From Clarkia xantiana subsp. parviflora (Eukaryota; Streptophyta; Magnoliopsida; Myrtales; Onagraceae), in the NCBI GenBank assembly GCA_036873135.1, contig JAPTYO010000021.1:508579-572578 (forward strand): a stretch of DNA of 64,000 nucleotides, written 5' to 3'. Under the pieces are notes generated by a model. The model worked only from the letters and a program-made list of their open reading frames with translations, had not been told where the DNA came from and made no database searches. How positions within the stretch are numbered: position 1 is the stretch's first letter; the number at the start of each line of letters is the position of its first letter. The position numbers were made by a program, and so were the translations under genes. Below are positions 1-64,000 of this stretch, in pieces.

Positions 1-3000
1 ATAGTCGTAACTGAATCCTCGACTTCATATAGTCAGCGACGCTCAGGAGATAAGTCATAACTGATTCCCTCGACTTCCAAAAGTCGCCTCTACAAAGAAG
101 ATCAGCCGTAACTGACTCTTCGACTTCATGCAGTCGGCGACACTCACGAGATCAGTCATAATTGACTCCCTCTACTTCCAAAAGTCGCCTCTACAAAGGA
201 GATCAGTCGTAACTGACTCCTCGACTTCATAGTCACCAACGCTCAGGAGATCAGTCATAACTGACTCCCTCGACTTCCAAAAGTCGCCACTACAAAGGAA
301 ATCTGTCGTAACTGACTCCTCGACGTCATACAGTCGGCGAAGCTCAGGAGATCAGTCATTACTGACTCCCTTGACTTCCAGAAGTCGCCTCTACAAAGGA
401 GACCAGTCGTAAATATCTCGTCGACTTCCTATAGTCGGTGACGCTTAGGAGATCAGTCATAACTGACTCCCTCGACTTCCAAAAGTCGCCTCAACAAGGG
501 AGATCACTCGTAACTGATTCCTCGACTTCATAGATTCGGCGACGCTCAGCAGATCTTCAAAAATGACTCCCTCTACTTCCAAAGTCGCCTCTACAAAGGA
601 GATCAGTCGTAACTGACTCCCTCGACTTCCAAAGTCGCCTCTACAAAGGAGATCAGTCGTAACTGACTCCCTCGACTTCCAAAAGTCGTGGAGATCAGTC
701 GTAACTGATTCCTCGACTCCATGCAGTCGGCGATGTTCAAGAAATCAGTCATAACTGACTCCCTTGACTTCCAGAAATCGCCTCTACAAAGGAGATCAGT
801 CGTAACTGACTCCTCGACTTCATATAGTCGGCGACGATCAGGAGATTATTCATAACTAACACCCTCAACTTCCAAAAGTCACCTCTACAAAGGAGATCAA
901 TCGTAACTGACTCCTTGACTTCATACAGTCGGCGACGCTAAGGAGATCAGTCATAACTTACTCCATCGACTTCCAAAGGTCACCTCTCAAAGGAGATCAG
1001 TCATAACTGATTCCTCGACTTCATATAGTCGGCGACGCTCAGGAGACCAGTCATAACTGACTCTCTCGACTTCCTAAAGTCGCCTCAACAAAGGAGATCA
1101 GTCGTAACTGACTCCTCGACATTATATAGTCGGCGACGCTCAGGAGATCAATAAAAAATAACTACCTATACTTCCAAAAGTCGCCTATACAAAGGAGATC
1201 AGTCGTAACTGATTCCTCGACTTCATATAGTCGACGACGCTCAGGAGATCAATCATAACTGACTTCCTCGACTTCCAAAATCGCCTCTACAAAGGAGATC
1301 AGTCGAAACTGACTCCTCGACTTCATGCAGTCGGCGACGCTCACGAGATCAGTCATAACTGACTCCCTCTACTTCCAAAAGTCACCTCTACAAAAGAGAT
1401 CAGTCGTAACTGAATCATCGACTTCATAAATTCGACGACGCTAAGGAGATCAATAAAAAATGACTCCTTCCACTTCCAAAAGTCGCCTCTACATAGGAGA
1501 TCAGTCGTAACTGACTCCTCGACTCCAATTAGTCGGCAATATTCAGGAGATCAGTCATATCTGACTCTCACGACTTCCAAAAGTAGCCTCAACAAAGGAG
1601 ATCAGTCGTAACTGACTCTCGACTTCATACATTCGGCGACACTCAGGAAATCAATAAAAAATGACTCCCTCTACTTACAAAAGTCGCCTCTACAAAGGAG
1701 ATAGTCGAAACTGACTTCTCGACTTCATATAGTTGGCGGCACTCAGGAGATCAGTCATAGCTGATTTCCCCGACTTCCAAAAGTCGCCTCTACAAAGGAG
1801 ATCTGCCGTAACTGATTCTTCGACTTCATGCAGTCGGTGACGCTCTGGAGATTTTTAATAAATGACACCATCGACTTCCAAAAGTCGCCTCTACAAAGGA
1901 GATCAATCGTAGCTGACTCCTCGATTTCATACAGTCGGTGACGCCCAGGAGATCAATCATAAGTGACTCCCTCGACTTCCAAAAGTCGCCTCTAAAAAGG
2001 AGATCAGTCATAAATGACTCATCGACTTCATATAGTCGGCGATGCTTAGGAGATCAGTCATAACTGACTCCCTCGACTTCCAAAAGTCGCCTCAACAAAG
2101 GAGATCAGTCGTAACTGACTCCTCGACTTCACACATTCGGCGACGTTCAGGAGATATATAAAAAATGATTCCCTCTACTTCAAAAGTCGCCTCTACAAAG
2201 GAGATCAGTTGTAACTGACTCCTCGACTTCATATAGTTGGCGACGCTCAGGAGATCAGTCATAACTGATTCCCTCGACTTCCAAAAGTCGCATCTACAAA
2301 GAAGATCAGCCGTAACTGACTCTTCGACTTCATGCAATCGGCGACACTCAAGAGATCAGTCATAATTGACTTCCTCTACTTCCGAAAGTCGCCTCTACAA
2401 AGGAGATCAGTCGAAACTGACTCCTCGACTTCATAGTCACCGACGCTCAGGAGATCAGTCATAACTAACTCCCTCGACTTCCAAAAGTCGCTTCTACAAA
2501 GGAGATCTGTCGTAACTGACTCCTCGACTTCATACAATCGGCGAAGCTCAGGTGATCAGTCATTACTGACTCCCTTGACTTCCAGAAGTCGCCTCTACAA
2601 AGGAGATCAGTCGTAACTGACTCCTCGACTTCATATAGTTGGCGACGTTCAGGACATTATTCATAACTAACACCCTCGACTTCCAAAAGTCACCTCTACA
2701 AAGGAGATCAATCGTAACTGACTCCTCGACTTCATAAAGTCGGCGACACTCAGGAGATCAGTAATTAGTGACTCCCTCGACCAGTCTGAAATGACTCATC
2801 GACTTCATATAGTTGGTGACGCTTAGGAGTTCAGTCATAACTGACTCCCTCGACTTCCAAAAGTCGCCTCAACAAAAGAGATCAGTCGTAACTGACTCCT
2901 CGACTTCATACATTCGGCGACACTCAGGAGATCAATCAAAAATGACTCCCTCTACTTCCAAAGTTGCCTCTACAAAGGAGATCAGTCGTAACTGACTCCC

Positions 3001-6000
3001 TCGACTTCCAAAAGTCGCGGAGATCAGTCGTAACTGACTCCACGACTTCATGGAGTCAGTGATGTTCAAGAGATCAGTCATAACTGACTCCCTCTACTTC
3101 CAAAAGTCACCTTTACAAAGGAGATCAGTCGTAACTGACTCCTCGACTTCATACAGTCGGCGACGCTAAGGAGATCAGTCATAACTTACTCCCTTGACTT
3201 CCAAAAGTCGCCTCTACAGAGGAGATCAGTCGTAACTGATTCCTCGACTTCATATATTCGGCGACGCTTAGGAGATCAGTCATAACTGACTCTCTCGACT
3301 TCCAAAAGTCGCCTCAACAATGGAGATCAGTCGTAACTGAATCATCGCTTCATATAGTCGGCGACGCTTAGGAGATCAATAAAAAATAACTACCTATCCT
3401 TCCAAAAGTCGCCTCTACAAAGGAGATCAGTCGTAACTGATTCCTCGACTTCATATAGTCGACGACGCTCAGGAAATATATCATAACTGACTTCCTCGAC
3501 TTCCAAAAGTCGCCTCTACAAAGGAGATCAGTCGAAACTGACTCCTCGACTTCATGCAGTCAGCAGCGCTCACGAGATCAGTCATAACTGACTCCCTCTA
3601 ATTCCAAAAGTCACCTCTACAAAGGTGATCAGTCGTAACTGACTCATCGACTTCATACATTCGACGACGCTAAGGAGATCAATCAAAATTGACTCCTTCT
3701 ACTTCCAAAAGTCGCCTCTACACAGGAGATCAGTCGTAATTGACTCCTCGACTCCAATTAGTCGGCAACATTCAGGAGATCAGTCATATCTGACTCCCTC
3801 GACTTCCAAAAGTAGCCTCAACACTGGAGATCAGTGGTAACTGACTCCTCGACTTCATACATTCGGCGACGCTGAGGAAATCAATCAAAAATGACTCCCT
3901 CTACTTCCAAAAGTCGCCTCTACAAAGGAGATAGTCGAAACTGACTTCTCGACTTCATATACTCGACGGCGCTCAGGAGATCAGTCAAAACAGATTCCAT
4001 CGACTTCCAAAAATCGCCTCTACAAAGGAGATCAGCCGTAACTGACTCTTCGACTTCATGCAGTCGGTGACACTCACGAGATCAGTCATAATTATCTCCC
4101 TCTACTTCCAAAAGTCGCCTCTACAAAGGAGATCAGTCGTAACTGACTCCTCGACTTCTTATAGTCATCCACGCTCAGGTGATCAGTTATAACTGACTCC
4201 CTCGACTTCCAAAATTCGCCTCTACAATAGAGATCTGTCGTAACTGACTACTCGACTTCATACAGTTGGCGACGCTCAGGAGATCAGTCATAACTAACTC
4301 CCTTGACTTCCAAAAGTCGCCTCTACAAAGGAGATCAATCGTAACTGACTCCTCGACTTCATATATTCGGCGACGCTCAGGAGATTATTCATAAATAACA
4401 CCTTCGACTTCCAAAAGTCGCATCTACAAAGGAAATCAATCGTAACTGACTCTTCGACTTCATACAGTCGGTGACGCCCAGGAGATCAGTCATAAGTGAC
4501 TCCCTCGACTTCCAAAATTCGCCTCTACAAAGGAGACCAGTCGTAAATGACTCATCGACTTCATATAGTCGCAGACGCTTAGAAGATCAGTCATAACTGA
4601 ATCCCTCGACTTCCAAAAGTCACCTCAACAAAGGAGATCAGTCGTGACTGATTCCTCGACTTCACACATTCGGCGACGCTCAGGAGATCAATAAAAAATG
4701 ACTCCCTCTACTTCCAAAGTCGCCTCTACAAAGGAGATCAGTCGTAACTGACTCCTCGACTTCGTACAATCGGCGACGCTAAGGAGATCAGTCATAACTG
4801 ACTCCCTCGACTTCCAAAATTCCCCTTACAAAGGAGATCAGTCGTAACTGATTCCTCGACTTCATATAGTCGGCGACGCTCAGGAGATCAGTCATAAATG
4901 ACTCCCTCGACTTCCAAAAGTAGCCTCAACAAAGGAGATCAGTCATAACTGACTCCTCAACTTCATACATTCGGCGATGCTCAGGAAATCAATCAAAAAT
5001 GACTCCCTCTACTTCCAAAAGTAGCCTCTACAAAGGAGATAGTCGTAACTGACTCCTCGACATCATATAGTCGGCTACGCTCAGGAGATCAGTCATAACT
5101 GATTCCCTCGACTTCCAAAAGTCGCCTCTACATATGAGATCAGCCGTAACTGACTCTTCGACTTCCTGCAGTCGGCGACACTCACGAGATCAGCCATAAT
5201 TGACTCCCTCTACTTCCAAAAGTCGCCTATACAAAAGAGATCAGTCGTAACTGACTCCTTGACTTTATATAGTCAGCGACACTCAGGAGATCAATCAAAA
5301 ATAACTAACTCTACTTCCGAAAGTCACCTCTACAAAGGAGATTAGTCATAACTGACTCCTCGACTTCATATAGTCACCGACGCTCAGGAGATCAGTCATA
5401 ACTGACTCCCTCGACTTCCAAAATTCGCCTCTACAAAGGAGATCTGTCGTAACTGACTCCTCGACTTCATACAGTCGGCGGAACTCAGGAGGTCAGTCAT
5501 AACTAACTTCCTTGACTTCCAAAAGTCGCCTCTACAAAGGAGATCAGTCGTAACTGACTCCTCGACTTCATATAGTCGGCAACGATCAGGAGATTATTCA
5601 TAACTGACACCCTCGACTTCCAAAAGTCGCATCTACAAAGGAGATCAATCGTAACTAACTGCTCGACTTCATACAGTCGGCGACACTCAGGAGATTAGTC
5701 ATAAGTGACTCCCTCGACTTCCAAAAGTCGCCTCTACAAAGGAGTTCAGTCGTAAATGACTCATCGACTTCACATAGTCGGTGACGCTTAGGAGATCAGT
5801 CATAACTGACTCCCTCGACTTCCAAAAGACGCCTCACAAAGGAGATCAGTCGTAACTGACTCCTCGACTTCATACATTCGGCGACGCTCAGGAGATCAAT
5901 AAAAAATGACTCCCTCGACTTCCAAAGTCGCCTCTAAAAAGGAGATCATTCGTAACTGACTCCATGACTTCATATAGTCGGTGACGCTCAGGAGATCAGT

Positions 6001-9000
6001 CATAACTGACTTCCCCGACTTCCAAAAGTCGCCTCTACAAAGGAGATCATTCGTAACTGACTCCTCGACTTCATGCAGTCGGCGATTCTCAAGAGATCAG
6101 TCATAACTAACTCCCTCTACTTCCAAAAGTCGCCTCTACAAAGGAGATCAGTCGTAACTGACTCCTCGACTTCTTATAGTCATCCACGCTCAGGTGATCA
6201 GTTATAACTGACTCCCTCGACTTCCAAAATTCGCCTCTACAATAGAGATCTGTCGTAACTGACTACTCGACTTCATACAGTTGGCGACGCTCAGGAGATC
6301 AGTCATAACTAACTCCCTTGACTTCCAAAAGTCGCCTCTACAACGGAGATCAATCGTAACTGACTCCTCGACTTCATATATTCGGCGACGCTCAGGAGAT
6401 TATTCATAAATAACACCTTCGACTTCCAAAAGTCGCATCTACAAAGGAAATCAATCGTAACTGACTCTTCGACTTCATACAGTCGGTGACGCCCAGGAGA
6501 TCAGTCATAAGTGACTCCCTCGACTTCCAAAATTCGCCTCTACAAAGGAGACCAGTCGTAAATGACTCATCGACTTCATATAGTCGCAGACGCTTAGAAG
6601 ATCAGTCATAACTGAATCCCTCGACTTCCAAAAGTCGCCTCAACAAAGGAGATCAGTCGTGACTGATTCCTCGACTTCACACATTCGGCGACGCTCAGGA
6701 GATCAATCAAAAATGACTCCCTCTACTTCCAAAGTCGCCTCTACAAAGGAGATCAGTCGTAACTGACTCCTCGACTTCGTACAATCGGCGACGCTAAGGA
6801 GATCAGTCATAACTGACTCCCTCGACTTCCAAAATTCCCCTTACAAAGGAGATCAGTCGTAACTGATTCCTCGACTTCATATAGTCGGCGACGCTCAGGA
6901 GATCAGTCATAAATGACTCCCTCGACTTCCAAAAGTAGCCTCAACAAAGGAGATCAGTCATAACTGACTCCTCAACTTCATACATTCGGCGATGCTCAGG
7001 AAATCAATCAAAAATGACTCCCTCTACTTCCAAAAGTAGCCTCTACAAAGGAGATAGTCGTAACTGACTCCTCGACATCATATAGTCGGCTACGCTCAGG
7101 AGATCAGTCATAACTGATTCCCTCGACTTCCAAAAGTCGCCTCTACATATGAGATCAGCCGTAACTGACTCTTCGACTTCCTGCAGTCGGCGACACTCAC
7201 GAGATCAGCCATAATTGACTCCCTCTACTTCCAAAAGTCGCCTATAAAAAAGAGATCAGTCGTAACTGACTCCTTGACTTTATATAGTCAGCGACACTCA
7301 GGAGATCAATCAAAAATAACTAACTCTACTTCCGAAAGTCACCTCTACAAAGGAGATTAGTCATAACTGACTCCTCGACTTCATATAGTCACCGACGCTC
7401 AGGAGATCAGTCATAACTGACTCCCTCGACTTCCAAAAGTCGCCTCTACAAAGGAGATCTGTCGTAACTGACTCCTCGACTTCATACAGTCGGCGGAACT
7501 CAGGAGGTCAATCATAACTAACTTCCTTGACTTCCAAAAGTCGCCTCTACAAAGGAGATCAGTCGTAACTGACTCCTCGACTTCATATAGTCGGCGACGA
7601 TCAGGAGATTATTCATAACTGACACCCTCGACTTCCAAAAGTCGCATCTACAAAGGAGATCAATCGTAACTAACTGCTCGACTTCATACAGTCGGCGACG
7701 CTCAGGAGATCAGTCATAAGTGACTCCCTCGACTTCCAAAAGTCGCCTCTACAAAGGAGTTCAGTCGTAAATGACTCATCGACTTCACATAGTCGGTGAC
7801 GCTTAGGAGATCAGTCATAACTGACTCCCTCGACTTCCAAAAGACGCCTCACAAAGGAGATCAGTCGTAACTGACTCCTCGACTTCATACATTCGGTGAC
7901 GCTCAGGAGATCAATAAAAAATGACTCCCTCGACTTCCAAAGTCGCCTCTAAAAAGGAGATCATTCGTAACTGACTCCATGACTTCATATAGTCGGTGAC
8001 GCTCAAGAGATCAGTCATAACTGACTTCCCCGACTTCCAAAAGTCGCCTCTACAAAGGAGATCATTCGTAACTGACTCCTCGACTTCATGCAGTCGGCGA
8101 TTCTCAAGAGATCAGTCATAACTAACTCCCTCTACTTCCAAAAGTCGCCTCTACAAAGGAGATCAGTCGTAACTGACTCCTCGACTTCATACAGTCGGCG
8201 ACGCTAAGGAGTTCAGTCATAACTGACTCCCTCGAGTTCCAAAAGTCGCCTCTACAAAGGAGATCAGTCGTAATTGATTCCTCGACTTCATATAGTCGGC
8301 GAAGCTCAGGAGATAAGTCATAACTGACTCCCTCGACTTCCAAAAGTCGCCTCAACAAAGGAGATCAGTCGTAACTGACTCCTCGACTTCATATAGTTGG
8401 CGACGCTCAGGAGATCAATCAAAAATAACTACCTCTACTTCCAAAAGTCGCCTCTACAAAAGAGATCAGTCGTAACTGATTGCTCGACTTCATATAGTCG
8501 GAGACGCTCAGGAGATCAATCATAACTGACTCCCTCGACTTCCAAAAGTCGCCTGTACAAAGGCGATCAGTCGAAACTGACTCCTCGACTTCATGCAGTC
8601 GGCGATGCTCACGAGATCAGTCATAAATTACTCCCTCTACTTCCAAAATTCACCTCTACAAAGGAGATCAGTCGTAACTGACTCCTCGACTTCATATAGT
8701 TGGCGACGCTCAGAAGATCAGTCATAATTGACTCCCTCGACTTTTAAAAGTCGCCTCTAGAAAGGAGATCAGTCTTCACTGACTTCTCGACTTCATATAA
8801 TCGGCGACGCTCAGGAGATCAATCATAACTGACTCCCTCGACTTCTAAAAGTAGCCTCTACAAAGGATATCAGTCGTAACATACTCCTCGACTTCCTACA
8901 GTCGGCGACACCCAAGAGATTAGTCATAACTGACTCCCTCGACTTCCAAAAGTCGCCTCTACAAAGGAGATAAGTGGTAACTGACTCATCTACTTTATAT

Positions 9001-9309
9001 ATTCGGCGACACTCAGGAGATCAGTCAGAACTGACTCCCTCGACTTCCAAAAGTTACCTCTACAAAGGTGATCAGTCGTAACTGACTCCACGACTTCATA
9101 TATTCGGTGACGCTCAGGAGATCATTCATAACTGACACCCTCGACTTCCAAAAGTCGCCTCTACAAAGGAGATCAGTCGTAACTGACTCCTCGACTTCAT
9201 ATAGTCGTCAACGCTCAGGACGTCAGTCATAACTGACTCCCTCGACTTCCAAAAGTCACCTCTACAAAGGAGATCAGTTATAACTGACTCCTCGACTTTA
9301 TATAGTCGG
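1..9309. repeat. Satellite-like tandem array, about 101-bp dimer units
   Basis: About 92 head-to-tail copies of a roughly 101-bp unit fill this stretch and run off the left edge. Each unit has two related halves of about 50 bp. One contains gatcagtcgtaactgactcc then a tail ending gcgacgctcagga; the other contains gatcagtcataactgactcc then a tail ending cctctacaaagga. Each half carries a short inverted repeat, CGACTT-ccaa-AAGTCG in one and CGACT-tcatat-AGTCG in the other. Units differ by scattered substitutions and small indels. The array stops at about 9309, some 75 bp before a polypurine tract and LTR, so it is best read as the expanded 3' UTR of Tat element A. The short reading frames inside it are by-products of the repeat. 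Confidence 0.93.
4097..8183. repeat. 2,015-bp tandem duplication inside the satellite array
   Basis: A block of about twenty dimers (roughly 4097-6111) is repeated immediately to its right (roughly 6112-8126, homology continuing to about 8183) at a constant offset of 2,015 bp. The landmark catccacgctcaggtgatca occurs at 4166 and 6181. I counted about 11 differences by eye, near 0.5%. Neighbouring dimers differ far more, so this is a recent duplication of many units at once. Edges are approximate because the repeat itself makes them ambiguous. Confidence 0.85.
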
Positions 9310-9382
9310 AATTTTCCTTCTCAACATTAAAACGTACTCGACATAACCCCTTTCATTTTATTTAAAGACTAATGACTTATGT

Positions 9383-9394
9383 CTCGGGGGCAAG
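9383..9394 (+). promoter_or_regulatory. Polypurine tract of element A
   Basis: ctcgggggcaag sits directly before the LTR start TGTTGG. B (cttgggggcaaa), D and E (ctcgggggcatg) have a near-identical tract at the same place. It is the expected primer site for plus-strand DNA synthesis. Confidence 0.8.
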
Positions 9395-10174
9395 TGTTGG
9401 ATATGATTCGAGACAAGTTACAAATTTCGACAACATTGAAGTCGGAACCCTCAAAAGTCAAGTCAACGACTAATCATATTGGGATTGGGAATACAAAGAC
9501 AAATAGCCGATACCAACATAAAAGGAAGTCGACAAGCATCGCGACTTCTAAACACGTGACAACCTGTTTCTCACTTAACATACTCTCCCTCTTAAGGAAA
9601 GAGTCGTGTCGACGGCCAGGCACTAAGAAGCAATCTTTCCTCTTAAGAAAGGGGCACCAGCTGGTAACCTGCTTGCCGCCATTAAGAAGAAACCTTTCCT
9701 CTTAAGAAAGGGGCACTAGCTGGCGACGTACTTGTCACCTGCTTTAGCAATCACAAGAAAACCTTCCTCCTAAGGAATGGTGAGGTGGTGACCTACTTGT
9801 CACCTACTGACATTTAACCGCCACTGAGTAGCCAATCACAAACAAATCACTGCCATTGAGAAGCGAATCACATGCAAGCTGCCACCACAGAGAAATTCGG
9901 TACATTTCCCCTATAAATAAGGGAACACATTCATTATTTGCACGACTTACATACATATACTTTTACAAGTATTCTCTAAAATTCCATTACTGACTTTAGC
10001 TTCGGAGTGGAATCAGGGGCTATCCCCACCCCTTTTCAGTTCCTTGCCTACTACAAGCATCTAAAAGAGCTAGCCCCCCTCGAGGTCGACACAGACACCT
10101 AAAAGAGCTAGCCACCGGCGAGATCTCAAAAGCCATTACCAGAAGACTCAGACCACGTCATTTTGACCCCAACA
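9395..10174 (+). repeat. 3' LTR of element A
   Basis: A 780-bp LTR that begins TGTTGG and ends CCAACA, a perfect 6-bp terminal inverted repeat containing the standard TG...CA. A promoter core, CCCCTATAAATAAGGG, lies at about 9910-9925. A partner LTR is not in the window, so the ends rest on the PPT, the terminal inverted repeat and the arrangement shared with B. The 108-aa frame at 9379-9705 crosses the PPT and LTR start and is not a gene. Confidence 0.75.
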
Positions 10175-10557
10175 ATACCCATGAAATACGGCCAACATAC
10201 TACTCACCTACTCAACCCGCACCTATGAATTATGCTATTCCTTGGGATTACCAAGAGGGGCGCGCAAACACGGGAACTCACGTTTCCCCACTACAACTGT
10301 GGATACTATATCCACTCAGAGGACGAGTCTCAACTCTACTCTACAGTTCAAACCATATGGACAACTACGATAACAAAGGTATGAATGATTACTAATAAGT
10401 TATCATGCATTACTAAAACTTCTACGACAGATCTATATGATAATGTCAAACATCAAAGCATAAAGATAAAGGGTTCAAGGGGGCAACACCCCAAAGACAA
10501 CCTGAACCCGACACGGGGAGCAAAACTATATACAAAGGTTTGATAAGTAATCAACGA
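10175..10557. other. Non-coding flank of element F
   Basis: No open frame, LTR end or repeat is recognised here. It starts with the presumed TSD of element A (atacc) and ends at the stop of the antisense gene. It is probably 3' UTR of F. Confidence 0.4.
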
Positions 10558-12563
10558 TCAACCCGACGCCACATCAGGTGCATCGACAATACCAGATGGC
10601 TCGGCCACAACTTCGTCCTGAGTAGTCTCAACCACTACACAGACATCACCATCATCACCAAACACAACATCAATCTGAGGAGTGGTCGCATCTCGGAGAC
10701 GCAACGCCGCCACATGTCCAGTGGCAAACTCAGCGTATATACCCATATGATCAAAACGAAAGTCGGGATCAAGGGTATAGACTAGCTCAATGAATCCTTC
10801 CGAGAAGTGATACATCAAATTATCGGCTCCTGACCGAACATCATCGCGGAAGGATTGCGAGGCCTTGTACTCTGCAACACCGGCAACCTTCCCATCCTCA
10901 TGCACACTATCTTGCACAGCCTGCAATGCAAGGCCGTGCGCTTCGCCATCCTCAGCTATCTTCTTCTGAAGAACAATCACATCAGACTCGAGTGCAGCAA
11001 CTCAAGCTTGGCGAACCATGGCACTCGCCTCCAAGTCGACGACTTTAGCATCCAAAAGACGCGCCTTATCCTTTTCACTCGCAATTTCACGACAGAGCAT
11101 GTCGCACTTCTCCTGGAGAACCTTCTTCTGCTCAGTGAGTTCAATCACAAAGGAGGAAAGGTTCGCCACGTCAACAACGACCTATAGCGCAACACAACAT
11201 CCAACAACAAGCAAGTTCAAACGACAACGCAAATAAACATACAAGCCAAAAAATATTAAGGATGAACACTCACTGGCGCAACACGTGCAAACGCACCCTT
11301 AGCATAGGCGTGCCCATCCTCAGGCTCATTAGGGCGAATCCTCCGATCACCTGGAGGTATAACCCGCTGAAACACGTGTACTCCCACATTGGGAGTACTC
11401 AAGCTGGCATCCTTAGCAAAACGGGGCTCCCCAGCAGCAAAGGGCGCCCACTCATCCCTAATGATAGCATCGCTTACAGGACGAACCAAGTTGGCGTGCG
11501 TAAGCGCATCAAGAGGCGCAACACCTATGAATACACAAGAAGATAAGAAAAAAAAAAGGTTAAATATTACAAATATTACAAGTAAAACAAGATACATACC
11601 TTCAGGAGGAGCAACCTCCTCCAAGGTCCGGTCCCTCGACCGGGGGACAGACATGGTAGGTGCGCGAGCTTGTCCTTCGACGCCCTTCCCTTTGTCACGG
11701 GAAGGAGTATTCAAATCCCCGCTACCTCCAGATTTCGATCGCTTGGGATCACTCGAGGGACGCACCTCAGACTCGGTTCTCTTCGCCTTGGGTCGAGGCG
11801 GAGTATCAGCAACGGCCACAACGCGATCAGTCACGTTGGGCGAATGACCTACAAACAAGAAAAAAGCAAGATGAGAACAACAATACTCAACATGGACAAG
11901 AAAAAAAAAGTTACAAGAAGTTGACTTACGCATGGAGCCTTTCTCACGCCCAGCCTTTATGATGCGAAGCGCATCCGAAACAGCAGAGGGAGCACGTCGT
12001 CGAGGGGCAGCAGCATTCCCTCGATGACTCGCCTACAAGCGCGAGGCTTTTCCATGAAACCAACCTACATCACAATATAATAGAAGTTATAAAAGTTAAT
12101 AACATACCGAAGTTCCCTCCGCAGGAGTTAAGTGAATCCCAGCTTCGCACAGCTCCTGCTCCGTCACGCAAGACAAGGCGCAATAGGCGCGCGCCTTGTG
12201 AGCTCGATATATAACCTTCATGGTCGCTTTGTCTGAGTCGGAAAACTCAGCATATGTCGGCACGGGATCAGTCTCAGTAACATGGGAAACTAGCCAAGTC
12301 ACCTTAACGTCATGGGCAAAGAAATAGTGTTCTTTCCAGTGACTCATCGACCGATCAGCAGCAGTCACAAACGAAGTGCAGTATCCCACCTTACTTTTCC
12401 CAAGTTAAGACTTTCAAAATCTCACTATTTCAATAAAGGCCAGTGAATAGAGATAGAAGATAGGCCGGCATATTCATGGCACTGAAGTCGGAAGAAACAC
12501 CAGAAAAGCAGTGTGGAGTAGTGCCACGACTACTGGTGGCATAACACCCGGAAGCAAACCCAA
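10558..12563 (-). pseudogene. Antisense extra gene of element F, decayed
   Basis: Reading leftward, the N-terminal part (12563-12413) is broken but still resembles the WVGF.VLC region of the antisense gene of D. A clearer segment at 12389-12108 has the SHW..HYFF...TW pattern and ends in EGTS at a GT. A possible acceptor TAG|GTTGG at 12065-12066 leaves an interval of only 43 bp, short for a plant intron. The next segment (11933-11256) holds the shared module with EWAPFA, TPNVGVHV and PPGDR. The last segment (10980-10558) has VAEYKAS and DPDF.F and closes the gene. D and E have matching motifs in the same order. Function is unknown. The N-terminal part recalls the Pfam family called putative gypsy type transposon (PF04195), from memory of its pattern only. 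Confidence 0.6.
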
Positions 12564-12576
12564 TACCGGATCCTGG

Positions 12577-13175
12577 TGTAAGCATATGGTGATGGGCGTC
12601 GTAAATGGAAGTCCATTATATGTATATGTTGCCTAATACAATTGGGTAAATGTCATATTTGGACATTGGGCCAGACCCAAATCCCAATTGACATGAGAGG
12701 CCCAAAAATGGGCTTCCCTTATGCATAGGCCGGCCGAAACTTATATGGTGGGTAAAGTGGACTTTTGTCCAATTTACTCCCCCTATAAATAAGAGGTGTT
12801 AGGGGTTTTACTAGGTTAATCCTTAATCCCTCCTTGGAGTGTTTTAGAGAGAAAAACCCTCCTCCCCATAACACCATATTCAGCCGAACCACTACTTCAC
12901 CTAAGGGTGTACCAATTTGCTTTCAAGCAAACACTCCGGAGATCCGTCCCTGCCAATAATCGATCAGAGGCTTTGTTGTGGAGAATATACCACGTAGGGC
13001 TTCCTTAACAAGAACCTCTACGGGTGCCGACCGGAGGACCGTGAACTCCCTACTGCAGGATCTTGGGACTACGGATTACGTCTGAGGTATGTGCGAATCT
13101 TCCGTTGCGTAATATTGATTACTAGCATGTACCATGTTTATAGTATCCGTAGTGATTACTCCCCGTAATCTAACA
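12577..13175 (+). repeat. 5' LTR of copia element G
   Basis: A 599-bp LTR with TGT...ACA ends. It starts tgtaagcatatggtgatggg and ends cgtaatctaaca, followed at once by the PBS. TATAAAT is at 12784-12790. The same LTR type, diverged, is found reversed at 26691-27273 and 54722-55317 (element C) and forward at 62726-63286 (element H). Confidence 0.88.
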
Positions 13176-13176
13176 G

Positions 13177-13189
13177 TGGTATCAGAGCC
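13177..13189 (+). promoter_or_regulatory. Primer binding site of G (initiator Met tRNA type)
   Basis: TGGTATCAGAGCC lies one base after the LTR end. It is the standard plant Ty1/copia PBS, complementary to the 3' part of initiator methionine tRNA. It recurs reversed in C (54709-54720) and forward in H (63288-63300). Confidence 0.9.
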
Positions 13190-13508
13190 TGTGCTAGGAG
13201 TTCATGATTTTGATAAATTGGTGTTCTTGAAAGTTTTAAAGTTGGACTGAAAATTTTAAAAGGAAAGTTAAATTTTCGAATTTTTGGGTTGTTAATGGTC
13301 CGAAATTTTCATGATGTTCTTAGGAAAATTAGATGTTCATTATCTTCAAGAAAAACATGATTTTTATCAAAAATCGAACATTGGATTGTAGATCTTATTA
13401 AAATTTGATCTTGAAATTTGACCACTTGTTTCCAATTTCATGTTTGTGCCGAAAACCCTAAGCAAATCACAAGGTTAATTTTTTTTTTTTTTTTAATTTC
13501 TTAGGCTC
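13190..13508 (+). other. Leader of G, first part
   Basis: AT-rich non-coding leader between the PBS and the B insertion point. A run of T (about 13477-13492) stands just before the TSD ggctc. Similar text follows the PBS of H and, reversed, of C. Confidence 0.7.
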
Positions 13509-14202
13509 TGATGGGTCCGACTATAGCCGTCAGGCCCTTTAACGGCGAGGAAACGGCAAACAGGCCCACCAGGCCCAGAGTAAGGGTCAAGATGACCTAG
13601 GAGACGGGTCCCGATGAAGGGAGTCCCGACGAAGCAGGGTCCCGACAGAGTCGGTCCCGACAGTGGAGCTAGAAGCTCCCGATGAGAAGCCTTTAAGGCC
13701 CCGATGATGAATCCCTGAGAATGATTGGCCGTGTCACGATGACGAGGGGCCCCGAGCGGTGACACAACGAGATAACTCTAGAGTCCCCGACGGGAGTCGG
13801 GACTCGTTACCAGAGGATAAAGCCAAGATATGCGGGGCGTGGCCGAGATATACGGAACGTGGTTAAGATACACGGATCGTGGCCGAGATACGCGGGGCAT
13901 GGCTGAGATACGCGGGATCGTGTACGAGATAAGCGGGATACGGGCTAACCACCCCTAACGGTTCGCCAGGTACCTGAGGCACCTTTTTGCCTATAAAAGG
14001 GCAGAAGGTCACCTCAGATCATTTACGTTAAGTTCGATATACTTTGGAAATTGTTGCTTGCCAGTCATACGAGAGACTCATTTAAGCATCGGAGAGGGAT
14101 TCTGGGTCACCGCCCGGTCTATCCCCTCTTGCAGGATTACGTGGAGCAAAGGAGCTAGGATTGCCGTCAAGATCCGTACCGGAGTTCCACCGTGATCCAA
14201 CA
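13509..14202 (+). repeat. 5' LTR of element B
   Basis: 694 bp, TGATGGG...CCAACA. U3 has repeated tcccgac and a degenerate repeat of about 22 bp around gagatacgcggg at 13815-13940. TATAAAA at 13992-13998 is the sense promoter. A possible R/U5 stem pairs GGGAT (14096-14100) with ATCCC (14121-14125) and GGG with CCC inside it, just before cttgcagg. Confidence 0.95.
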
Positions 14203-14203
14203 T

Positions 14204-14219
14204 TGGCGCCGTCTTTGGG
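14204..14219 (+). promoter_or_regulatory. Primer binding site of B
   Basis: TGGCGCCGTCTTTGGG begins two bases after the LTR. D and E carry TGGCGCCGTCCGTGGG and TGGCGCCGTCTGCGGG. This is the usual plant gypsy PBS type; I have not matched it to a tRNA. Confidence 0.8.
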
Positions 14220-14238
14220 AAACAAACAAAAAGCTGAT

Positions 14239-15513
14239 ATGCCTTCTACTCGATCGATGGCGGCTGGCAAGAACAGAAGAGGACAATCCGGTGGTTCCCG
14301 TCACCCCGCTGCAACGAACCTGAATTCAGTACCAGAACAAGGGGAAAACCAGAACCATCCCCCGGCTGAGCTCTCACAGACAGGGGGGCACAATGGATCG
14401 CATCCCGAAGATGTTGCCCCTCGACACCAGGATAACAGGGGGCAGGAGGCTCCCCCAGCTGCAGATTTGACGAGGGCCGTGGCAGAAGCCATGCCCATGT
14501 TTCTGGCGGCTGTAGAGGCTCTCTTGGACCGAAGAGAGGCTGCGAGGAGGCAGGAGGAGATGCCCCCGCTGGAGGAAGCAACCCTACCAACAGAGGGTCG
14601 GAACGCGCAGGAAGCCCCGCCCCAAGGCCAAGACAGAGGCAGGGCAACTAGTCAGTCGGAGAGGTTCGTGGTTGACGGGCCAGGACCAGTACAGCACAGG
14701 ACCATTCCCCTGAATTGTCCCATCACTCCCGACCAGGTGGTAAAGATCGTGAACATCTGTATGGGAGAACAGAAGCCGCTGGTGTCGGAGCTGAGGGATC
14801 GATCCACTCATCCCTTCGTCCCCCGACTCATTGACACCCTAGCCCCGCCTGGGCTAGGCATCCCCACGATAAAGGAGTATGATGGTGAAGGAGATCCAGT
14901 TCGCCATGTCCAGAAGCACCTCATGGCGTGTCTGGGAAGAGCCCCAAGTGAAGACATAGTGTGTACGTTGTTCCCGAACACACTGGGAGAAAGGGCCCTG
15001 ACTTGGTTCTTTAGTCTGCCCCCAGGATGCATCACTTGCTGGGTAGACATGCACGATCGATTCATTCAGCAGTACCAGGGTCGGAGGCGTCTATTGAAGA
15101 GCGTGAGGTCCCTGACCCAGGTGGTGCAGAGGCCCGACGAATCGCTGGCTCATTATTACCAGCGGTACACAGCCAGCGTAGCAGAGATAGATGAAGAAAT
15201 CTCTGAGGGCGAAACCATCCGTACCTTCATTCGGAACCTGACAGCCCCCTATGGCTCCGACCTGATGCACAGCGTGGCTGAGAAAGCTGTGTGGAATATG
15301 GAAGCATTACAGAAGAGGGTGAAGCGGCAGATCGATGTCCAGGAGTCAAAGATAGCCGCGGGAGAATTGGAGCCCCCAAAATCGAATAAAGGGAAGCAGA
15401 CGAGCAAGCCTTTCGACGATCGTAAGTCAAAGGGCAAACCTGAGGGCAGTCGGAATCGAGGTCGTCCTGATCGGAGGGACGACAGACGTTCTTCAAGGAA
15501 GGATAAGCGGTAG
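14239..15513 (+). pseudogene. gag: Gag of element B, capsid part (ends at premature TAG)
   Basis: The first ATG after the PBS (14239) opens a frame of 424 codons. Residues 1-190 are hydrophilic and low in complexity. The capsid region (PF03732-type retrotransposon Gag) follows, with IPTIKEYDGEGDP, LFPNTLGERALTWFFSLPPG and DESLAHYYQRY, and ends in a basic tail. A TAG at 15511-15513 interrupts the protein before the zinc knuckle, and the same frame continues after it. Gag forms the particle that holds element RNA and reverse transcriptase in the cytoplasm. The TAG is inside Gag, not at the gag/pol border, so programmed readthrough is unlikely. CAG to TAG by cytosine deamination is the simple explanation. 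Confidence 0.85.
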
Positions 15514-16761
15514 GATTTTGACATTCCTCTCAACTGCTCCATGGCGGAAGTGCTGACAGTCATGGAACGACAAGGTATCTCCAGATACCCCCCGAAGAAA
15601 GATGGAGAATTCCTGGGGTCCCGCACAGATCGCTATTGTCGGTTTCACCGCGCAAATGGCCATGACACTAATCACTGTCGGGAGCTGAAGAAGGAGATTG
15701 AGAAGCTAATCCAGAAGGGAAAGCTCAAGGAGTTCGTCGGGGACAAACGCTACAGGTCCCGCTCTCGGTCTCGATCGCGGTCCCGTTCCCGATCCCGCGA
15801 TCGGTCCCCGAAGAAGAAGAGAACTGATCCAGAGTCATCTGGTGTTCGCAAAGAAAGACGAGTCATCAACGTGATTCATGGAGGATTTGCTGCTGGAGGA
15901 GATACCTCATCCGCTCGAGAGGTTTACGCCTCTAGGATCCCTACAGCGGTGGTGCTGGGTAAGAGTTCCCGATCTTGGACCCTGAAGGAAGAGATGGTGA
16001 TCTCCTTCTCATCGGAGGACCTCATAGGCGTGGAGACTCCGCACGACGATGCCCTGGTGGTAACCCTGGATGTAGATGGATTCGAGATGAAGAGAATCCT
16101 AATCGACGGAGGGAGCTCCTCCGACATTCTATTCATGGACGCGCTGGAAGCCATGGGGAAGACGAAGAAGGATCTGAAGGAAGCAAACTTCCCGATGGTC
16201 GGGTTTTCTGGCTCAACTTCCTACCCGCTGGGAGTAATCACCTTACCAGTGGAGTTTGGTAGTGGGTGGAAGTCAGAAAGGAGGAATGTGGAATTTGCCG
16301 TGGTTGATTCTGCGAGGACCTACAACGCAATTATCGGGAGAACCACCATCAATCCCCTGATGGCGGTTGCCTCGACGGTACACCAGAAGATGAAGTTCCC
16401 GACCGACCACGGAGTCGGAGAGGTCAAAGGCGACCAGGTGGCTTCCCGAAAGTGCTATGTTAATGCCACCCGGAGGAGGAGGCGAGAGGCTATGACTGTC
16501 CTCCAGACAGACACAGATCCCAGAGAAGAGTTTGGGCGTCCCGCTCCCGTAGAAGATCTGAAAGAAGTCGAGATCGACGACCCCCAGAGGAAGGTGAAAA
16601 TCGGGTCTGCTCTAACTGAGGAGACAGCCCAAAAATTGGTGGAATTGCTGAAAGAGTTCAAGGAGCTGTTTGCCTGGTCCCCCAGCGATATGCCAGGAAT
16701 CAGCCCCGACGTGATCTTGCACGAGCTGAAGATAGACCCCGCGATCAAACCTATCACGTAG
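15514..16761 (+). pseudogene. gag-pro: Nucleocapsid and protease of element B
   Basis: Same frame as the capsid part. First comes a zinc knuckle of CHHC form (C-X2-H-X4-H-X4-C in YCRFHRANGHDTNHC, about 15634-15680), then an uninterrupted RS dipeptide run (about 15750-15810) followed by SPKKKR. The aspartic protease is next, with catalytic LIDGGSS at about 16100-16120 and the later GRTTINP stretch. The segment ends in a second TAG at 16759-16761, where E has CAG (PTTQK), so a glutamine codon was lost. The RS run is not found in D or E. Confidence 0.85.
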
Positions 16762-19587
16762 AAGAGGCGTCCGATGGGCACGGATAAGAAGATTGCGATC
16801 CAGCAGGAGGTGGGCAGGTTTCTCGATGCTGGTTTCATTAAGGAGCTTCGATTCCAGACTTGGGTCGCCAATCCAGTGCTGGTGAAGAAGACTAACGGGA
16901 AGTGGCGAATGTGCGTGGACTTCCGCGACCTGAACAAGGCTTGTCCAAAGGATTGCTATCCACTCCCGAGGATTGACCAGCTGGTGGATGCCACATCGGG
17001 ACATGAGCTGCTGAGTTTCATGGATGCATATTCGGGCTACAACCAGATCAAGATGGCCAAAGAAGACGCCCCCTACACTGCGTTTTATGCAGACAGCGAC
17101 ATCTATCACTACGATGTCATGCCTTTCGGGTTGATCAACGCCGGGGCAACCTACCAGCGGATGGTGAACAAACTGTTTGGGGACATGCTGGGAGAAACCA
17201 TGGAAGGTTACGTGGATGACATGCTGGTGAAGTCCCGACAATCCGAGGATCACGTGCACAACCTTACCATGGCGTTTGAGCGGATGAGGCTTCATCAAGT
17301 TCGCTTGAACCCGACGAAATGCGCCTTCGGAGTCCACTCAGGGAAATTTTTGGGCTTCATGGTGAGCCAAAGAGGAATTGAAGTGAACCCTGAGAAGCTG
17401 AGGGCAATCGAGGAGATGCAGTCTCCGATAAACCATCGGGAGGTGCAAGTACTGAATGGCCGACTAGCTGCAATGAACCGCTTCTTGTCCAAAGCCAGCG
17501 ACCGATCCATGCCATTTTTTGAAGTCTTGAGGGCCAACAAAAAATTCGAATGGACCGCCAAATGTGAAGAGGCGTTCCAAGCACTCAAACAACATCTTCG
17601 CACACTCCCGCCGCTGGCGAAACCGGTTCCAGGCGAGCCGCTCTTCCTTTATTTGGCTGTTTCTGAATTTGCTATTAGCTCTGTGTTAGTAAAGGTTGTC
17701 GAGGGTAATCAAGTCCCCGTCTATTATGTAAGCAAGGCATTTGCCAAATCTGAATTGAACTATCCCGCCGTTGAGAAGTACCTCTTTGCGTTGATAATTA
17801 CTGCTCGGAAGCTAAGGGCATATTTCCACGCACACGAGATCACTTTGCTAATGAACCAGCCTTTGAAGCATTTTTTGAACCGACCGGATGCATCGGGGAG
17901 ATTGGTGAAATGGGCAGTGGAGCTCAGTGAGTTTCGAATACACTTTGCTCCAAGAACGGCAATCAAGGGCCAGGCATTGGCGGACTTTATAGCAGAATCT
18001 ACAGCCCCCGATCTAGAAGCAACGGGCCCTGTAGAGGGGGCAACCATGGAGGTCCCGATAGAAGAACAACCAGAGAGGGTAGAGCAATCAGAACAGCCAA
18101 ACAAAGAAAATATCTGGGAAATGTACACGGATGGCTCCGCAAGTTCAGACGGATCAGGAGCGGGCTTCTTGTTGATACCACCGGGTGAAGGTGAACCGCT
18201 CCGATATGCCTTGGCTTTAACATTCAAAGCCACAAAAAACGAAGCGGAGTATGAAGCTCTTAACACGGGCCTAAAAATCGCTAAAGGCACTGGAATCGAT
18301 CACTTGAGAGTGAAGTGTGACGCAGCGTTAATCGTAAACCAAGTTCAAGGACGATACGAAGCAAGGAGTCCGATAATGAAGAAGTATCTGCGAGAGGTAC
18401 AAACCCTGAGAGAGAGCTTCAAAAGCTTCGATATCGAGGCTATCCCGAGGGAGAAGAACATAGAGGCAGACGCCTTGAGCAAATTTGCCCTGGGGGCACC
18501 CTTAGAAGAAAATCGGAAGGTGCACTTCCTGGAGAAGGTGATCCTGTCAAACATTGACCCCACACAGGTGTGCACCATTGAAGCAAAATCGGAGGAGGAG
18601 CCCACTTGGATGACCCTGATAGTCGCGTACCTAACTACGGGGGCAGTCCCCGAGGATAAGGTAGCAGCAGACAGGATATGTCGGATCGCGTCCAATTATG
18701 TGATGCTGGACAATCAGCTGTACAAGAAGGGCTGGTTCTCGACTCCGTACCTAAAGTGTGTAGCAGAACCTGACACCAACCGAATCTTGAAGGAAATGCA
18801 TGAAGGGATCGCGGCTTGTCACGAAGGGGCCCGATCCATTTTGAGGAAGGTGTTGAACTTGGGCTACTATTGGCCCACGATGAACAAAGAAGCAACGGCG
18901 TTGGTCCGATCATGCGACGCGTGCCAGAGGTACGCCCCGAGTATCGTGGCTCCATCTGCTAACTTGACGCCCATCAAGAGCGCTTGGCCCTTCGCACAGT
19001 GGGGCATCGACTTGGTGGGACCTCTTCCACAAGCACAAGGACAATGTAAGTATTTACTTGTAGCTATCGATTATTTTTCGAAATGGATAGAGGCGAAGGC
19101 ATTGGCCAGAACAACGGGGAACCAGATCGTCAAGTTCCTCCAAACCCACATCGTGTCCAGATACGGGATTCCTAAGGTGGTGATCAGCGACAACGGCCCA
19201 CCTTTTAACGGCTCTCAGGTGAGGGAGTATCTGGAAGAACTGAACGTCGAGCATCGGACCGCCTCCGTACGCCATGCTCAGACTAATGGCCAGGTGGAGT
19301 CAGCCAACAAAATCGTGATGGATGGCCTGAAGAAGAGGGTCTATGCTTTGAAGGGCAAATGGCTGAACGAACTGGAAAATGTACTTTGGGCTGTTAGAAC
19401 GACACCCAAACGATCAACAGGGGAGACTCCGTTTGGCCTTGTTGATGGCACGGAAGCTGTCGCTCCTGTGGAGGTAGCTGTGGCATCCCATCGGATGAGA
19501 TATTACGAACCCCTAACGAACGATGAAGTGAGACGTCTGGACTTGGACCTACTTGAAGAGAAAAGGCGGGAAGCCGATGAAGTCTAA
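16762..19587 (+). pseudogene. pol: Reverse transcriptase, RNase H and integrase of element B
   Basis: The frame continues from the protease. RT motifs include WRMCVDFRDLNKACPKD, PFGLINAGATYQRMVN and catalytic YVDD (about 17209-17220). An RT-linked RNase H region follows, where TDQP is replaced by MNQP. A second RNase H typical of Tat elements has MYTDGS, NEAEYEAL, KCDAALIVNQ and EADALSK, so its four acidic residues are present. Integrase has an HHCC zinc region, then D, D and E at 19009, 19189 and 19297 (59 and 35 residues between them). A third nonsense codon, TAA at 19585-19587, stands where E reads CAG (Q, in EEAQARM). No frameshift is present. Confidence 0.9.
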
Positions 19588-19842
19588 GCACGGATACGCT
19601 TAGCGACGGCCAGGTACTATAATCGGCGAGTGAAGTCCCGACAGTTCTTCGTCGGGGAGCTGGTTTGGCGTCGCAACGAGTTCACCCTTTTGGATCGAAT
19701 CAACAAGATGTCACCAAAATGGGAAGGACCTTATAAGGTCGTGGGGATGCCAGCTCCGAACGCATACAAGTTGGAAGACCTCGATGGCAGACCGTTAAAG
19801 CATTCCTTCAGTGGCGAACACTTGAAGAAACACCATGCTTGA
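19588..19842 (+). pseudogene. pol: Integrase C-terminal domain of element B
   Basis: The same frame after the TAA encodes ARYYNRRVK, a GPY/F-type module (SPKWEGPYKVV) and the final FSGEHLKKHHA before a true stop. E ends with FSGEHLKKYYV, so this is the natural end of the polyprotein. The whole frame from 14239 is 1,868 codons with three nonsense codons. Confidence 0.88.
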
Positions 19843-20560
19843 AGAAAGTCGCCTTAAGTGGTGCCCGAGAAAGTCGCCTTAAGTGGTGCCCGATAAAGTC
19901 GCCTTAAGTGATGCCCGATGTAAAATCGCCTTAAGTTGTGTATGCTGTTTATCGTTTAATTCGATGTAAGCTTATCTTATGCCAATTAATAAAGAGGTCG
20001 CTTCCAAATAAGATTTGTCCTTAGATTTATGCTAAGTGTAAAAGTCGCCTTCAGTGGTGCACGATAAAAGTCGCCTTCAGTGGTGCACGATGAAAGTCGC
20101 CTTCAGTGGTGCACGATAAAAGTCGCCTTCAGTGGTGCACGATGAAAGTCGCCTTCAGTGGTGCACGATGAAAGTCGCCTTCAGTGGTGCACGATGAAAG
20201 TCGCCTTCAGTGGTGCACGATGAAAGTCGCCTACAGTGGTGCACGATGAAAGCCGCCTTAAGTGGTGCACAATACTTAGATTTATTCTAAGTATTCAAAA
20301 GTCGTCTTAAGGGATGCGTGGGATTAAGTCGCCTTAAGTGGTGCGCGATCTTTAGGTTTATCCTAAGTAACGAATAAAGTCGTCTTAAGTGATGCACCCG
20401 ATATTAAGTCGCCTTAAGTGGTGCAAGTTATTAATCGTCGGGAAGGACGTATGAGAAATTCGTAAGTATCGAAGTTTCGACTGCTAAAGAACTAAGTCGT
20501 CTTAAGTGATGCACTCGATGCTAAGTCGCCTTAAGTGGTGCGAGTTGTTAAATAGTCGGG
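19843..20560. repeat. 3'-UTR tandem repeats of element B
   Basis: Directly after pol come three units with gtcgccttaagtggtgcccg (19846-19920). Nine 26-bp units of aaagtcgccttcagtggtgc plus acgatg follow (about 20036-20272), then looser units with gtcgccttaagtggtgc to 20560. Such repeats at this position are a known trait of Tat-lineage elements. The core AAAGTCGCCT also appears in the 1-9309 array of element A, otherwise the families differ. Confidence 0.9.
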
Positions 20561-20676
20561 AAAGACGAAAGACAACAAGACATCGGAATTAAAGGAGTCT
20601 AATATTGATAAAGGGCTCGAAGGCCCGACGACGACACAAAAGAAGAAAATACAAGGACTCTGAAAGATAAAAGCAT

Positions 20677-23356
20677 TCAAGCTTGGTCCTTGTCAGCAGC
20701 AGCAGCAGAGGGGTCCACACGATTGGCTTCGGGAGGATTGGCCGTCGGGGCGTCCGCACTTGGAAGCTCAGAGGCGTCTTCAACAATTACGGGGGTACTC
20801 CCCCCATCACTCTCCTCGGAAAGAGCAAAGTACTTCTTCGCAAAGGGAGCGAGGGAAGGAGACTTGTCGAAGTTGATGGCGTCACCGTACTCCAGGTGGA
20901 GCTCCTCAACGGCGTTGAAGAGAGTGTTCTCCACCTCTGCGCCAAAGAACTTCATGGCGTCAGCTTGGAAGCCCTCCGACCTTCGATAGTCCTCCCGACC
21001 CTTGGCCTCCGCCTCGGCCAGCCGTGCCGGGAACCCCGCGATCAGCTCCTCCAGAGCCTTCTTCTCGAGGACCAGCTGGTCCTCGGCGGCCTTCTTCTCC
21101 TGGGTCAGCCGATCCACGACTGCCCCCCGCTCTTGCCGCTCTTGCCTCAAGAGCCCCTCGAAGTCCGCGATCTGTTGCTGAAGGCCCCGAATCTTCTCAT
21201 TGAGGGCAGCCAACTCTTTGGCCAGCTTCCCCCGCGAAGACTGGGAGGCCTTGAGATCCGCTTGAAGCTGCTCGCGGACTCCTCGGTCCCGCTCCCGGGC
21301 CTCATCATAGGCAATGACATACCCGATGAGGCGGTTGTAATCCCCGAGCTCCTGCAATCAAAAGGAAAAGTGTTAGAAGGACAAAAGACCCAATTTATCG
21401 ATCAACAAGGAAAAAGCGAAGTCGCACCTCGATGCGGCGCACAGCCATATCCCTGACGTCCCGCTGCATATGCGTCCGATTGAGGTGGATCGGATGTCGC
21501 ATAGAGGGCAGGATGGAACCCGCCATCAGATGCAGGGCCAGTTCTTGGTCCTGTTCCCCTTGTGTGAGCGGGACTCCCTGGAGCGTCTGGATCGGAGCCC
21601 AGGGGGCATCGGCCTGTGAAGAGTTGAAGGGCCTGTAGAAGTCCCCATCAAGAGCCAGGGGAGAGATGGGACGGGGAAGAGAAGGGCACATCTCCGTCTC
21701 GGCCCGGACGGGGGAGGGAGAAAAGTCATGGATAGGAGAGAGCTCTCGCTGCTGCGGAGAAGACGAAGGAGGCGGCCCCTGAGGGGTTGGTTTCAAGGGG
21801 GATTGCCCCGCCTTCCGACGCTGTTGAGGGGGGTCAACCCCGCCGGTCTCCTCGGAGGAGTCCAGAGTCTCCACCTGGCGAAACTGTTCACCAGATGGTG
21901 CCTTCTCTCCAGCCGAGGGAGGCACCCCCGCTGAAGGCGGTGCATCTGTGGAAGCTGCAGCACCCGAGGAAGCTCCCGAGCGACCTGCACCTGGAGGATG
22001 AAGAGCTTCAGATAGGTAGTCAGGAAGTTCATCGGGATTCTTACACCAAATGATACGTCGGGAGACGTATTGATCCTTCCCGCGGTAATGATAGTAGCCT
22101 GCCTTCAAGACTCGGGGAAGGATCCTTTTGACATCAGCAATTCGGCCCTTCTTGGTCGAGGAAATCAAGTCCGACGGAACCATCCTTTTATACGATTTAA
22201 TAGCAAGTCGGAGTTGTTTACCTTCTTCAGCATTCTGGACCTCGAAGAGTTGGTCCAGATCCACCCGTGGCCGCTTGGACTGCTCTGTTGAAGGAGACCC
22301 CGACCTGGTAGCAGCAGCCTTCTTGGCAGACTTCCTCTTCCGCGAGGGGCGGACAGCATCGGTCTCCCCCTGCTTAAGGAATAAATCGGTCAGCACAGAC
22401 ACCTTCTTGGCTGCAAACAATAAACGAAGAAAAAGTTAGAAATTTTACCCAAGGGACCACGCTAGAAGGGCCGTCGAAGAGCTGCCCCCCCAGAGACAAT
22501 ACTGAGGAGTCGGACCCCGGTGTGCACCAGGTCCCGCTCCACCAGAGAGTTAGCATTGAGAGGAGTGTAAGACTCCCCCCAACGATAAAGCTGGATCAAT
22601 TGAAGAGTCTCGAAGTCCTCATCAGCATAGGAGTGGAAAGTAGGCGGAGGGTCTGCTGCCACCTCCCACCGAGGCCAAGGAATAGAAGAATGTTGGATGA
22701 AGAAGTAGCTCCTCTTCCAGCTACTGTTGTCAGACCCCGTATCAATCAAGAGTCCCCGACCCTTGACCACCTTCCAGGTGTCACTGGTCCAACCGTGCCG
22801 GGCAAGCTGCTGCTTACTCCATTTGGGCATCCGAGGGTAGAAGGCGCAAACCCCCGTCTCGTTGCATTTCAGCCCGTAGAAAGTCCGGAAAAGCTGGAGG
22901 CTGTAGACCCACTTCTCTCGGAGACAGAGGACTTGAAAGGCGTTCCAGATGCGGATGGCATGAGGAGAGAAGGTAGTAGGGTGTGTTTGGTAGTGTTGGC
23001 ACAGCTCGACCAGGTTACCGCAGAAGGGGAACCTGATCCCCGCTGATATTTGTCCCGTTGAGACAAATACCTCCCCTTACTGTGGACGAGTAACCTCAGG
23101 GTCACTCGAGGGATGATGCCGAGGATAAGGGAAACGAGGTTCCCAGGTGATGGTGATGCAACCCTCTCGGAGAGCTGCATCATAAGCAGTGGTGGAAATT
23201 TCATTTGGAGCATAGTCAAAATTAAAGGGTTTTCTCCCCTCGGAGCTGGAACCGCTGTCTGAAAAGCAACCAGGGCAAGAAAATACAGTGGGATTCTGGA
23301 AAAAATTAAAAAGAAGGGGACAAACAAACAACGAAGAGTGTTTCCTTACCAGACAT
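20677..23356 (-). pseudogene. Antisense four-exon extra gene of element B
   Basis: Exon 1 is 23356-23350 (ATG TCT G), exon 2 23258-22449, exon 3 22410-21428, exon 4 21351-20677. All three introns have GT...AG and all phases join, giving 825 codons. Intron lengths are 91, 38 and 76 bp; 38 is unusually short. Exon 2 has the DSGSSSEG start and a region with AGIRFPFCGNLVELC that recalls PF04195. Exon 3 is basic and proline-rich. Exon 4 is a coiled coil (ELGDYNRL, repeated QQIADFEGLL-like heptads) with an acidic end. Two in-frame stops break it, TAA at 23077-23079 and TAG at 22462-22464. Tat elements are known to carry such extra frames; function is unknown. Confidence 0.72.
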
Positions 23357-23519
23357 GGTGGAGTAGAGGTTGAAGGAGATGAACGAGATGTCGCCGGAAA
23401 GATGATCGGAGAAGACTCCAAGGATCTTCGAAAGCACAGAGCTTGGAATTGCAGAGGAATCGCAGAGAGCTTTTGAGAATACGAAGACGGTAAAAGTTAA
23501 ATTGTGACCGTGGCTAGGG

Positions 23520-23526
23520 TTTTATA
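23520..23526 (-). promoter_or_regulatory. Antisense TATA box in element B
   Basis: On the minus strand TATAAAA followed by CCCTAG lies about 165 bp upstream of the ATG at 23356. E and D have TATA-like boxes with AAACCCTA nearby at the equivalent place. It would drive the antisense gene independently of the LTR. Confidence 0.55.
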
Positions 23527-23891
23527 GTCGAAGAAGACAGTTGAAAGGACACTTCGATCCGAGTCGTCGAAGTCGAAAGGTCTTAATCTGGACCGTCGAG
23601 ATGAAACGTGCAGAAGGACAACGGGCGTAATGATGAAACGGCCTGAAAAGCACTTTTCAGAAAAGGACAGGCGCGAAAAATCAGGCACGTGGGTCGAAAA
23701 CGTCACTCCATTATCTGCTGCATTTAATGCACTAGAGAACCGAAGAGACCTTTGGGATATAGCGGTTATCTACAAAACCCTGAGGAAACATGGAAGAGAA
23801 GATTAAGTAACTGAACCATGGAACAGATCCCCGACTCTAGCCTTGGAAAATCGAGAGTTGGAAGACACGACGAACTAAAAGTCCCTCATGT
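23527..23891. other. Non-coding 3' UTR between antisense promoter and PPT of B
   Basis: No convincing frame or repeat is seen. On the minus strand it lies upstream of the antisense gene; on the plus strand it is the last part of the 3' UTR. Confidence 0.6.
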
Positions 23892-23903
23892 CTTGGGGGC
23901 AAA
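23892..23903 (+). promoter_or_regulatory. Polypurine tract of B
   Basis: cttgggggcaaa immediately precedes the 3' LTR start TGATGGG. Confidence 0.85.
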
Positions 23904-24597
23904 TGATGGGTCCGACTATAGCCGTCAGGCCCTTTAACGGCGAGGAAACGGCAAACAGGCCCACCAGGCCCAGAGTAAGGGTCAAGATGACCTAGGAGAC
24001 GGGTCCCGATGAAGGGAGTCCCGACGAAGCAGGGTCCCGACAGAGTCGGTCCCGACAGTGGAGCTAGAAGCTCCCGATGAGAAGCCTTTAAGGCCCCGAT
24101 GATGAATCCCTGAGAATGATTGGCCCTGTCACGATGAAGAGGGGCCCCGAGCGGTGACACAACGAGATAACTCTGGAGTCCCCGACGGGAGTCGGGACTC
24201 GTTACCAGAGGATAAAGCCAAGATATGCGGGGCGTGGCCGAGATATTCGGAACGTGGTTAAGATACACGGATCGTGGCCGAGATACGCGGGGCATGGCTG
24301 AGATACGCGAGATCGTGTACGAGATAAGCGGGATACGGGCTAACCACCCCTAACGGTTCGCTAGGTACCTGAGGCACCTTTTTGCCTATAAAAGGGCAGA
24401 AGGTCACCTCAGATCATTTACGTTAAGTTCGATATACTTTGGAGATTGTTGCTTGCCAGTCATACGAGAGACTCATTTAAGCATCGGAGAGGGATTCTGG
24501 GTCACCGCCCGGTCTATCCCCTCTTGCAGGATTACGTGGAGCAAAGGAGCTAGGATTGCCGTCAAGATCCGTACCGGAGTTCCACCGTGATCCAACA
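23904..24597 (+). repeat. 3' LTR of element B
   Basis: 694 bp, the same length as the 5' LTR with about 7 substitutions (for example gccgtg/gccctg, ctctag/ctctgg, gccagg/gctagg). TATAAAA is at 24387-24393. The TSD ggctc follows. Confidence 0.95.
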
Positions 24598-24877
24598 GGC
24601 TCCAAGTAATTAATTTCGGCCGAAATATGCTAGGTATATTGTTTACCATATTTTAATTTTTATTCTAGGTAACTATATATTTATAATTGGAAACATAAGG
24701 ATAGATTCACATCAATATATATAAATATATATAACTATCAATATATCTAGATAATTAATAGGGTTAAAGATATTATTGATAGATTTAGTTACCTAAAAGA
24801 TTGAGAAAATATATAGTCAATATATTTGTTACCCTATTAAAGATATTGACAATAAATAAAATATATATTTATATATT

Positions 24878-24879
<2 letters not shown>

Positions 24880-24942
<63 letters not shown>
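24880..24942. repeat. (TA)n microsatellite
   Basis: About 31 uninterrupted TA dinucleotides in the leader of G. C has shorter TA runs in its leader (about 53411-53431 and 54077-54100). Confidence 0.95.
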
Positions 24943-24948
<6 letters not shown>

Positions 24949-25159
24949 ATTGATTATGTCTTATAGATAGAATCTTGGCAATAAATATATATGTGTTTAT
25001 TATTGTGCCGAAATATATATATATTACCAATATTGGAAATTATTTTACATAGTTAATATTTCTTGGTGGCTAATTTAAGTTTTTAGTGGACATTAAAACC
25101 CTACTTAGCCCACAATAATATTTCGGCCCAAACCCTTAGGTAAATGGACCGGTCCAATT

Positions 25160-25445
25160 TGCTAAACCGGTCTAGGTTAAAACCGAACCGGGTTTTCTTA
25201 ATCGGTTCGACCTAATTAGGTCTGGTCAGACCGGGGTAACTAAGTGGATCTAACCGAACCGTTTTTGAGTTTTGAACCGAACCGAACCCTATTTTTATTG
25301 GACCGGTTTGGACCGAACCAGATTTTGAAAATAAAACCGGACCGAACCGAACCGAACCGGATATTACTAAAGCGGACCCGAACCGTACTTTCTGGACCGA
25401 ACCGAACCAAACCGGACTGAAATTGACTGATCCGAACCAAATTTT
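25160..25445. repeat. ccgaacc-rich simple repeat in copia leader
   Basis: Repeated variants of accgaacc and ggaccg. The homologous leader of C has the reverse complement (cggttcggtt) at about 53636-53850, so the block belongs to the family rather than to one copy. Frames through it, such as minus strand 25240-25440, are repeat translations. Confidence 0.8.
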
Positions 25446-26434
25446 GAATACCGAATTCTAGTCAATTCAAATAGGGAGGTCAAATTTTAAACAAATGTTT
25501 TGAACCTTAATTGGCCTACATAGTGCTCAAGGGTTTATTATTATTCATATAACAATTAAACCTTAATGCCTTGTTTCGATTATGGGGATAGATCTCGGAG
25601 ATCCATGTTTTTGGGACTGGATTAAATAGTGGGCTGAATTGCAATTGTTTATTATTCGATATATATTTATGCATGATTAGAACTGTCGTCTTGACTTAGT
25701 CAAGCTAGCTAGATAATGCGTTGTTGGGGGAAAAGCCCTGATTAAATATATGGTATGCGCAATAGGATAGACATGCTGTGATGGTTGAAATTGCCTGGGA
25801 ATCATGTCTAGAATGATGTGAAATTGAATATAAGCATGAATTGCAAATCAGCCCCTAATGTTTAAAATGTTTTAAATCGAAAACCATTCGCCAAATATGT
25901 ATGATTGATGTGAAAGTTTCATGTTTGACACGTATACTAGAATGTTGAGGATGTAGCCGCATTTGATAATTTACTTGGAAGTAGAATTATGTATGCAAGC
26001 ATGAGTTCCTCGGAACATTACACGCATGACGCGTAAGCATGAGTGTGGTTTCTGTGATGAATGTTACTTGCGTATGATGATTTACATGGATGGTAGAATT
26101 ATATATGCATGAGTAAATTCATCGGAATATTTTTTTCCAAAATAAAAAGGGCCTTGGGAAAGACAAGATCGGGTATGCTTGTTTTAAAATTCTCATTCCA
26201 GTAATTTGCGATTAAAACCGTTTTAAAAGACTGATCTATTGGATTGAAGACGACAGTAATGTGAACTATTTCACAGCCATCTTCCATTGATTTACTGGTG
26301 GTCGGTTTGGTTTAGATGGCTAAGGAATCGTTACTTATCGCATTCCATCTTAATAGATATCTGATGCATGCAGTCTTTTTCTCAAAATGTTATTGTCTCC
26401 CTGATTTTGTGTGATTATCAATGTGTTAGTTTTC

Positions 26435-26690
26435 ATGGCTGAACCGATACAGTTCTACGAACCTCGCAATCTGGACGGCATGGATTATGATGCATGGAGA
26501 CATAATGTTATGGAGCTCCTGATCGCTACGGATCTTGACGATCAAGTCAATCCGAAAATGAAAAGGATGAGCTTGGACGAATATGGAAACCCGCATGAGA
26601 GCAACAGCAAGAAAATGTTAAGAAAGGATCATAGTGCACGAGAGTTAATTCTCTCGTAACTGTCAACTGAAGTAGAAGGAGAGTTTATAC
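26435..26690 (+). pseudogene. gag: Gag of copia element G, first part
   Basis: ATG at 26435 starts MAEPIQFYEPRNLDGMDYDA, the usual opening of a plant copia Gag, which folds around YDAW. A TAA at 26657-26659 stops it after 74 residues, and the same frame continues as LSTEVEGEF to the insertion point of C. After C is removed, with one TSD copy, the frame joins that at 55323 exactly. This shows both parts were one gene. Without a zinc knuckle in either part, RNA packaging by this protein is doubtful. Confidence 0.75.
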
Positions 26691-27273
26691 TGATTGATTT
26701 CAGGGAGTAATCACTACGGATACTAAATCATGGTACATGCTAGTAATCGAAATTACTTAGCGGAAGATTCGCACATACCTCAAAGATGATAGTCCCTATA
26801 TCCTTCTGCAAGGAGTTCACGATCCTCCGGTCGGGACCCGTATAGGTTCTTTTTAGAGAAGCCCTATGCAGTACAAGCTCCACAGCAAACCCTCTGATCG
26901 ATTCTTGGCACAGGGACAGATCTCTGGAGTGTTTGCTTAGAAAGCAAATTGGCACACCTTGGGTGAGTGGTTCTGGCGAAATACCTAGGTGTGGGGTGGA
27001 GGGTTTTTCTCTCTAAAACACTATAATGAGGGAATAGTGATTAACCCTAAAAATCCCCTAACGCCATTTATTTATAGGAGGAGCAAAGTGGACATTGCCC
27101 ACACCATAATTTCGGCCGGCCACTATTCGTAGGGAGGCCCAATTTTGGGCCTCTCATGTCAATTGGGATTTGGGTCTGGCCCAATTACTCTAATGTGACA
27201 TGTACTTAATTTCCTTAGGTAAACTATACATATTATGGGTTACCAATTACGACGCCCATCACCATATGCTTAC
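26691..27273 (-). repeat. 3' LTR of copia element C
   Basis: 583 bp; in + coordinates it starts tgattgatttcagggagtaa and ends ccatatgcttaca. Its outer end is altered relative to tgatagattacgaggag of the other LTR. It lies directly against the TSD tatac. Confidence 0.88.
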
Positions 27274-27286
27274 AGCTCCCACTCGC
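27274..27286 (-). promoter_or_regulatory. Polypurine tract of C
   Basis: On the minus strand ggcgagtgggagc precedes the LTR start TGTAAGC. GAGTGGGAG is a usual copia PPT. Confidence 0.8.
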
Positions 27287-28407
27287 CGTAATTGGAGGGT
27301 GCCTGTTAATGTATTGTCGTCCAAATATGCATAAACATTACAGTCCTTCGATCTGCTCCTTGCTTCTGAATAGTTCATACGAGGTTTGCCGTGCGACCGG
27401 CGGATACGACGGGCATCATGCTACTCATATGTTAGGAGTATTGTAGCGCCCGAGGAACGTTGATTCCCTTTTCTCCAATCAACCTGTTATAAACAATATT
27501 TATATTGTACCGCGCTGTATCCTAAGTCAACTGTTAATTCTCATTTTTCTTAGTTTCCACATAGGAACACTTCTCCAAGGCATCCGTACAAGTATTCACA
27601 ACCTTCAACTAATATCCGGTTGGTGGCCACCTAGTGAATACAATAGTCGGTGAATTACAGATGAACTTGACCATCCCAATCGCTCATATCCTTAGTCAGA
27701 CCCAACCGTTTCCAAAGACATGGTCCCTTGGCCTTTTCTGTTTAACACTACGCTCGTACGCCGGGAAGCGAGCATTGGGCCTGACCTTAGATATGAGTTC
27801 CGAGTCCGTGAGGATACTTTAGGTGCCTCTTTATAAGGCTCCTGGGATCAATCACACGCTCGAGGGGAAGAAGTTTGCGCCCGCCAGAATCACGAGGATT
27901 CCTTCCTAGCACAACCGAGTTGTGACCCCGTGGTCGAACGTGGCACGCATAGTATGAAGCACGCGTTGATAGCATACCTAAACCTTTTGGGTTGACAGGA
28001 AATGGATATGTCAATCATGCTATCACAGATTCTCATCTGGCCCAGAATGTGGTTTAATGACGAACGAAGTTCATCACGGCGATATGCAAAACGAAGATCA
28101 TGTTGAGTTACTTCGAAACTAGATAATCGTATTGCTTAATTAGGTTTATCCCCTGACTCTTAGCCAGTCTTTCTAGGTAGAGGCCTCCCTCGGCCGCAAG
28201 ACTACCGTACCTGTGTGACTAGGTAAGGCCCACATTCGACATAGTTTGGCAGAGGATTGCGTCCTCCTACAACTTAGTTTATTGACCGTAAATCTGATTT
28301 AAAAAAAAACATTATGACGCCGATTGATCATAAACTCAGTTGCAATTATTTCGCTTACAAAATGTAACTTTCTAATATCAAAATTTTATCACAGATACTT
28401 GCCATTT
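27287..28407 (-). other. 3' non-coding tail of C
   Basis: No coding domain. It matches the tail of G (about 59092-60076) in reverse, including the stretch with caggcccaatgctcgcttc in G. Frames here on either strand are short and unsupported. Confidence 0.75.
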
Positions 28408-28830
28408 CTAAACCCTACGCAATCCAAGCAGTTTTACATGCTTTTCGAATATGTCCCTGCGCAGTGGTTTTGTTAATGGGTCCGCTACCATGTTATTGGT
28501 GGACAAGTATTCTATAGTAATTATATTGTCTTCTACCATAGATTTAGCATAGAAATATTTCACATCAATGTGTTTGGTCTTACTATGGTACTTCAAATTC
28601 TTAACTGCCGCAATGGCTGCTTGACTGTCAGAGAAGACCTTCACAGGTTTATTTTCGACATCACCACCAAGCAGTGCAGTTAGAACCCTTTTGAGTCAGA
28701 CCGCTTCTTGTGCATTCTTAGAGAGAGCTACGAATTATGATTCCATCGTGGACAGCGCGACACAGGTTTGCTTCTTGCTTGTCCATAAATAGTGGCATTA
28801 GCAAGGAGGAACACTCCCCGTGTGGTGGAC
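28408..28830 (-). pseudogene. pol: RNase H domain of copia element C, decayed
   Basis: The last frame (28644-28408) reads KVFSDSQAAIAAVKNLKYH, HIDVKYFYAKSMVED and DPLTKPLRRDIFEKH, the standard copia RNase H end. Upstream to about 28830 the pattern SKKQTCVALSTME persists with breaks. RNase H removes the RNA strand during reverse transcription. The separate frames show it is no longer functional. Confidence 0.85.
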
Positions 28831-29795
28831 TTACGATCATCCGGATCGCCACCATGGTCGGCGTCACTTTAACCGGTCAATTCTAATTTCTTTCCCTCAT
28901 AGCACAGCGCGTAGTCGGCAGTACCTTTCAGATAAAGAATTATTCATTTTACAGCCTTTAAATGTTGATAGCCAGGATGTGATTGGAAACGTGCTACTAG
29001 GCCACGACGTAACAGATATCCGGACGGGTGCATTGCATGGCGTACATCAAACAACCAACCATGCTCAAATACTCTGCACCCTTCATCTGCTCACGCTCTG
29101 CCAGGTACTTGGGGCCGTAACGTTTTGACAGTGCGCACCCAAACACAATCGGTGTATCCACGGGTTTTGGCATCCTTTAATCTGAATCTTTTCAATAGTT
29201 TGTTGATATAAGCTTCTTGAGATAGACACAATTTATGGGTAGCCCGATCTCTAGCAATTTTAATGCCTAAGATGTACGTGGCCTCTCCCATGTCTTTCAT
29301 CTCAAATACAGATGCCAACCAGGACTTTGACTTGTTCATAAAACTCACGTCGTTTGCGGTAATGAGTATGTCGTCCACGTATAAGGTTAACATGACATAC
29401 TTAGACCCGGAGGTCTTATTATACGCGCGCGTATCATCGTGAAGATTCACAAATCCGTTTCCTACTATTTCCTCGTGGAATCTGCGGTACCATTTTTGAG
29501 ACAACTGTTTAAGACCAGAAATGGACCTTTGGAGTTTACAAACTTTACGTTCATTACCAGGAGTAATGAAACCCTCTGGTTGCTCCATGTAGATCTCTTC
29601 CTCCAGGTTTCCGTGGAGGAATGCGGTCTTAACATCCATTTGGTGCAGCTCGAGATCGAGACATGCTACCAGGACTGGCCCTAACCGTGGTTTTACGCAC
29701 AGTCAGTGAGTTTGTTTCGTCAAAAGTCCACTCGGCGAATTTGGGTACAGCCTTTTGCAATAAGTCGGGCTTTGTACTGCTTGACCTTTTCCATC
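28831..29795 (-). pseudogene. pol: Reverse transcriptase of copia element C, decayed
   Basis: The clearest frame, 29639-29091, has MDVKTAFLHGNLEEEIYMEQ, KYVMLTLYVDDILITAND and GEATYILGIKIARD, so the YVDD catalytic motif survives. Upstream sequence to about 29795 shows RT-like KVKQYKARLIAKG with stops. Downstream toward RNase H the frame is broken. A + strand frame at 28820-29128 is only its shadow. Confidence 0.88.
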
Positions 29796-32280
29796 AGTGG
29801 TGAGCCTTTTCAGGACTCACCGTATCCTTATGCCCATGTGGTTAACAGGTAAATCAACTATAGAATATAATGGTTTTCATTTAGGCGATCTCTCTCATTT
29901 ATTATTTTCCTCCATTTCTTCACTTGAGGTATATCTAATGCTTGCCAACAATTGTTAGAGCGAGGTTTTCTCCTTGCTCGATGGGTTCGAAGCATTTGAC
30001 TTTCATCTAGACTTGATTAATCCCATCAAGAGTCTGATCATTTCTCCCACTCGGAATAATGCTTCTTTTCGTATCATCACTTCTATTGGGAACATTTCTC
30101 CCACTCGGAACAATGCTTCTTAACGGAGCATTGTTTCTTTTGGGAACAAGAGCAGTGCTTGAACCTTGACCATCAACTTTCCTTTGACAACCTCACGGTC
30201 TCGGGGTTTCACTTCCGAGATGAATTCCTTGATCACTAGGATCTGGAACCAATTTTGGTCGGATCACTCCCATTGGAAACAGTGGGTATCTCTCCCACTG
30301 GAAACAATGGGTAGTAGAGGCAGTTGTGGCTTTCCTGGTTCAGCAATATGACAATCAGGTTTAACTTGATTCGTCTCTGCGGCAACAGTGATTTCATGTG
30401 GTAGGGCTTATTCCTCCCACTTGATTTCCTATGAAAATGTTTCTGTTATCATTTACCATGTCATTCACTTGAGTTGCCGGTTCAAATCTCTCCCACTAGA
30501 ATTAAGTGGGACCTGATTTTCAGTGTTATCCTGCTCCGTTTTGATCAAGACTTCATTTTTTTTAAATTGTCCATGCATAGGAAAATTCGTCCTCAAGTAT
30601 GTATTGTCTCATGTTCGACCACGGCACCATTTTCCCAAAAGCTGTAAACAGTTATTTTCTAAGAGTAGTTAACGTACTCTGCTTCCAAATATGTGTTTAA
30701 TGCGCAACATTATGTTTATAAACTGTGCTTTCTGAAGTTTCTTAGTTGATTTGAATGCCTACCTGACTTATCGTTCAAGGCGTATGGAAGGAAAATCGTT
30801 TGACCGACTTAATCCTTATTTGTTGCAAAAATTATCTAAGGGATTTTAACCATCTCCGAACTGACCATCTTGGGTTTACACCTTATGCGTCAACTGATAC
30901 TTTTACAAGGTCGATGTAGCTGAGAAGCCTACTTCGTACCGATGTAAATGGTATCAATAGGTTGTTTCCAAGGGAATGCAAACGAAAATTCAGCACATCA
31001 TCATTTAGACACTTCATCATTAAATTCGTATTTTGAAACGATGTGTTCCGTTTTTTCGAGGTCCACACGCGCGTAGCGCTATTTACCGAAGTTTTGACAC
31101 TTGGTAAAATCATTTCATTTATGAATTTAATTTAATTTAATTTAATCTAAACGATTTCGCACATGATCATTATTACATATTATTTCATTCAATGCAGTAC
31201 TTAATAATTTAGAAATACTAAATCTTTCAATCTAGCTACGCAATCGATGTGTATGTTCAGTTCAGTTGTCCAGACTGAGATGACGGAGTACGTGAATCGT
31301 TTCGTTTTATTAGACCACTTTTACCTGGCCGAAATATCGTTTCGGATCGATCCCTCTTAACCGGGTCGATTAATTTTGACAAGTAGATCACATTTCGAAT
31401 CGAACGGAATCTACTTTATTCAATAAATCCGAATCTCGAAATAACCCAAATTTTAGTAACTCAAACAAACGATAAATGACAATGGTAGGGTTCTTGATCT
31501 AAAGTTCACGTATTTGATCCATGATTGTCACATAGATAGTCGAGAACTTTAAGCCATGTTGAACATCACATCCGAGTAAATTCATGAGTGAATCACGTGA
31601 AATGATATGTATCTGTATAAAACATTTTACTGCTTCATACACATGACCTAGGAGGCGTACTTGAGATGAACTTAATCAACATGGTTTAACCCACCAGATT
31701 ATTGTATAAGACCTTTATGGTCCAGTTCTCTCTATGATATGTGGATCATGGTTGACTTCTTTCGAACCCAGTATGGCGAGCAGAGAAGGTTTCCCTTTTA
31801 CTGCTGTGGGTACTGTACTTGATTAGGCTCAAGGTCATTGAGTCCTGTCAATATCAGACAACCATATACATCTTTTCCATGTTGACCTTTCATACTGAAG
31901 ATTCGATGCGGGTTTTACAACTACATCCTTGAAAAGAGAGAAGGCCATCACGTTTAACCGAAACGTTTAGCTTTTTTATCATTGCTTCCACCGAGGAGGG
32001 TGCAAAGGGATACTAAGCTGCAACATTTCCTGGTTGTAATTGAAGTCATCTTCAACCCCCTTTTACCAAGGTTGAATGTATCACCACATATACGTTCAGA
32101 TCATCAAAGAACCTAATCCCATGCTTGGTGAAACAAATTATTACATTCATCTCTCATTGTCAAAATCATACAGACTACTTATATTCATCTGTAGTTGTCC
32201 TCTCTACTTTTCGGAATCGTAGTAGAGAGTTCAACATGTACTCCTTTTATTCTTCTTGATTCACACCATCAAGATTGCGA
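29796..32280 (-). other. Non-coding interior of C where protease and integrase should be
   Basis: About 2.5 kb between RT and the gag trace has no protease, integrase or zinc knuckle that I can recognise. It is homologous, in reverse, to the interior of G (about 55700-57707), for example the block around cgcgcgtgtggacctcg in G and its complement near 31060. The shared lack in two copies suggests a family that was already non-autonomous. Confidence 0.65.
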
Positions 32281-32830
32281 GGAATATAGAATCGCACTAA
32301 ATTAACCAATTCATACTAACACATCGATGATTATGCAAAAATCATGGAGACAATAACATTTTGAGAAAGAATTGCATACATCAGATATCTATTAAGATTG
32401 AATCCGACAAATAATGATTCCTCAGTCATCTAAACCAACCGACCACCAGTAAACCAATGGAAGATGGCTGTGAAAGAGTTCACATTACCGCCGTTTTCAA
32501 TCCAACAGATCAGTCTTTTAAAACGGTTTTAATCGCAAATTACCAGAACGGGAATTTTAAAACAAGCATACCCGATCTTGGCTTTCCCAAGGCCCTTTGT
32601 ATTTTCGAAAGTATTCCGATGACTTTACTCATGCATATAAAATTCTACTAACCATGTAAATTATCATACGCAAGTAACATTCATCAAACAAACCACACTC
32701 ATGCTTACGCGTTATGCGTCTAATGTTCCGAGGAACTCATGCTTGCATACATAATTCTACTTCCAAGTAAATTATTAAATGCGGCTACATCCTCAACATT
32801 CTAGCATACGTGTCAAACATGAATCATTCA
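32281..32830 (-). other. Gag trace and leader of C, part next to D
   Basis: On the minus strand a remnant like the Gag start of G (tcctcgcaatcttgatggtg, PRNLDG) lies at about 32260-32290 without an open frame. The rest up to the D insertion is leader homologous to 25900-26430 of G. The final attca (32826-32830) is the TSD of D. Confidence 0.65.
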
Positions 32831-33417
32831 TGATGGATATACGCCCAATTTGAACCCGTTGACTTCCGAATCGTTTTATTTTTATCACCCCGTTAATGAT
32901 TGTAAATCGAAACTTTGACCCGAACACCCCGCCGAAACACCAATGGTCCGGATGAGGCAAAAATACTCGTCCGGGCCACGCGTCGAACTCACCTAGGTGA
33001 GATCGGGTGGCAACACCCAATCTCCCCTAGGGGAGATCGGGTTGGCCAACCCATCTCCCCTAGGGAGGGGTTGGGTGGCCACACCCAACCCCTACCCTTG
33101 GGGGTCGGATTTTCTCTCCGCCCCCAAGGGCCCTGGCACCGTTTCCCGACTCCCGCACTTAGATTATTTCCGCCAACCTCTCCATGCTTCAAGGTTTTAA
33201 TTATGTGATCAAGGACTAATTAATTGTGTTTAAAGGTTAACGATGTCATTAAGTCACCTTAATGACAGCGTTGCCTATAAATATAACCCTTCCACCATTC
33301 ATTTGATCATCTTGGCTATTTATGCAATTTTAGCTCTAGCTTCTCTCTAGACTTTATCTCTCTAAAAAGGGACGTACTGACTTAGGCATCAGAGAGGGTT
33401 CATCAAGCACCACCCCC

Positions 33418-33449
<32 letters not shown>

Positions 33450-33614
33450 TGCTTGATACCGCCCTTTGTGAAGGACCCCGAGAAGAAGGATACAAAGAGA
33501 ACAGAAGGACTTGCATCATAACGACTAGCCCCGAGAGTACTGAATCCGTCAGTTCACCAGTTAGGAATAAGCTTTAGATCGACGACCCGTTGACCGAGGG
33601 CTTAGAACCTAACA
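32831..33614 (+). repeat. 5' LTR of element D
   Basis: 784 bp, TGATGG...CTAACA. U3 contains perfect palindromes around CCTAGG at 32990-33100. A promoter core, cctataaatata, is at about 33271-33282. R/U5 contains a 9-bp perfect stem around a very long C run. Homologous to the LTRs of E, K and M. Confidence 0.93.
33402..33457 (+). other. R/U5 stem-loop with poly-C loop, element D 5' LTR
   Basis: ATCAAGCAC (33402-33410) pairs perfectly with GTGCTTGAT (33449-33457). The loop is nearly all C, with 30 uninterrupted C at 33419-33448. The same fold with different bases occurs in E (41702-41738), K (62103-62138) and M. Its role is unknown; packaging, dimerisation or 3'-end formation are possible. Confidence 0.6.
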
Positions 33615-33616
33615 CT

Positions 33617-33632
33617 TGGCGCCGTCCGTGGG
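33617..33632 (+). promoter_or_regulatory. Primer binding site of D
   Basis: TGGCGCCGTCCGTGGG, two bases after the LTR, matching those of B and E. Confidence 0.8.
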
Positions 33633-33665
33633 TTTCGAATAGAAAGCCTGGCAATCACGAGAGCG

Positions 33666-35138
33666 TTGACGAACAACTTAGCGTCTAGAGATAATCGCCC
33701 ACCTGGGGGCAATAGGCAAGAGAGACAGCCTATACCTCCAGCAAGGCAGCCTAACCCAGAGAAACAGCCTGCACACCCAGAGCCTCAGGTAGCCCCACAG
33801 GTACCCCAGCCTAACAATCAGGGAGGAGGACCTTCACGCCCAGCTGGGGCTGAGTCTTCAACAGCTTCAACTCCATTAGCTAGGAGGCCACAGAGACAGG
33901 GGGGCAACAAGGAGTGCCATCCCAATACACGACACCTCCTAAGGGGTACTACTATGAGGCTCAACCTCAAGGGTATCCACATGGAATGCCGGCTCAAAGG
34001 AACGACAACCGCGCCCACACAACCAACACAAGGCCCGCATACTCGCAAGGAGCACAGACAGTGACTCCGGTGTTGATGAGCGCATTGGATGAGCTGCTAG
34101 CCTATAGAGAGACTATGAGGAACAGGCGGGGAAGGCGACACCAGCATGAAGAAGAAGACGTTCATGAGGAAGAACAAGTCCCAGAAGAAGAACACTACTT
34201 GCACCCTCCAACAGGGCAGCGAGAAGAACAAAGGAGAGATGACCAAAGGCCACCCCCAGAGGGAAGGCAGCAGTTTGTGCCTCCAAGGCAGCAACAGCCA
34301 CAGCAGGATGCCAGGGCATACACCCCGCTGGGGGCAGATAGACAGGCAAGACCTCCAAGGAGGCAGGAATTCTACCAAGTACCCCAACAGGGATATCAAG
34401 GATACGCTTATAGTCCGTACCACCACAGACAATGGATCCCGGTAAGCCCAGTTTACAATTATGGGATATCAGAGAGACTATACTCCAACGCCGGTGATGA
34501 TAACCCCGGAGGAGATAGAAGCTATGATAGCAAGGAAGATGAGTGAGTCCAAGAGAAACGGATTGCACTGCCTGAGTGACAACACAAACCACCCCTTCAC
34601 GAGGAAGTTGGAAATGAACAAAGTGCCAGACTCCTTGCATACAATACAGATAGCAAAATACAATGGCAAGGGAGACCCTTTAGAGCACGTCCAGCAGCAT
34701 GAAGCCTCTCTATTCGGGAGAACAACTGATGACCGCTACAAGGCACTCTTATTTCCAAACACCCTGTCAGGGGTGGCCTCACATTGTTTTTTCAGCCTAC
34801 CTACTGAGAGCATCCATTCATGGGCACAACTAAAGGCGAAGTTTCTTTAGAGATACTTAGGAGAAAGGAAGCTGCTCAAAGGGACAGGCTCCCTAGATGA
34901 TGTGAAGCAAGAGAATGATGAATCTTTGGCTGATTACTACACAAGGTTCAACCAGAACATAGCAGACATACAAGGCGACATCACCGAGGGTGAAATAATA
35001 AGAGCCTTCATAAGGAACCTTGGCCGCTTTGGGTCCACATTGGCAGAGAAGATGGCCAAAAAAACCTGCAAGTACCTTAGAGGAGTTGGCAGGGAGAGTG
35101 AAAACTCACATAGACCTAGAGAGGCACAGAGTGAGTAA
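33666..35138 (+). pseudogene. gag: Gag of element D: leader and capsid, broken
   Basis: The first codon is TTG where E has ATG (ttgacgaac against atgacgaac). The proline-rich leader matches that of E (PSRPAGAESSTASTP). A frameshift near the G6 run at about 33898-33904 moves on to a QPQGYPHGMP-type stretch unique to D, and another lies near 34450. Capsid (34600 onward) reads DPLEHVQQHEASLFGR, LLFPNTLSGVASHCFFSLP, a TAG at 34848-34850 in place of the usual Q, then DESLADYYTRFNQ. A further shift at the A7 run (about 35054) leads into the next long frame. Three shifts, one stop and a lost start make this copy inactive. Confidence 0.8.
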
Positions 35139-37011
35139 GAAAGCCAAGATTCAGGCAGCAAAGGAGGAAATTACAAAGCAGAATAGGGGAAAGCCACCTC
35201 AGGCACCTCAACCCATAAGGCAACAAGAATGGCGTCCGCCTCAGCAAAGAAATCAGATGGGTGAGCCATTGAAGGCTAGAGAAATAAATGTTATCAAGTT
35301 CATACCATTGAACACCACCCCAGCAGTGGTCCTGAGAGAGATGCGAAATCAGAAATTATGGTCGCCCCCCGGAAGATGGAGAGCCCCAATGGTAGGGACA
35401 CACAAGGATAGATGGTGTGATAACCATGAGACGTATGGGCATGATACAAACGAATGCTTTAGCTTGAAGCTAAGTATCAACAATATCATCCAAAGAGGGG
35501 AGCTGAAACAGTTTGTTGATCACGGTGGCAATGGCACACAACCAGGGCCATCACACAAGGATAAAGGCAAAGACAAGGTAGATTATAATCCCCCACCTAA
35601 CAAGAGGGGGACTATAAACATGATACATGGAGGAGTGGCATCGGGTGGCCTAACAGCCAATGGAAGGGAGGTTTATGCATCCAAGCTGAGCTCAGTGCCA
35701 AAGTGGAGAAAGAGACCACGAGAAGGAGAGGAGATGAAGGTTGAGTTTTCGGAGAAGGACAAGAGTCATATTGTCTTCCCGCACGATGATGCTTTAGTCA
35801 TCATGATGGACATCGATAACTTCGATGTAAAAAGGATACTAGTAGATGGAGGCAGCTCCGCAGACCTCCTAAGCCTAAGGGTCCTGAAAGAGATAGGAAA
35901 AACAAAGGCGGATATCAAACCAGTCAACTTCCCTCTGGTTGGCTTCTCAGGGGCAACAAGTTACCCCCTAGGAATGATAACCCTACCTGTGACCATGGGC
36001 CAGGGATGGACACAGCTAATAGTAAACGTCAACTTCATGGTGGTTGAAAGCCTAGGAGCCTACAACGTGATCTTAGGAAGAACAACCATAAATCCATATG
36101 AAATTGTGCCATCTACCGTGCATCAGAAGCTGAAGTATATCGCCGAAAACGGAATTGGGGAAGTCTTGGGTGATCAACGCATTGCAAGGCAGTGCTACGT
36201 TAACTCCATGAGACATGGATCACACAAGTCAGACACAGTGGCTATGGTCATGACTAGGGCCATCCAAGACAAAGAGAAGGTGATGAAAAGGCTAAGGCAG
36301 GGAAAGATGAAAAAGGGAGTTACACTCCGCCTGAGTAAGCAGTTCTTTCAAGGACTAGCTAAGAAGAAGCAGAGAAGTAAGGCTGTAAGGGTAACAAGCA
36401 TACCTTGGCAGCCAGAGAATGCAGAAGGAAAGAGAGCAAGGGACTCCATTGAAAAGGGTTTCCGATATATAGACGACATCAAGCAAATGCCAAAGGAGTC
36501 CATATCAAGATACTTTGGGAGATTCTTCAGCTATGGTGCAAGCATGGACATCACAAGAAGTGAGGCCGTAAGGGCCTTCCTTAGAAACATGCATCCAACC
36601 TCAATTGAAGCATATGGAGGGCTCTATGAGGTGGTCATGACAAGCACAATGAGGGAGCTCAAAGAGAGACTGGACAGGGCATTCGCAAAAGAGATAGGGC
36701 AATGTGAAGAGGTCCTTGAAGAAGAAAAAGAGAACAACATACTTGAAGGAGTTGAAGACTTCAAATTCACACCCCTCACGGCAAAGATAGAAGAAATTTT
36801 TGAAGAGTACCTCAAAAAAGAGCTACCAAAATGCAAGGAGGGCAAGGCCTTCCTGGGGAAAGATGCACAGGGTTGGTGTGAGTACCATGGGACCTGGGGG
36901 CATCAAACCAACAATTGCATGGTCTTGAAGATAGAGGTGGAAGAGATGATTCACAAAGGGGGCCTAAAGGAATACATGGCAACAGACACACTCACCACCC
37001 CATATCCTTAG
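35071..37011 (+). CDS. gag-pro: Capsid end, nucleocapsid, protease and second Gag module of element D
   Basis: Open for over 640 codons in one frame (the frame is open from 35020, but homology to Gag starts near 35071 after the A7 shift). Order: capsid end (PASTLEELAGRVKTHIDLER); CHHC knuckle WCDNHETYGHDTNEC (about 35416-35460); IHGG linker; aspartic protease with LVDGGSS (about 35838-35858) and GRTTINP. Where RT should start, the text instead gives a second, diverged capsid C-terminal region (ESISRYFGRFF, ITRSEAVRAFLRNMHP) and a second CHHC knuckle WCEYHGTWGHQTNNC (about 36874-36918), then a stop. I know no Tat element with this Gag-protease-Gag order. Confidence 0.85.
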   Translation, partial: STLEELAGRVKTHIDLERHRVSKKAKIQAAKEEITKQNRGKPPQAPQPIRQQEWRPPQQRNQMGEPLKAREINVIKFIPLNTTPAVVLREMRNQKLWSPPGRWRAPMVGTHKDRWCDNHETYGHDTNECFSLKLSINNIIQRGELKQFVDHGGNGTQPGPSHKDKGKDKVDYNPPPNKRGTINMIHGGVASGGLTANGREVYASKLSSVPKWRKRPREGEEMKVEFSEKDKSHIVFPHDDALVIMMDIDNFDVKRILVDGGSSADLLSLRVLKEIGKTKADIKPVNFPLVGFSGATSYPLGMITLPVTMGQGWTQLIVNVNFMVVESLGAYNVILGRTTINPYEIVPSTVHQKLKYIAENGIGEVLGDQRIARQCYVNSMRHGSHKSDTVAMVMTRAIQDKEKVMKRLRQGKMKKGVTLRLSKQFFQGLAKKKQRSKAVRVTSIPWQPENAEGKRARDSIEKGFRYIDDIKQMPKESISRYFGRFFSYGASMDITRSEAVRAFLRNMHPTSIEAYGGLYEVVMTSTMRELKERLDRAFAKEIGQCEEVLEEEKENNILEGVEDFKFTPLTAKIEEIFEEYLKKELPKCKEGKAFLGKDAQGWCEYHGTWGHQTNNCMVLKIEVEEMIHKGGLKEYMATDTLTTPYP

Positions 37012-37261
37012 TTTAATATTAAGCACTTTGCATGTTTAAGCATTCTAAGTCTTTCAAAAATAGCTTTTGAGAAGGAGAACTCAAGAAGTCACTCCGACTC
37101 TGCAACTATCTTTGAATTCCTCTAAAGGGTGTCTTGATCCATCCAAGGCACCCCATATGTACATAAAGCATGAATGCTCCTAATGAAGTAGAAGTCACTC
37201 AAAAGTGTCTTTCAAAGAAGATGGTGATATAATCATTATGTTATCATTACACAGATATGAC
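37012..37261. other. 3' UTR of D before the repeats
   Basis: No gene. It is homologous to 46136-46430 of E (for example agaaggagaactcaagaagt in both), which confirms that D and E share their 3' UTR. Confidence 0.75.
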
Positions 37262-38030
37262 TTCCAAGTCAACAACACCCTCAACGACCCCAAGAGCGTA
37301 TCTTGAGAGTATTTTTCATACTACGACCTTCAACGCCCCCAAGAGCGCATCTTGAGAGTAGTTTTCATACTACGACCTTCAACGCCCCCAAGAGCGTATC
37401 TTGAGAGTGGTTTCCAAAAACTACGAACTTCGACGCCCCCAAGAGCGTATCTTGAGAGTGGTTTCCAAAAACTACGAACTTTGACGCCCCCAAGAGCGTA
37501 TCTTGAGAGTGGTTTCCAAAAACTACGAACTTCGACGCCCCCAAGAGTGTATCTTGAGAGTGGTTTCTAAAAACTACGACCTTCGACGCCCCCAAGAGCG
37601 TATCTTGAGGTAGATTTTAAACTACCAGATTCGACGCCCCCAAGAGCGTATCTTGAGGTAGATATAAAACTACCAGATTCGACGCCCCCAAGAGCGTATC
37701 TTGAGGTAGATATAAACTACCAGATTCGACGCCCACCAGGAGCGTATCTTTGATCTAACCTGTGCCCTCCGGGAGCCTATCCTGTGAAACGTTAAGTGCC
37801 CTCCGAGAGCCAGTCTCGTGAACAGTTTTCGACGCCCACCAGGAGCGTATCTTTGGTCTAACTTGTGCCCTCCGGGAGCCTATCATGTGAAACGCTAAGT
37901 GCCCTCCGAGAGCCTATCTCGTGAAAAGATTTCGACGCCCACCAAGAGCGTATCTTTGGTCCAACTCCAGTGCCCTCCGAGAGCCTATATCGTGAAATAT
38001 TCACTACACCCCTATGAGGGTATCTGAAGG
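37262..38030. repeat. 3'-UTR tandem repeats of element D
   Basis: About ten units with cgacgcccccaagagcgtat then cttgaga or cttgaggtag, period near 50-57 bp (37262-37730). They are followed by longer units of about 100 bp containing gtgccctccgggagcctat and cgtgaaacg (37727-38030). E has the same two repeat types in the same order. Many units include a short inverted repeat such as GTAGT...ACTAC. Confidence 0.9.
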
Positions 38031-38378
38031 GATCATTACACTATACAAAGAAGAACACCATGGAACAATCCTTTACAAGGCAAAGAGATATGGTAAGTAC
38101 TTAATGTTTACTCTTGATGAGATGACAGGTATAATGATAAAGGAAAACACAAAATAAATGCTAAGTATAGGAAGCACAAGGAAAGGAAGAGTCCATGATC
38201 AAAGGAATATATACTGAAGCATATGAAGCAACCATCAAAAGTAACACTCTGGAGAAACACAAATTCATATGTACAATCCCAAAAATGAACTCGACCCATC
38301 AAGGGGAGAAACACTCAACCCATTAAAAGGGGAGGAAAGGTAGAGTCATATGTACAAGGATAAAGAGATATCAACATA
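38031..38378. other. Non-coding stretch in D
   Basis: Lies between the repeats and the end of the antisense gene. No frame or repeat worth reporting. Confidence 0.6.
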
Positions 38379-41043
38379 TCAACCAGAACCTGCTGGAGAG
38401 TCCTCACGGTCCTGACCCTCTGTGGAACAACCACTAACAGAGCTCGAAGAAGATGAGGAAGAGCCTGAACTATCAACATCCATGGGTATAGCATCCACCT
38501 GTGCAGGGGCAGGCTCATCAGCAACGAAAGCTTGACCCCTAAGAACGGCCATATAGCCAGCAGCATATGTCCCAAAGTCACCCAGATCATTGACGGGAAA
38601 CTGGGGATCAATACTGAAGATATGATCGACAAGATACTCCCCGAACTGGTTCATCTCCTGGTTCAACCGAACGCTGTAATCAGCAGCAAAGGCAGGGAAA
38701 GCTTTGTACTCAGCTACTGCAACAGCTCTCTCCTCCGCCCGGCACCTCGCCTCAAGCTTTGTCAACTCCTCAGCATGGTGTGACGAGGCAACATCAGCCT
38801 CACGGTGCAAACCACCCACGGTAGTCTCAAGTAGAGCTACCTGGCCCCTAAGCTCCTGCATCTGCAAGTTGGACAGGCGAGCCTTCTCAGCGGCAGTAGC
38901 AAGCTCCGCCTTCAAGGATACCTGGTTATCCTCAAGGGCTTTCTTCTCATCTGACAGCTCAAGCGCAAGAGACGACAAATTCACCATGTCGGACATACCC
39001 TGAAAAATCAACAAGCGGTAAATGACTTAGCAAGCAATCACATGAAAATAGAAAAGGAAGAGAAACACCACTCACAGGGACATAGCGGGATAACACCCCC
39101 TGGATGAAGCGCCGGGTCTCCTTAGGGGACTTGGGCTGAGGAGCACGATCACCGGGAGCGATGGCACCGCGAAGTACCCGAATGCCAACCTCCGGGGTGC
39201 GCAAGGAGGAACCGCTGTCAAAGTGGAACTCCTTCAATCCAGCAAAGGGAGTCCACTCAGCTCCCACAATATCCTCGTCAGTGAGGCGCGCAAAGTCCTT
39301 CTGACTCAAAGCCGGAGGCCCACCTATGCAAAAAAAAAAAAGCAAAGTAAAGAAAAACACAAGCATAGATGCATCAATGACATAAAGAATAAACGAACCT
39401 GAAGACCGTGCCCTTAGCTGGGGGGCAGGAGATGGAGAATCAGTGACCACCCCACCATCGCCAGCAGGCCGCTTCCCTTTATCAGCCCGGGAAGGCGCCT
39501 CTTCGACCACTATCTCTTTGTCGCGAGACAGGGTCGGGGGACGAACACCAGAGGGGAGGAGGATCTGCAGCCTTCTTCTTCTTGACAGCCGAGGCCCCGG
39601 CCTCAGAGTCGGACCTCCGTGACTTGGACTTAGAAGGTCCAGAGCCCTTGCCCACAGAGACGACTCTCTCGGTCACCAAGGGAGAGTGCCCTAACAACAC
39701 ATGGAAAATAACATGAGAAAAAGCACAAGTATACCATAAGAGGAGAAAGAAAGAAGTATACCAGAGGCCCCAGCAGTCTTCCCAGGTATAGGGGACTTCT
39801 TCAGAGTAGAGCTGGAGGGAGCCCTCCTCTTGCTCAAGTCAACTGGCGCTGCCTGCACGTTATACGTTTTACCGTGAAACCAACCTACAAGGGAAAAACA
39901 GAAAATAAATATAGATGAGAAGACTAAGTAACATACCGAATCCCCAGAGAGAGGAGTCAAACTAATCCCTGCCTCATAGAGGTCTGTCTCGGTCACTAAG
40001 GACACAGAGCAGTAGGACTGGGTCTTGTGGCTCTCGTAGATAGTCTTCTTGGTCTCCAAGTCCACGAAGAGAACTCCCCAAAGGTAGGCCAGCCGTCCGA
40101 TCGGTCCTCATTCAGAACCGACCAGGTAACATATCGATCCGTGATAAAGAAGTAGTGTTTGGCCCAATGGCTCGCCGAATTATCGCTCTAAGCCACGAAA
40201 CGAAGAGAAGCATTCCACTCAACCCTGCTCAACCCGAAATCAGCAAATCGGGAATCTTTGAGGGAAGGATAGCGAGTCACGAAACTCGCGAAGCCTACCT
40301 TCTTCTGATACTGAAATCGGAGGAAGCACCGGAACAAGACCAAGGAGTACTTCCAGGAATACCACTTGCATAGCACTAGGAAACCCACCCAGACGCGAAT
40401 AGCGCTGGGGGCAAGGTTCACCGGGGAGAACCTAAAGAATCTGCTCAGCTCTACGAGCTCATCACAATAGGGCAGGCGTAACCCAAACCGAATCTGAGAA
40501 GGATAGACGACAACCTTCCCCCTAGGAGGCTCTGTCACTGTCTTGCGAGTGTTTTCCAAAGAAGGGAGGAAGGGGTACAAAGGCTCGTCTAAAGGACAAA
40601 TGTCGCCTAAGGTGACATGCTCATTATAGTCGGACCTAGTCAAATGGTTCTCCGACAAGGTAACAAGACCTAAATCAAAGGCACTGAGGAATTCCAAGCT
40701 CGAATCAGGCTCCGACCAATACCCTAACTCAGTATCCGACTCAGAATCCGACTCCGAACTAATGCCAGGAAAGAAAATAACGCGACGAACAGAGGGAAAG
40801 AAAAACTTACTCATCCTTCTAAGGATGTAGCGCCTCTGCCAAGTTTGTGTACGGGGGCACCACCACGAGTACAATACCTGTCATAGCATGACGGGTGTTA
40901 AGATAAGAAGATCTCCGAAAAATCCGGGCATACCCCGGCACCCGACAAGCAACAACCGAAAATTCAAAGGCACCCAACGAAGGTAACGAATACATGCTAA
41001 GAACCCTACGACGATAAAAATCGGGCAATTTTACTCGGATCAA
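38379..41043 (-). pseudogene. Antisense extra gene of element D, cut off by E
   Basis: On the minus strand: an upstream frame 41043-40819; then 40874-40188 with an acidic serine stretch (SSESDSESDTE), PRGKVVVYPSQIRFGLRLP and RVWVGFLVLCKW, which recalls PF04195. A TAG at 40188-40190 precedes SHWAKHYFF. One frameshift near 40066 leads to 40065-39940, ending LTPLSGDS at a GT. A basic, proline-rich part follows (39700-39400), then the shared module with EWTPFAG, TPEVGIRVLR and PGDRAP (39330-39080). The last part is a coiled coil starting GMSDMVNLSSLALELSDEKK and ending at 38379. E was inserted upstream of this gene, so its promoter region is now at 51203 onward. Confidence 0.7.
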
Positions 41044-41225
41044 AAAACCGATTTCCGAGCAAAATTACGAGTGATGGATATACGCTCAATTTGAACCCGT
41101 TGACTTCTGAACCGTTGTATTTTTATCATCCCGTTAATAATTGTAAATCAAAACTTCAACCCAAACACTTCGCGAGAACATCAACGGCTCGGACGAGGCC
41201 GAAGCGCTCGTCCGGCCAAGGTAAA

Positions 41226-41400
41226 CTCACCTAGGTGAGGTTGGGTGGCCACACCCGACCTCCCCTAAGGGAGATCGGGTCAGCCAACCCGATCTCCCCT
41301 AGGGGAGATCGGGTGGACCAACCCGATCTCTCCTAGGAGGGATGGGGTTGGCCAACCCCATCCTCCCTAGGAGGGGTTGGGTGCCCTCACCCAACCCCTA
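41226..41400. repeat. Array of palindromes in U3 of E
   Basis: CTCACCTAGGTGAG is a perfect 14-bp palindrome. It is followed by GAGATCGGGT-cagcca-ACCCGATCTC, AGATCGGGT-ggacca-ACCCGATCT and GGATGGGGTTGGCCAACCCCATCC, each separated by CCTAGG or CCTAAGG-like hexamers, and by GGTTGGGTG-ccct-CACCCAACC. The 3' LTR has one more unit (about 50614-50647). D has shorter versions. Confidence 0.9.
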
Positions 41401-41701
41401 CCCTTGGGGGTCGGATTTCTCCTCCCCCCCAAGGGCCCCGGCACCATTTTTGGACTCCCACACTCGGTTCACTCCGCCTACCTTCTCCGTATCCTAAGGT
41501 CTTAATTATGCGCTTAAAGGTTAATTAATTGTGTTTAAAGGTTAACGATGTCATTAAGCCACCTTAATGACACCGTTGCCTATAAATACCCCACCTTCAC
41601 AATTCATTTGGACATCTGGGCAATTTGGATTATTTTGCTCTGACATCTCTCTAGCTTTATCTCTCTAAAAACGACACTGACTTAGGCATCGGAGAGGGTT
41701 C

Positions 41702-41738
41702 ACCAGGCACCACCCCCCCCCCCCTCTCTGTGTCTGGT
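41702..41738 (+). other. R/U5 stem-loop with poly-C loop, element E 5' LTR
   Basis: ACCAGGCAC (41702-41710) pairs with GTGTCTGGT (41730-41738): eight Watson-Crick pairs and one G-U. The loop holds 12 C. Compared with D the stem bases change on both sides while pairing is kept. Confidence 0.6.
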
Positions 41739-41895
41739 ACTGCCCCTTCTGCAGGGCGCAAGGAGAAGAGAAGCGACAGAAGGAAGGACGCAAACTAAGA
41801 CAGAGCAACCCGAGAAGACCGGATCATCCACCCCTCCAGTGAGGAACGAGATTTGAACCGACCACCCGTTGACCCAAATCCCGGAACCTAACACT

Positions 41896-41911
41896 TGGCG
41901 CCGTCTGCGGG
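41896..41911 (+). promoter_or_regulatory. Primer binding site of E
   Basis: TGGCGCCGTCTGCGGG just after the LTR, same type as B and D. The Gag-leader ATG follows at 41945. Confidence 0.8.
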
Positions 41912-41944
41912 CTTCAGACATAAAGCCTGGCTATTACACGAGCA

Positions 41945-44900
41945 ATGACGAACAGCAGGGTGTCTAGGCACCACCGCCCACCAGGGGGCAATGGGAGAAG
42001 GAGAGAGCCTATACCCCCAGGAAGGCAGCCTAACCCTGGGAAGCAGCCAATGCAACCAGAACCACAAGAAATACCACAGCCTCCTCAACAGAACAACCAG
42101 GAGGGAGGACCCTCACGCCCAGCTGGGGCTGAGTCCTCCACAGCCTCCACACCTCGGGCAAGAAGGCCACAGAGAGAAAGAGAACAACAGGGAATGCCAT
42201 CCCAGCACACGGCAAACGTATATGTCATCCATGGAGGTTATGGAGCTGGAGGAGTGTCAGCGAATGCCAGAGAAGCATATATGGCAGAGTTAGGGGACCC
42301 TAAGCCAAAGGAAGAACAAGCAGAAGGAAAGAGAGAAGACATAATAGAATTTTCAAGAAGAGACATGGAGCATGTGTTACCAGACAACAAGGATGCCCTG
42401 ATCATAACAATGAAGATCACTGATATGGACATTGGAAGAATCCTAGTAGACAGTGGAAGCTCACCCAACATCATTAGCAAGAAAGTCCTCAACATACTAG
42501 GAGTAAGGCCAAGTAGCATAAAACAGGTTCACTCCCCCTTGGTGGGATTTTCAGGAAAGCCAACATACCCACTGGGGGCAGTCACACTACCTGTGACACT
42601 GGGTACAGGCCAGAGGCAGCTAAAGATTGATGTCCCTTTCTTCATCACAGAAGAAATGGAGGAATACAATGGAGTCCTGGGTACCACTACAATCAACAAG
42701 TGGGGTATGGTACCATCAACCCTACATCAGAAAATGAAATTCCCCACAGGCCAAGGAATAGGGGAAGTAAAAGGTAACCAGAAGGTAGCAAGGAAATGTG
42801 CAAGGATAGCACTAGGCAAGAGGAAGAAAACAAGAGAGGTCCTACTAATAGATGAGGACCCAAGAGAAGATTATGGAAGACCAGCCCCCATGGAGGAACT
42901 AAAAGAGATACTCATAGAAGAACCCGATAGGAAGGCCAAAATCGGGACTGCCTTATCTCAGGAAGAGGAAAACCACTTAGTAGCTTTACTAAGGGAATAC
43001 AAGGATCTGTTCGCCTGGTCACCAAGCGATATGCCAGGAATATCAGAAGAAGTAATCTCACACAAGCTCAATATAGACGCGGCAACGCGACCAACAACAC
43101 AGAAGGTGAGACCAATGGGAGGAAGCAAAAAGATAGCTATCCAAGAAGAAGTAGAAAAGCTACTAAAGGCAAAGTTCATCAAGGAAATCAGATTCCATAC
43201 ATGGGTGGCAAACCCAGTACTGGTAAAGAAGCCGGGGGGAAGTTGGAGAATGTGTATCGACTATCGTGACCTAAACAAAGCATGCCCTAAGGACTCATAT
43301 CCGCTACCAAGAATAGATCAGTTAGTGGATGCAACATCAGGTCATCAACTAATGAGCTTCATGGATGCATACTCAGGATATAACCAGATAAAAATGGCCC
43401 CTGAGGACGCCCCTCACACAGCATTCTATGCTGATAGCGAGATATACCATTACACGGTGATGCCTTTCGGACTCATAAATGCTGGAGCAACATACCAAAG
43501 AATGGTCAACAAAATCTTCGGGGACATGATAGGAAAGACAATGGAGGCATATGTAGACGACATGATCGTCAAATCCAAAGAGAAGAAAGACCATGTGGAG
43601 AATCTTCACTCAACGTTTGAGAGGATGAGGCAATACCAAGTCCGCCTAAACCCGAAAAAATGCGCATTTGGGGTGCAATCAGGGAAATTTTTAGGCTTCA
43701 TGGTAAGCCAGCGAGGCATAGAGGTAAACCCCGAAAAACTCCAGGCAATCGAAGAAATGCAGTCACCTACGAAACACAAAGAGGTTCAACGACTGAATGG
43801 GAGGTTGGCAGCCCTTAACAGATTCCTATCCAAAATAGGAGACAAGGCATTACCCTTCTTTGAGGTACTAAGGGCAAACAAGAAATTCGAATGGACACCA
43901 AGATGTGAGGAGGCCTTCCAGCAACTCAAACAACATCTAAAGACACTACCACCCTTAGAAAAGCCTACACCAGGGGAGCCCCTCTACCTCTATATCTCCG
44001 TGAGCAACGTGGCAGTAAGCTCAGTGCTAATTAAAGAAGAAAACGCGGTACAATTGCCGGTATACTTCGTAAGCAAAACATTGGCAAAGTACGAGATCAA
44101 CTACTTGCCAATAGAAAAGTACCTCTATGCACTGATTATATCAGCAAGAAAGTTGAGACCGTATTTTCATGGGCATGAAGTAACAGTCCTCACAGACCAA
44201 CCACTGAAACACCTCCTCCAGAGACCAGACACATCGGGAAGACTGACCAAATGGGCAATTGAGCTAAGTGAGTTTCGTATTCATTTTGCCCCAAGAACAG
44301 CCATAAAGGGACAGGCTCTAGCAGATTTTATTGCCGAATTCACCGGAATCAATCCAGACGAAGACTTGGGAGAAGTCAGAACTACAAGCGAGGCAAGTAG
44401 TAGTCAGGAGAAACAACCAGAAGAATTATGGGAGATGCATACCGATGGGTCATCCAACGGAGGAGGTTCAGGGGCAGGCCTCTTACTATACCCACCAAAC
44501 AGCGATACACCTATGCGCTATGCCATGGCGCTCACCTTTAAGGCAACAAACAATGAGGCTGAGTACGAAGCACTGATAACTGGCCTGAGAATAGCCAAAG
44601 GAGTAGGGGCAAAGCATCTAAGAGTCAAGTGCGGTTCTCAACTAGTTGTCAATCAAGTGAAAGGAATATACACTGCAAAGTCCGAAAACATGCAGAAATA
44701 CTTGCAGCAGGCCAGAGACCTAATAAAGAGCTTCCAAAGCTTCGACATTGAGTCAGTCCCAAGAGAACAAAACCAAGAGGCAGACGCCTTAAGTAAACTA
44801 GCTCTAGGGGTAGAAGCAGGCAAAGAGGTTCACTTTGTAGAACAAAGAATGCAATCAGTGATAGAACAAATGGAGGTTCTAGTAATAGATGAAGCAGAAG

Positions 44901-46135
44901 CCTGGATGACCCCAATGCGTCAATACATCATGGAAGGAAAGCTCCCAAAGGATAAGGTGGAGGCAGTCAAGATTGAAAGGATGGCTAGGAATTACGCAGT
45001 GATGGACAATGAACTCTACAAGAAAGGTTACTCCACGCCTTTCCTCAAATGCATAACATACCCAGAAACAGAGAGAGTGCTTGCAGAACTCCATGAGGGA
45101 GATGTGGGGTGCCATGAGAGAGCACGATCTATAAGCCGAAAGGTCTACAACCTAGGATACTATTGGCCATCAATGAGTAAAGAAGTAGCAGACTTGGTAC
45201 AAAAATGTGATCACTGCCAAAGATATTCAAGGAATATAACAGCCCCAGCAGCAAAGCTAAGCTCCATCTCAGGAGCCTGGCCATTCGCACAATGGGGGAT
45301 AGATCTGATAGGCCCCCTACCGAGAACAAAAGGTCAGAAGACTTGCATAATTGTAGCAATAGACTACTTCTCCAAGTGGATAGAAGCAAAGGCAATGGGG
45401 AAGACAACAGACGACCAAGTCGTCAATTTCATCCAATCTCACATTGTCTCAAGGTACGGAGTGCCAAAAGCAATAATAAGTGACAATGGCCCACAGTTCA
45501 AGAGCAAGAAACTGCAGTGGTATTGCGAAAGACTGAATATAGACCACCGTTTCGCATCAGTAAAGCACCCTCAGACAAACGGACAGGTAGAGTCGGCAAA
45601 CAAAATAGTGCTAGATGGCCTAAAAAAACGACCCCACGCTACCAAGGGAAGTTGGGTAGATGAGCTGGAAAATGTTCTATGGGCAGTGCGGACAACACCA
45701 AAGATATCCACAGGAGAAACGTCATTTGGCCTAGTGTACGGGACTGAAGCGGTAGCGCCAGCAGAAATGGCAGTATCATCCCTAAGGACCACGTACTTTG
45801 AAGAGCATGAGAACAACAAAGCAAGGCTTCTAGACTTAGACATGGTGGAGGATAAGAGATGGAATTCAGAAGAGGCACAGGCACGAATGCGCCTTGTATC
45901 AGCAAGATACTACAACCGCCAAGTCAAGGAAAGGCAATTCCACGTAGGGGAACTTGTGCTCAGAAAGAACGAATTCTCACACTTAGACCAAGTCAGAAAA
46001 TTATCTCCAAAATGGGAAGGACCATACAAGATAGCGTCGGTTCCCTACGCAAATGCTTACTGCCTCGAGGATGGGGAGGGGTATATCTCCACAAACACCT
46101 TCAGTGGGGAGCACCTAAAGAAGTACTATGTCTAA
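41945..46135 (+). CDS. pol: Gag leader fused to protease, RT, RNase H and integrase (capsid and nucleocapsid absent)
   Basis: An intact 1396-aa frame. Residues 1-89 match the proline-rich Gag leader of D, then MPSQHT jumps directly to VYVIHGG, so about 500 residues of capsid and nucleocapsid are missing in frame. Protease has LVDSGSS (D169). RT has WRMCIDYRDLNKACPKD and YVDD (536-539). The RT-linked RNase H is followed by a second RNase H with D834 (HTDGSS), NEAEYEAL and EADALSK, but KCGSQLVVNQ has G897 where B has D. Integrase has HHCC and D1120, D1180, E1216 (35 residues between the last two), then GPYKIA and FSGEHLKKYYV. It can make replication enzymes but not a particle, so it would need Gag from another element. 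Confidence 0.95.
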   Translation: MTNSRVSRHHRPPGGNGRRREPIPPGRQPNPGKQPMQPEPQEIPQPPQQNNQEGGPSRPAGAESSTASTPRARRPQREREQQGMPSQHTANVYVIHGGYGAGGVSANAREAYMAELGDPKPKEEQAEGKREDIIEFSRRDMEHVLPDNKDALIITMKITDMDIGRILVDSGSSPNIISKKVLNILGVRPSSIKQVHSPLVGFSGKPTYPLGAVTLPVTLGTGQRQLKIDVPFFITEEMEEYNGVLGTTTINKWGMVPSTLHQKMKFPTGQGIGEVKGNQKVARKCARIALGKRKKTREVLLIDEDPREDYGRPAPMEELKEILIEEPDRKAKIGTALSQEEENHLVALLREYKDLFAWSPSDMPGISEEVISHKLNIDAATRPTTQKVRPMGGSKKIAIQEEVEKLLKAKFIKEIRFHTWVANPVLVKKPGGSWRMCIDYRDLNKACPKDSYPLPRIDQLVDATSGHQLMSFMDAYSGYNQIKMAPEDAPHTAFYADSEIYHYTVMPFGLINAGATYQRMVNKIFGDMIGKTMEAYVDDMIVKSKEKKDHVENLHSTFERMRQYQVRLNPKKCAFGVQSGKFLGFMVSQRGIEVNPEKLQAIEEMQSPTKHKEVQRLNGRLAALNRFLSKIGDKALPFFEVLRANKKFEWTPRCEEAFQQLKQHLKTLPPLEKPTPGEPLYLYISVSNVAVSSVLIKEENAVQLPVYFVSKTLAKYEINYLPIEKYLYALIISARKLRPYFHGHEVTVLTDQPLKHLLQRPDTSGRLTKWAIELSEFRIHFAPRTAIKGQALADFIAEFTGINPDEDLGEVRTTSEASSSQEKQPEELWEMHTDGSSNGGGSGAGLLLYPPNSDTPMRYAMALTFKATNNEAEYEALITGLRIAKGVGAKHLRVKCGSQLVVNQVKGIYTAKSENMQKYLQQARDLIKSFQSFDIESVPREQNQEADALSKLALGVEAGKEVHFVEQRMQSVIEQMEVLVIDEAEAWMTPMRQYIMEGKLPKDKVEAVKIERMARNYAVMDNELYKKGYSTPFLKCITYPETERVLAELHEGDVGCHERARSISRKVYNLGYYWPSMSKEVADLVQKCDHCQRYSRNITAPAAKLSSISGAWPFAQWGIDLIGPLPRTKGQKTCIIVAIDYFSKWIEAKAMGKTTDDQVVNFIQSHIVSRYGVPKAIISDNGPQFKSKKLQWYCERLNIDHRFASVKHPQTNGQVESANKIVLDGLKKRPHATKGSWVDELENVLWAVRTTPKISTGETSFGLVYGTEAVAPAEMAVSSLRTTYFEEHENNKARLLDLDMVEDKRWNSEEAQARMRLVSARYYNRQVKERQFHVGELVLRKNEFSHLDQVRKLSPKWEGPYKIASVPYANAYCLEDGEGYISTNTFSGEHLKKYYV

Positions 46136-46435
46136 GAAGAAAGCACAGGCAAAAGACCATATCCTTAGTTTCATATTTAGCACTTCGCATGTTCAAGCTT
46201 TCCAAGTTTCTCAAAAACAACTTCTGAGAAGGAGAACTCAAGAAGTTACTCCAACTCTACGACTATCTTTGATTTCCTCCAAAGGGTGTCTTGACCCATC
46301 CAAGGCACCCCATCTATACAAAAAACATGAATGCTCTTAAGAGAGTATAATTTCCTTCAAAGGTATTTTACAATGAATGTGATGATATAATCATGAAGTT
46401 ATCCTTACACAGATATGACGTCAAGTCAACGACAG
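46136..46435. other. 3' UTR of E before the repeats
   Basis: No gene; homologous to 37012-37261 of D. Frames here (46128-46340, 45859-46227) overlap the pol end and are shadows. Confidence 0.75.
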
Positions 46436-47480
46436 ATTCGACGCCCCCAAGAGCGTATCTTGAGAGTAGCTCTTATACTACGACACTCGACGCCCCCAAG
46501 AGCATATCTTGAGAGTAGTTTTTATACTACGACACTCGACGCCCCCAAGAGCGTATCTTGAGAGTAGTATTCATACTACGACCCTCGACGCCCCCAAGAG
46601 CGTATCTTGAGAGTGGTTTCCAAAAACTACGAATTTCGACGCCCCCAGGAGCGTATCTTGAGAGTAGTGTTCATACTACGACCTTCGACGCCCCCAAGAG
46701 CGTATCTTGAGAGTAGTTATTACACTACGACCTTCGACGCACCAAGAGCGTATCTTGAGAGTGGTTTCCAAAAACTACGAATTTCGACGCCCCCAGGAGC
46801 GTATCTTGAGGTAGATTTGCAACCTACCAGATTCGACGCCACCAAGAGCGTATCTTGAGGTAGAAAAAACACTACCAGATTCGACGCCCCCAAGAGCGTA
46901 TCTTGAGGTAGATTTCTAACTACCAGCTTCGACGCCCACCAGGAGCGTATCTTTGGTCTAACCTGTGCCCTCCAGGAGCCTATCCTGTGAAACGTTAAGC
47001 GCCCTCCGAGAGCCTGTCTCGTGAACAGTTTTCGACGCCAACCAGGAGCGTATCTTTGGTCTAACCTGTGCCCTCCAGGAGCCTATCCTGTGAAACGTTA
47101 AACGCCCTCCGAGAGCCTGTCTCGTGAACAGTTTTCGACGCCAACCAGGAGCGTATCTTTGGTCTAACCTGTGCCCTCCAGGAGCCTATCCTGTGAAACG
47201 TTAAGCGCCCTCCGAGAGCCTGTCTCGTGAACAGTTTTCGACGCCAACCAGGAGCGTATCTTTGGTCTAACATGTGCCCTCCAGGAGCCTATCATGTGAA
47301 ACGTTAAGCGCCCTCCGAGAGTCTGTCTCGTGAACAGTTTTCGACGCCAACCAAGAGCGTATCTTTGGTCTAATCTGTGCCCTCCGGGAGCCTATCCTTT
47401 GAAACGTTAAGTGCCCTCCGAGAGCCTGTCTCGTGATCAGATTCGACGCCCACCAAGAGCGTATCTTTGGTCTAACAGTA
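46436..47480. repeat. 3'-UTR tandem repeats of element E
   Basis: About ten units near 50 bp with cgacgcccccaagagcgtat (46436-46925), then five to six units of 103 bp with ctttggtctaacctgtgccc and gccctccgagagcctgtctc (46925-47480). The 103-bp period is exact between 47031, 47134 and 47237. Same types and order as in D, with more long units. The minus-strand frame 47061-47273 is a translation of the repeat. Confidence 0.92.
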
Positions 47481-47909
47481 TCACATATACCATTTAAAGG
47501 GTATCAGAAGAGAACATTACACCATTATTGAGAAGGATCCCATGAGAAAGTGATTTCAAAGTAAATTCATATGAAGAACACATAATGTTTTTTCTTGATG
47601 AAATAGCAGGTATGAAATGATGGAAAATCCAAAAGAAGGATAAGTAAAGGAGACACATCAAAGGAAGGGTCCATAACCAAAGAGCCACAGACAAGGCACA
47701 GGAAAACATCACGAGAAGAGATATAATCACACTGCCATGTATACAACGAGTAAAGATAAGTGTATCAAACAAAGATGGCAACACTAAGAAAGGTGGAGTT
47801 TCAAACTCTAAAGACAACCACAACTCACAAACAAAAACAATAGTAAGAAGACACCAGGAGAAGAACCTCAAGTCACAAACTCACGAGACTACCACAAGAG
47901 ATAGGGGTA
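47481..47909. other. Non-coding stretch in E
   Basis: No supported frame. It lies between the repeats and the stop of the antisense gene. Confidence 0.6.
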
Positions 47910-48974
47910 CTATTTCTTCATCTCCGCAATATGCTTAACAGCAAAATCTGACAAATCACCAAGTCGAGGAAAAGGAAAGTCAGGAGCAATCATGTAAATA
48001 CGCTCGAGAATCTCCTTCAAAGAAATACGTTTAGCCACATAGCAACGAACGTCAATAGCAGCCTGATAAGAGGAAGAGGCCTTATACTCAGCGACGGCAC
48101 ACTCTTTCGTCTCAACACGAAGCATCTCCTCCAGAGAGACCAACTGAGCAGCCCGGAGTGCCTCATCACGATAAAACCTTTGTCTCAAGGCCTCAACCTC
48201 TTCCTTGAGAAGAGCAATGCGACCCTCAAAGTCTCGGCAACGCAAATCTGTGATGCGACTATGCTCCAAACAACTAATAAGCCTGGAGTTAAGGGAGACA
48301 CAAATGTCCTCGTACACCTTTCTCTCATCAGCAAGGTCAATAGCAAGGGTGGACAAATTAACAAGGTCGGCCATACCCTGCAACAAAAACAAAGGATGAG
48401 ACAGATAACGCACGGAAAAGAAATATGCTAAAGGATAACACGGTTAACAAAAATTACAGGAGCATAGCGAGCCAACACATCACGAGCCAATTCATAAGTT
48501 GCCTCCGACCCTTTAGACGGGGACACACGATCGGCAGGAGGAACAGCAGACTGCAGAACACGAACTCCAACCTCAGGAATTTGCGAAGAAGATTGATTGT
48601 CAAAACGAGCCCCACGCCCATAATAAGGCGCCCACTCAGACCCAACAATTCCATCAACAAGTGGACGAGACAGCTCCTTCCGACTCAGACGCGGAAGGCG
48701 AAGTCTACCTATAACAAAGCACAGAGTAAATACCAATATACATTAAGGAAACTCAGATGTTCAAGGACTCACCAAACAAGGAAGAAGGAAAAGATGGCTC
48801 CCGGACCTTCGATTGGGGGGCATCAATATAGAAAGAAGACGGCACCCTAACATCACCACCCTTACCTCCAATTAGAGGACACTTCCCCGCACCATAGAAA
48901 ACCGATCTCTTTGCAATCGAAGGTCCGGTCCCAGAATTAACTACCCCCACACGTACTGGCCTCTTACTCCTCAT
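47910..48974 (-). CDS. Antisense extra gene of element E (short form)
   Basis: Three segments on the minus strand: 48974-48770 (basic, SKRPVRVGV...SFPSSLFG, ending at a GT), about 48710-48450 (shared module with GSEWAPYYGR, IPEVGVRVLQ, PPADR, RYAPV), and 48398-47910 (GMADLVNLSTLAIDLADERK, coiled coil, CAVAEYKASSSYQA, end). Each aligns by motif with D and F. The N-terminal PF04195-like region present in D and B is not found; a minisatellite and non-coding sequence stand in its place. Exon borders are not fixed. Function is unknown. Confidence 0.6.
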
Positions 48975-49128
48975 CAGTCGCCGGGGAGTTCTGCTGATCG
49001 AAAAAAGACAAGTTTAGCCCAAGGAAAACAGGAAGCGAACAGTGGACAAAAGATACAAATTCATTTCCCTAAAATGATAGGTACAAAGCCAAAAGACAAG
49101 AATAGAAAGACGACAAGAGAAATCCCGC

Positions 49129-49500
49129 CGGCCAAAAGGCAGAGACAGGGGGCAAGGGGGAGATAGTTATAACTCCCAGCATAAAGAAACCCCACCAGCC
49201 AACAGGCAGGGGCAGGGGGGCAGGGGGAGATAGTCATAACCCCCAGCATAGGGAGACCCCACCAGCCAACAGGCAGGGGCAGGGGGCAGGGGGAGATAGT
49301 CATAACCCCCAGCATAGAGAGACCCCACCAGCCAACAGGCAGAGGCAGGGGGGCAGGGGGAGATAGTTATAACCCCCAGCATAAGGAGACCCCACTAGCC
49401 AACAGGCAGAGGCAGGGAGGCAGGGGGAGATAGTCATAACCCCCAGCATAGAGAGACCCCACTGGACAACAGGCAGAGGCAGGGGGAAAAAGGAGATAAT
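49129..49500. repeat. 67-bp minisatellite in the antisense region of E
   Basis: Five to six units of about 67 bp with cagggggagatagtcataac and cccagcata followed by accccaccagccaacaggca. The marker cagcata recurs about every 67 bp from 49177. On the minus strand it translates into a leucine/alanine/glycine repeat in several frames, which is likely meaningless. Confidence 0.9.
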
Positions 49501-49798
49501 TATAATCCCAATATAGAAGACTTCGCCCGCCAGTAAGCGGAAACATGAGGGCAAAAAGATGGAAAAAGGACGAATCAAACAGGACTATATTACCATGAAG
49601 ACATACAAATCAAGAATGAAACAAGTAAGGAAACGATTGAAGGAGAAGCGGGATTAAGTCCCTCAAGAGCAATGCTTACACAAAAAAAATACGTACCTCA
49701 ATGCGACGCGCGCCCCGAGAAGTAAGCCTGACCAGAAATCCCACCGTCAAAAAGAAGAGAAGAGAAAAGGACAACGAGAATGAGGTAATCACTTACCC
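49501..49798. other. Upstream part of the antisense transcript region in E
   Basis: No long frame. On the minus strand, GCATTGAG|GTACGT near 49695 looks like a splice donor, which would fit an untranslated or short first exon after the TATA box. Confidence 0.35.
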
Positions 49799-49805
49799 TT
49801 TTATA
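49799..49805 (-). promoter_or_regulatory. Antisense TATA box in element E
   Basis: Minus strand TATAAAA preceded by AAAAACCCTAATCC. D (51843-51848) has AAAACCCTACACCC before its TTATAA, and B has CCCTAG next to its box. The position matches that expected for the antisense gene promoter. Confidence 0.5.
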
Positions 49806-50330
49806 GTACAAAGGATTAGGGTTTTTCCAAAGTCGCCAAATCGACACCGTTGATTTTTAGAAAGGAAAATTTCAAGGGACAGATTCAAAAACTAGTTCCC
49901 ATTAACCACGATTTAACTCACACTCACCATAGTTAACATCCCATAGGTTTATTTTCTAGTATCCCATACTTAGAAAAATTTTGGACCAAAATTGAAATTT
50001 TTTCTCCACTTAGGCAAATCCCGTTACGAAATTGAAGCATGGGTCGCTTAGGTGTATTCGTATTGTATTCCTATGCGGACGTGTATTTTTTGAGTATACA
50101 CCTATAGCAAAGATAGATTTATTACTCCCACCTCAGACGGACGCGTGCTTAGGCACACGTCCGCGCTACTCTAACGTTTACAACTCCTCTATCTCATAAG
50201 GCAGAGAGCAGAGCCAGAGATACGCATCCATGGGTAAGCAAGCATCCCGACGAGAAGGTAAAACCCCGGTTTCAAATTGCGCGTGTCATACCATCCTAAA
50301 ATAGAGTCAATCAAGGGTTAGGCCATTGGT
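49806..50330. other. Conserved non-coding stretch before the PPT of E
   Basis: No frame. It is similar to 51860-52378 of D (for example cccatacttagaaaaatttt against cctatacttagaaaaaaatt), so it belongs to the shared 3' UTR. Confidence 0.65.
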
Positions 50331-50333
50331 TGA

Positions 50334-50345
50334 CTCGGGGGCATG
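50334..50345 (+). promoter_or_regulatory. Polypurine tract of E
   Basis: ctcgggggcatg directly before the 3' LTR; identical in D (52381-52392). Confidence 0.85.
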
Positions 50346-51197
50346 TGATGGATATACGCTCAATTTGAACCCGTTGACTTCTGAACCGTTGTATTTTTAT
50401 CATCCCGTTAATAATTGTAAATCGAAACTTCAACCCAAACACTTCGCGAGAACATCAACGGCTCGGACGAGGCCGAAGCGCTCGTCCGGCCAAGGTAAAC
50501 TCACCTAGGTGAGGTTGGGTGGCCACACCCGACCTCCCCTAAGGGAGATCGGGTCAGCCAACCCGATCTCCCCTAGGGGAGATTGGGTGGACCAACCCGA
50601 TCTCTCCTAGGAGAGATCGGGTCGGCCAACCCGATCTCTCCTAGGAGGGATGGGGTTGGCCAACCCCATCCTCCCTAGGAGGGGTTGGGTGCCCTCACCC
50701 AACCCCTACCCTTAGGGGTCGGATTTCTCCTCCCCCCCAAGGGCCCCGGCACCATTTTTGGACTCCCACACTCGGTTCACTCCGCCTACCTTCTCCGTAT
50801 CCTAAGGTCTTAATTATGCGCTTAAAGGTTAATTAATTGTGTTTAAAGGTTAACGATGTCATTAAGCCACCTTAATGACACCGTTGCCTATAAATACCCC
50901 ACCTTCACAATTCATTTGGACATCTGGGCAATTTGGATTATTTTGCTCTGACATCTCTCTAGCTTTATCTCTCTAAAAACGACACTGACTTAGGCATCGG
51001 AGAGGGTTCACCAGGCACCACCCCCCCCTCTCTGTGTCTGGTACTGCCCCTTCTGCAGGGCGCAAGGAGAAGAGAAGCGACAGAAGGAAGGACGCAAACT
51101 AAGACAGAGCAACCCGAGAAGACCGGATCATCCACCCCTCCAGTGAGGAACGAGATTTGAACCGACCACCCGTTGACCCAAATCCCGGAACCTAACA
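50346..51197 (+). repeat. 3' LTR of element E
   Basis: 852 bp. It differs from the 5' LTR by one added 34-bp palindromic unit, four fewer C in the R/U5 run and about three substitutions. Confidence 0.95.
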
Positions 51198-51202
51198 ACG
51201 AT

Positions 51203-52380
51203 TATGCCCCTCAACGGAAATCAACATGCGAATGACATCACAACGTCAAATTCAAGCGGGAAAGGTTCAAACGGCAAAAAATATTTCCCTAATCAACGAC
51301 TATCTACGGCAATCACGCATTCAAGCAAACATCGGCAATAAAATATCGGTAATTCAAGTATCGACATTTTGTACTGTAATGGAAGGGAAAAGGATTGGAC
51401 CTTCGGAAAACCCGACACGATTTGGTAAACGGGCCCGGAATCGACACCTTGCCGGCGTCGGAGTGCAGGTCCCGCCTGCCCCGCCTCCGCTGTCGTTCGC
51501 CGGAGTCGCAGGAGCCCTTGCGGTCGCTCGCAGTCGTCGCCCTCCGCTGGTCCGGAGAAATCCGTCGCCGTGGCGAGCTGCAGTCTCCGTCCTGGCCGTC
51601 CTCCGCGCCGTCACAAGCTGGGTCGCTGTCCCGACCAGCGATCATCACGCCGCCGCTGCCTCCCCGCGCCTCCGCTCCGTCCGAAGGCCACCACGTTGCT
51701 GGCCGGAATTTTGGCCCTTGCTGGAATTTCGGCCGGCCCCCCTCCCTTGGTGTGCAAAATTTTCTCCCTTGGCCTCCAAGTGTGGGAAAATGAGGAAACG
51801 ATGACAACTTTTTTCAAATGAGCTAATTTTCTTAACTCCTCCTTATAATGAGAAGGGTGTAGGGTTTTTTAGATGACATAATCTCAACCATCCATCAATT
51901 AAAAGGAGATCCAAGGGCTTAGATAGAAAACTACTATCTTCTCCTTTTTTAACTAAGGTTAGGAGTATTACTATCCTAGTTAACATCTTATAGGCATATT
52001 TTTTAGTATCCTATACTTAGAAAAAAATTTGGACCAAAATCGAAATTTTTCCCCACATAGGCTTACCCCATCATGAAATTGAAGCATGGACTCACTTAAC
52101 CATATTCATGTTGCATCCCCACACATGCGTATATTTTCCGAGTATAAGCTCGTGACGGTATTGGATTTATTATTTCCATCTCAGACGGACACGTGCTTGG
52201 ACACGTGTCCGTGCTATTCTGACGTTTGCAATTCCTCTATCTTATAAGACAGGGGGCAGAGTCAGAGACACACACCCATGGGTAAGTAAGGATTCCGACA
52301 AAAGGTAAAATTCCGGCTTCAAATTACGCGTGTCATACCATCCTAAAATAGAGTCAATCAAGGGTCAGGCCATTGGTTGA
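51203..52380. other. Right part of D 3' UTR with GC-rich block
   Basis: Resumes D after E. A GC-rich, CCG-rich block at about 51420-51790 has long frames on both strands with no recognisable domain. The K element has a similar block at about 60840-61010, at the same distance before its antisense TATA. Both lie on the minus strand downstream of that box, so they may be the untranslated first exon of the antisense gene. After 51860 the sequence matches the pre-PPT region of E. Confidence 0.5.
51843..51848 (-). promoter_or_regulatory. Possible antisense TATA box in element D
   Basis: Minus strand TTATAA about 15 bp after AAAACCCTACACCC. Comparable to E, but weaker as a TATA box. Confidence 0.35.
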
Positions 52381-52392
52381 CTCGGGGGCATG
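52381..52392 (+). promoter_or_regulatory. Polypurine tract of D
   Basis: ctcgggggcatg, identical to E, directly before the 3' LTR. Confidence 0.85.
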
Positions 52393-53162
52393 TGATGGAT
52401 ATACGCCCAATTTGAACCTGTTGACTTCCGAATCGTTTTATTTTTATCACCCCGTTAATGATTGTAAATCGAAACTTTGACCCGAACACCCCGCTGAAAC
52501 ACCAACAGTCCGGACGAGGCAAAAATACTCATCCGGGCCACGCGTCGAACTCACCTAGGTGAGATCGGGTGGCTACACCCGATCTCCCCTAGGGGAGATC
52601 GGGTTTGCCAACCCATCTCCCCTAGGGAGGGGTTGGGTGGCCACACCCAACCCCTACCCTTGGGGGTCGGATTTTCTCTCCGCCCCCAAGGGCCATGGCA
52701 CCGTTTCCCGACTCCCGGACTTATATTATTTCCGCCAACCCCTCCATGCTTCAAGGTTTTAATTCTGTGATCAAGGACTAATTAATTGTGTTTAAAGGTT
52801 AACGATGTCATTAAGTCACCTTAATGACACCGTTGCCTATAAATACAACCCTTCCACCATTCATTTGATCATCTTGGCTACTTATGCAATTTTAGCTCTA
52901 GCTTCTCTCTAGACTCTAGACTTTATCTCTCTAAAAAGGGATGTACTGACTTAGGCATCGGAGAGGGTTCATCAAACACCACCCCTCCCCTCCTCCGTGC
53001 TTGATACTGCCCTTTGTGCAGGACCCCGAGAAGAAGGAGACAAAGAGAACAGAAGGACTTGCATCAGAACGACTAGCCCCGAGAGTACTGAATCCGTCAG
53101 TTCACCAGTGAGGAATAAGCTTTAGATCAACGACCCGTTGACCTAGGGCTTAGAACCTAACA
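52393..53162 (+). repeat. 3' LTR of element D
   Basis: 770 bp. Compared with the 5' LTR it has about 28-30 substitutions, a 7-bp gain (ctagact) and a short mixed C/T run in place of the poly-C loop. One stem pair is lost (ATCAAACAC against GTGCTTGAT). Confidence 0.93.
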
Positions 53163-53167
53163 ATTCA

Positions 53168-54708
53168 CATCCATCATACATATTTGACGACTGGTTTTCG
53201 ATTTTAAAATAATTTTAAACGTTAGGGGCTGATTTGCAATTCATGCTTATATTCAATTACGCAACATTCTAGACATGAATCCTAAGCATTTCCAACCATC
53301 ACAGCATGTCTATCCTAATGCGCATTCCATATATTTAACTAGGGCTCCGCCCACAATATGCAATATCCAGCTAGTTTGACTAAATCAAGACAACATTTCT
53401 AATCATGCATTAATATATATATATATATATATTAAATAATAAACAATTGCAATTCAACCCTCTAATTAATCCAGTCCCAAAAACATTTATCTCCGAGATC
53501 CATCCCCGTAGTCGAAACAAGGCATAAAGGTTAGCAACGCTACGAGCACTGTGTAGTCCATTTAGAGGTTCAAACATATTTGGATTTTAAAAATTGACCT
53601 CCCTATTTAATTGACTTGAATTCATTTTTGAAAACATGGTTTGATTCAGTCAATTTTAGTTCGTTTTGGTCCGGTTTGGTTCGGTTCAGAAAATTCGATT
53701 CGGCCCGGTCCGGCAAATCCGGTTCAGTTTGGTTCGGCAAATCCGGTCCGGTTTTAAATTTTAAAATCTGGTTTGGTCCGAACCGGTCCAACAAAATAGG
53801 GTTCCATTAAGTCGAACCGATTGAGAAAACCCGGTTCAATTTAAATCCGTCCCGGTTTGACATATTGGACTGACCCAAGAATTAAAATTCCAAAGGTTGG
53901 GCCGAAATGTTTACTTGTGGCCCAAGTATGGTTTTAAAGTCCAATTAACTTAGCCACCAAGTAACATTAATTATATAAAATAATTTCCAATATTAAATAT
54001 ATATATATATCAGCCAAATTACAAACATATATATATTTATTGCCAAGATTCTATCTATAAGATTAAATCAATCAACAATATATATATATATATATATATA
54101 TGTAAAAATCGGCACAATATATAATATATAATATATATTTATTTTCAATATCTTAAATAGGGTAACAAATATACTGACAATATATTTTCTCAATCTTTTA
54201 GGCAATTAAATCTATCAATAATATCTTTAACCCTATTAAATATTTAGATATATTGATAGTTATATGTATTTCTATATATTAATGTGAATCTATCCTAATG
54301 TTCCCAATTATAGATATATTGTTACCTTGATTAAAAATTAAATTATGGTAAACAATATAATTAAAAATTTGTGGTCGAAATTTACTAGCTTGGTGACCAA
54401 GAAATTAAAAAATTTACCCAGTAAATTCCTTAGAATTTCGGCACAAACACCATATTGGGAACAAGTGGTCAAATTTTAAGATCAGATTTTAATAAGATCT
54501 ACAACCCAATGTTTGATTTTGATAAATATTACACCTTTCCTTGAAGATCATGAACATCAAATTAACCAAGAACATCATGAAAATTTCGGATTCTCGAACA
54601 ACCCCAAAAAATTGAAAAAAAAAATTAACATTTTCTTTTAAAAATTTTGGTTTTTTATTATAAACTTCAAGAACACTAATTTATCAAAATCATGAACTCC
54701 TAACACAT
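53168..54708 (-). other. Leader of C, part next to its PBS
   Basis: AT-rich non-coding leader in reverse, with TA runs and the cggttcggtt block (53636-53850). It matches the leader of G. Frames across the simple repeat are not genes. Confidence 0.7.
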
Positions 54709-54720
54709 GCTCTGATACCA
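54709..54720 (-). promoter_or_regulatory. Primer binding site of C
   Basis: Minus strand TGGTATCAGAGC, next to the LTR end. Confidence 0.88.
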
Positions 54721-54721
54721 G

Positions 54722-55317
54722 TGATAGATTACGAGGAGTAATCACTACGGATACTAAATCATGGTACATGCTAGTAATCGAAATTTCGCAGCGAAAGATT
54801 CGCACATACCTCAAAGATGATCCGTAGTCCCTAGATCCTTCTGCAGGGAGTTCACGATCCTCCGGTCGGGACCCGTAGAGGTTCTTCTTAGAGAAGCCCT
54901 ACGCAGTACAAGCTCCACAGCAAAGCGTCTGATCGATTCTTGGCACAAGGACAAATCTCTGGAGTGTTTGATTAGAAAACAAATTGGCACACCTTGGGTG
55001 AGGGGTTCGGCCGAAATACCTAGGTGTGGTGGAGGGTTTTTCTCTCTAAAACACTCTAATGAGGGAATAGTGATTAACCCTAAAAATCCCCTAACACCAT
55101 GTATTTATAGGAGGAGCAAAGTGGACAAAAGTCCACTTTGCCCACACCATAATTTCGGTCGGCCACTATGCATAGGGAGGCCCAATTTTTGGCTTATCAT
55201 GTCAATTGGGATTTGGGTCTGTCCCAATTACCCTAATGTAACATGTACTTAATTTTCTTAGGTAAACTTTACATATTATGGGCTACCAATTATGGCGCCC
55301 ATCACCATATGCTTACA
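54722..55317 (-). repeat. 5' LTR of copia element C
   Basis: 596 bp; minus-strand TATAAAT at 55109-55103. It ends at the TSD tatac (55318-55322). Confidence 0.92.
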
Positions 55318-55322
55318 TATAC

Positions 55323-55699
55323 AACTCAGCGCATTGCATCTTTTGTGTGCCATATACCTTCGCTTCGGTAAAGGTAAGGCCGCTGAAGCAAGAGCCTTAA
55401 TGGAAGAATACTATAGTATTCTGTGCAATGATGATGGTGTAATAGTCATTCATGATCCCGTTGACGAGTTAGACGTATGGACAAGGGCTCGGAAAGTAAT
55501 GAGGATGTTTCCTCTTTTATGGTTTGTTGACCAAAAAGGGCTCACGCGTCTGATCACATCAATTAAGAAGACAATATACCTATTCGAAGCGGATCATAAA
55601 GAAGGAAACTTTACGAAAGAACTCGAGGCATTCGATGACAGATTCATTGATATGCTGAAAAGCTTGGCAACCCCCTGCAACAAAACTTCTAAACGATGA
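55323..55699 (+). pseudogene. gag: Gag of copia element G, second part
   Basis: Joined to 26435-26690 the frame reads through the former C site (EFIQLSALHLL). It continues GKGKAAEARALMEEYYSILC, RARKVMRMFPLLWF and ends LATPCNKTSKR at a TAA/TGA boundary at 55699. The total is about 210 codons with one internal TAA. The second half lacks the usual copia Gag (UBN2-type) pattern and has no zinc knuckle; I do not recognise it. Confidence 0.6.
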
Positions 55700-57707
55700 T
55701 CCGGTGCGATAATCACCATGATATCTGTACCTCCAAGGTACGACTCGTTTACCACGTTTTATTTGACGCAAGTCATCTGATAAAATTCACTTGTGAATTT
55801 CTTTTCAGGTGAGCTGTTGAACGTGGTTATGACAACATGTCCATCATTATACTTCGTGATTGCTTCAAGTTTGAGATCTGAGACCCCAGTATTGTTTATG
55901 TTGTATTTCCTATTGTTCAATTTTATGTTTGAATTTTGGTTGATAATATTTCGGATTTATTGAATAAAGTAGTCACCATTCGATTTGAAGTGAGTTTTGC
56001 TTATAAAGATAAATCAACTCGGTTAAACGGGATCGATCCGAAAATACAACTAAAAAAAAGTATTAAGGCTATTTAAAATGGCCGAATCAAACAAATCCAT
56101 ACATCCTCTCCTACATCTAATTCCTTGGGTAAAATCAAAATGCCATTAAAATCCATCTATTGCGTAGCTCTAAGAATGAACCGATTATAAATCTTTCTTT
56201 ATTATTAGTACTCCATTGAATGAAATAATCTGTAATGATGATCATGTGAGAAACCGATTTGATTAAATTGAATTAAATTTAGAAATGAAACGATTTAACC
56301 ATGAGTTAAACCTTTGGTAAATAGCGCCACGCGCGTGTGGACCTCGAAAGATGGAACACATCGTTTCAAAATACGAGTTTAATGATGAAGTGTTTTAATG
56401 ACTAAGTGCTGAATTTTCGTTTGCATCCCTTCGGAAACAACTTATTGATAACGTTTACATCGGTAAGAAGTATGCTTCAGAAGCTACCACGACCTTATAA
56501 AAGTATCAACTGATGCATAAAGTGAAAACCCAAAATGCTCAGTTCGGAGATGGGATGAAATCTCCGAGATAAGTTTGCAAACGAAGAAGGATGAAGTCGG
56601 TTAAACGATTTTCTTTCTATACGTCTTAAACGATAAGTCATGCTAGGCATTCAAATCAAATGACACACTTCAAGAAGCACAGTTTATAAACATAATGTTA
56701 GAGTCATTCTACCAGACGTTCCCTATGGGATGAAGGAAGGTGATTCACATATATGTAAAACTGTGTTCCAATGAAATCGGTAAGACACGTAGCCATAAAA
56801 GCTAAAGAGTGATAATGATTTAAATCATATCATCATGCGATAATTAATTTGCGCATTAAACACGTATTTGGACCAAGAGTGCGCTAACTACTCTTAGAAG
56901 ATACCTGTTTACAGCTTGGGAAAATGGTGTCGTGATCGAACATGAGACTTTACATCACTTGAGGACGAATTTCATATGCATGGTCAGTTTCAAACAGATG
57001 TAGTCTTGATTAAACCGGAGCAGGATTATTATGACAATCAGGTCCCACTTACTTCGAGTGGGAGATTTGAACCAGCAACTAAAGTGAATGACATGGTAAA
57101 TTATAATGGAAACATTTTCATAGTAAATCCAGTGGGAGGAATAAACCCTACCACATGTAATCACTGTTGCTGCAGAGACGAATCAAGTTGAACCTGATAG
57201 TCATGTTGCTGAAAATCCAAAATGCCACAACCACCTATACTACCCATTGTTCCCAATGGGAGTGACCAAACCAACTTGGTTCCAGGTCCTAGGGATCAAG
57301 GAATTCATCTCGGAAGTAAAACCTCGAGACCGAGAGGTCTTCAGAGGAAAAGTTGTAGGTAAAGGTTCAAGCACTGCTCTTGTTCCTAATGGGGGTGATG
57401 CTCCGACAAGAAGCATCATTCCGAGTGGGAGAAACGTTCAGACTCAAGATGGGATTAACCTGCCTAGATGAATGTCAAAGGCATCGAACTTCTCCCAAGA
57501 AGTATCCCATCGAGAAGGGTGAAAACCTCACTATAACAACTGTTGACGAGCATTGGAAAGGCCTCGAGTGGAGAAATGGAGGAAAACAATAAAAGAGAGA
57601 GATCGCCTAAATGAAAAACATTATATTCTACAGTTGATTTACCTGCTAACCACAGGGGCACAAGGATACGGTGAGTCCTGAAAAAGAGACTCACCACTGA
57701 TGGAAAA
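55700..57707 (+). other. Non-coding interior of G
   Basis: About 2 kb with short frames only. It is homologous to the interior of C in reverse. Near its end, fragments such as EFISEVKPRDRE look like the linker before a copia RT. No protease or integrase catalytic region is visible. Confidence 0.6.
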
Positions 57708-59091
57708 GGTCAGGCGGTACAAAATCCGACATGTAGCGAAAGGACATACCCAACTTCGCGGAGTGGACTTTGACGAAAAATACTCACCGACTGTACGTAA
57801 AACTACGGTTAGGGCCATTCGTGGTCCTGGTCGCAGGTCTCGATTTCGAGTTGCACCGAATAAATGTTAAAGACCGCGTTTCTCTCGGAAACCTGGAGAA
57901 AGAGATTACATGGAGCAACCGGAGTATTTAATAACTCCTAGTAACGAACGTAAAGTTTGCAAACTCCGGAGATCCATTTACGGTCTTAAACAGTCGTCTC
58001 GGCAATGGTACCGCAGATTCCACGAGAAAATCGTAGGAAACGGATTCACGAATCTACACGAGGATCCGTGCGTGTATTATAAGACCTCCGGGTCTAAGTA
58101 TGTCATCTTAACCTTATACGTGGACGACATACTCATTGCCGCAAACGACGTGAGTTTTATAAACAAGTCAAAGTCCTAGTTAGCATCTGTATTCGAGATG
58201 AAAGACATGGGAGAGGCCACATACATCTTAGGAATTAAAATTGCTAGAGATTGCGCTACCCAGAAATTATGTCTATATCAAGAAGCTTATATCAACAAAT
58301 TGTTGAAAAGGTTCAGATTACAAGATGCCAAACCCGTGGATACGCCGGTAGTATTTGGGAGCACACTATCAAAACGTGACGGCCCCAAGAACCTGGCAGA
58401 GCGAGAACAGATGAAGGGTGCATAGTATTTAAGCATGGTCGGTAGTCTCATGTACGCCATGCAATGCACCCGTCCGGAAATCTGTTACGTCGTGGGCCTA
58501 GTAACACGATTCCAATCGGATCCTGGCTATAAACATTTAAAGGCTGTAAAAACAAATTATTCGTTATCTGAAAGGTATTGCCGACTACGCACTGTGCTAT
58601 GAGGGCAGGAAGTTAGAATTGAACGGTTACAGTGACGTCGACCATGGTGGCGATCCGGATGATCGTAAGTCCACCACAAGAGGAGTCTTTCTCCTTGCTA
58701 ATGCCGCCATTTCATGGACGAGCAAGAAGAAAACCTGTGTCGCGCTGTCTACAATGGAAACGGAATTCGTAGTTCTCTCGAAAAGCGCACAGGAAGCGGT
58801 CTTGCTGAAAAGGCTTCTTACTGCACTGCTTGATGTCAGAGACGGGAGTAAACCCGTCGTGGTATACTCTGACAGTCAGGCAGCTATTGCGGCAGTTAAG
58901 AATCCAAAGTACCATAGTAGGACTAAACACATTGATAGAAATATTTTTATGCTAAATCTATGGTAGAAGACAATACAATCACTTTGGAATACTTGTCCAC
59001 TGATAACATGGTTGCGGACCCATTAACTAAACCACTACGCATGGAGATATTCGAAAAGCACGTAAAACTGATTGGATTGCGTAGGGTTTAA
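57708..59091 (+). pseudogene. pol: Reverse transcriptase and RNase H of copia element G, decayed
   Basis: Starts RT-like KVRRYKIRHVAKGHTQ and GVDFDEKYSPTV, then 57910-58179 with RSIYGLKQSSRQWYRRFHEK and YVDDILIAAND. A TAG at 58177-58179 stands where C has TGG (KSWLASVFEMKD). GEATYILGIKIARD follows, and a TAG at 58423-58425. A frameshift near 58550 leads to RNase H (58619-58966) with WTSKKKTCVALSTMETEF and SDSQAAIAAVKN, and another near 58940 leads to DPLTKPLRMEIFEKH. The natural stop is 59089-59091. Inactive. Confidence 0.88.
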
Positions 59092-60076
59092 AAGTGGCAT
59101 GTATCTGTGATAACATTTTGATAATTGAAAGTTACATTTTTAATAAACGATAGAATTGTAATCGAGTTTGTGATCCATCGACGTCATATTGTTTGAATAC
59201 ATCAGATTTACGGTCTATAAACTAAGTCGTAGGAGGACGCAATCCTCTGCCAAACTATGTCGAATGTGGGCCTTACCTAGTCACACAGGTACGGTCGTCT
59301 TGCAGTGGAGGGAGGCCTCTACCAAGCAAGGCTTGCAAAGAATCAGGGGGATAAACCTGATTACGCAAGATGATTATCTAGTTTCGAAGTAACTCGACAT
59401 GATCTTCGTTTTGCAAATCGCCGTGATGAACTCCATTCGTCATTTAACCACATTCTGGGCCATATGAAAATCTTCAATATCATGATTGACATATCCCATT
59501 CATGTCAACTTAAAAGTTCAGGTATGCTATCGACGCGTGCTAGGAAGGAATCCTCGTGATTCTGGCGGGCGCAAACTTCTTCACCTCGAGCGTGTGATTG
59601 ATCCCAGGAGCCTTATGAAGAGGCACCTAAAGTATCCTCACGGACTCGGAACTCATATCTAAGGTCAGGCCCAATGCTCGCTTCTCAGCGTACGAGCGTA
59701 GTGCTGAACAAAAAGGCCCAGTGACCACGTCTTTGGAAACATGTTGTGTTTGACTAAGGATATGAGCGATGGGGATGGTAAAGTTCACCTGTAATTCACC
59801 GACTCTTGTATTCACTAGGTGGCCACCAACCGGATATTAATTGAAGGTTGTGAATACTTGTATGGATGTCTTGGAGAAGTGCTCCTATGCGGAGACTAGG
59901 AAAATGGAGAATTAACAGTTGACCTAGGATACAACGCGACACTATATTGTTTATAACAAGTTGATTGAAGAAAGGGAATCAACGTTCCGCGAGCGCTACA
60001 ACACTCCTAACAGATGAGTAGCACGATGCCCGTTGTGTTCGCCGGTCGCACGGCAAACCTCGTTTGAACTATTCAC
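59092..60076 (+). other. 3' tail of G, truncated
   Basis: Non-coding; matches 27370-28400 of C in reverse. Homology stops after gaactattca near 60076, about 100 bp short of where a PPT and 3' LTR should be. Confidence 0.7.
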
Positions 60077-60214
60077 CCCGTAACTCTCAAACTGCAAGTC
60101 CTGCAAGTCTGGGTGCAACTCCGCGCATACGAAACTACTACATAGCGAACATCCTCTATACCGGGGCAACTCTATGTCAGTAAGGGCCTCGTCCCAATAC
60201 TTATACAGTCCACA

Positions 60215-60325
60215 TATGCCTATCTGCACCCACTCGTGCCTACGCGAACCTACTTGTGCCTACGTGCACCTACTCGTCCTACACGTACCTACTCGTGCTT
60301 ACACGCACCTACTCGCGCCTACATG
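60215..60325. repeat. Short tandem repeat, about 20-bp unit
   Basis: Five degenerate units of acctactcgtgcctacrcgc type. On the + strand this is before the GC-rich block of K. Confidence 0.8.
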
Positions 60326-61088
60326 GCTTACCACGAATGATTGAGGTAACAATATAAATGCAATTATGATGCTAACACCTACGTGTGTATATCATTCTAT
60401 GATGACAGGTTATACATGCTTATGTGTATATCCTTAACGAGCGGAATGCGAGATACGCCCACAACTACAAGCACTATCATGTTAACGAGCATGTAGGTAC
60501 AAGTCATGTCGCAACACAAATTACTACATGGATTCTATCGATCGACAATTTCAGTCAAAAAATGGATAAGTAAGCAAATCAAGAACGACAAGGAATTGAA
60601 AACCTAACACATGCAATCAACAAGGGGAGTAACACTTTTGACTATACATACAACATTTCTAAACACTTAGCCATTTTTCTTGCATTTTACACTATGTTGA
60701 TGTGTGTTAGAAATTTCATCGAACATTTGGTGTGCGTGAAAAACCAAGTTCTATCCAAGGTAAGGATTGGCCAAATTAAGGTGGTCCAAGACATTGCCAT
60801 ACCTGGAAATGGTCCTTACTCAACTCGGGAAGTCCGACCGCCGTGAAAAATGTCGTCGTCACCGGAAAAATATTGCAGCCGCCGCCGTCCCCGCCGCCGC
60901 TATCACGCCCATCGCCGCTGCTGTCTCCCTCGTCGGAGGTGGTCGCGCCGCCATGGGTGGTGAATGGTTGGCCGGAGTTTCTTGGTCCTCAAGAAAGTTG
61001 GACCCCAAGTATCTTACTCTTCAAGAAAGGAGGAGGAGACAACCTTTGGTGTGGAGACTAAGTATGGGAGGTGTGTATACTCTCTCCT
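60326..61088. other. Non-coding stretch of K with GC-rich block
   Basis: AT-rich at first, then CCG-rich at about 60840-61010, similar in composition and place to 51420-51790 of D. Frames at 60767-61096 and 60843-61061 translate the simple sequence. Confidence 0.45.
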
Positions 61089-61095
61089 CTATATA
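61089..61095 (-). promoter_or_regulatory. Possible antisense TATA box in K
   Basis: Minus strand TATATAG after CCTTACCCACGCCC, placed as in D and E relative to the GC-rich block. Confidence 0.35.
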
Positions 61096-61605
61096 GGGCG
61101 TGGGTAAGGCTTTACCTCTCCCTAATTTTTTTAAACTCCTTTATGAGTTGACAACATGCATACACACCCTTACATACCATACACTGTGTTTACACACATA
61201 CATATACGACATATATTTATTGTCACGGCCTCTTTAAATATATACTTGTATGTATATCATTGCATATTTATTTCTATATTTATATCTCTGATTGCATAAT
61301 AATCACGTGTCATACGTTTACTTATACACGTGCATACACCATGTTTGCTTAAACGTCAGCGTTTACGTCCATGTTACATACGTACACATATATTGCCACG
61401 CATATATATATGTTATACATGTATACTCGCTGCACTAACCATGTCAACAATTGTGATCCTGTTCGTTGAGTTAAGGATGGAAAACACGATATCGAGGCCC
61501 ACGTGCCAGAAAACAGTAAGTCTATTATGAGGTAACTCCCGAACTTAAATCGGACGTCTATTCTATCAAAAAATAGAGTCAAGAAAGGGTTACGCCATTA
61601 CTTGA
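61096..61605. other. Non-coding 3' UTR of K
   Basis: AT-rich with many ata/cat runs; no frame. The last 60 bp resemble the pre-PPT region of E. Confidence 0.55.
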
Positions 61606-61617
61606 TTCGGGTGCAAA
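61606..61617 (+). promoter_or_regulatory. Polypurine tract of K
   Basis: ttcgggtgcaaa precedes the LTR; one T interrupts the G run found in the other elements. Confidence 0.65.
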
Positions 61618-61802
61618 CGATGGATATACGTCTGATTCGGGTTAGTCTTACATTCGGGCCTCGTCAACACGCGAAACCCACCAACAGTTTACAAACGCCA
61701 ATAACGGGTTAAAACAGTCCGAACGCGCGACACGCGCATACTCGAATCGTAACCCGTCCGGATTTTCCTTGACAATCCGGACCTCCGTATTGTCTAAGTA
61801 AA

Positions 61803-61842
61803 CCCGAACCTTCGGATTGTCAACGCAATCCGAAGGTTCGGG
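61803..61842. repeat. 17-bp perfect inverted repeat in U3 of K
   Basis: CCCGAACCTTCGGATTG (61803-61819), loop tcaacg, then its exact reverse complement (61826-61842). A 9-bp inverted repeat, GTCCGGATT...AATCCGGAC, lies just upstream (61756-61782). Confidence 0.95.
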
Positions 61843-62102
61843 ATGTCACATCAGGACATGCGTATCCCCGTATACTTACACTGCACACGAGCCTTTCCTT
61901 TGCCAATTTTACTCAAATCCACACTTGGCTCACGTTTTTCTACTAACCGGGGTTGGACCGCTTAAAACCGAGTTTGATCCCAAGGTGCCCTATATATAGG
62001 AACCTTGGTCACCCATTTCATAACTTATCTTGGCAAGAGAACTCTGACTTCTCACTAGCTTTATCTCTCTAAGATTTCTCATTTTAGCATCGGAGAGGGC
62101 TC

Positions 62103-62138
62103 ATCGCACACCACCCCCCCCCCTCTCGTGGTGTCGAT
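62103..62138 (+). other. R/U5 stem-loop with poly-C loop, element K
   Basis: ATCG-c-ACACCAC (62103-62114, one bulged C) pairs with GTGGTGTCGAT (62128-62138), 11 pairs. The loop is mostly C. Sequence differs from D and E but the fold is kept. Confidence 0.6.
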
Positions 62139-62263
62139 ACTGCCCCGTGTGCAGGTCTCAGGTGGAGCGCGCGTACAAGGCACGTACAACAACCCAACGA
62201 CCCGACGAACACTTCTACCTACCTCACAAGGACCCGACGCCCCAAGTGGTTCAGGTCCCAACA

Positions 62264-62725
62264 CGATGTATGAATAACGCATTGATAGTACGACCCTTGT
62301 GAAAGTGCTAAGTAAGTATGTACTATTTGCACACGGTGTCCTGAGTGCCTTCTTGCTTCAGAACTCCGTCCTTCCTTCTCCTCGAGATACCTGCAAAAGG
62401 AGCAATACCGAGACCACAAGAGGGGGGGTGGTACTCGATGAGCCATCTTCTATGCTTAAATGAGTATAGGCTTTTAGAGAGAGAAAGTAAGTGCTAGAGA
62501 GAGATAGCAAGATTACCTTTGAATGGTGGGAGGAGAGCTCTTATTTATAGAGTTTCTATTGAACCGCCCCGGTTCCAGTGCTTTCCTTGTCTGGTTGTGG
62601 CAGTTCTGTAATATAAGTTGGCCTTGACCGTAAATATGGTGCATTTGACCTCGGTTCGACCGTAGGTAAGCTTAATATGTTTAAGTGTGTGGGAATGGCC
62701 TTCGAGGGCGAGCCTCAGGCGGTGT
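62264..62725 (-). repeat. Element M: antisense Tat LTR fragment
   Basis: On the minus strand it has TATAAAT (62549-62543), ctctctaaaagcc, aagcatagaagatggctcatc, a C run and cttttgcagg, the R/U5 order of the D, E and K LTRs. The stem pairs 62439-62428 with 62417-62407. The U5 end is cut by K and the U3 by H. Confidence 0.7.
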
Positions 62726-63286
62726 TGTTAGCATATGGTGACGTGGCGCCGTAATAGGAGCCCTTTAATTAAGGGAATTACCTAAGTTAATTAGGTAGTT
62801 GTCAATCTGGGCTAACTGAGCCAAATCCAATTAGTAATTGACAAGAGAGGCCCAAAATTGGGCCTCCCCCTTATACATACAATTCGGCCGGCCACCCTAT
62901 ACCACATTGGTTGGAGTTTCCTTTTGGCAACTCCACCAATACTATATATAGGGGTGTCTGCTAAGGGTTTATTCACTCATTCATAATAACAAGGATCTCC
63001 ATTGAGAACACTTGTTTCCCTTTGTTAAATTTCGGCACCATCACATCTGGTCCGAGGTTCCATCTCCGTTGAAGAATCGATTAGAGGTCTTGTTGTGGAG
63101 CTACATCGCGTGGGACTTCTTCTAACGAAGAACTTGCACGTGGTTCCGACCGGAGGATCAGAACTTCCTCCACATCGTTCTTGGGCAGGAAAGCTAAAGG
63201 TATGTGTACTAATTCCGCTGCGTAGATTAGATTTCTTGCTAGTACACGTTTAGCATTCCGTAGTATTACGTCCCCGTAATCCAACA
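62726..63286 (+). repeat. 5' LTR of copia element H
   Basis: 561 bp, TGTTAGCATATGG...CCAACA. TATA-like actatatatagggg at about 62941. Diverged from the G and C LTRs but clearly related, especially at both ends and around accggaggat. Confidence 0.85.
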
Positions 63287-63287
63287 G

Positions 63288-63300
63288 TGGTATCAGAGCC
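63288..63300 (+). promoter_or_regulatory. Primer binding site of H
   Basis: TGGTATCAGAGCC, initiator Met tRNA type, one base after the LTR. Confidence 0.9.
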
Positions 63301-64000
63301 TGTGTTAGGAATTCTTAAAATTTTGATAAATTGATGTTCTTGATGTTCATTAAAACCGAATTTTTTTTATGTTCATAAACACCATGAAGAATCTAAAATT
63401 TTTAAGTAGATTTCATGTGTTTGATCTTTAAAAACTTAATAATTTCAAATTTACATGTTTTTCTAGATCAAAACTTAATTTTTCATGATCAATTTAAGTT
63501 TGATGTTCATGATCTTCAAGAACACCATTAGTTTTATCAAGAACATGTTTTGGATTCATGATCAAGTTAGAGTTTGATCTTAAAATTTGACAACTTTTCC
63601 AATTTTCTTGTTAGTGCCGAAAATTCCTAGGGGTGTTTTAGGTAAAAAAAATAAATTTTCTTGGCCACCAAGCAATTAAAAATTCAGCACAATCTATAAT
63701 AGATATAGGTTGCCATTTTTAAATTTTATTAATAGGTAACTATATCTAGAAGTTGGAAATAAGGATAGGTTCTAATATAATATTGTAAAAGATATTAACT
63801 ATCAATATATATGGATTAAAATAGGGTTAATATATATATTGATAGATTTAGTTACTATTAAACAATTAAGAAGATATATTGTCTACATATTTTAATCCAT
63901 AAAAGATATATTCGACAATATATATATATATTTAATTCGCCTGAAAATATATTAATATATATATTTATATTGTTGATTGATTTATATCTTAAAGATAGAA
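63301..64000 (+). other. Leader of H
   Basis: AT-rich non-coding leader like those of G and C, including tttcttggccaccaagcaat, the text that shows what G looked like before B inserted. Confidence 0.75.

Follow-up and report, generated by a model that had tools for sequence, protein, structure and literature searches.

BARE-2, TR-GAG and Dasheng are Gag-less, Gag-only and non-coding LTR elements, respectively, that are moved in trans and depend on a complete partner. In maize, the elements Cinful (POL) and Zeon (GAG) of RLG00001 are described as approaching mutualism, and 25 families carry GAG and POL in separate copies, with under 1% having both (cited passages of PMC8547701). Ten of 63 Retand clusters are defective, and Alopecurus myosuroides holds five GAG-less clusters (7a-c, i, j; 294 copies; recently active) as well as clusters 2 and 3b, which carry GAG and protease without RNase H or integrase (98 copies; the text counts one such cluster) (cited passages of PMC11963269). 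Retand I of common bean is non-autonomous and recently inserted, and has two GAG copies without RNase H, additional RNase H or integrase (excerpts of PMC13392006), and in pol-less Athila gag is under purifying selection (excerpts of PMC2410132). Since maize, Retand, Athila, pararetrovirus and two-GAG Retand cases are in print, a two-way split is of a known kind; an earlier reading of the present locus from its letters (the sequence-only reading) had called such a split unusual, which the maize cases contradict. What makes the present case a variant is a half-Gag after the protease, together with copy-level evidence of flank exchange.

The 64,000-nucleotide stretch of Clarkia xantiana subsp. 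parviflora DNA analysed here (the window) holds two nested LTR elements, E (41072-51197; 10.1 kb) being inserted inside D (32831-53162). The LTR pair of E shows 3 substitutions in 818 aligned sites and that of D 30 in 763, and LTR divergence gives insertion ages of about 0.14 (E) and 1.6 (D) million years if 1.3e-8 changes per site and year are taken as the rate. LTR lengths (D: 784/770; E: 822/852) and internal regions (D: 8647 without E; E: 8452) lie within the published Retand/Tat ranges, which are 315-1194 bp for the LTR and 7380-12869 bp for the internal region. One LTR family is defined by at least 80% identity; because the D and E LTRs are only 77.3-77.7% identical (K2P 0.27-0.28), the window's D is a sister lineage of E, and an older one. 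The features of both elements are listed below.

32831-33614, plus strand: D 5' LTR (target duplication ATTCA at 32826-32830)
33615-33632, plus strand: D putative primer binding site (PBS), by position; same type as in E
33665-33936, plus strand: D proline-rich Gag leader, part common to E (at least 40 genome copies at 96-100%)
34572-34847, plus strand: D capsid, N-terminal half (CA profile E-value 4.6e-23; 8e-22 without window sequences)
34851-35123, plus strand: D capsid, C-terminal half, past an in-frame stop (CA profile E-value 1.1e-12; rebuilt 3.9e-11)
35014-37011, plus strand: D ORF of 665 aa with NC, PR and a second partial Gag
35344-35538, plus strand: D first nucleocapsid zinc knuckle (NC profile)
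35611-36210, plus strand: D protease (PR profile E-value 4.8e-66)
36454-36729, plus strand: D second capsid segment CA', C-terminal domain only (CA profile iE 0.011-0.021)
36850-36990, plus strand: D second nucleocapsid zinc knuckle NC' (NC profile iE 9.2e-14; rebuilt 2.3e-13)
36994-37997, plus strand: D 3' UTR block with 49-51/103-nt repeats, common to E
38379-40880, minus strand: D antisense gene region (TRP28, PF04195, at 40188-40880)
41072-41893, plus strand: E 5' LTR (duplication ACGAG/ACGAT, one mismatch)
41894-41911, plus strand: E putative PBS, by position
41924-46135, plus strand: E ORF of 1403 aa, uninterrupted (ATG at 41945)
41945-42216, plus strand: E leader, fused in frame straight to PR (identical junction in 34 other copies)
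42218-42811, plus strand: E protease, fast-evolving
43223-43702, plus strand: E reverse transcriptase (39 other copies at 98-100%)
43892-44275, plus strand: E first RNase H
44435-44800, plus strand: E second RNase H
45044-45583, plus strand: E integrase, zinc domain and core
46151-47477, plus strand: E 3' UTR block and repeats, common to D
47910-48742, minus strand: E antisense gene remnant (TRP28 part not found)
50346-51197, plus strand: E 3' LTR (PPT just upstream, about 50334-50345)
51203-52392, plus strand: D remainder 3' of the E insertion (PPT about 52381-52392)
52393-53162, plus strand: D 3' LTR (target duplication ATTCA at 53163-53167)

The coding content was determined by scanning the 1572 stop-to-stop ORFs of at least 25 aa on both strands of the whole window with profiles for protease (PR), reverse transcriptase (RT), two RNase H domains (RH1 and RH2), integrase, capsid (CA) and nucleocapsid (NC), each made from no more than 112 retrieved proteins. 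The first CA profile included C, a further element of the window, and the first NC profile included C and D's first NC; profiles rebuilt without window sequences (CA from 76 proteins, NC from 100) gave the same domain picture. As claimed in the sequence-only reading, D codes for CA (in two pieces), NC and PR; the profile scan of window ORFs detected no RT, RNase H or integrase in it, and when the pol of E and that of C were run by tblastn on the DNA belonging to D alone, there was no match at an E-value up to 1. A second CA C-terminal domain (CTD) and NC after PR had been overlooked. The claim for E likewise held: the scan found PR, RT, RH1, RH2 and integrase, and no CA or NC, a single minus-strand CA match (E-value 0.23-0.25) being at chance level. 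PR is the only protein domain of the profile set common to D and E. C (13509-24597) is a complete Retand-type element with all domains in three ORF pieces; the PR profile was positive in C, D and E, those for RT, both RNase H domains and integrase in C and E, and those for CA and NC in C and D. A single RH2 match lay outside C and E (E-value 0.03).

A second RNase H is a mark of the Tat lineage, and RH1 and RH2 were both found in E and C. In an RT phylogeny of retrieved gag-pol proteins only, with no named Retand references, E grouped with C with support 1.0. An antisense ORF with TRP28 occurs in 97% of published Retand clusters; here, Pfam detected TRP28 in the antisense gene of D (27.6 bits; cut-off 26.2), the score in C was below the cut-off (23.5), and the TRP28 part was absent from E by Pfam (9 ORFs), with tblastn giving nothing better than an E-value of 0.02. 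Protein searches returned 41 matches among 7999 scored with D (identities 25-46%) and 1635 among 7977 with E (39-49% among the best 120). E's ORF, when run against viral contigs, yielded 8 pattern matches and no relative, and LTR/PPT and PBS pattern searches of other collections gave 0 matches. Two flaws pointed out beforehand were seen again: D is damaged in this copy (the aligned site lacks a start codon, and frame changes and one stop fragment Gag), and E's second RNase H deviates at one near-invariant position, which is the same in 108 of 109 relatives, an observation that speaks against a split. A dead protease in E was considered and found unsupported, as E deviates at just 2 of the 22 columns with 90% conservation (21 of 87 relatives are equally bad); at columns conserved at 80% it deviates at 8 of 36 (7 of 89 relatives equally bad).

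At the DNA level, D and E are 77% identical in the LTR, 78% in the PBS region, about 75-76% in the leader (77 codons; 74% amino acid identity), 83% in the UTR after the stop, 91% in the repeats and 79% in the 415 nt before the 3' LTR, including 26 identical bases directly before it. The list of common parts in the sequence-only reading therefore stands for PBS, leader, repeats and PPT region; of the antisense gene just a part is common to both, with 949 nt alignable at 57% identity. The proteases share 45-48% protein identity and their synonymous sites are saturated (pS 0.82; shuffled 0.80 ± 0.04), while those of the leader are unsaturated (0.53; shuffled 0.75 ± 0.07). The D-E PR difference comes partly from fast evolution of E PR, because the E branch is long in the PR tree (E: 0.876; D: 0.274; C: 0.397). 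A Tajima count with C as outgroup gave 43 sites where D equals C and 15 where E equals C (chi-square 13.5), and 98 of 105 other outgroups, which are not independent of one another, agreed in direction. E and C share 67% of residues in RT-INT but 41% in PR; in eight reference pairs with RT-INT of 0.65-0.70, PR averaged 0.63 (lowest 0.48). For RT-INT, sharing is higher with C than with E in only 19 of the 112 outgroups. An origin of D's coding core in another family was rejected, as the PR tree puts D with E (0.88) inside C-D-E (0.99). Block heterogeneity was also discarded as a sign of recombination in the window, since it depends on the tandem repeats (p 4e-12 with them, 0.07 without).

A copy census of the host assembly (695.6 Mb in 59 contigs) had been set beforehand as the test of a split; it covered the best 40 of 5025 RT candidates, 40 of 2302 candidates for E's leader and 40 of 2741 for D's leader. 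With E's RT as DNA query, the 40 scored copies, the window's E included, were 98-100% identical over the whole query. All 40 were Gag-less: six by position, coinciding with E-form leaders, and the remaining 34, judged on 201-nt pieces, either across the leader-PR junction (29) or as leaderless copies (5). In the latter, the PBS is followed by 51 nt and then by ATG and PR, and two of the five have D-like PBS regions (35/35 and 33/35 bases). No Pol-form with D-type LTRs was seen among the scored copies. A PF00665 search (best 150 of 17767) with ten 9.9-kb flanking stretches returned other elements, save L009, whose E-type LTR led to the Gag-form L019, found independently of the leader census.

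With E's leader as query (98-100% in the scored copies), 30 loci were classified. Six were E-forms with the same leader-PR junction as E and PR 98.8-100% identical, and 24 carried D-like CA-NC under an E-type LTR and leader. Twelve of 12 Gag-forms followed on 3-kb pieces had PR, half-Gag and UTR in a row without RT (PR 82-84% and half-Gag 77-79% identical to D; UTR 88-93% to E), and among twelve judged on one 401-nt piece each the half-Gag was at its place in 11 (none in L106), giving the D-form arrangement in 23 of the 24. The Gag-form group thus consists of the window's D plus D-forms with E-type LTRs, and the Pol-form is E; both forms are multi-copy with fixed junctions. The census spoke for the split: young Pol copies lacking Gag were numerous, as were Gag-PR copies lacking RT, and no complete gag-pol copy turned up in the 40 Pol-forms or in 23 of the 24 copies with Gag, a top-scoring sample that a complete copy rarer than about 5% would escape and that is too small for a 1% test. 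In the D-leader census (96-100%), 12 sampled copies had the half-Gag in place in 5, the UTR in 1 and something else in 6, of which three share one unmatched stretch, two resemble shortened derivatives and one matches element C. This mixed outcome, like the lack of a Pol-form with D-type LTRs among the scored copies, weighs against the split reading.

Comparison of the copies gave a mean identity of 98.4% between the leaders of E-forms and those of Gag-forms (E-E: 99.0%; Gag-Gag: 98.9%), whereas the window's D is at 76% to both. The proposal that D and E are partners was therefore right in that both forms exist in many copies and wrong as to the copy: E's partner would be a D-form with E-type LTRs. 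The LTR part of E-forms and their Gag-forms has 94% mean identity, within one family by the 80% rule. In an LTR+leader tree of 32 rows, the flanks are intermingled: the six E-forms need three label changes, forced by well supported branches, and form one block in 0 of 200 bootstrap trees, although their clustering still exceeds that of shuffled labels (mean 5.6 changes). The PR of Gag-forms and E-forms shows 55% DNA identity, with pS 0.83 over 60 pairs against 0.80 ± 0.04 for shuffled codons. With leaders near-identical and intermingled and PR synonymous sites saturated, the flanks are therefore recent common property and the cores old; control sequences have been exchanged between the forms.

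D-forms carry the second half-Gag (CA-CTD and NC) after PR, in frame. CA' scored 16.7 bits against 6.5 for the best shuffle, has a fold match to CA-CTDs and is kept across copies; 10 of 13 other copies keep the frame over at least 240 codons. The half-Gag is under purifying selection (dN/dS against the window's D: 0.19; 0.17-0.27; 10 copies), with values of 0.055 for NC', about 0.07 for CA', 0.38 for the linker and 0.44 for the spacer. The Gag-form PR is open in 12 of 13 copies, with pN 0.011 and pS 0.129 among copies and pN 0.035 and dS 1.2 against the window's D. As half-Gag and PR are under selection, the Gag-form proteins have long been kept in use. A protein search with the half-Gag gave nothing at E-value 0.001 among 1820 candidates. 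In parts only, the half-Gag resembles Ty1 p22, which likewise has the C-terminal part of CA and NC without the CA N-terminal domain, as a separate C-terminal half of Gag; p22 is identical to Ty1 Gag, has its own transcript and is a shown inhibitor, whereas the half-Gag is divergent and lies in frame after the protease (PMC4599808, in part).

We consider it probable that this is a Retand/Tat-type system split into Gag-forms (leader-CA-NC-PR-half-Gag) and Pol-forms (leader-PR-RT-RNase H-integrase), like Cinful/Zeon. As in that pair, GAG and POL lie in separate copies with common, homogenised LTR signals; the Clarkia Gag-form also codes for protease, and the cited passages of PMC8547701 mention no second half-Gag. 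With Alopecurus Retand it shares both defective forms in one species, a long pol-3'LTR region and antisense TRP28; there, in the passages cited, the author does not pair the clusters, a complete one occurs as well and LTRs measure 454-577 bp against 770-852 here (PMC11963269). Retand I, the one two-GAG Retand found in print, is of different build, its second GAG being joined to protease and RT (PMC13392006, in part), whereas here the half-Gag follows the protease and RT is absent. The rice pararetrovirus fossils ePVCVL and ePVCVL2 likewise combine complementary gene loss, homogenised noncoding regions and very dissimilar proteases; they differ as pararetroviruses with a movement-protein domain also common to both (excerpts of PMC5491270). 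In such a system, Gag-form RNA would yield particle and protease and Pol-form RNA the enzymes, both RNAs would be packaged via the common leader/UTR, and template switching in mixed particles would keep the control blocks alike, so that the two forms may mobilise each other. Most Pol-forms carry the leader peptide, which may help to recruit Pol into the particle; because 5 of 40 Pol copies are leaderless, it would be dispensable or otherwise supplied.

A stronger version, which we offer tentatively and hold to be rather less likely than the split as such, holds that the retrotransposon is obligately two-part and has no complete form; LTR, leader and UTR would move in both directions between the forms while the coding cores remain separate over long times. 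The half-Gag would then be a working part that joins the particle via its CA C-terminal domain, either limiting particle formation, as Ty1 p22 does, or tethering partner RNA or Pol in place of the lost covalent Gag-Pol link.

The main rival to a mutual split is one-way dependence, in which complete gag-pol relatives of other LTR families drive both forms and neither needs the other. Complete Retand-type elements are present in the genome and might serve both forms, one of them, C, in this very window, and in Alopecurus a complete cluster, of 133 copies, shares the genome with both defective forms (PMC11963269, in part). C's LTR, however, matches neither D nor E (window self-comparison; matches of at least 150 nt), the selection on half-Gag and PR is expected if the proteins are used, and shared particles are indicated because flank blocks are swapped between Gag- and Pol-forms themselves; we regard one-way dependence as unlikely. 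That a few old recombinations made the flanks alike, without continuing partnership, fits the sharp homology edges between D and E and the recombination of distant Athila families (PMC2410132, in part), but with leaders of both forms 98.4% identical now and E-forms at three places among Gag-forms it is very improbable. Private wreckage, i.e., single copies missing different parts, would suit the broken D of the window and is contradicted by the census, with 40 Pol-form and 23 Gag-form copies of the same arrangements, to the point of being hardly credible.

The probable split described here provides copy-level evidence, outside maize, for both forms of a split retrotransposon, for control-sequence exchange between them and for selection on the Gag-form proteins; this makes it possible to test directly whether selfish elements depend on one another. 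As to how a split element copes without a Gag-Pol fusion, the half-Gag after the protease is a concrete candidate.

The following features lie outside D, the Gag-form element at 32831-53162:
27367-31433, inverted copy with pol fragments
55950-60075, inverted copy with pol fragments (78-83% identity to the first)
13509-24597, C, a complete gag-pol element of the Retand type

We read the pol fragments of the inverted pair, from their ORFs, as copia-type. The LTRs of C are identical at 99.0%, two stops break up its ORF, and its antisense ORF matches TRP28 (PF04195, the domain of the antisense gene) below the cut-off. A satellite array occupies positions 1-9309, with about 92 copies of a 101-nt unit (82% matches).

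Within the 5' LTR of D, 30 consecutive C stand at 33419-33448, and the corresponding place of the 3' LTR holds a C run of at most 4. The LTR of E, the Pol-form element inside D, contains overlapping inverted repeats of 62-78 nt (41214-41396; complementarity 72-78%), longer than those observed in the 5' LTR of D. E also carries a minisatellite of 66/67 nt at 49116-49553, at about the position that the TRP28 part takes in D.

Among genomic copies retrieved with the reverse transcriptase of E, five Pol-form copies (L082, L084, L086, L090 and L092) lack the proline-rich Gag leader, such that the primer binding site is followed by 51 nt to the ATG and then by protease. The PBS regions of these copies range from D-like, with L086 agreeing at 35/35 bases, to intermediate between D and E.

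Three copies with a D-type leader (L110, L111 and L112) have an internal stretch in common at 95-97% identity, with no real match in the window or among the retrieved proteins; the sole matches of the L110 stretch to the window are C runs of 21-26 nt. These three copies perhaps represent a third form beside the Gag-form and the Pol-form.
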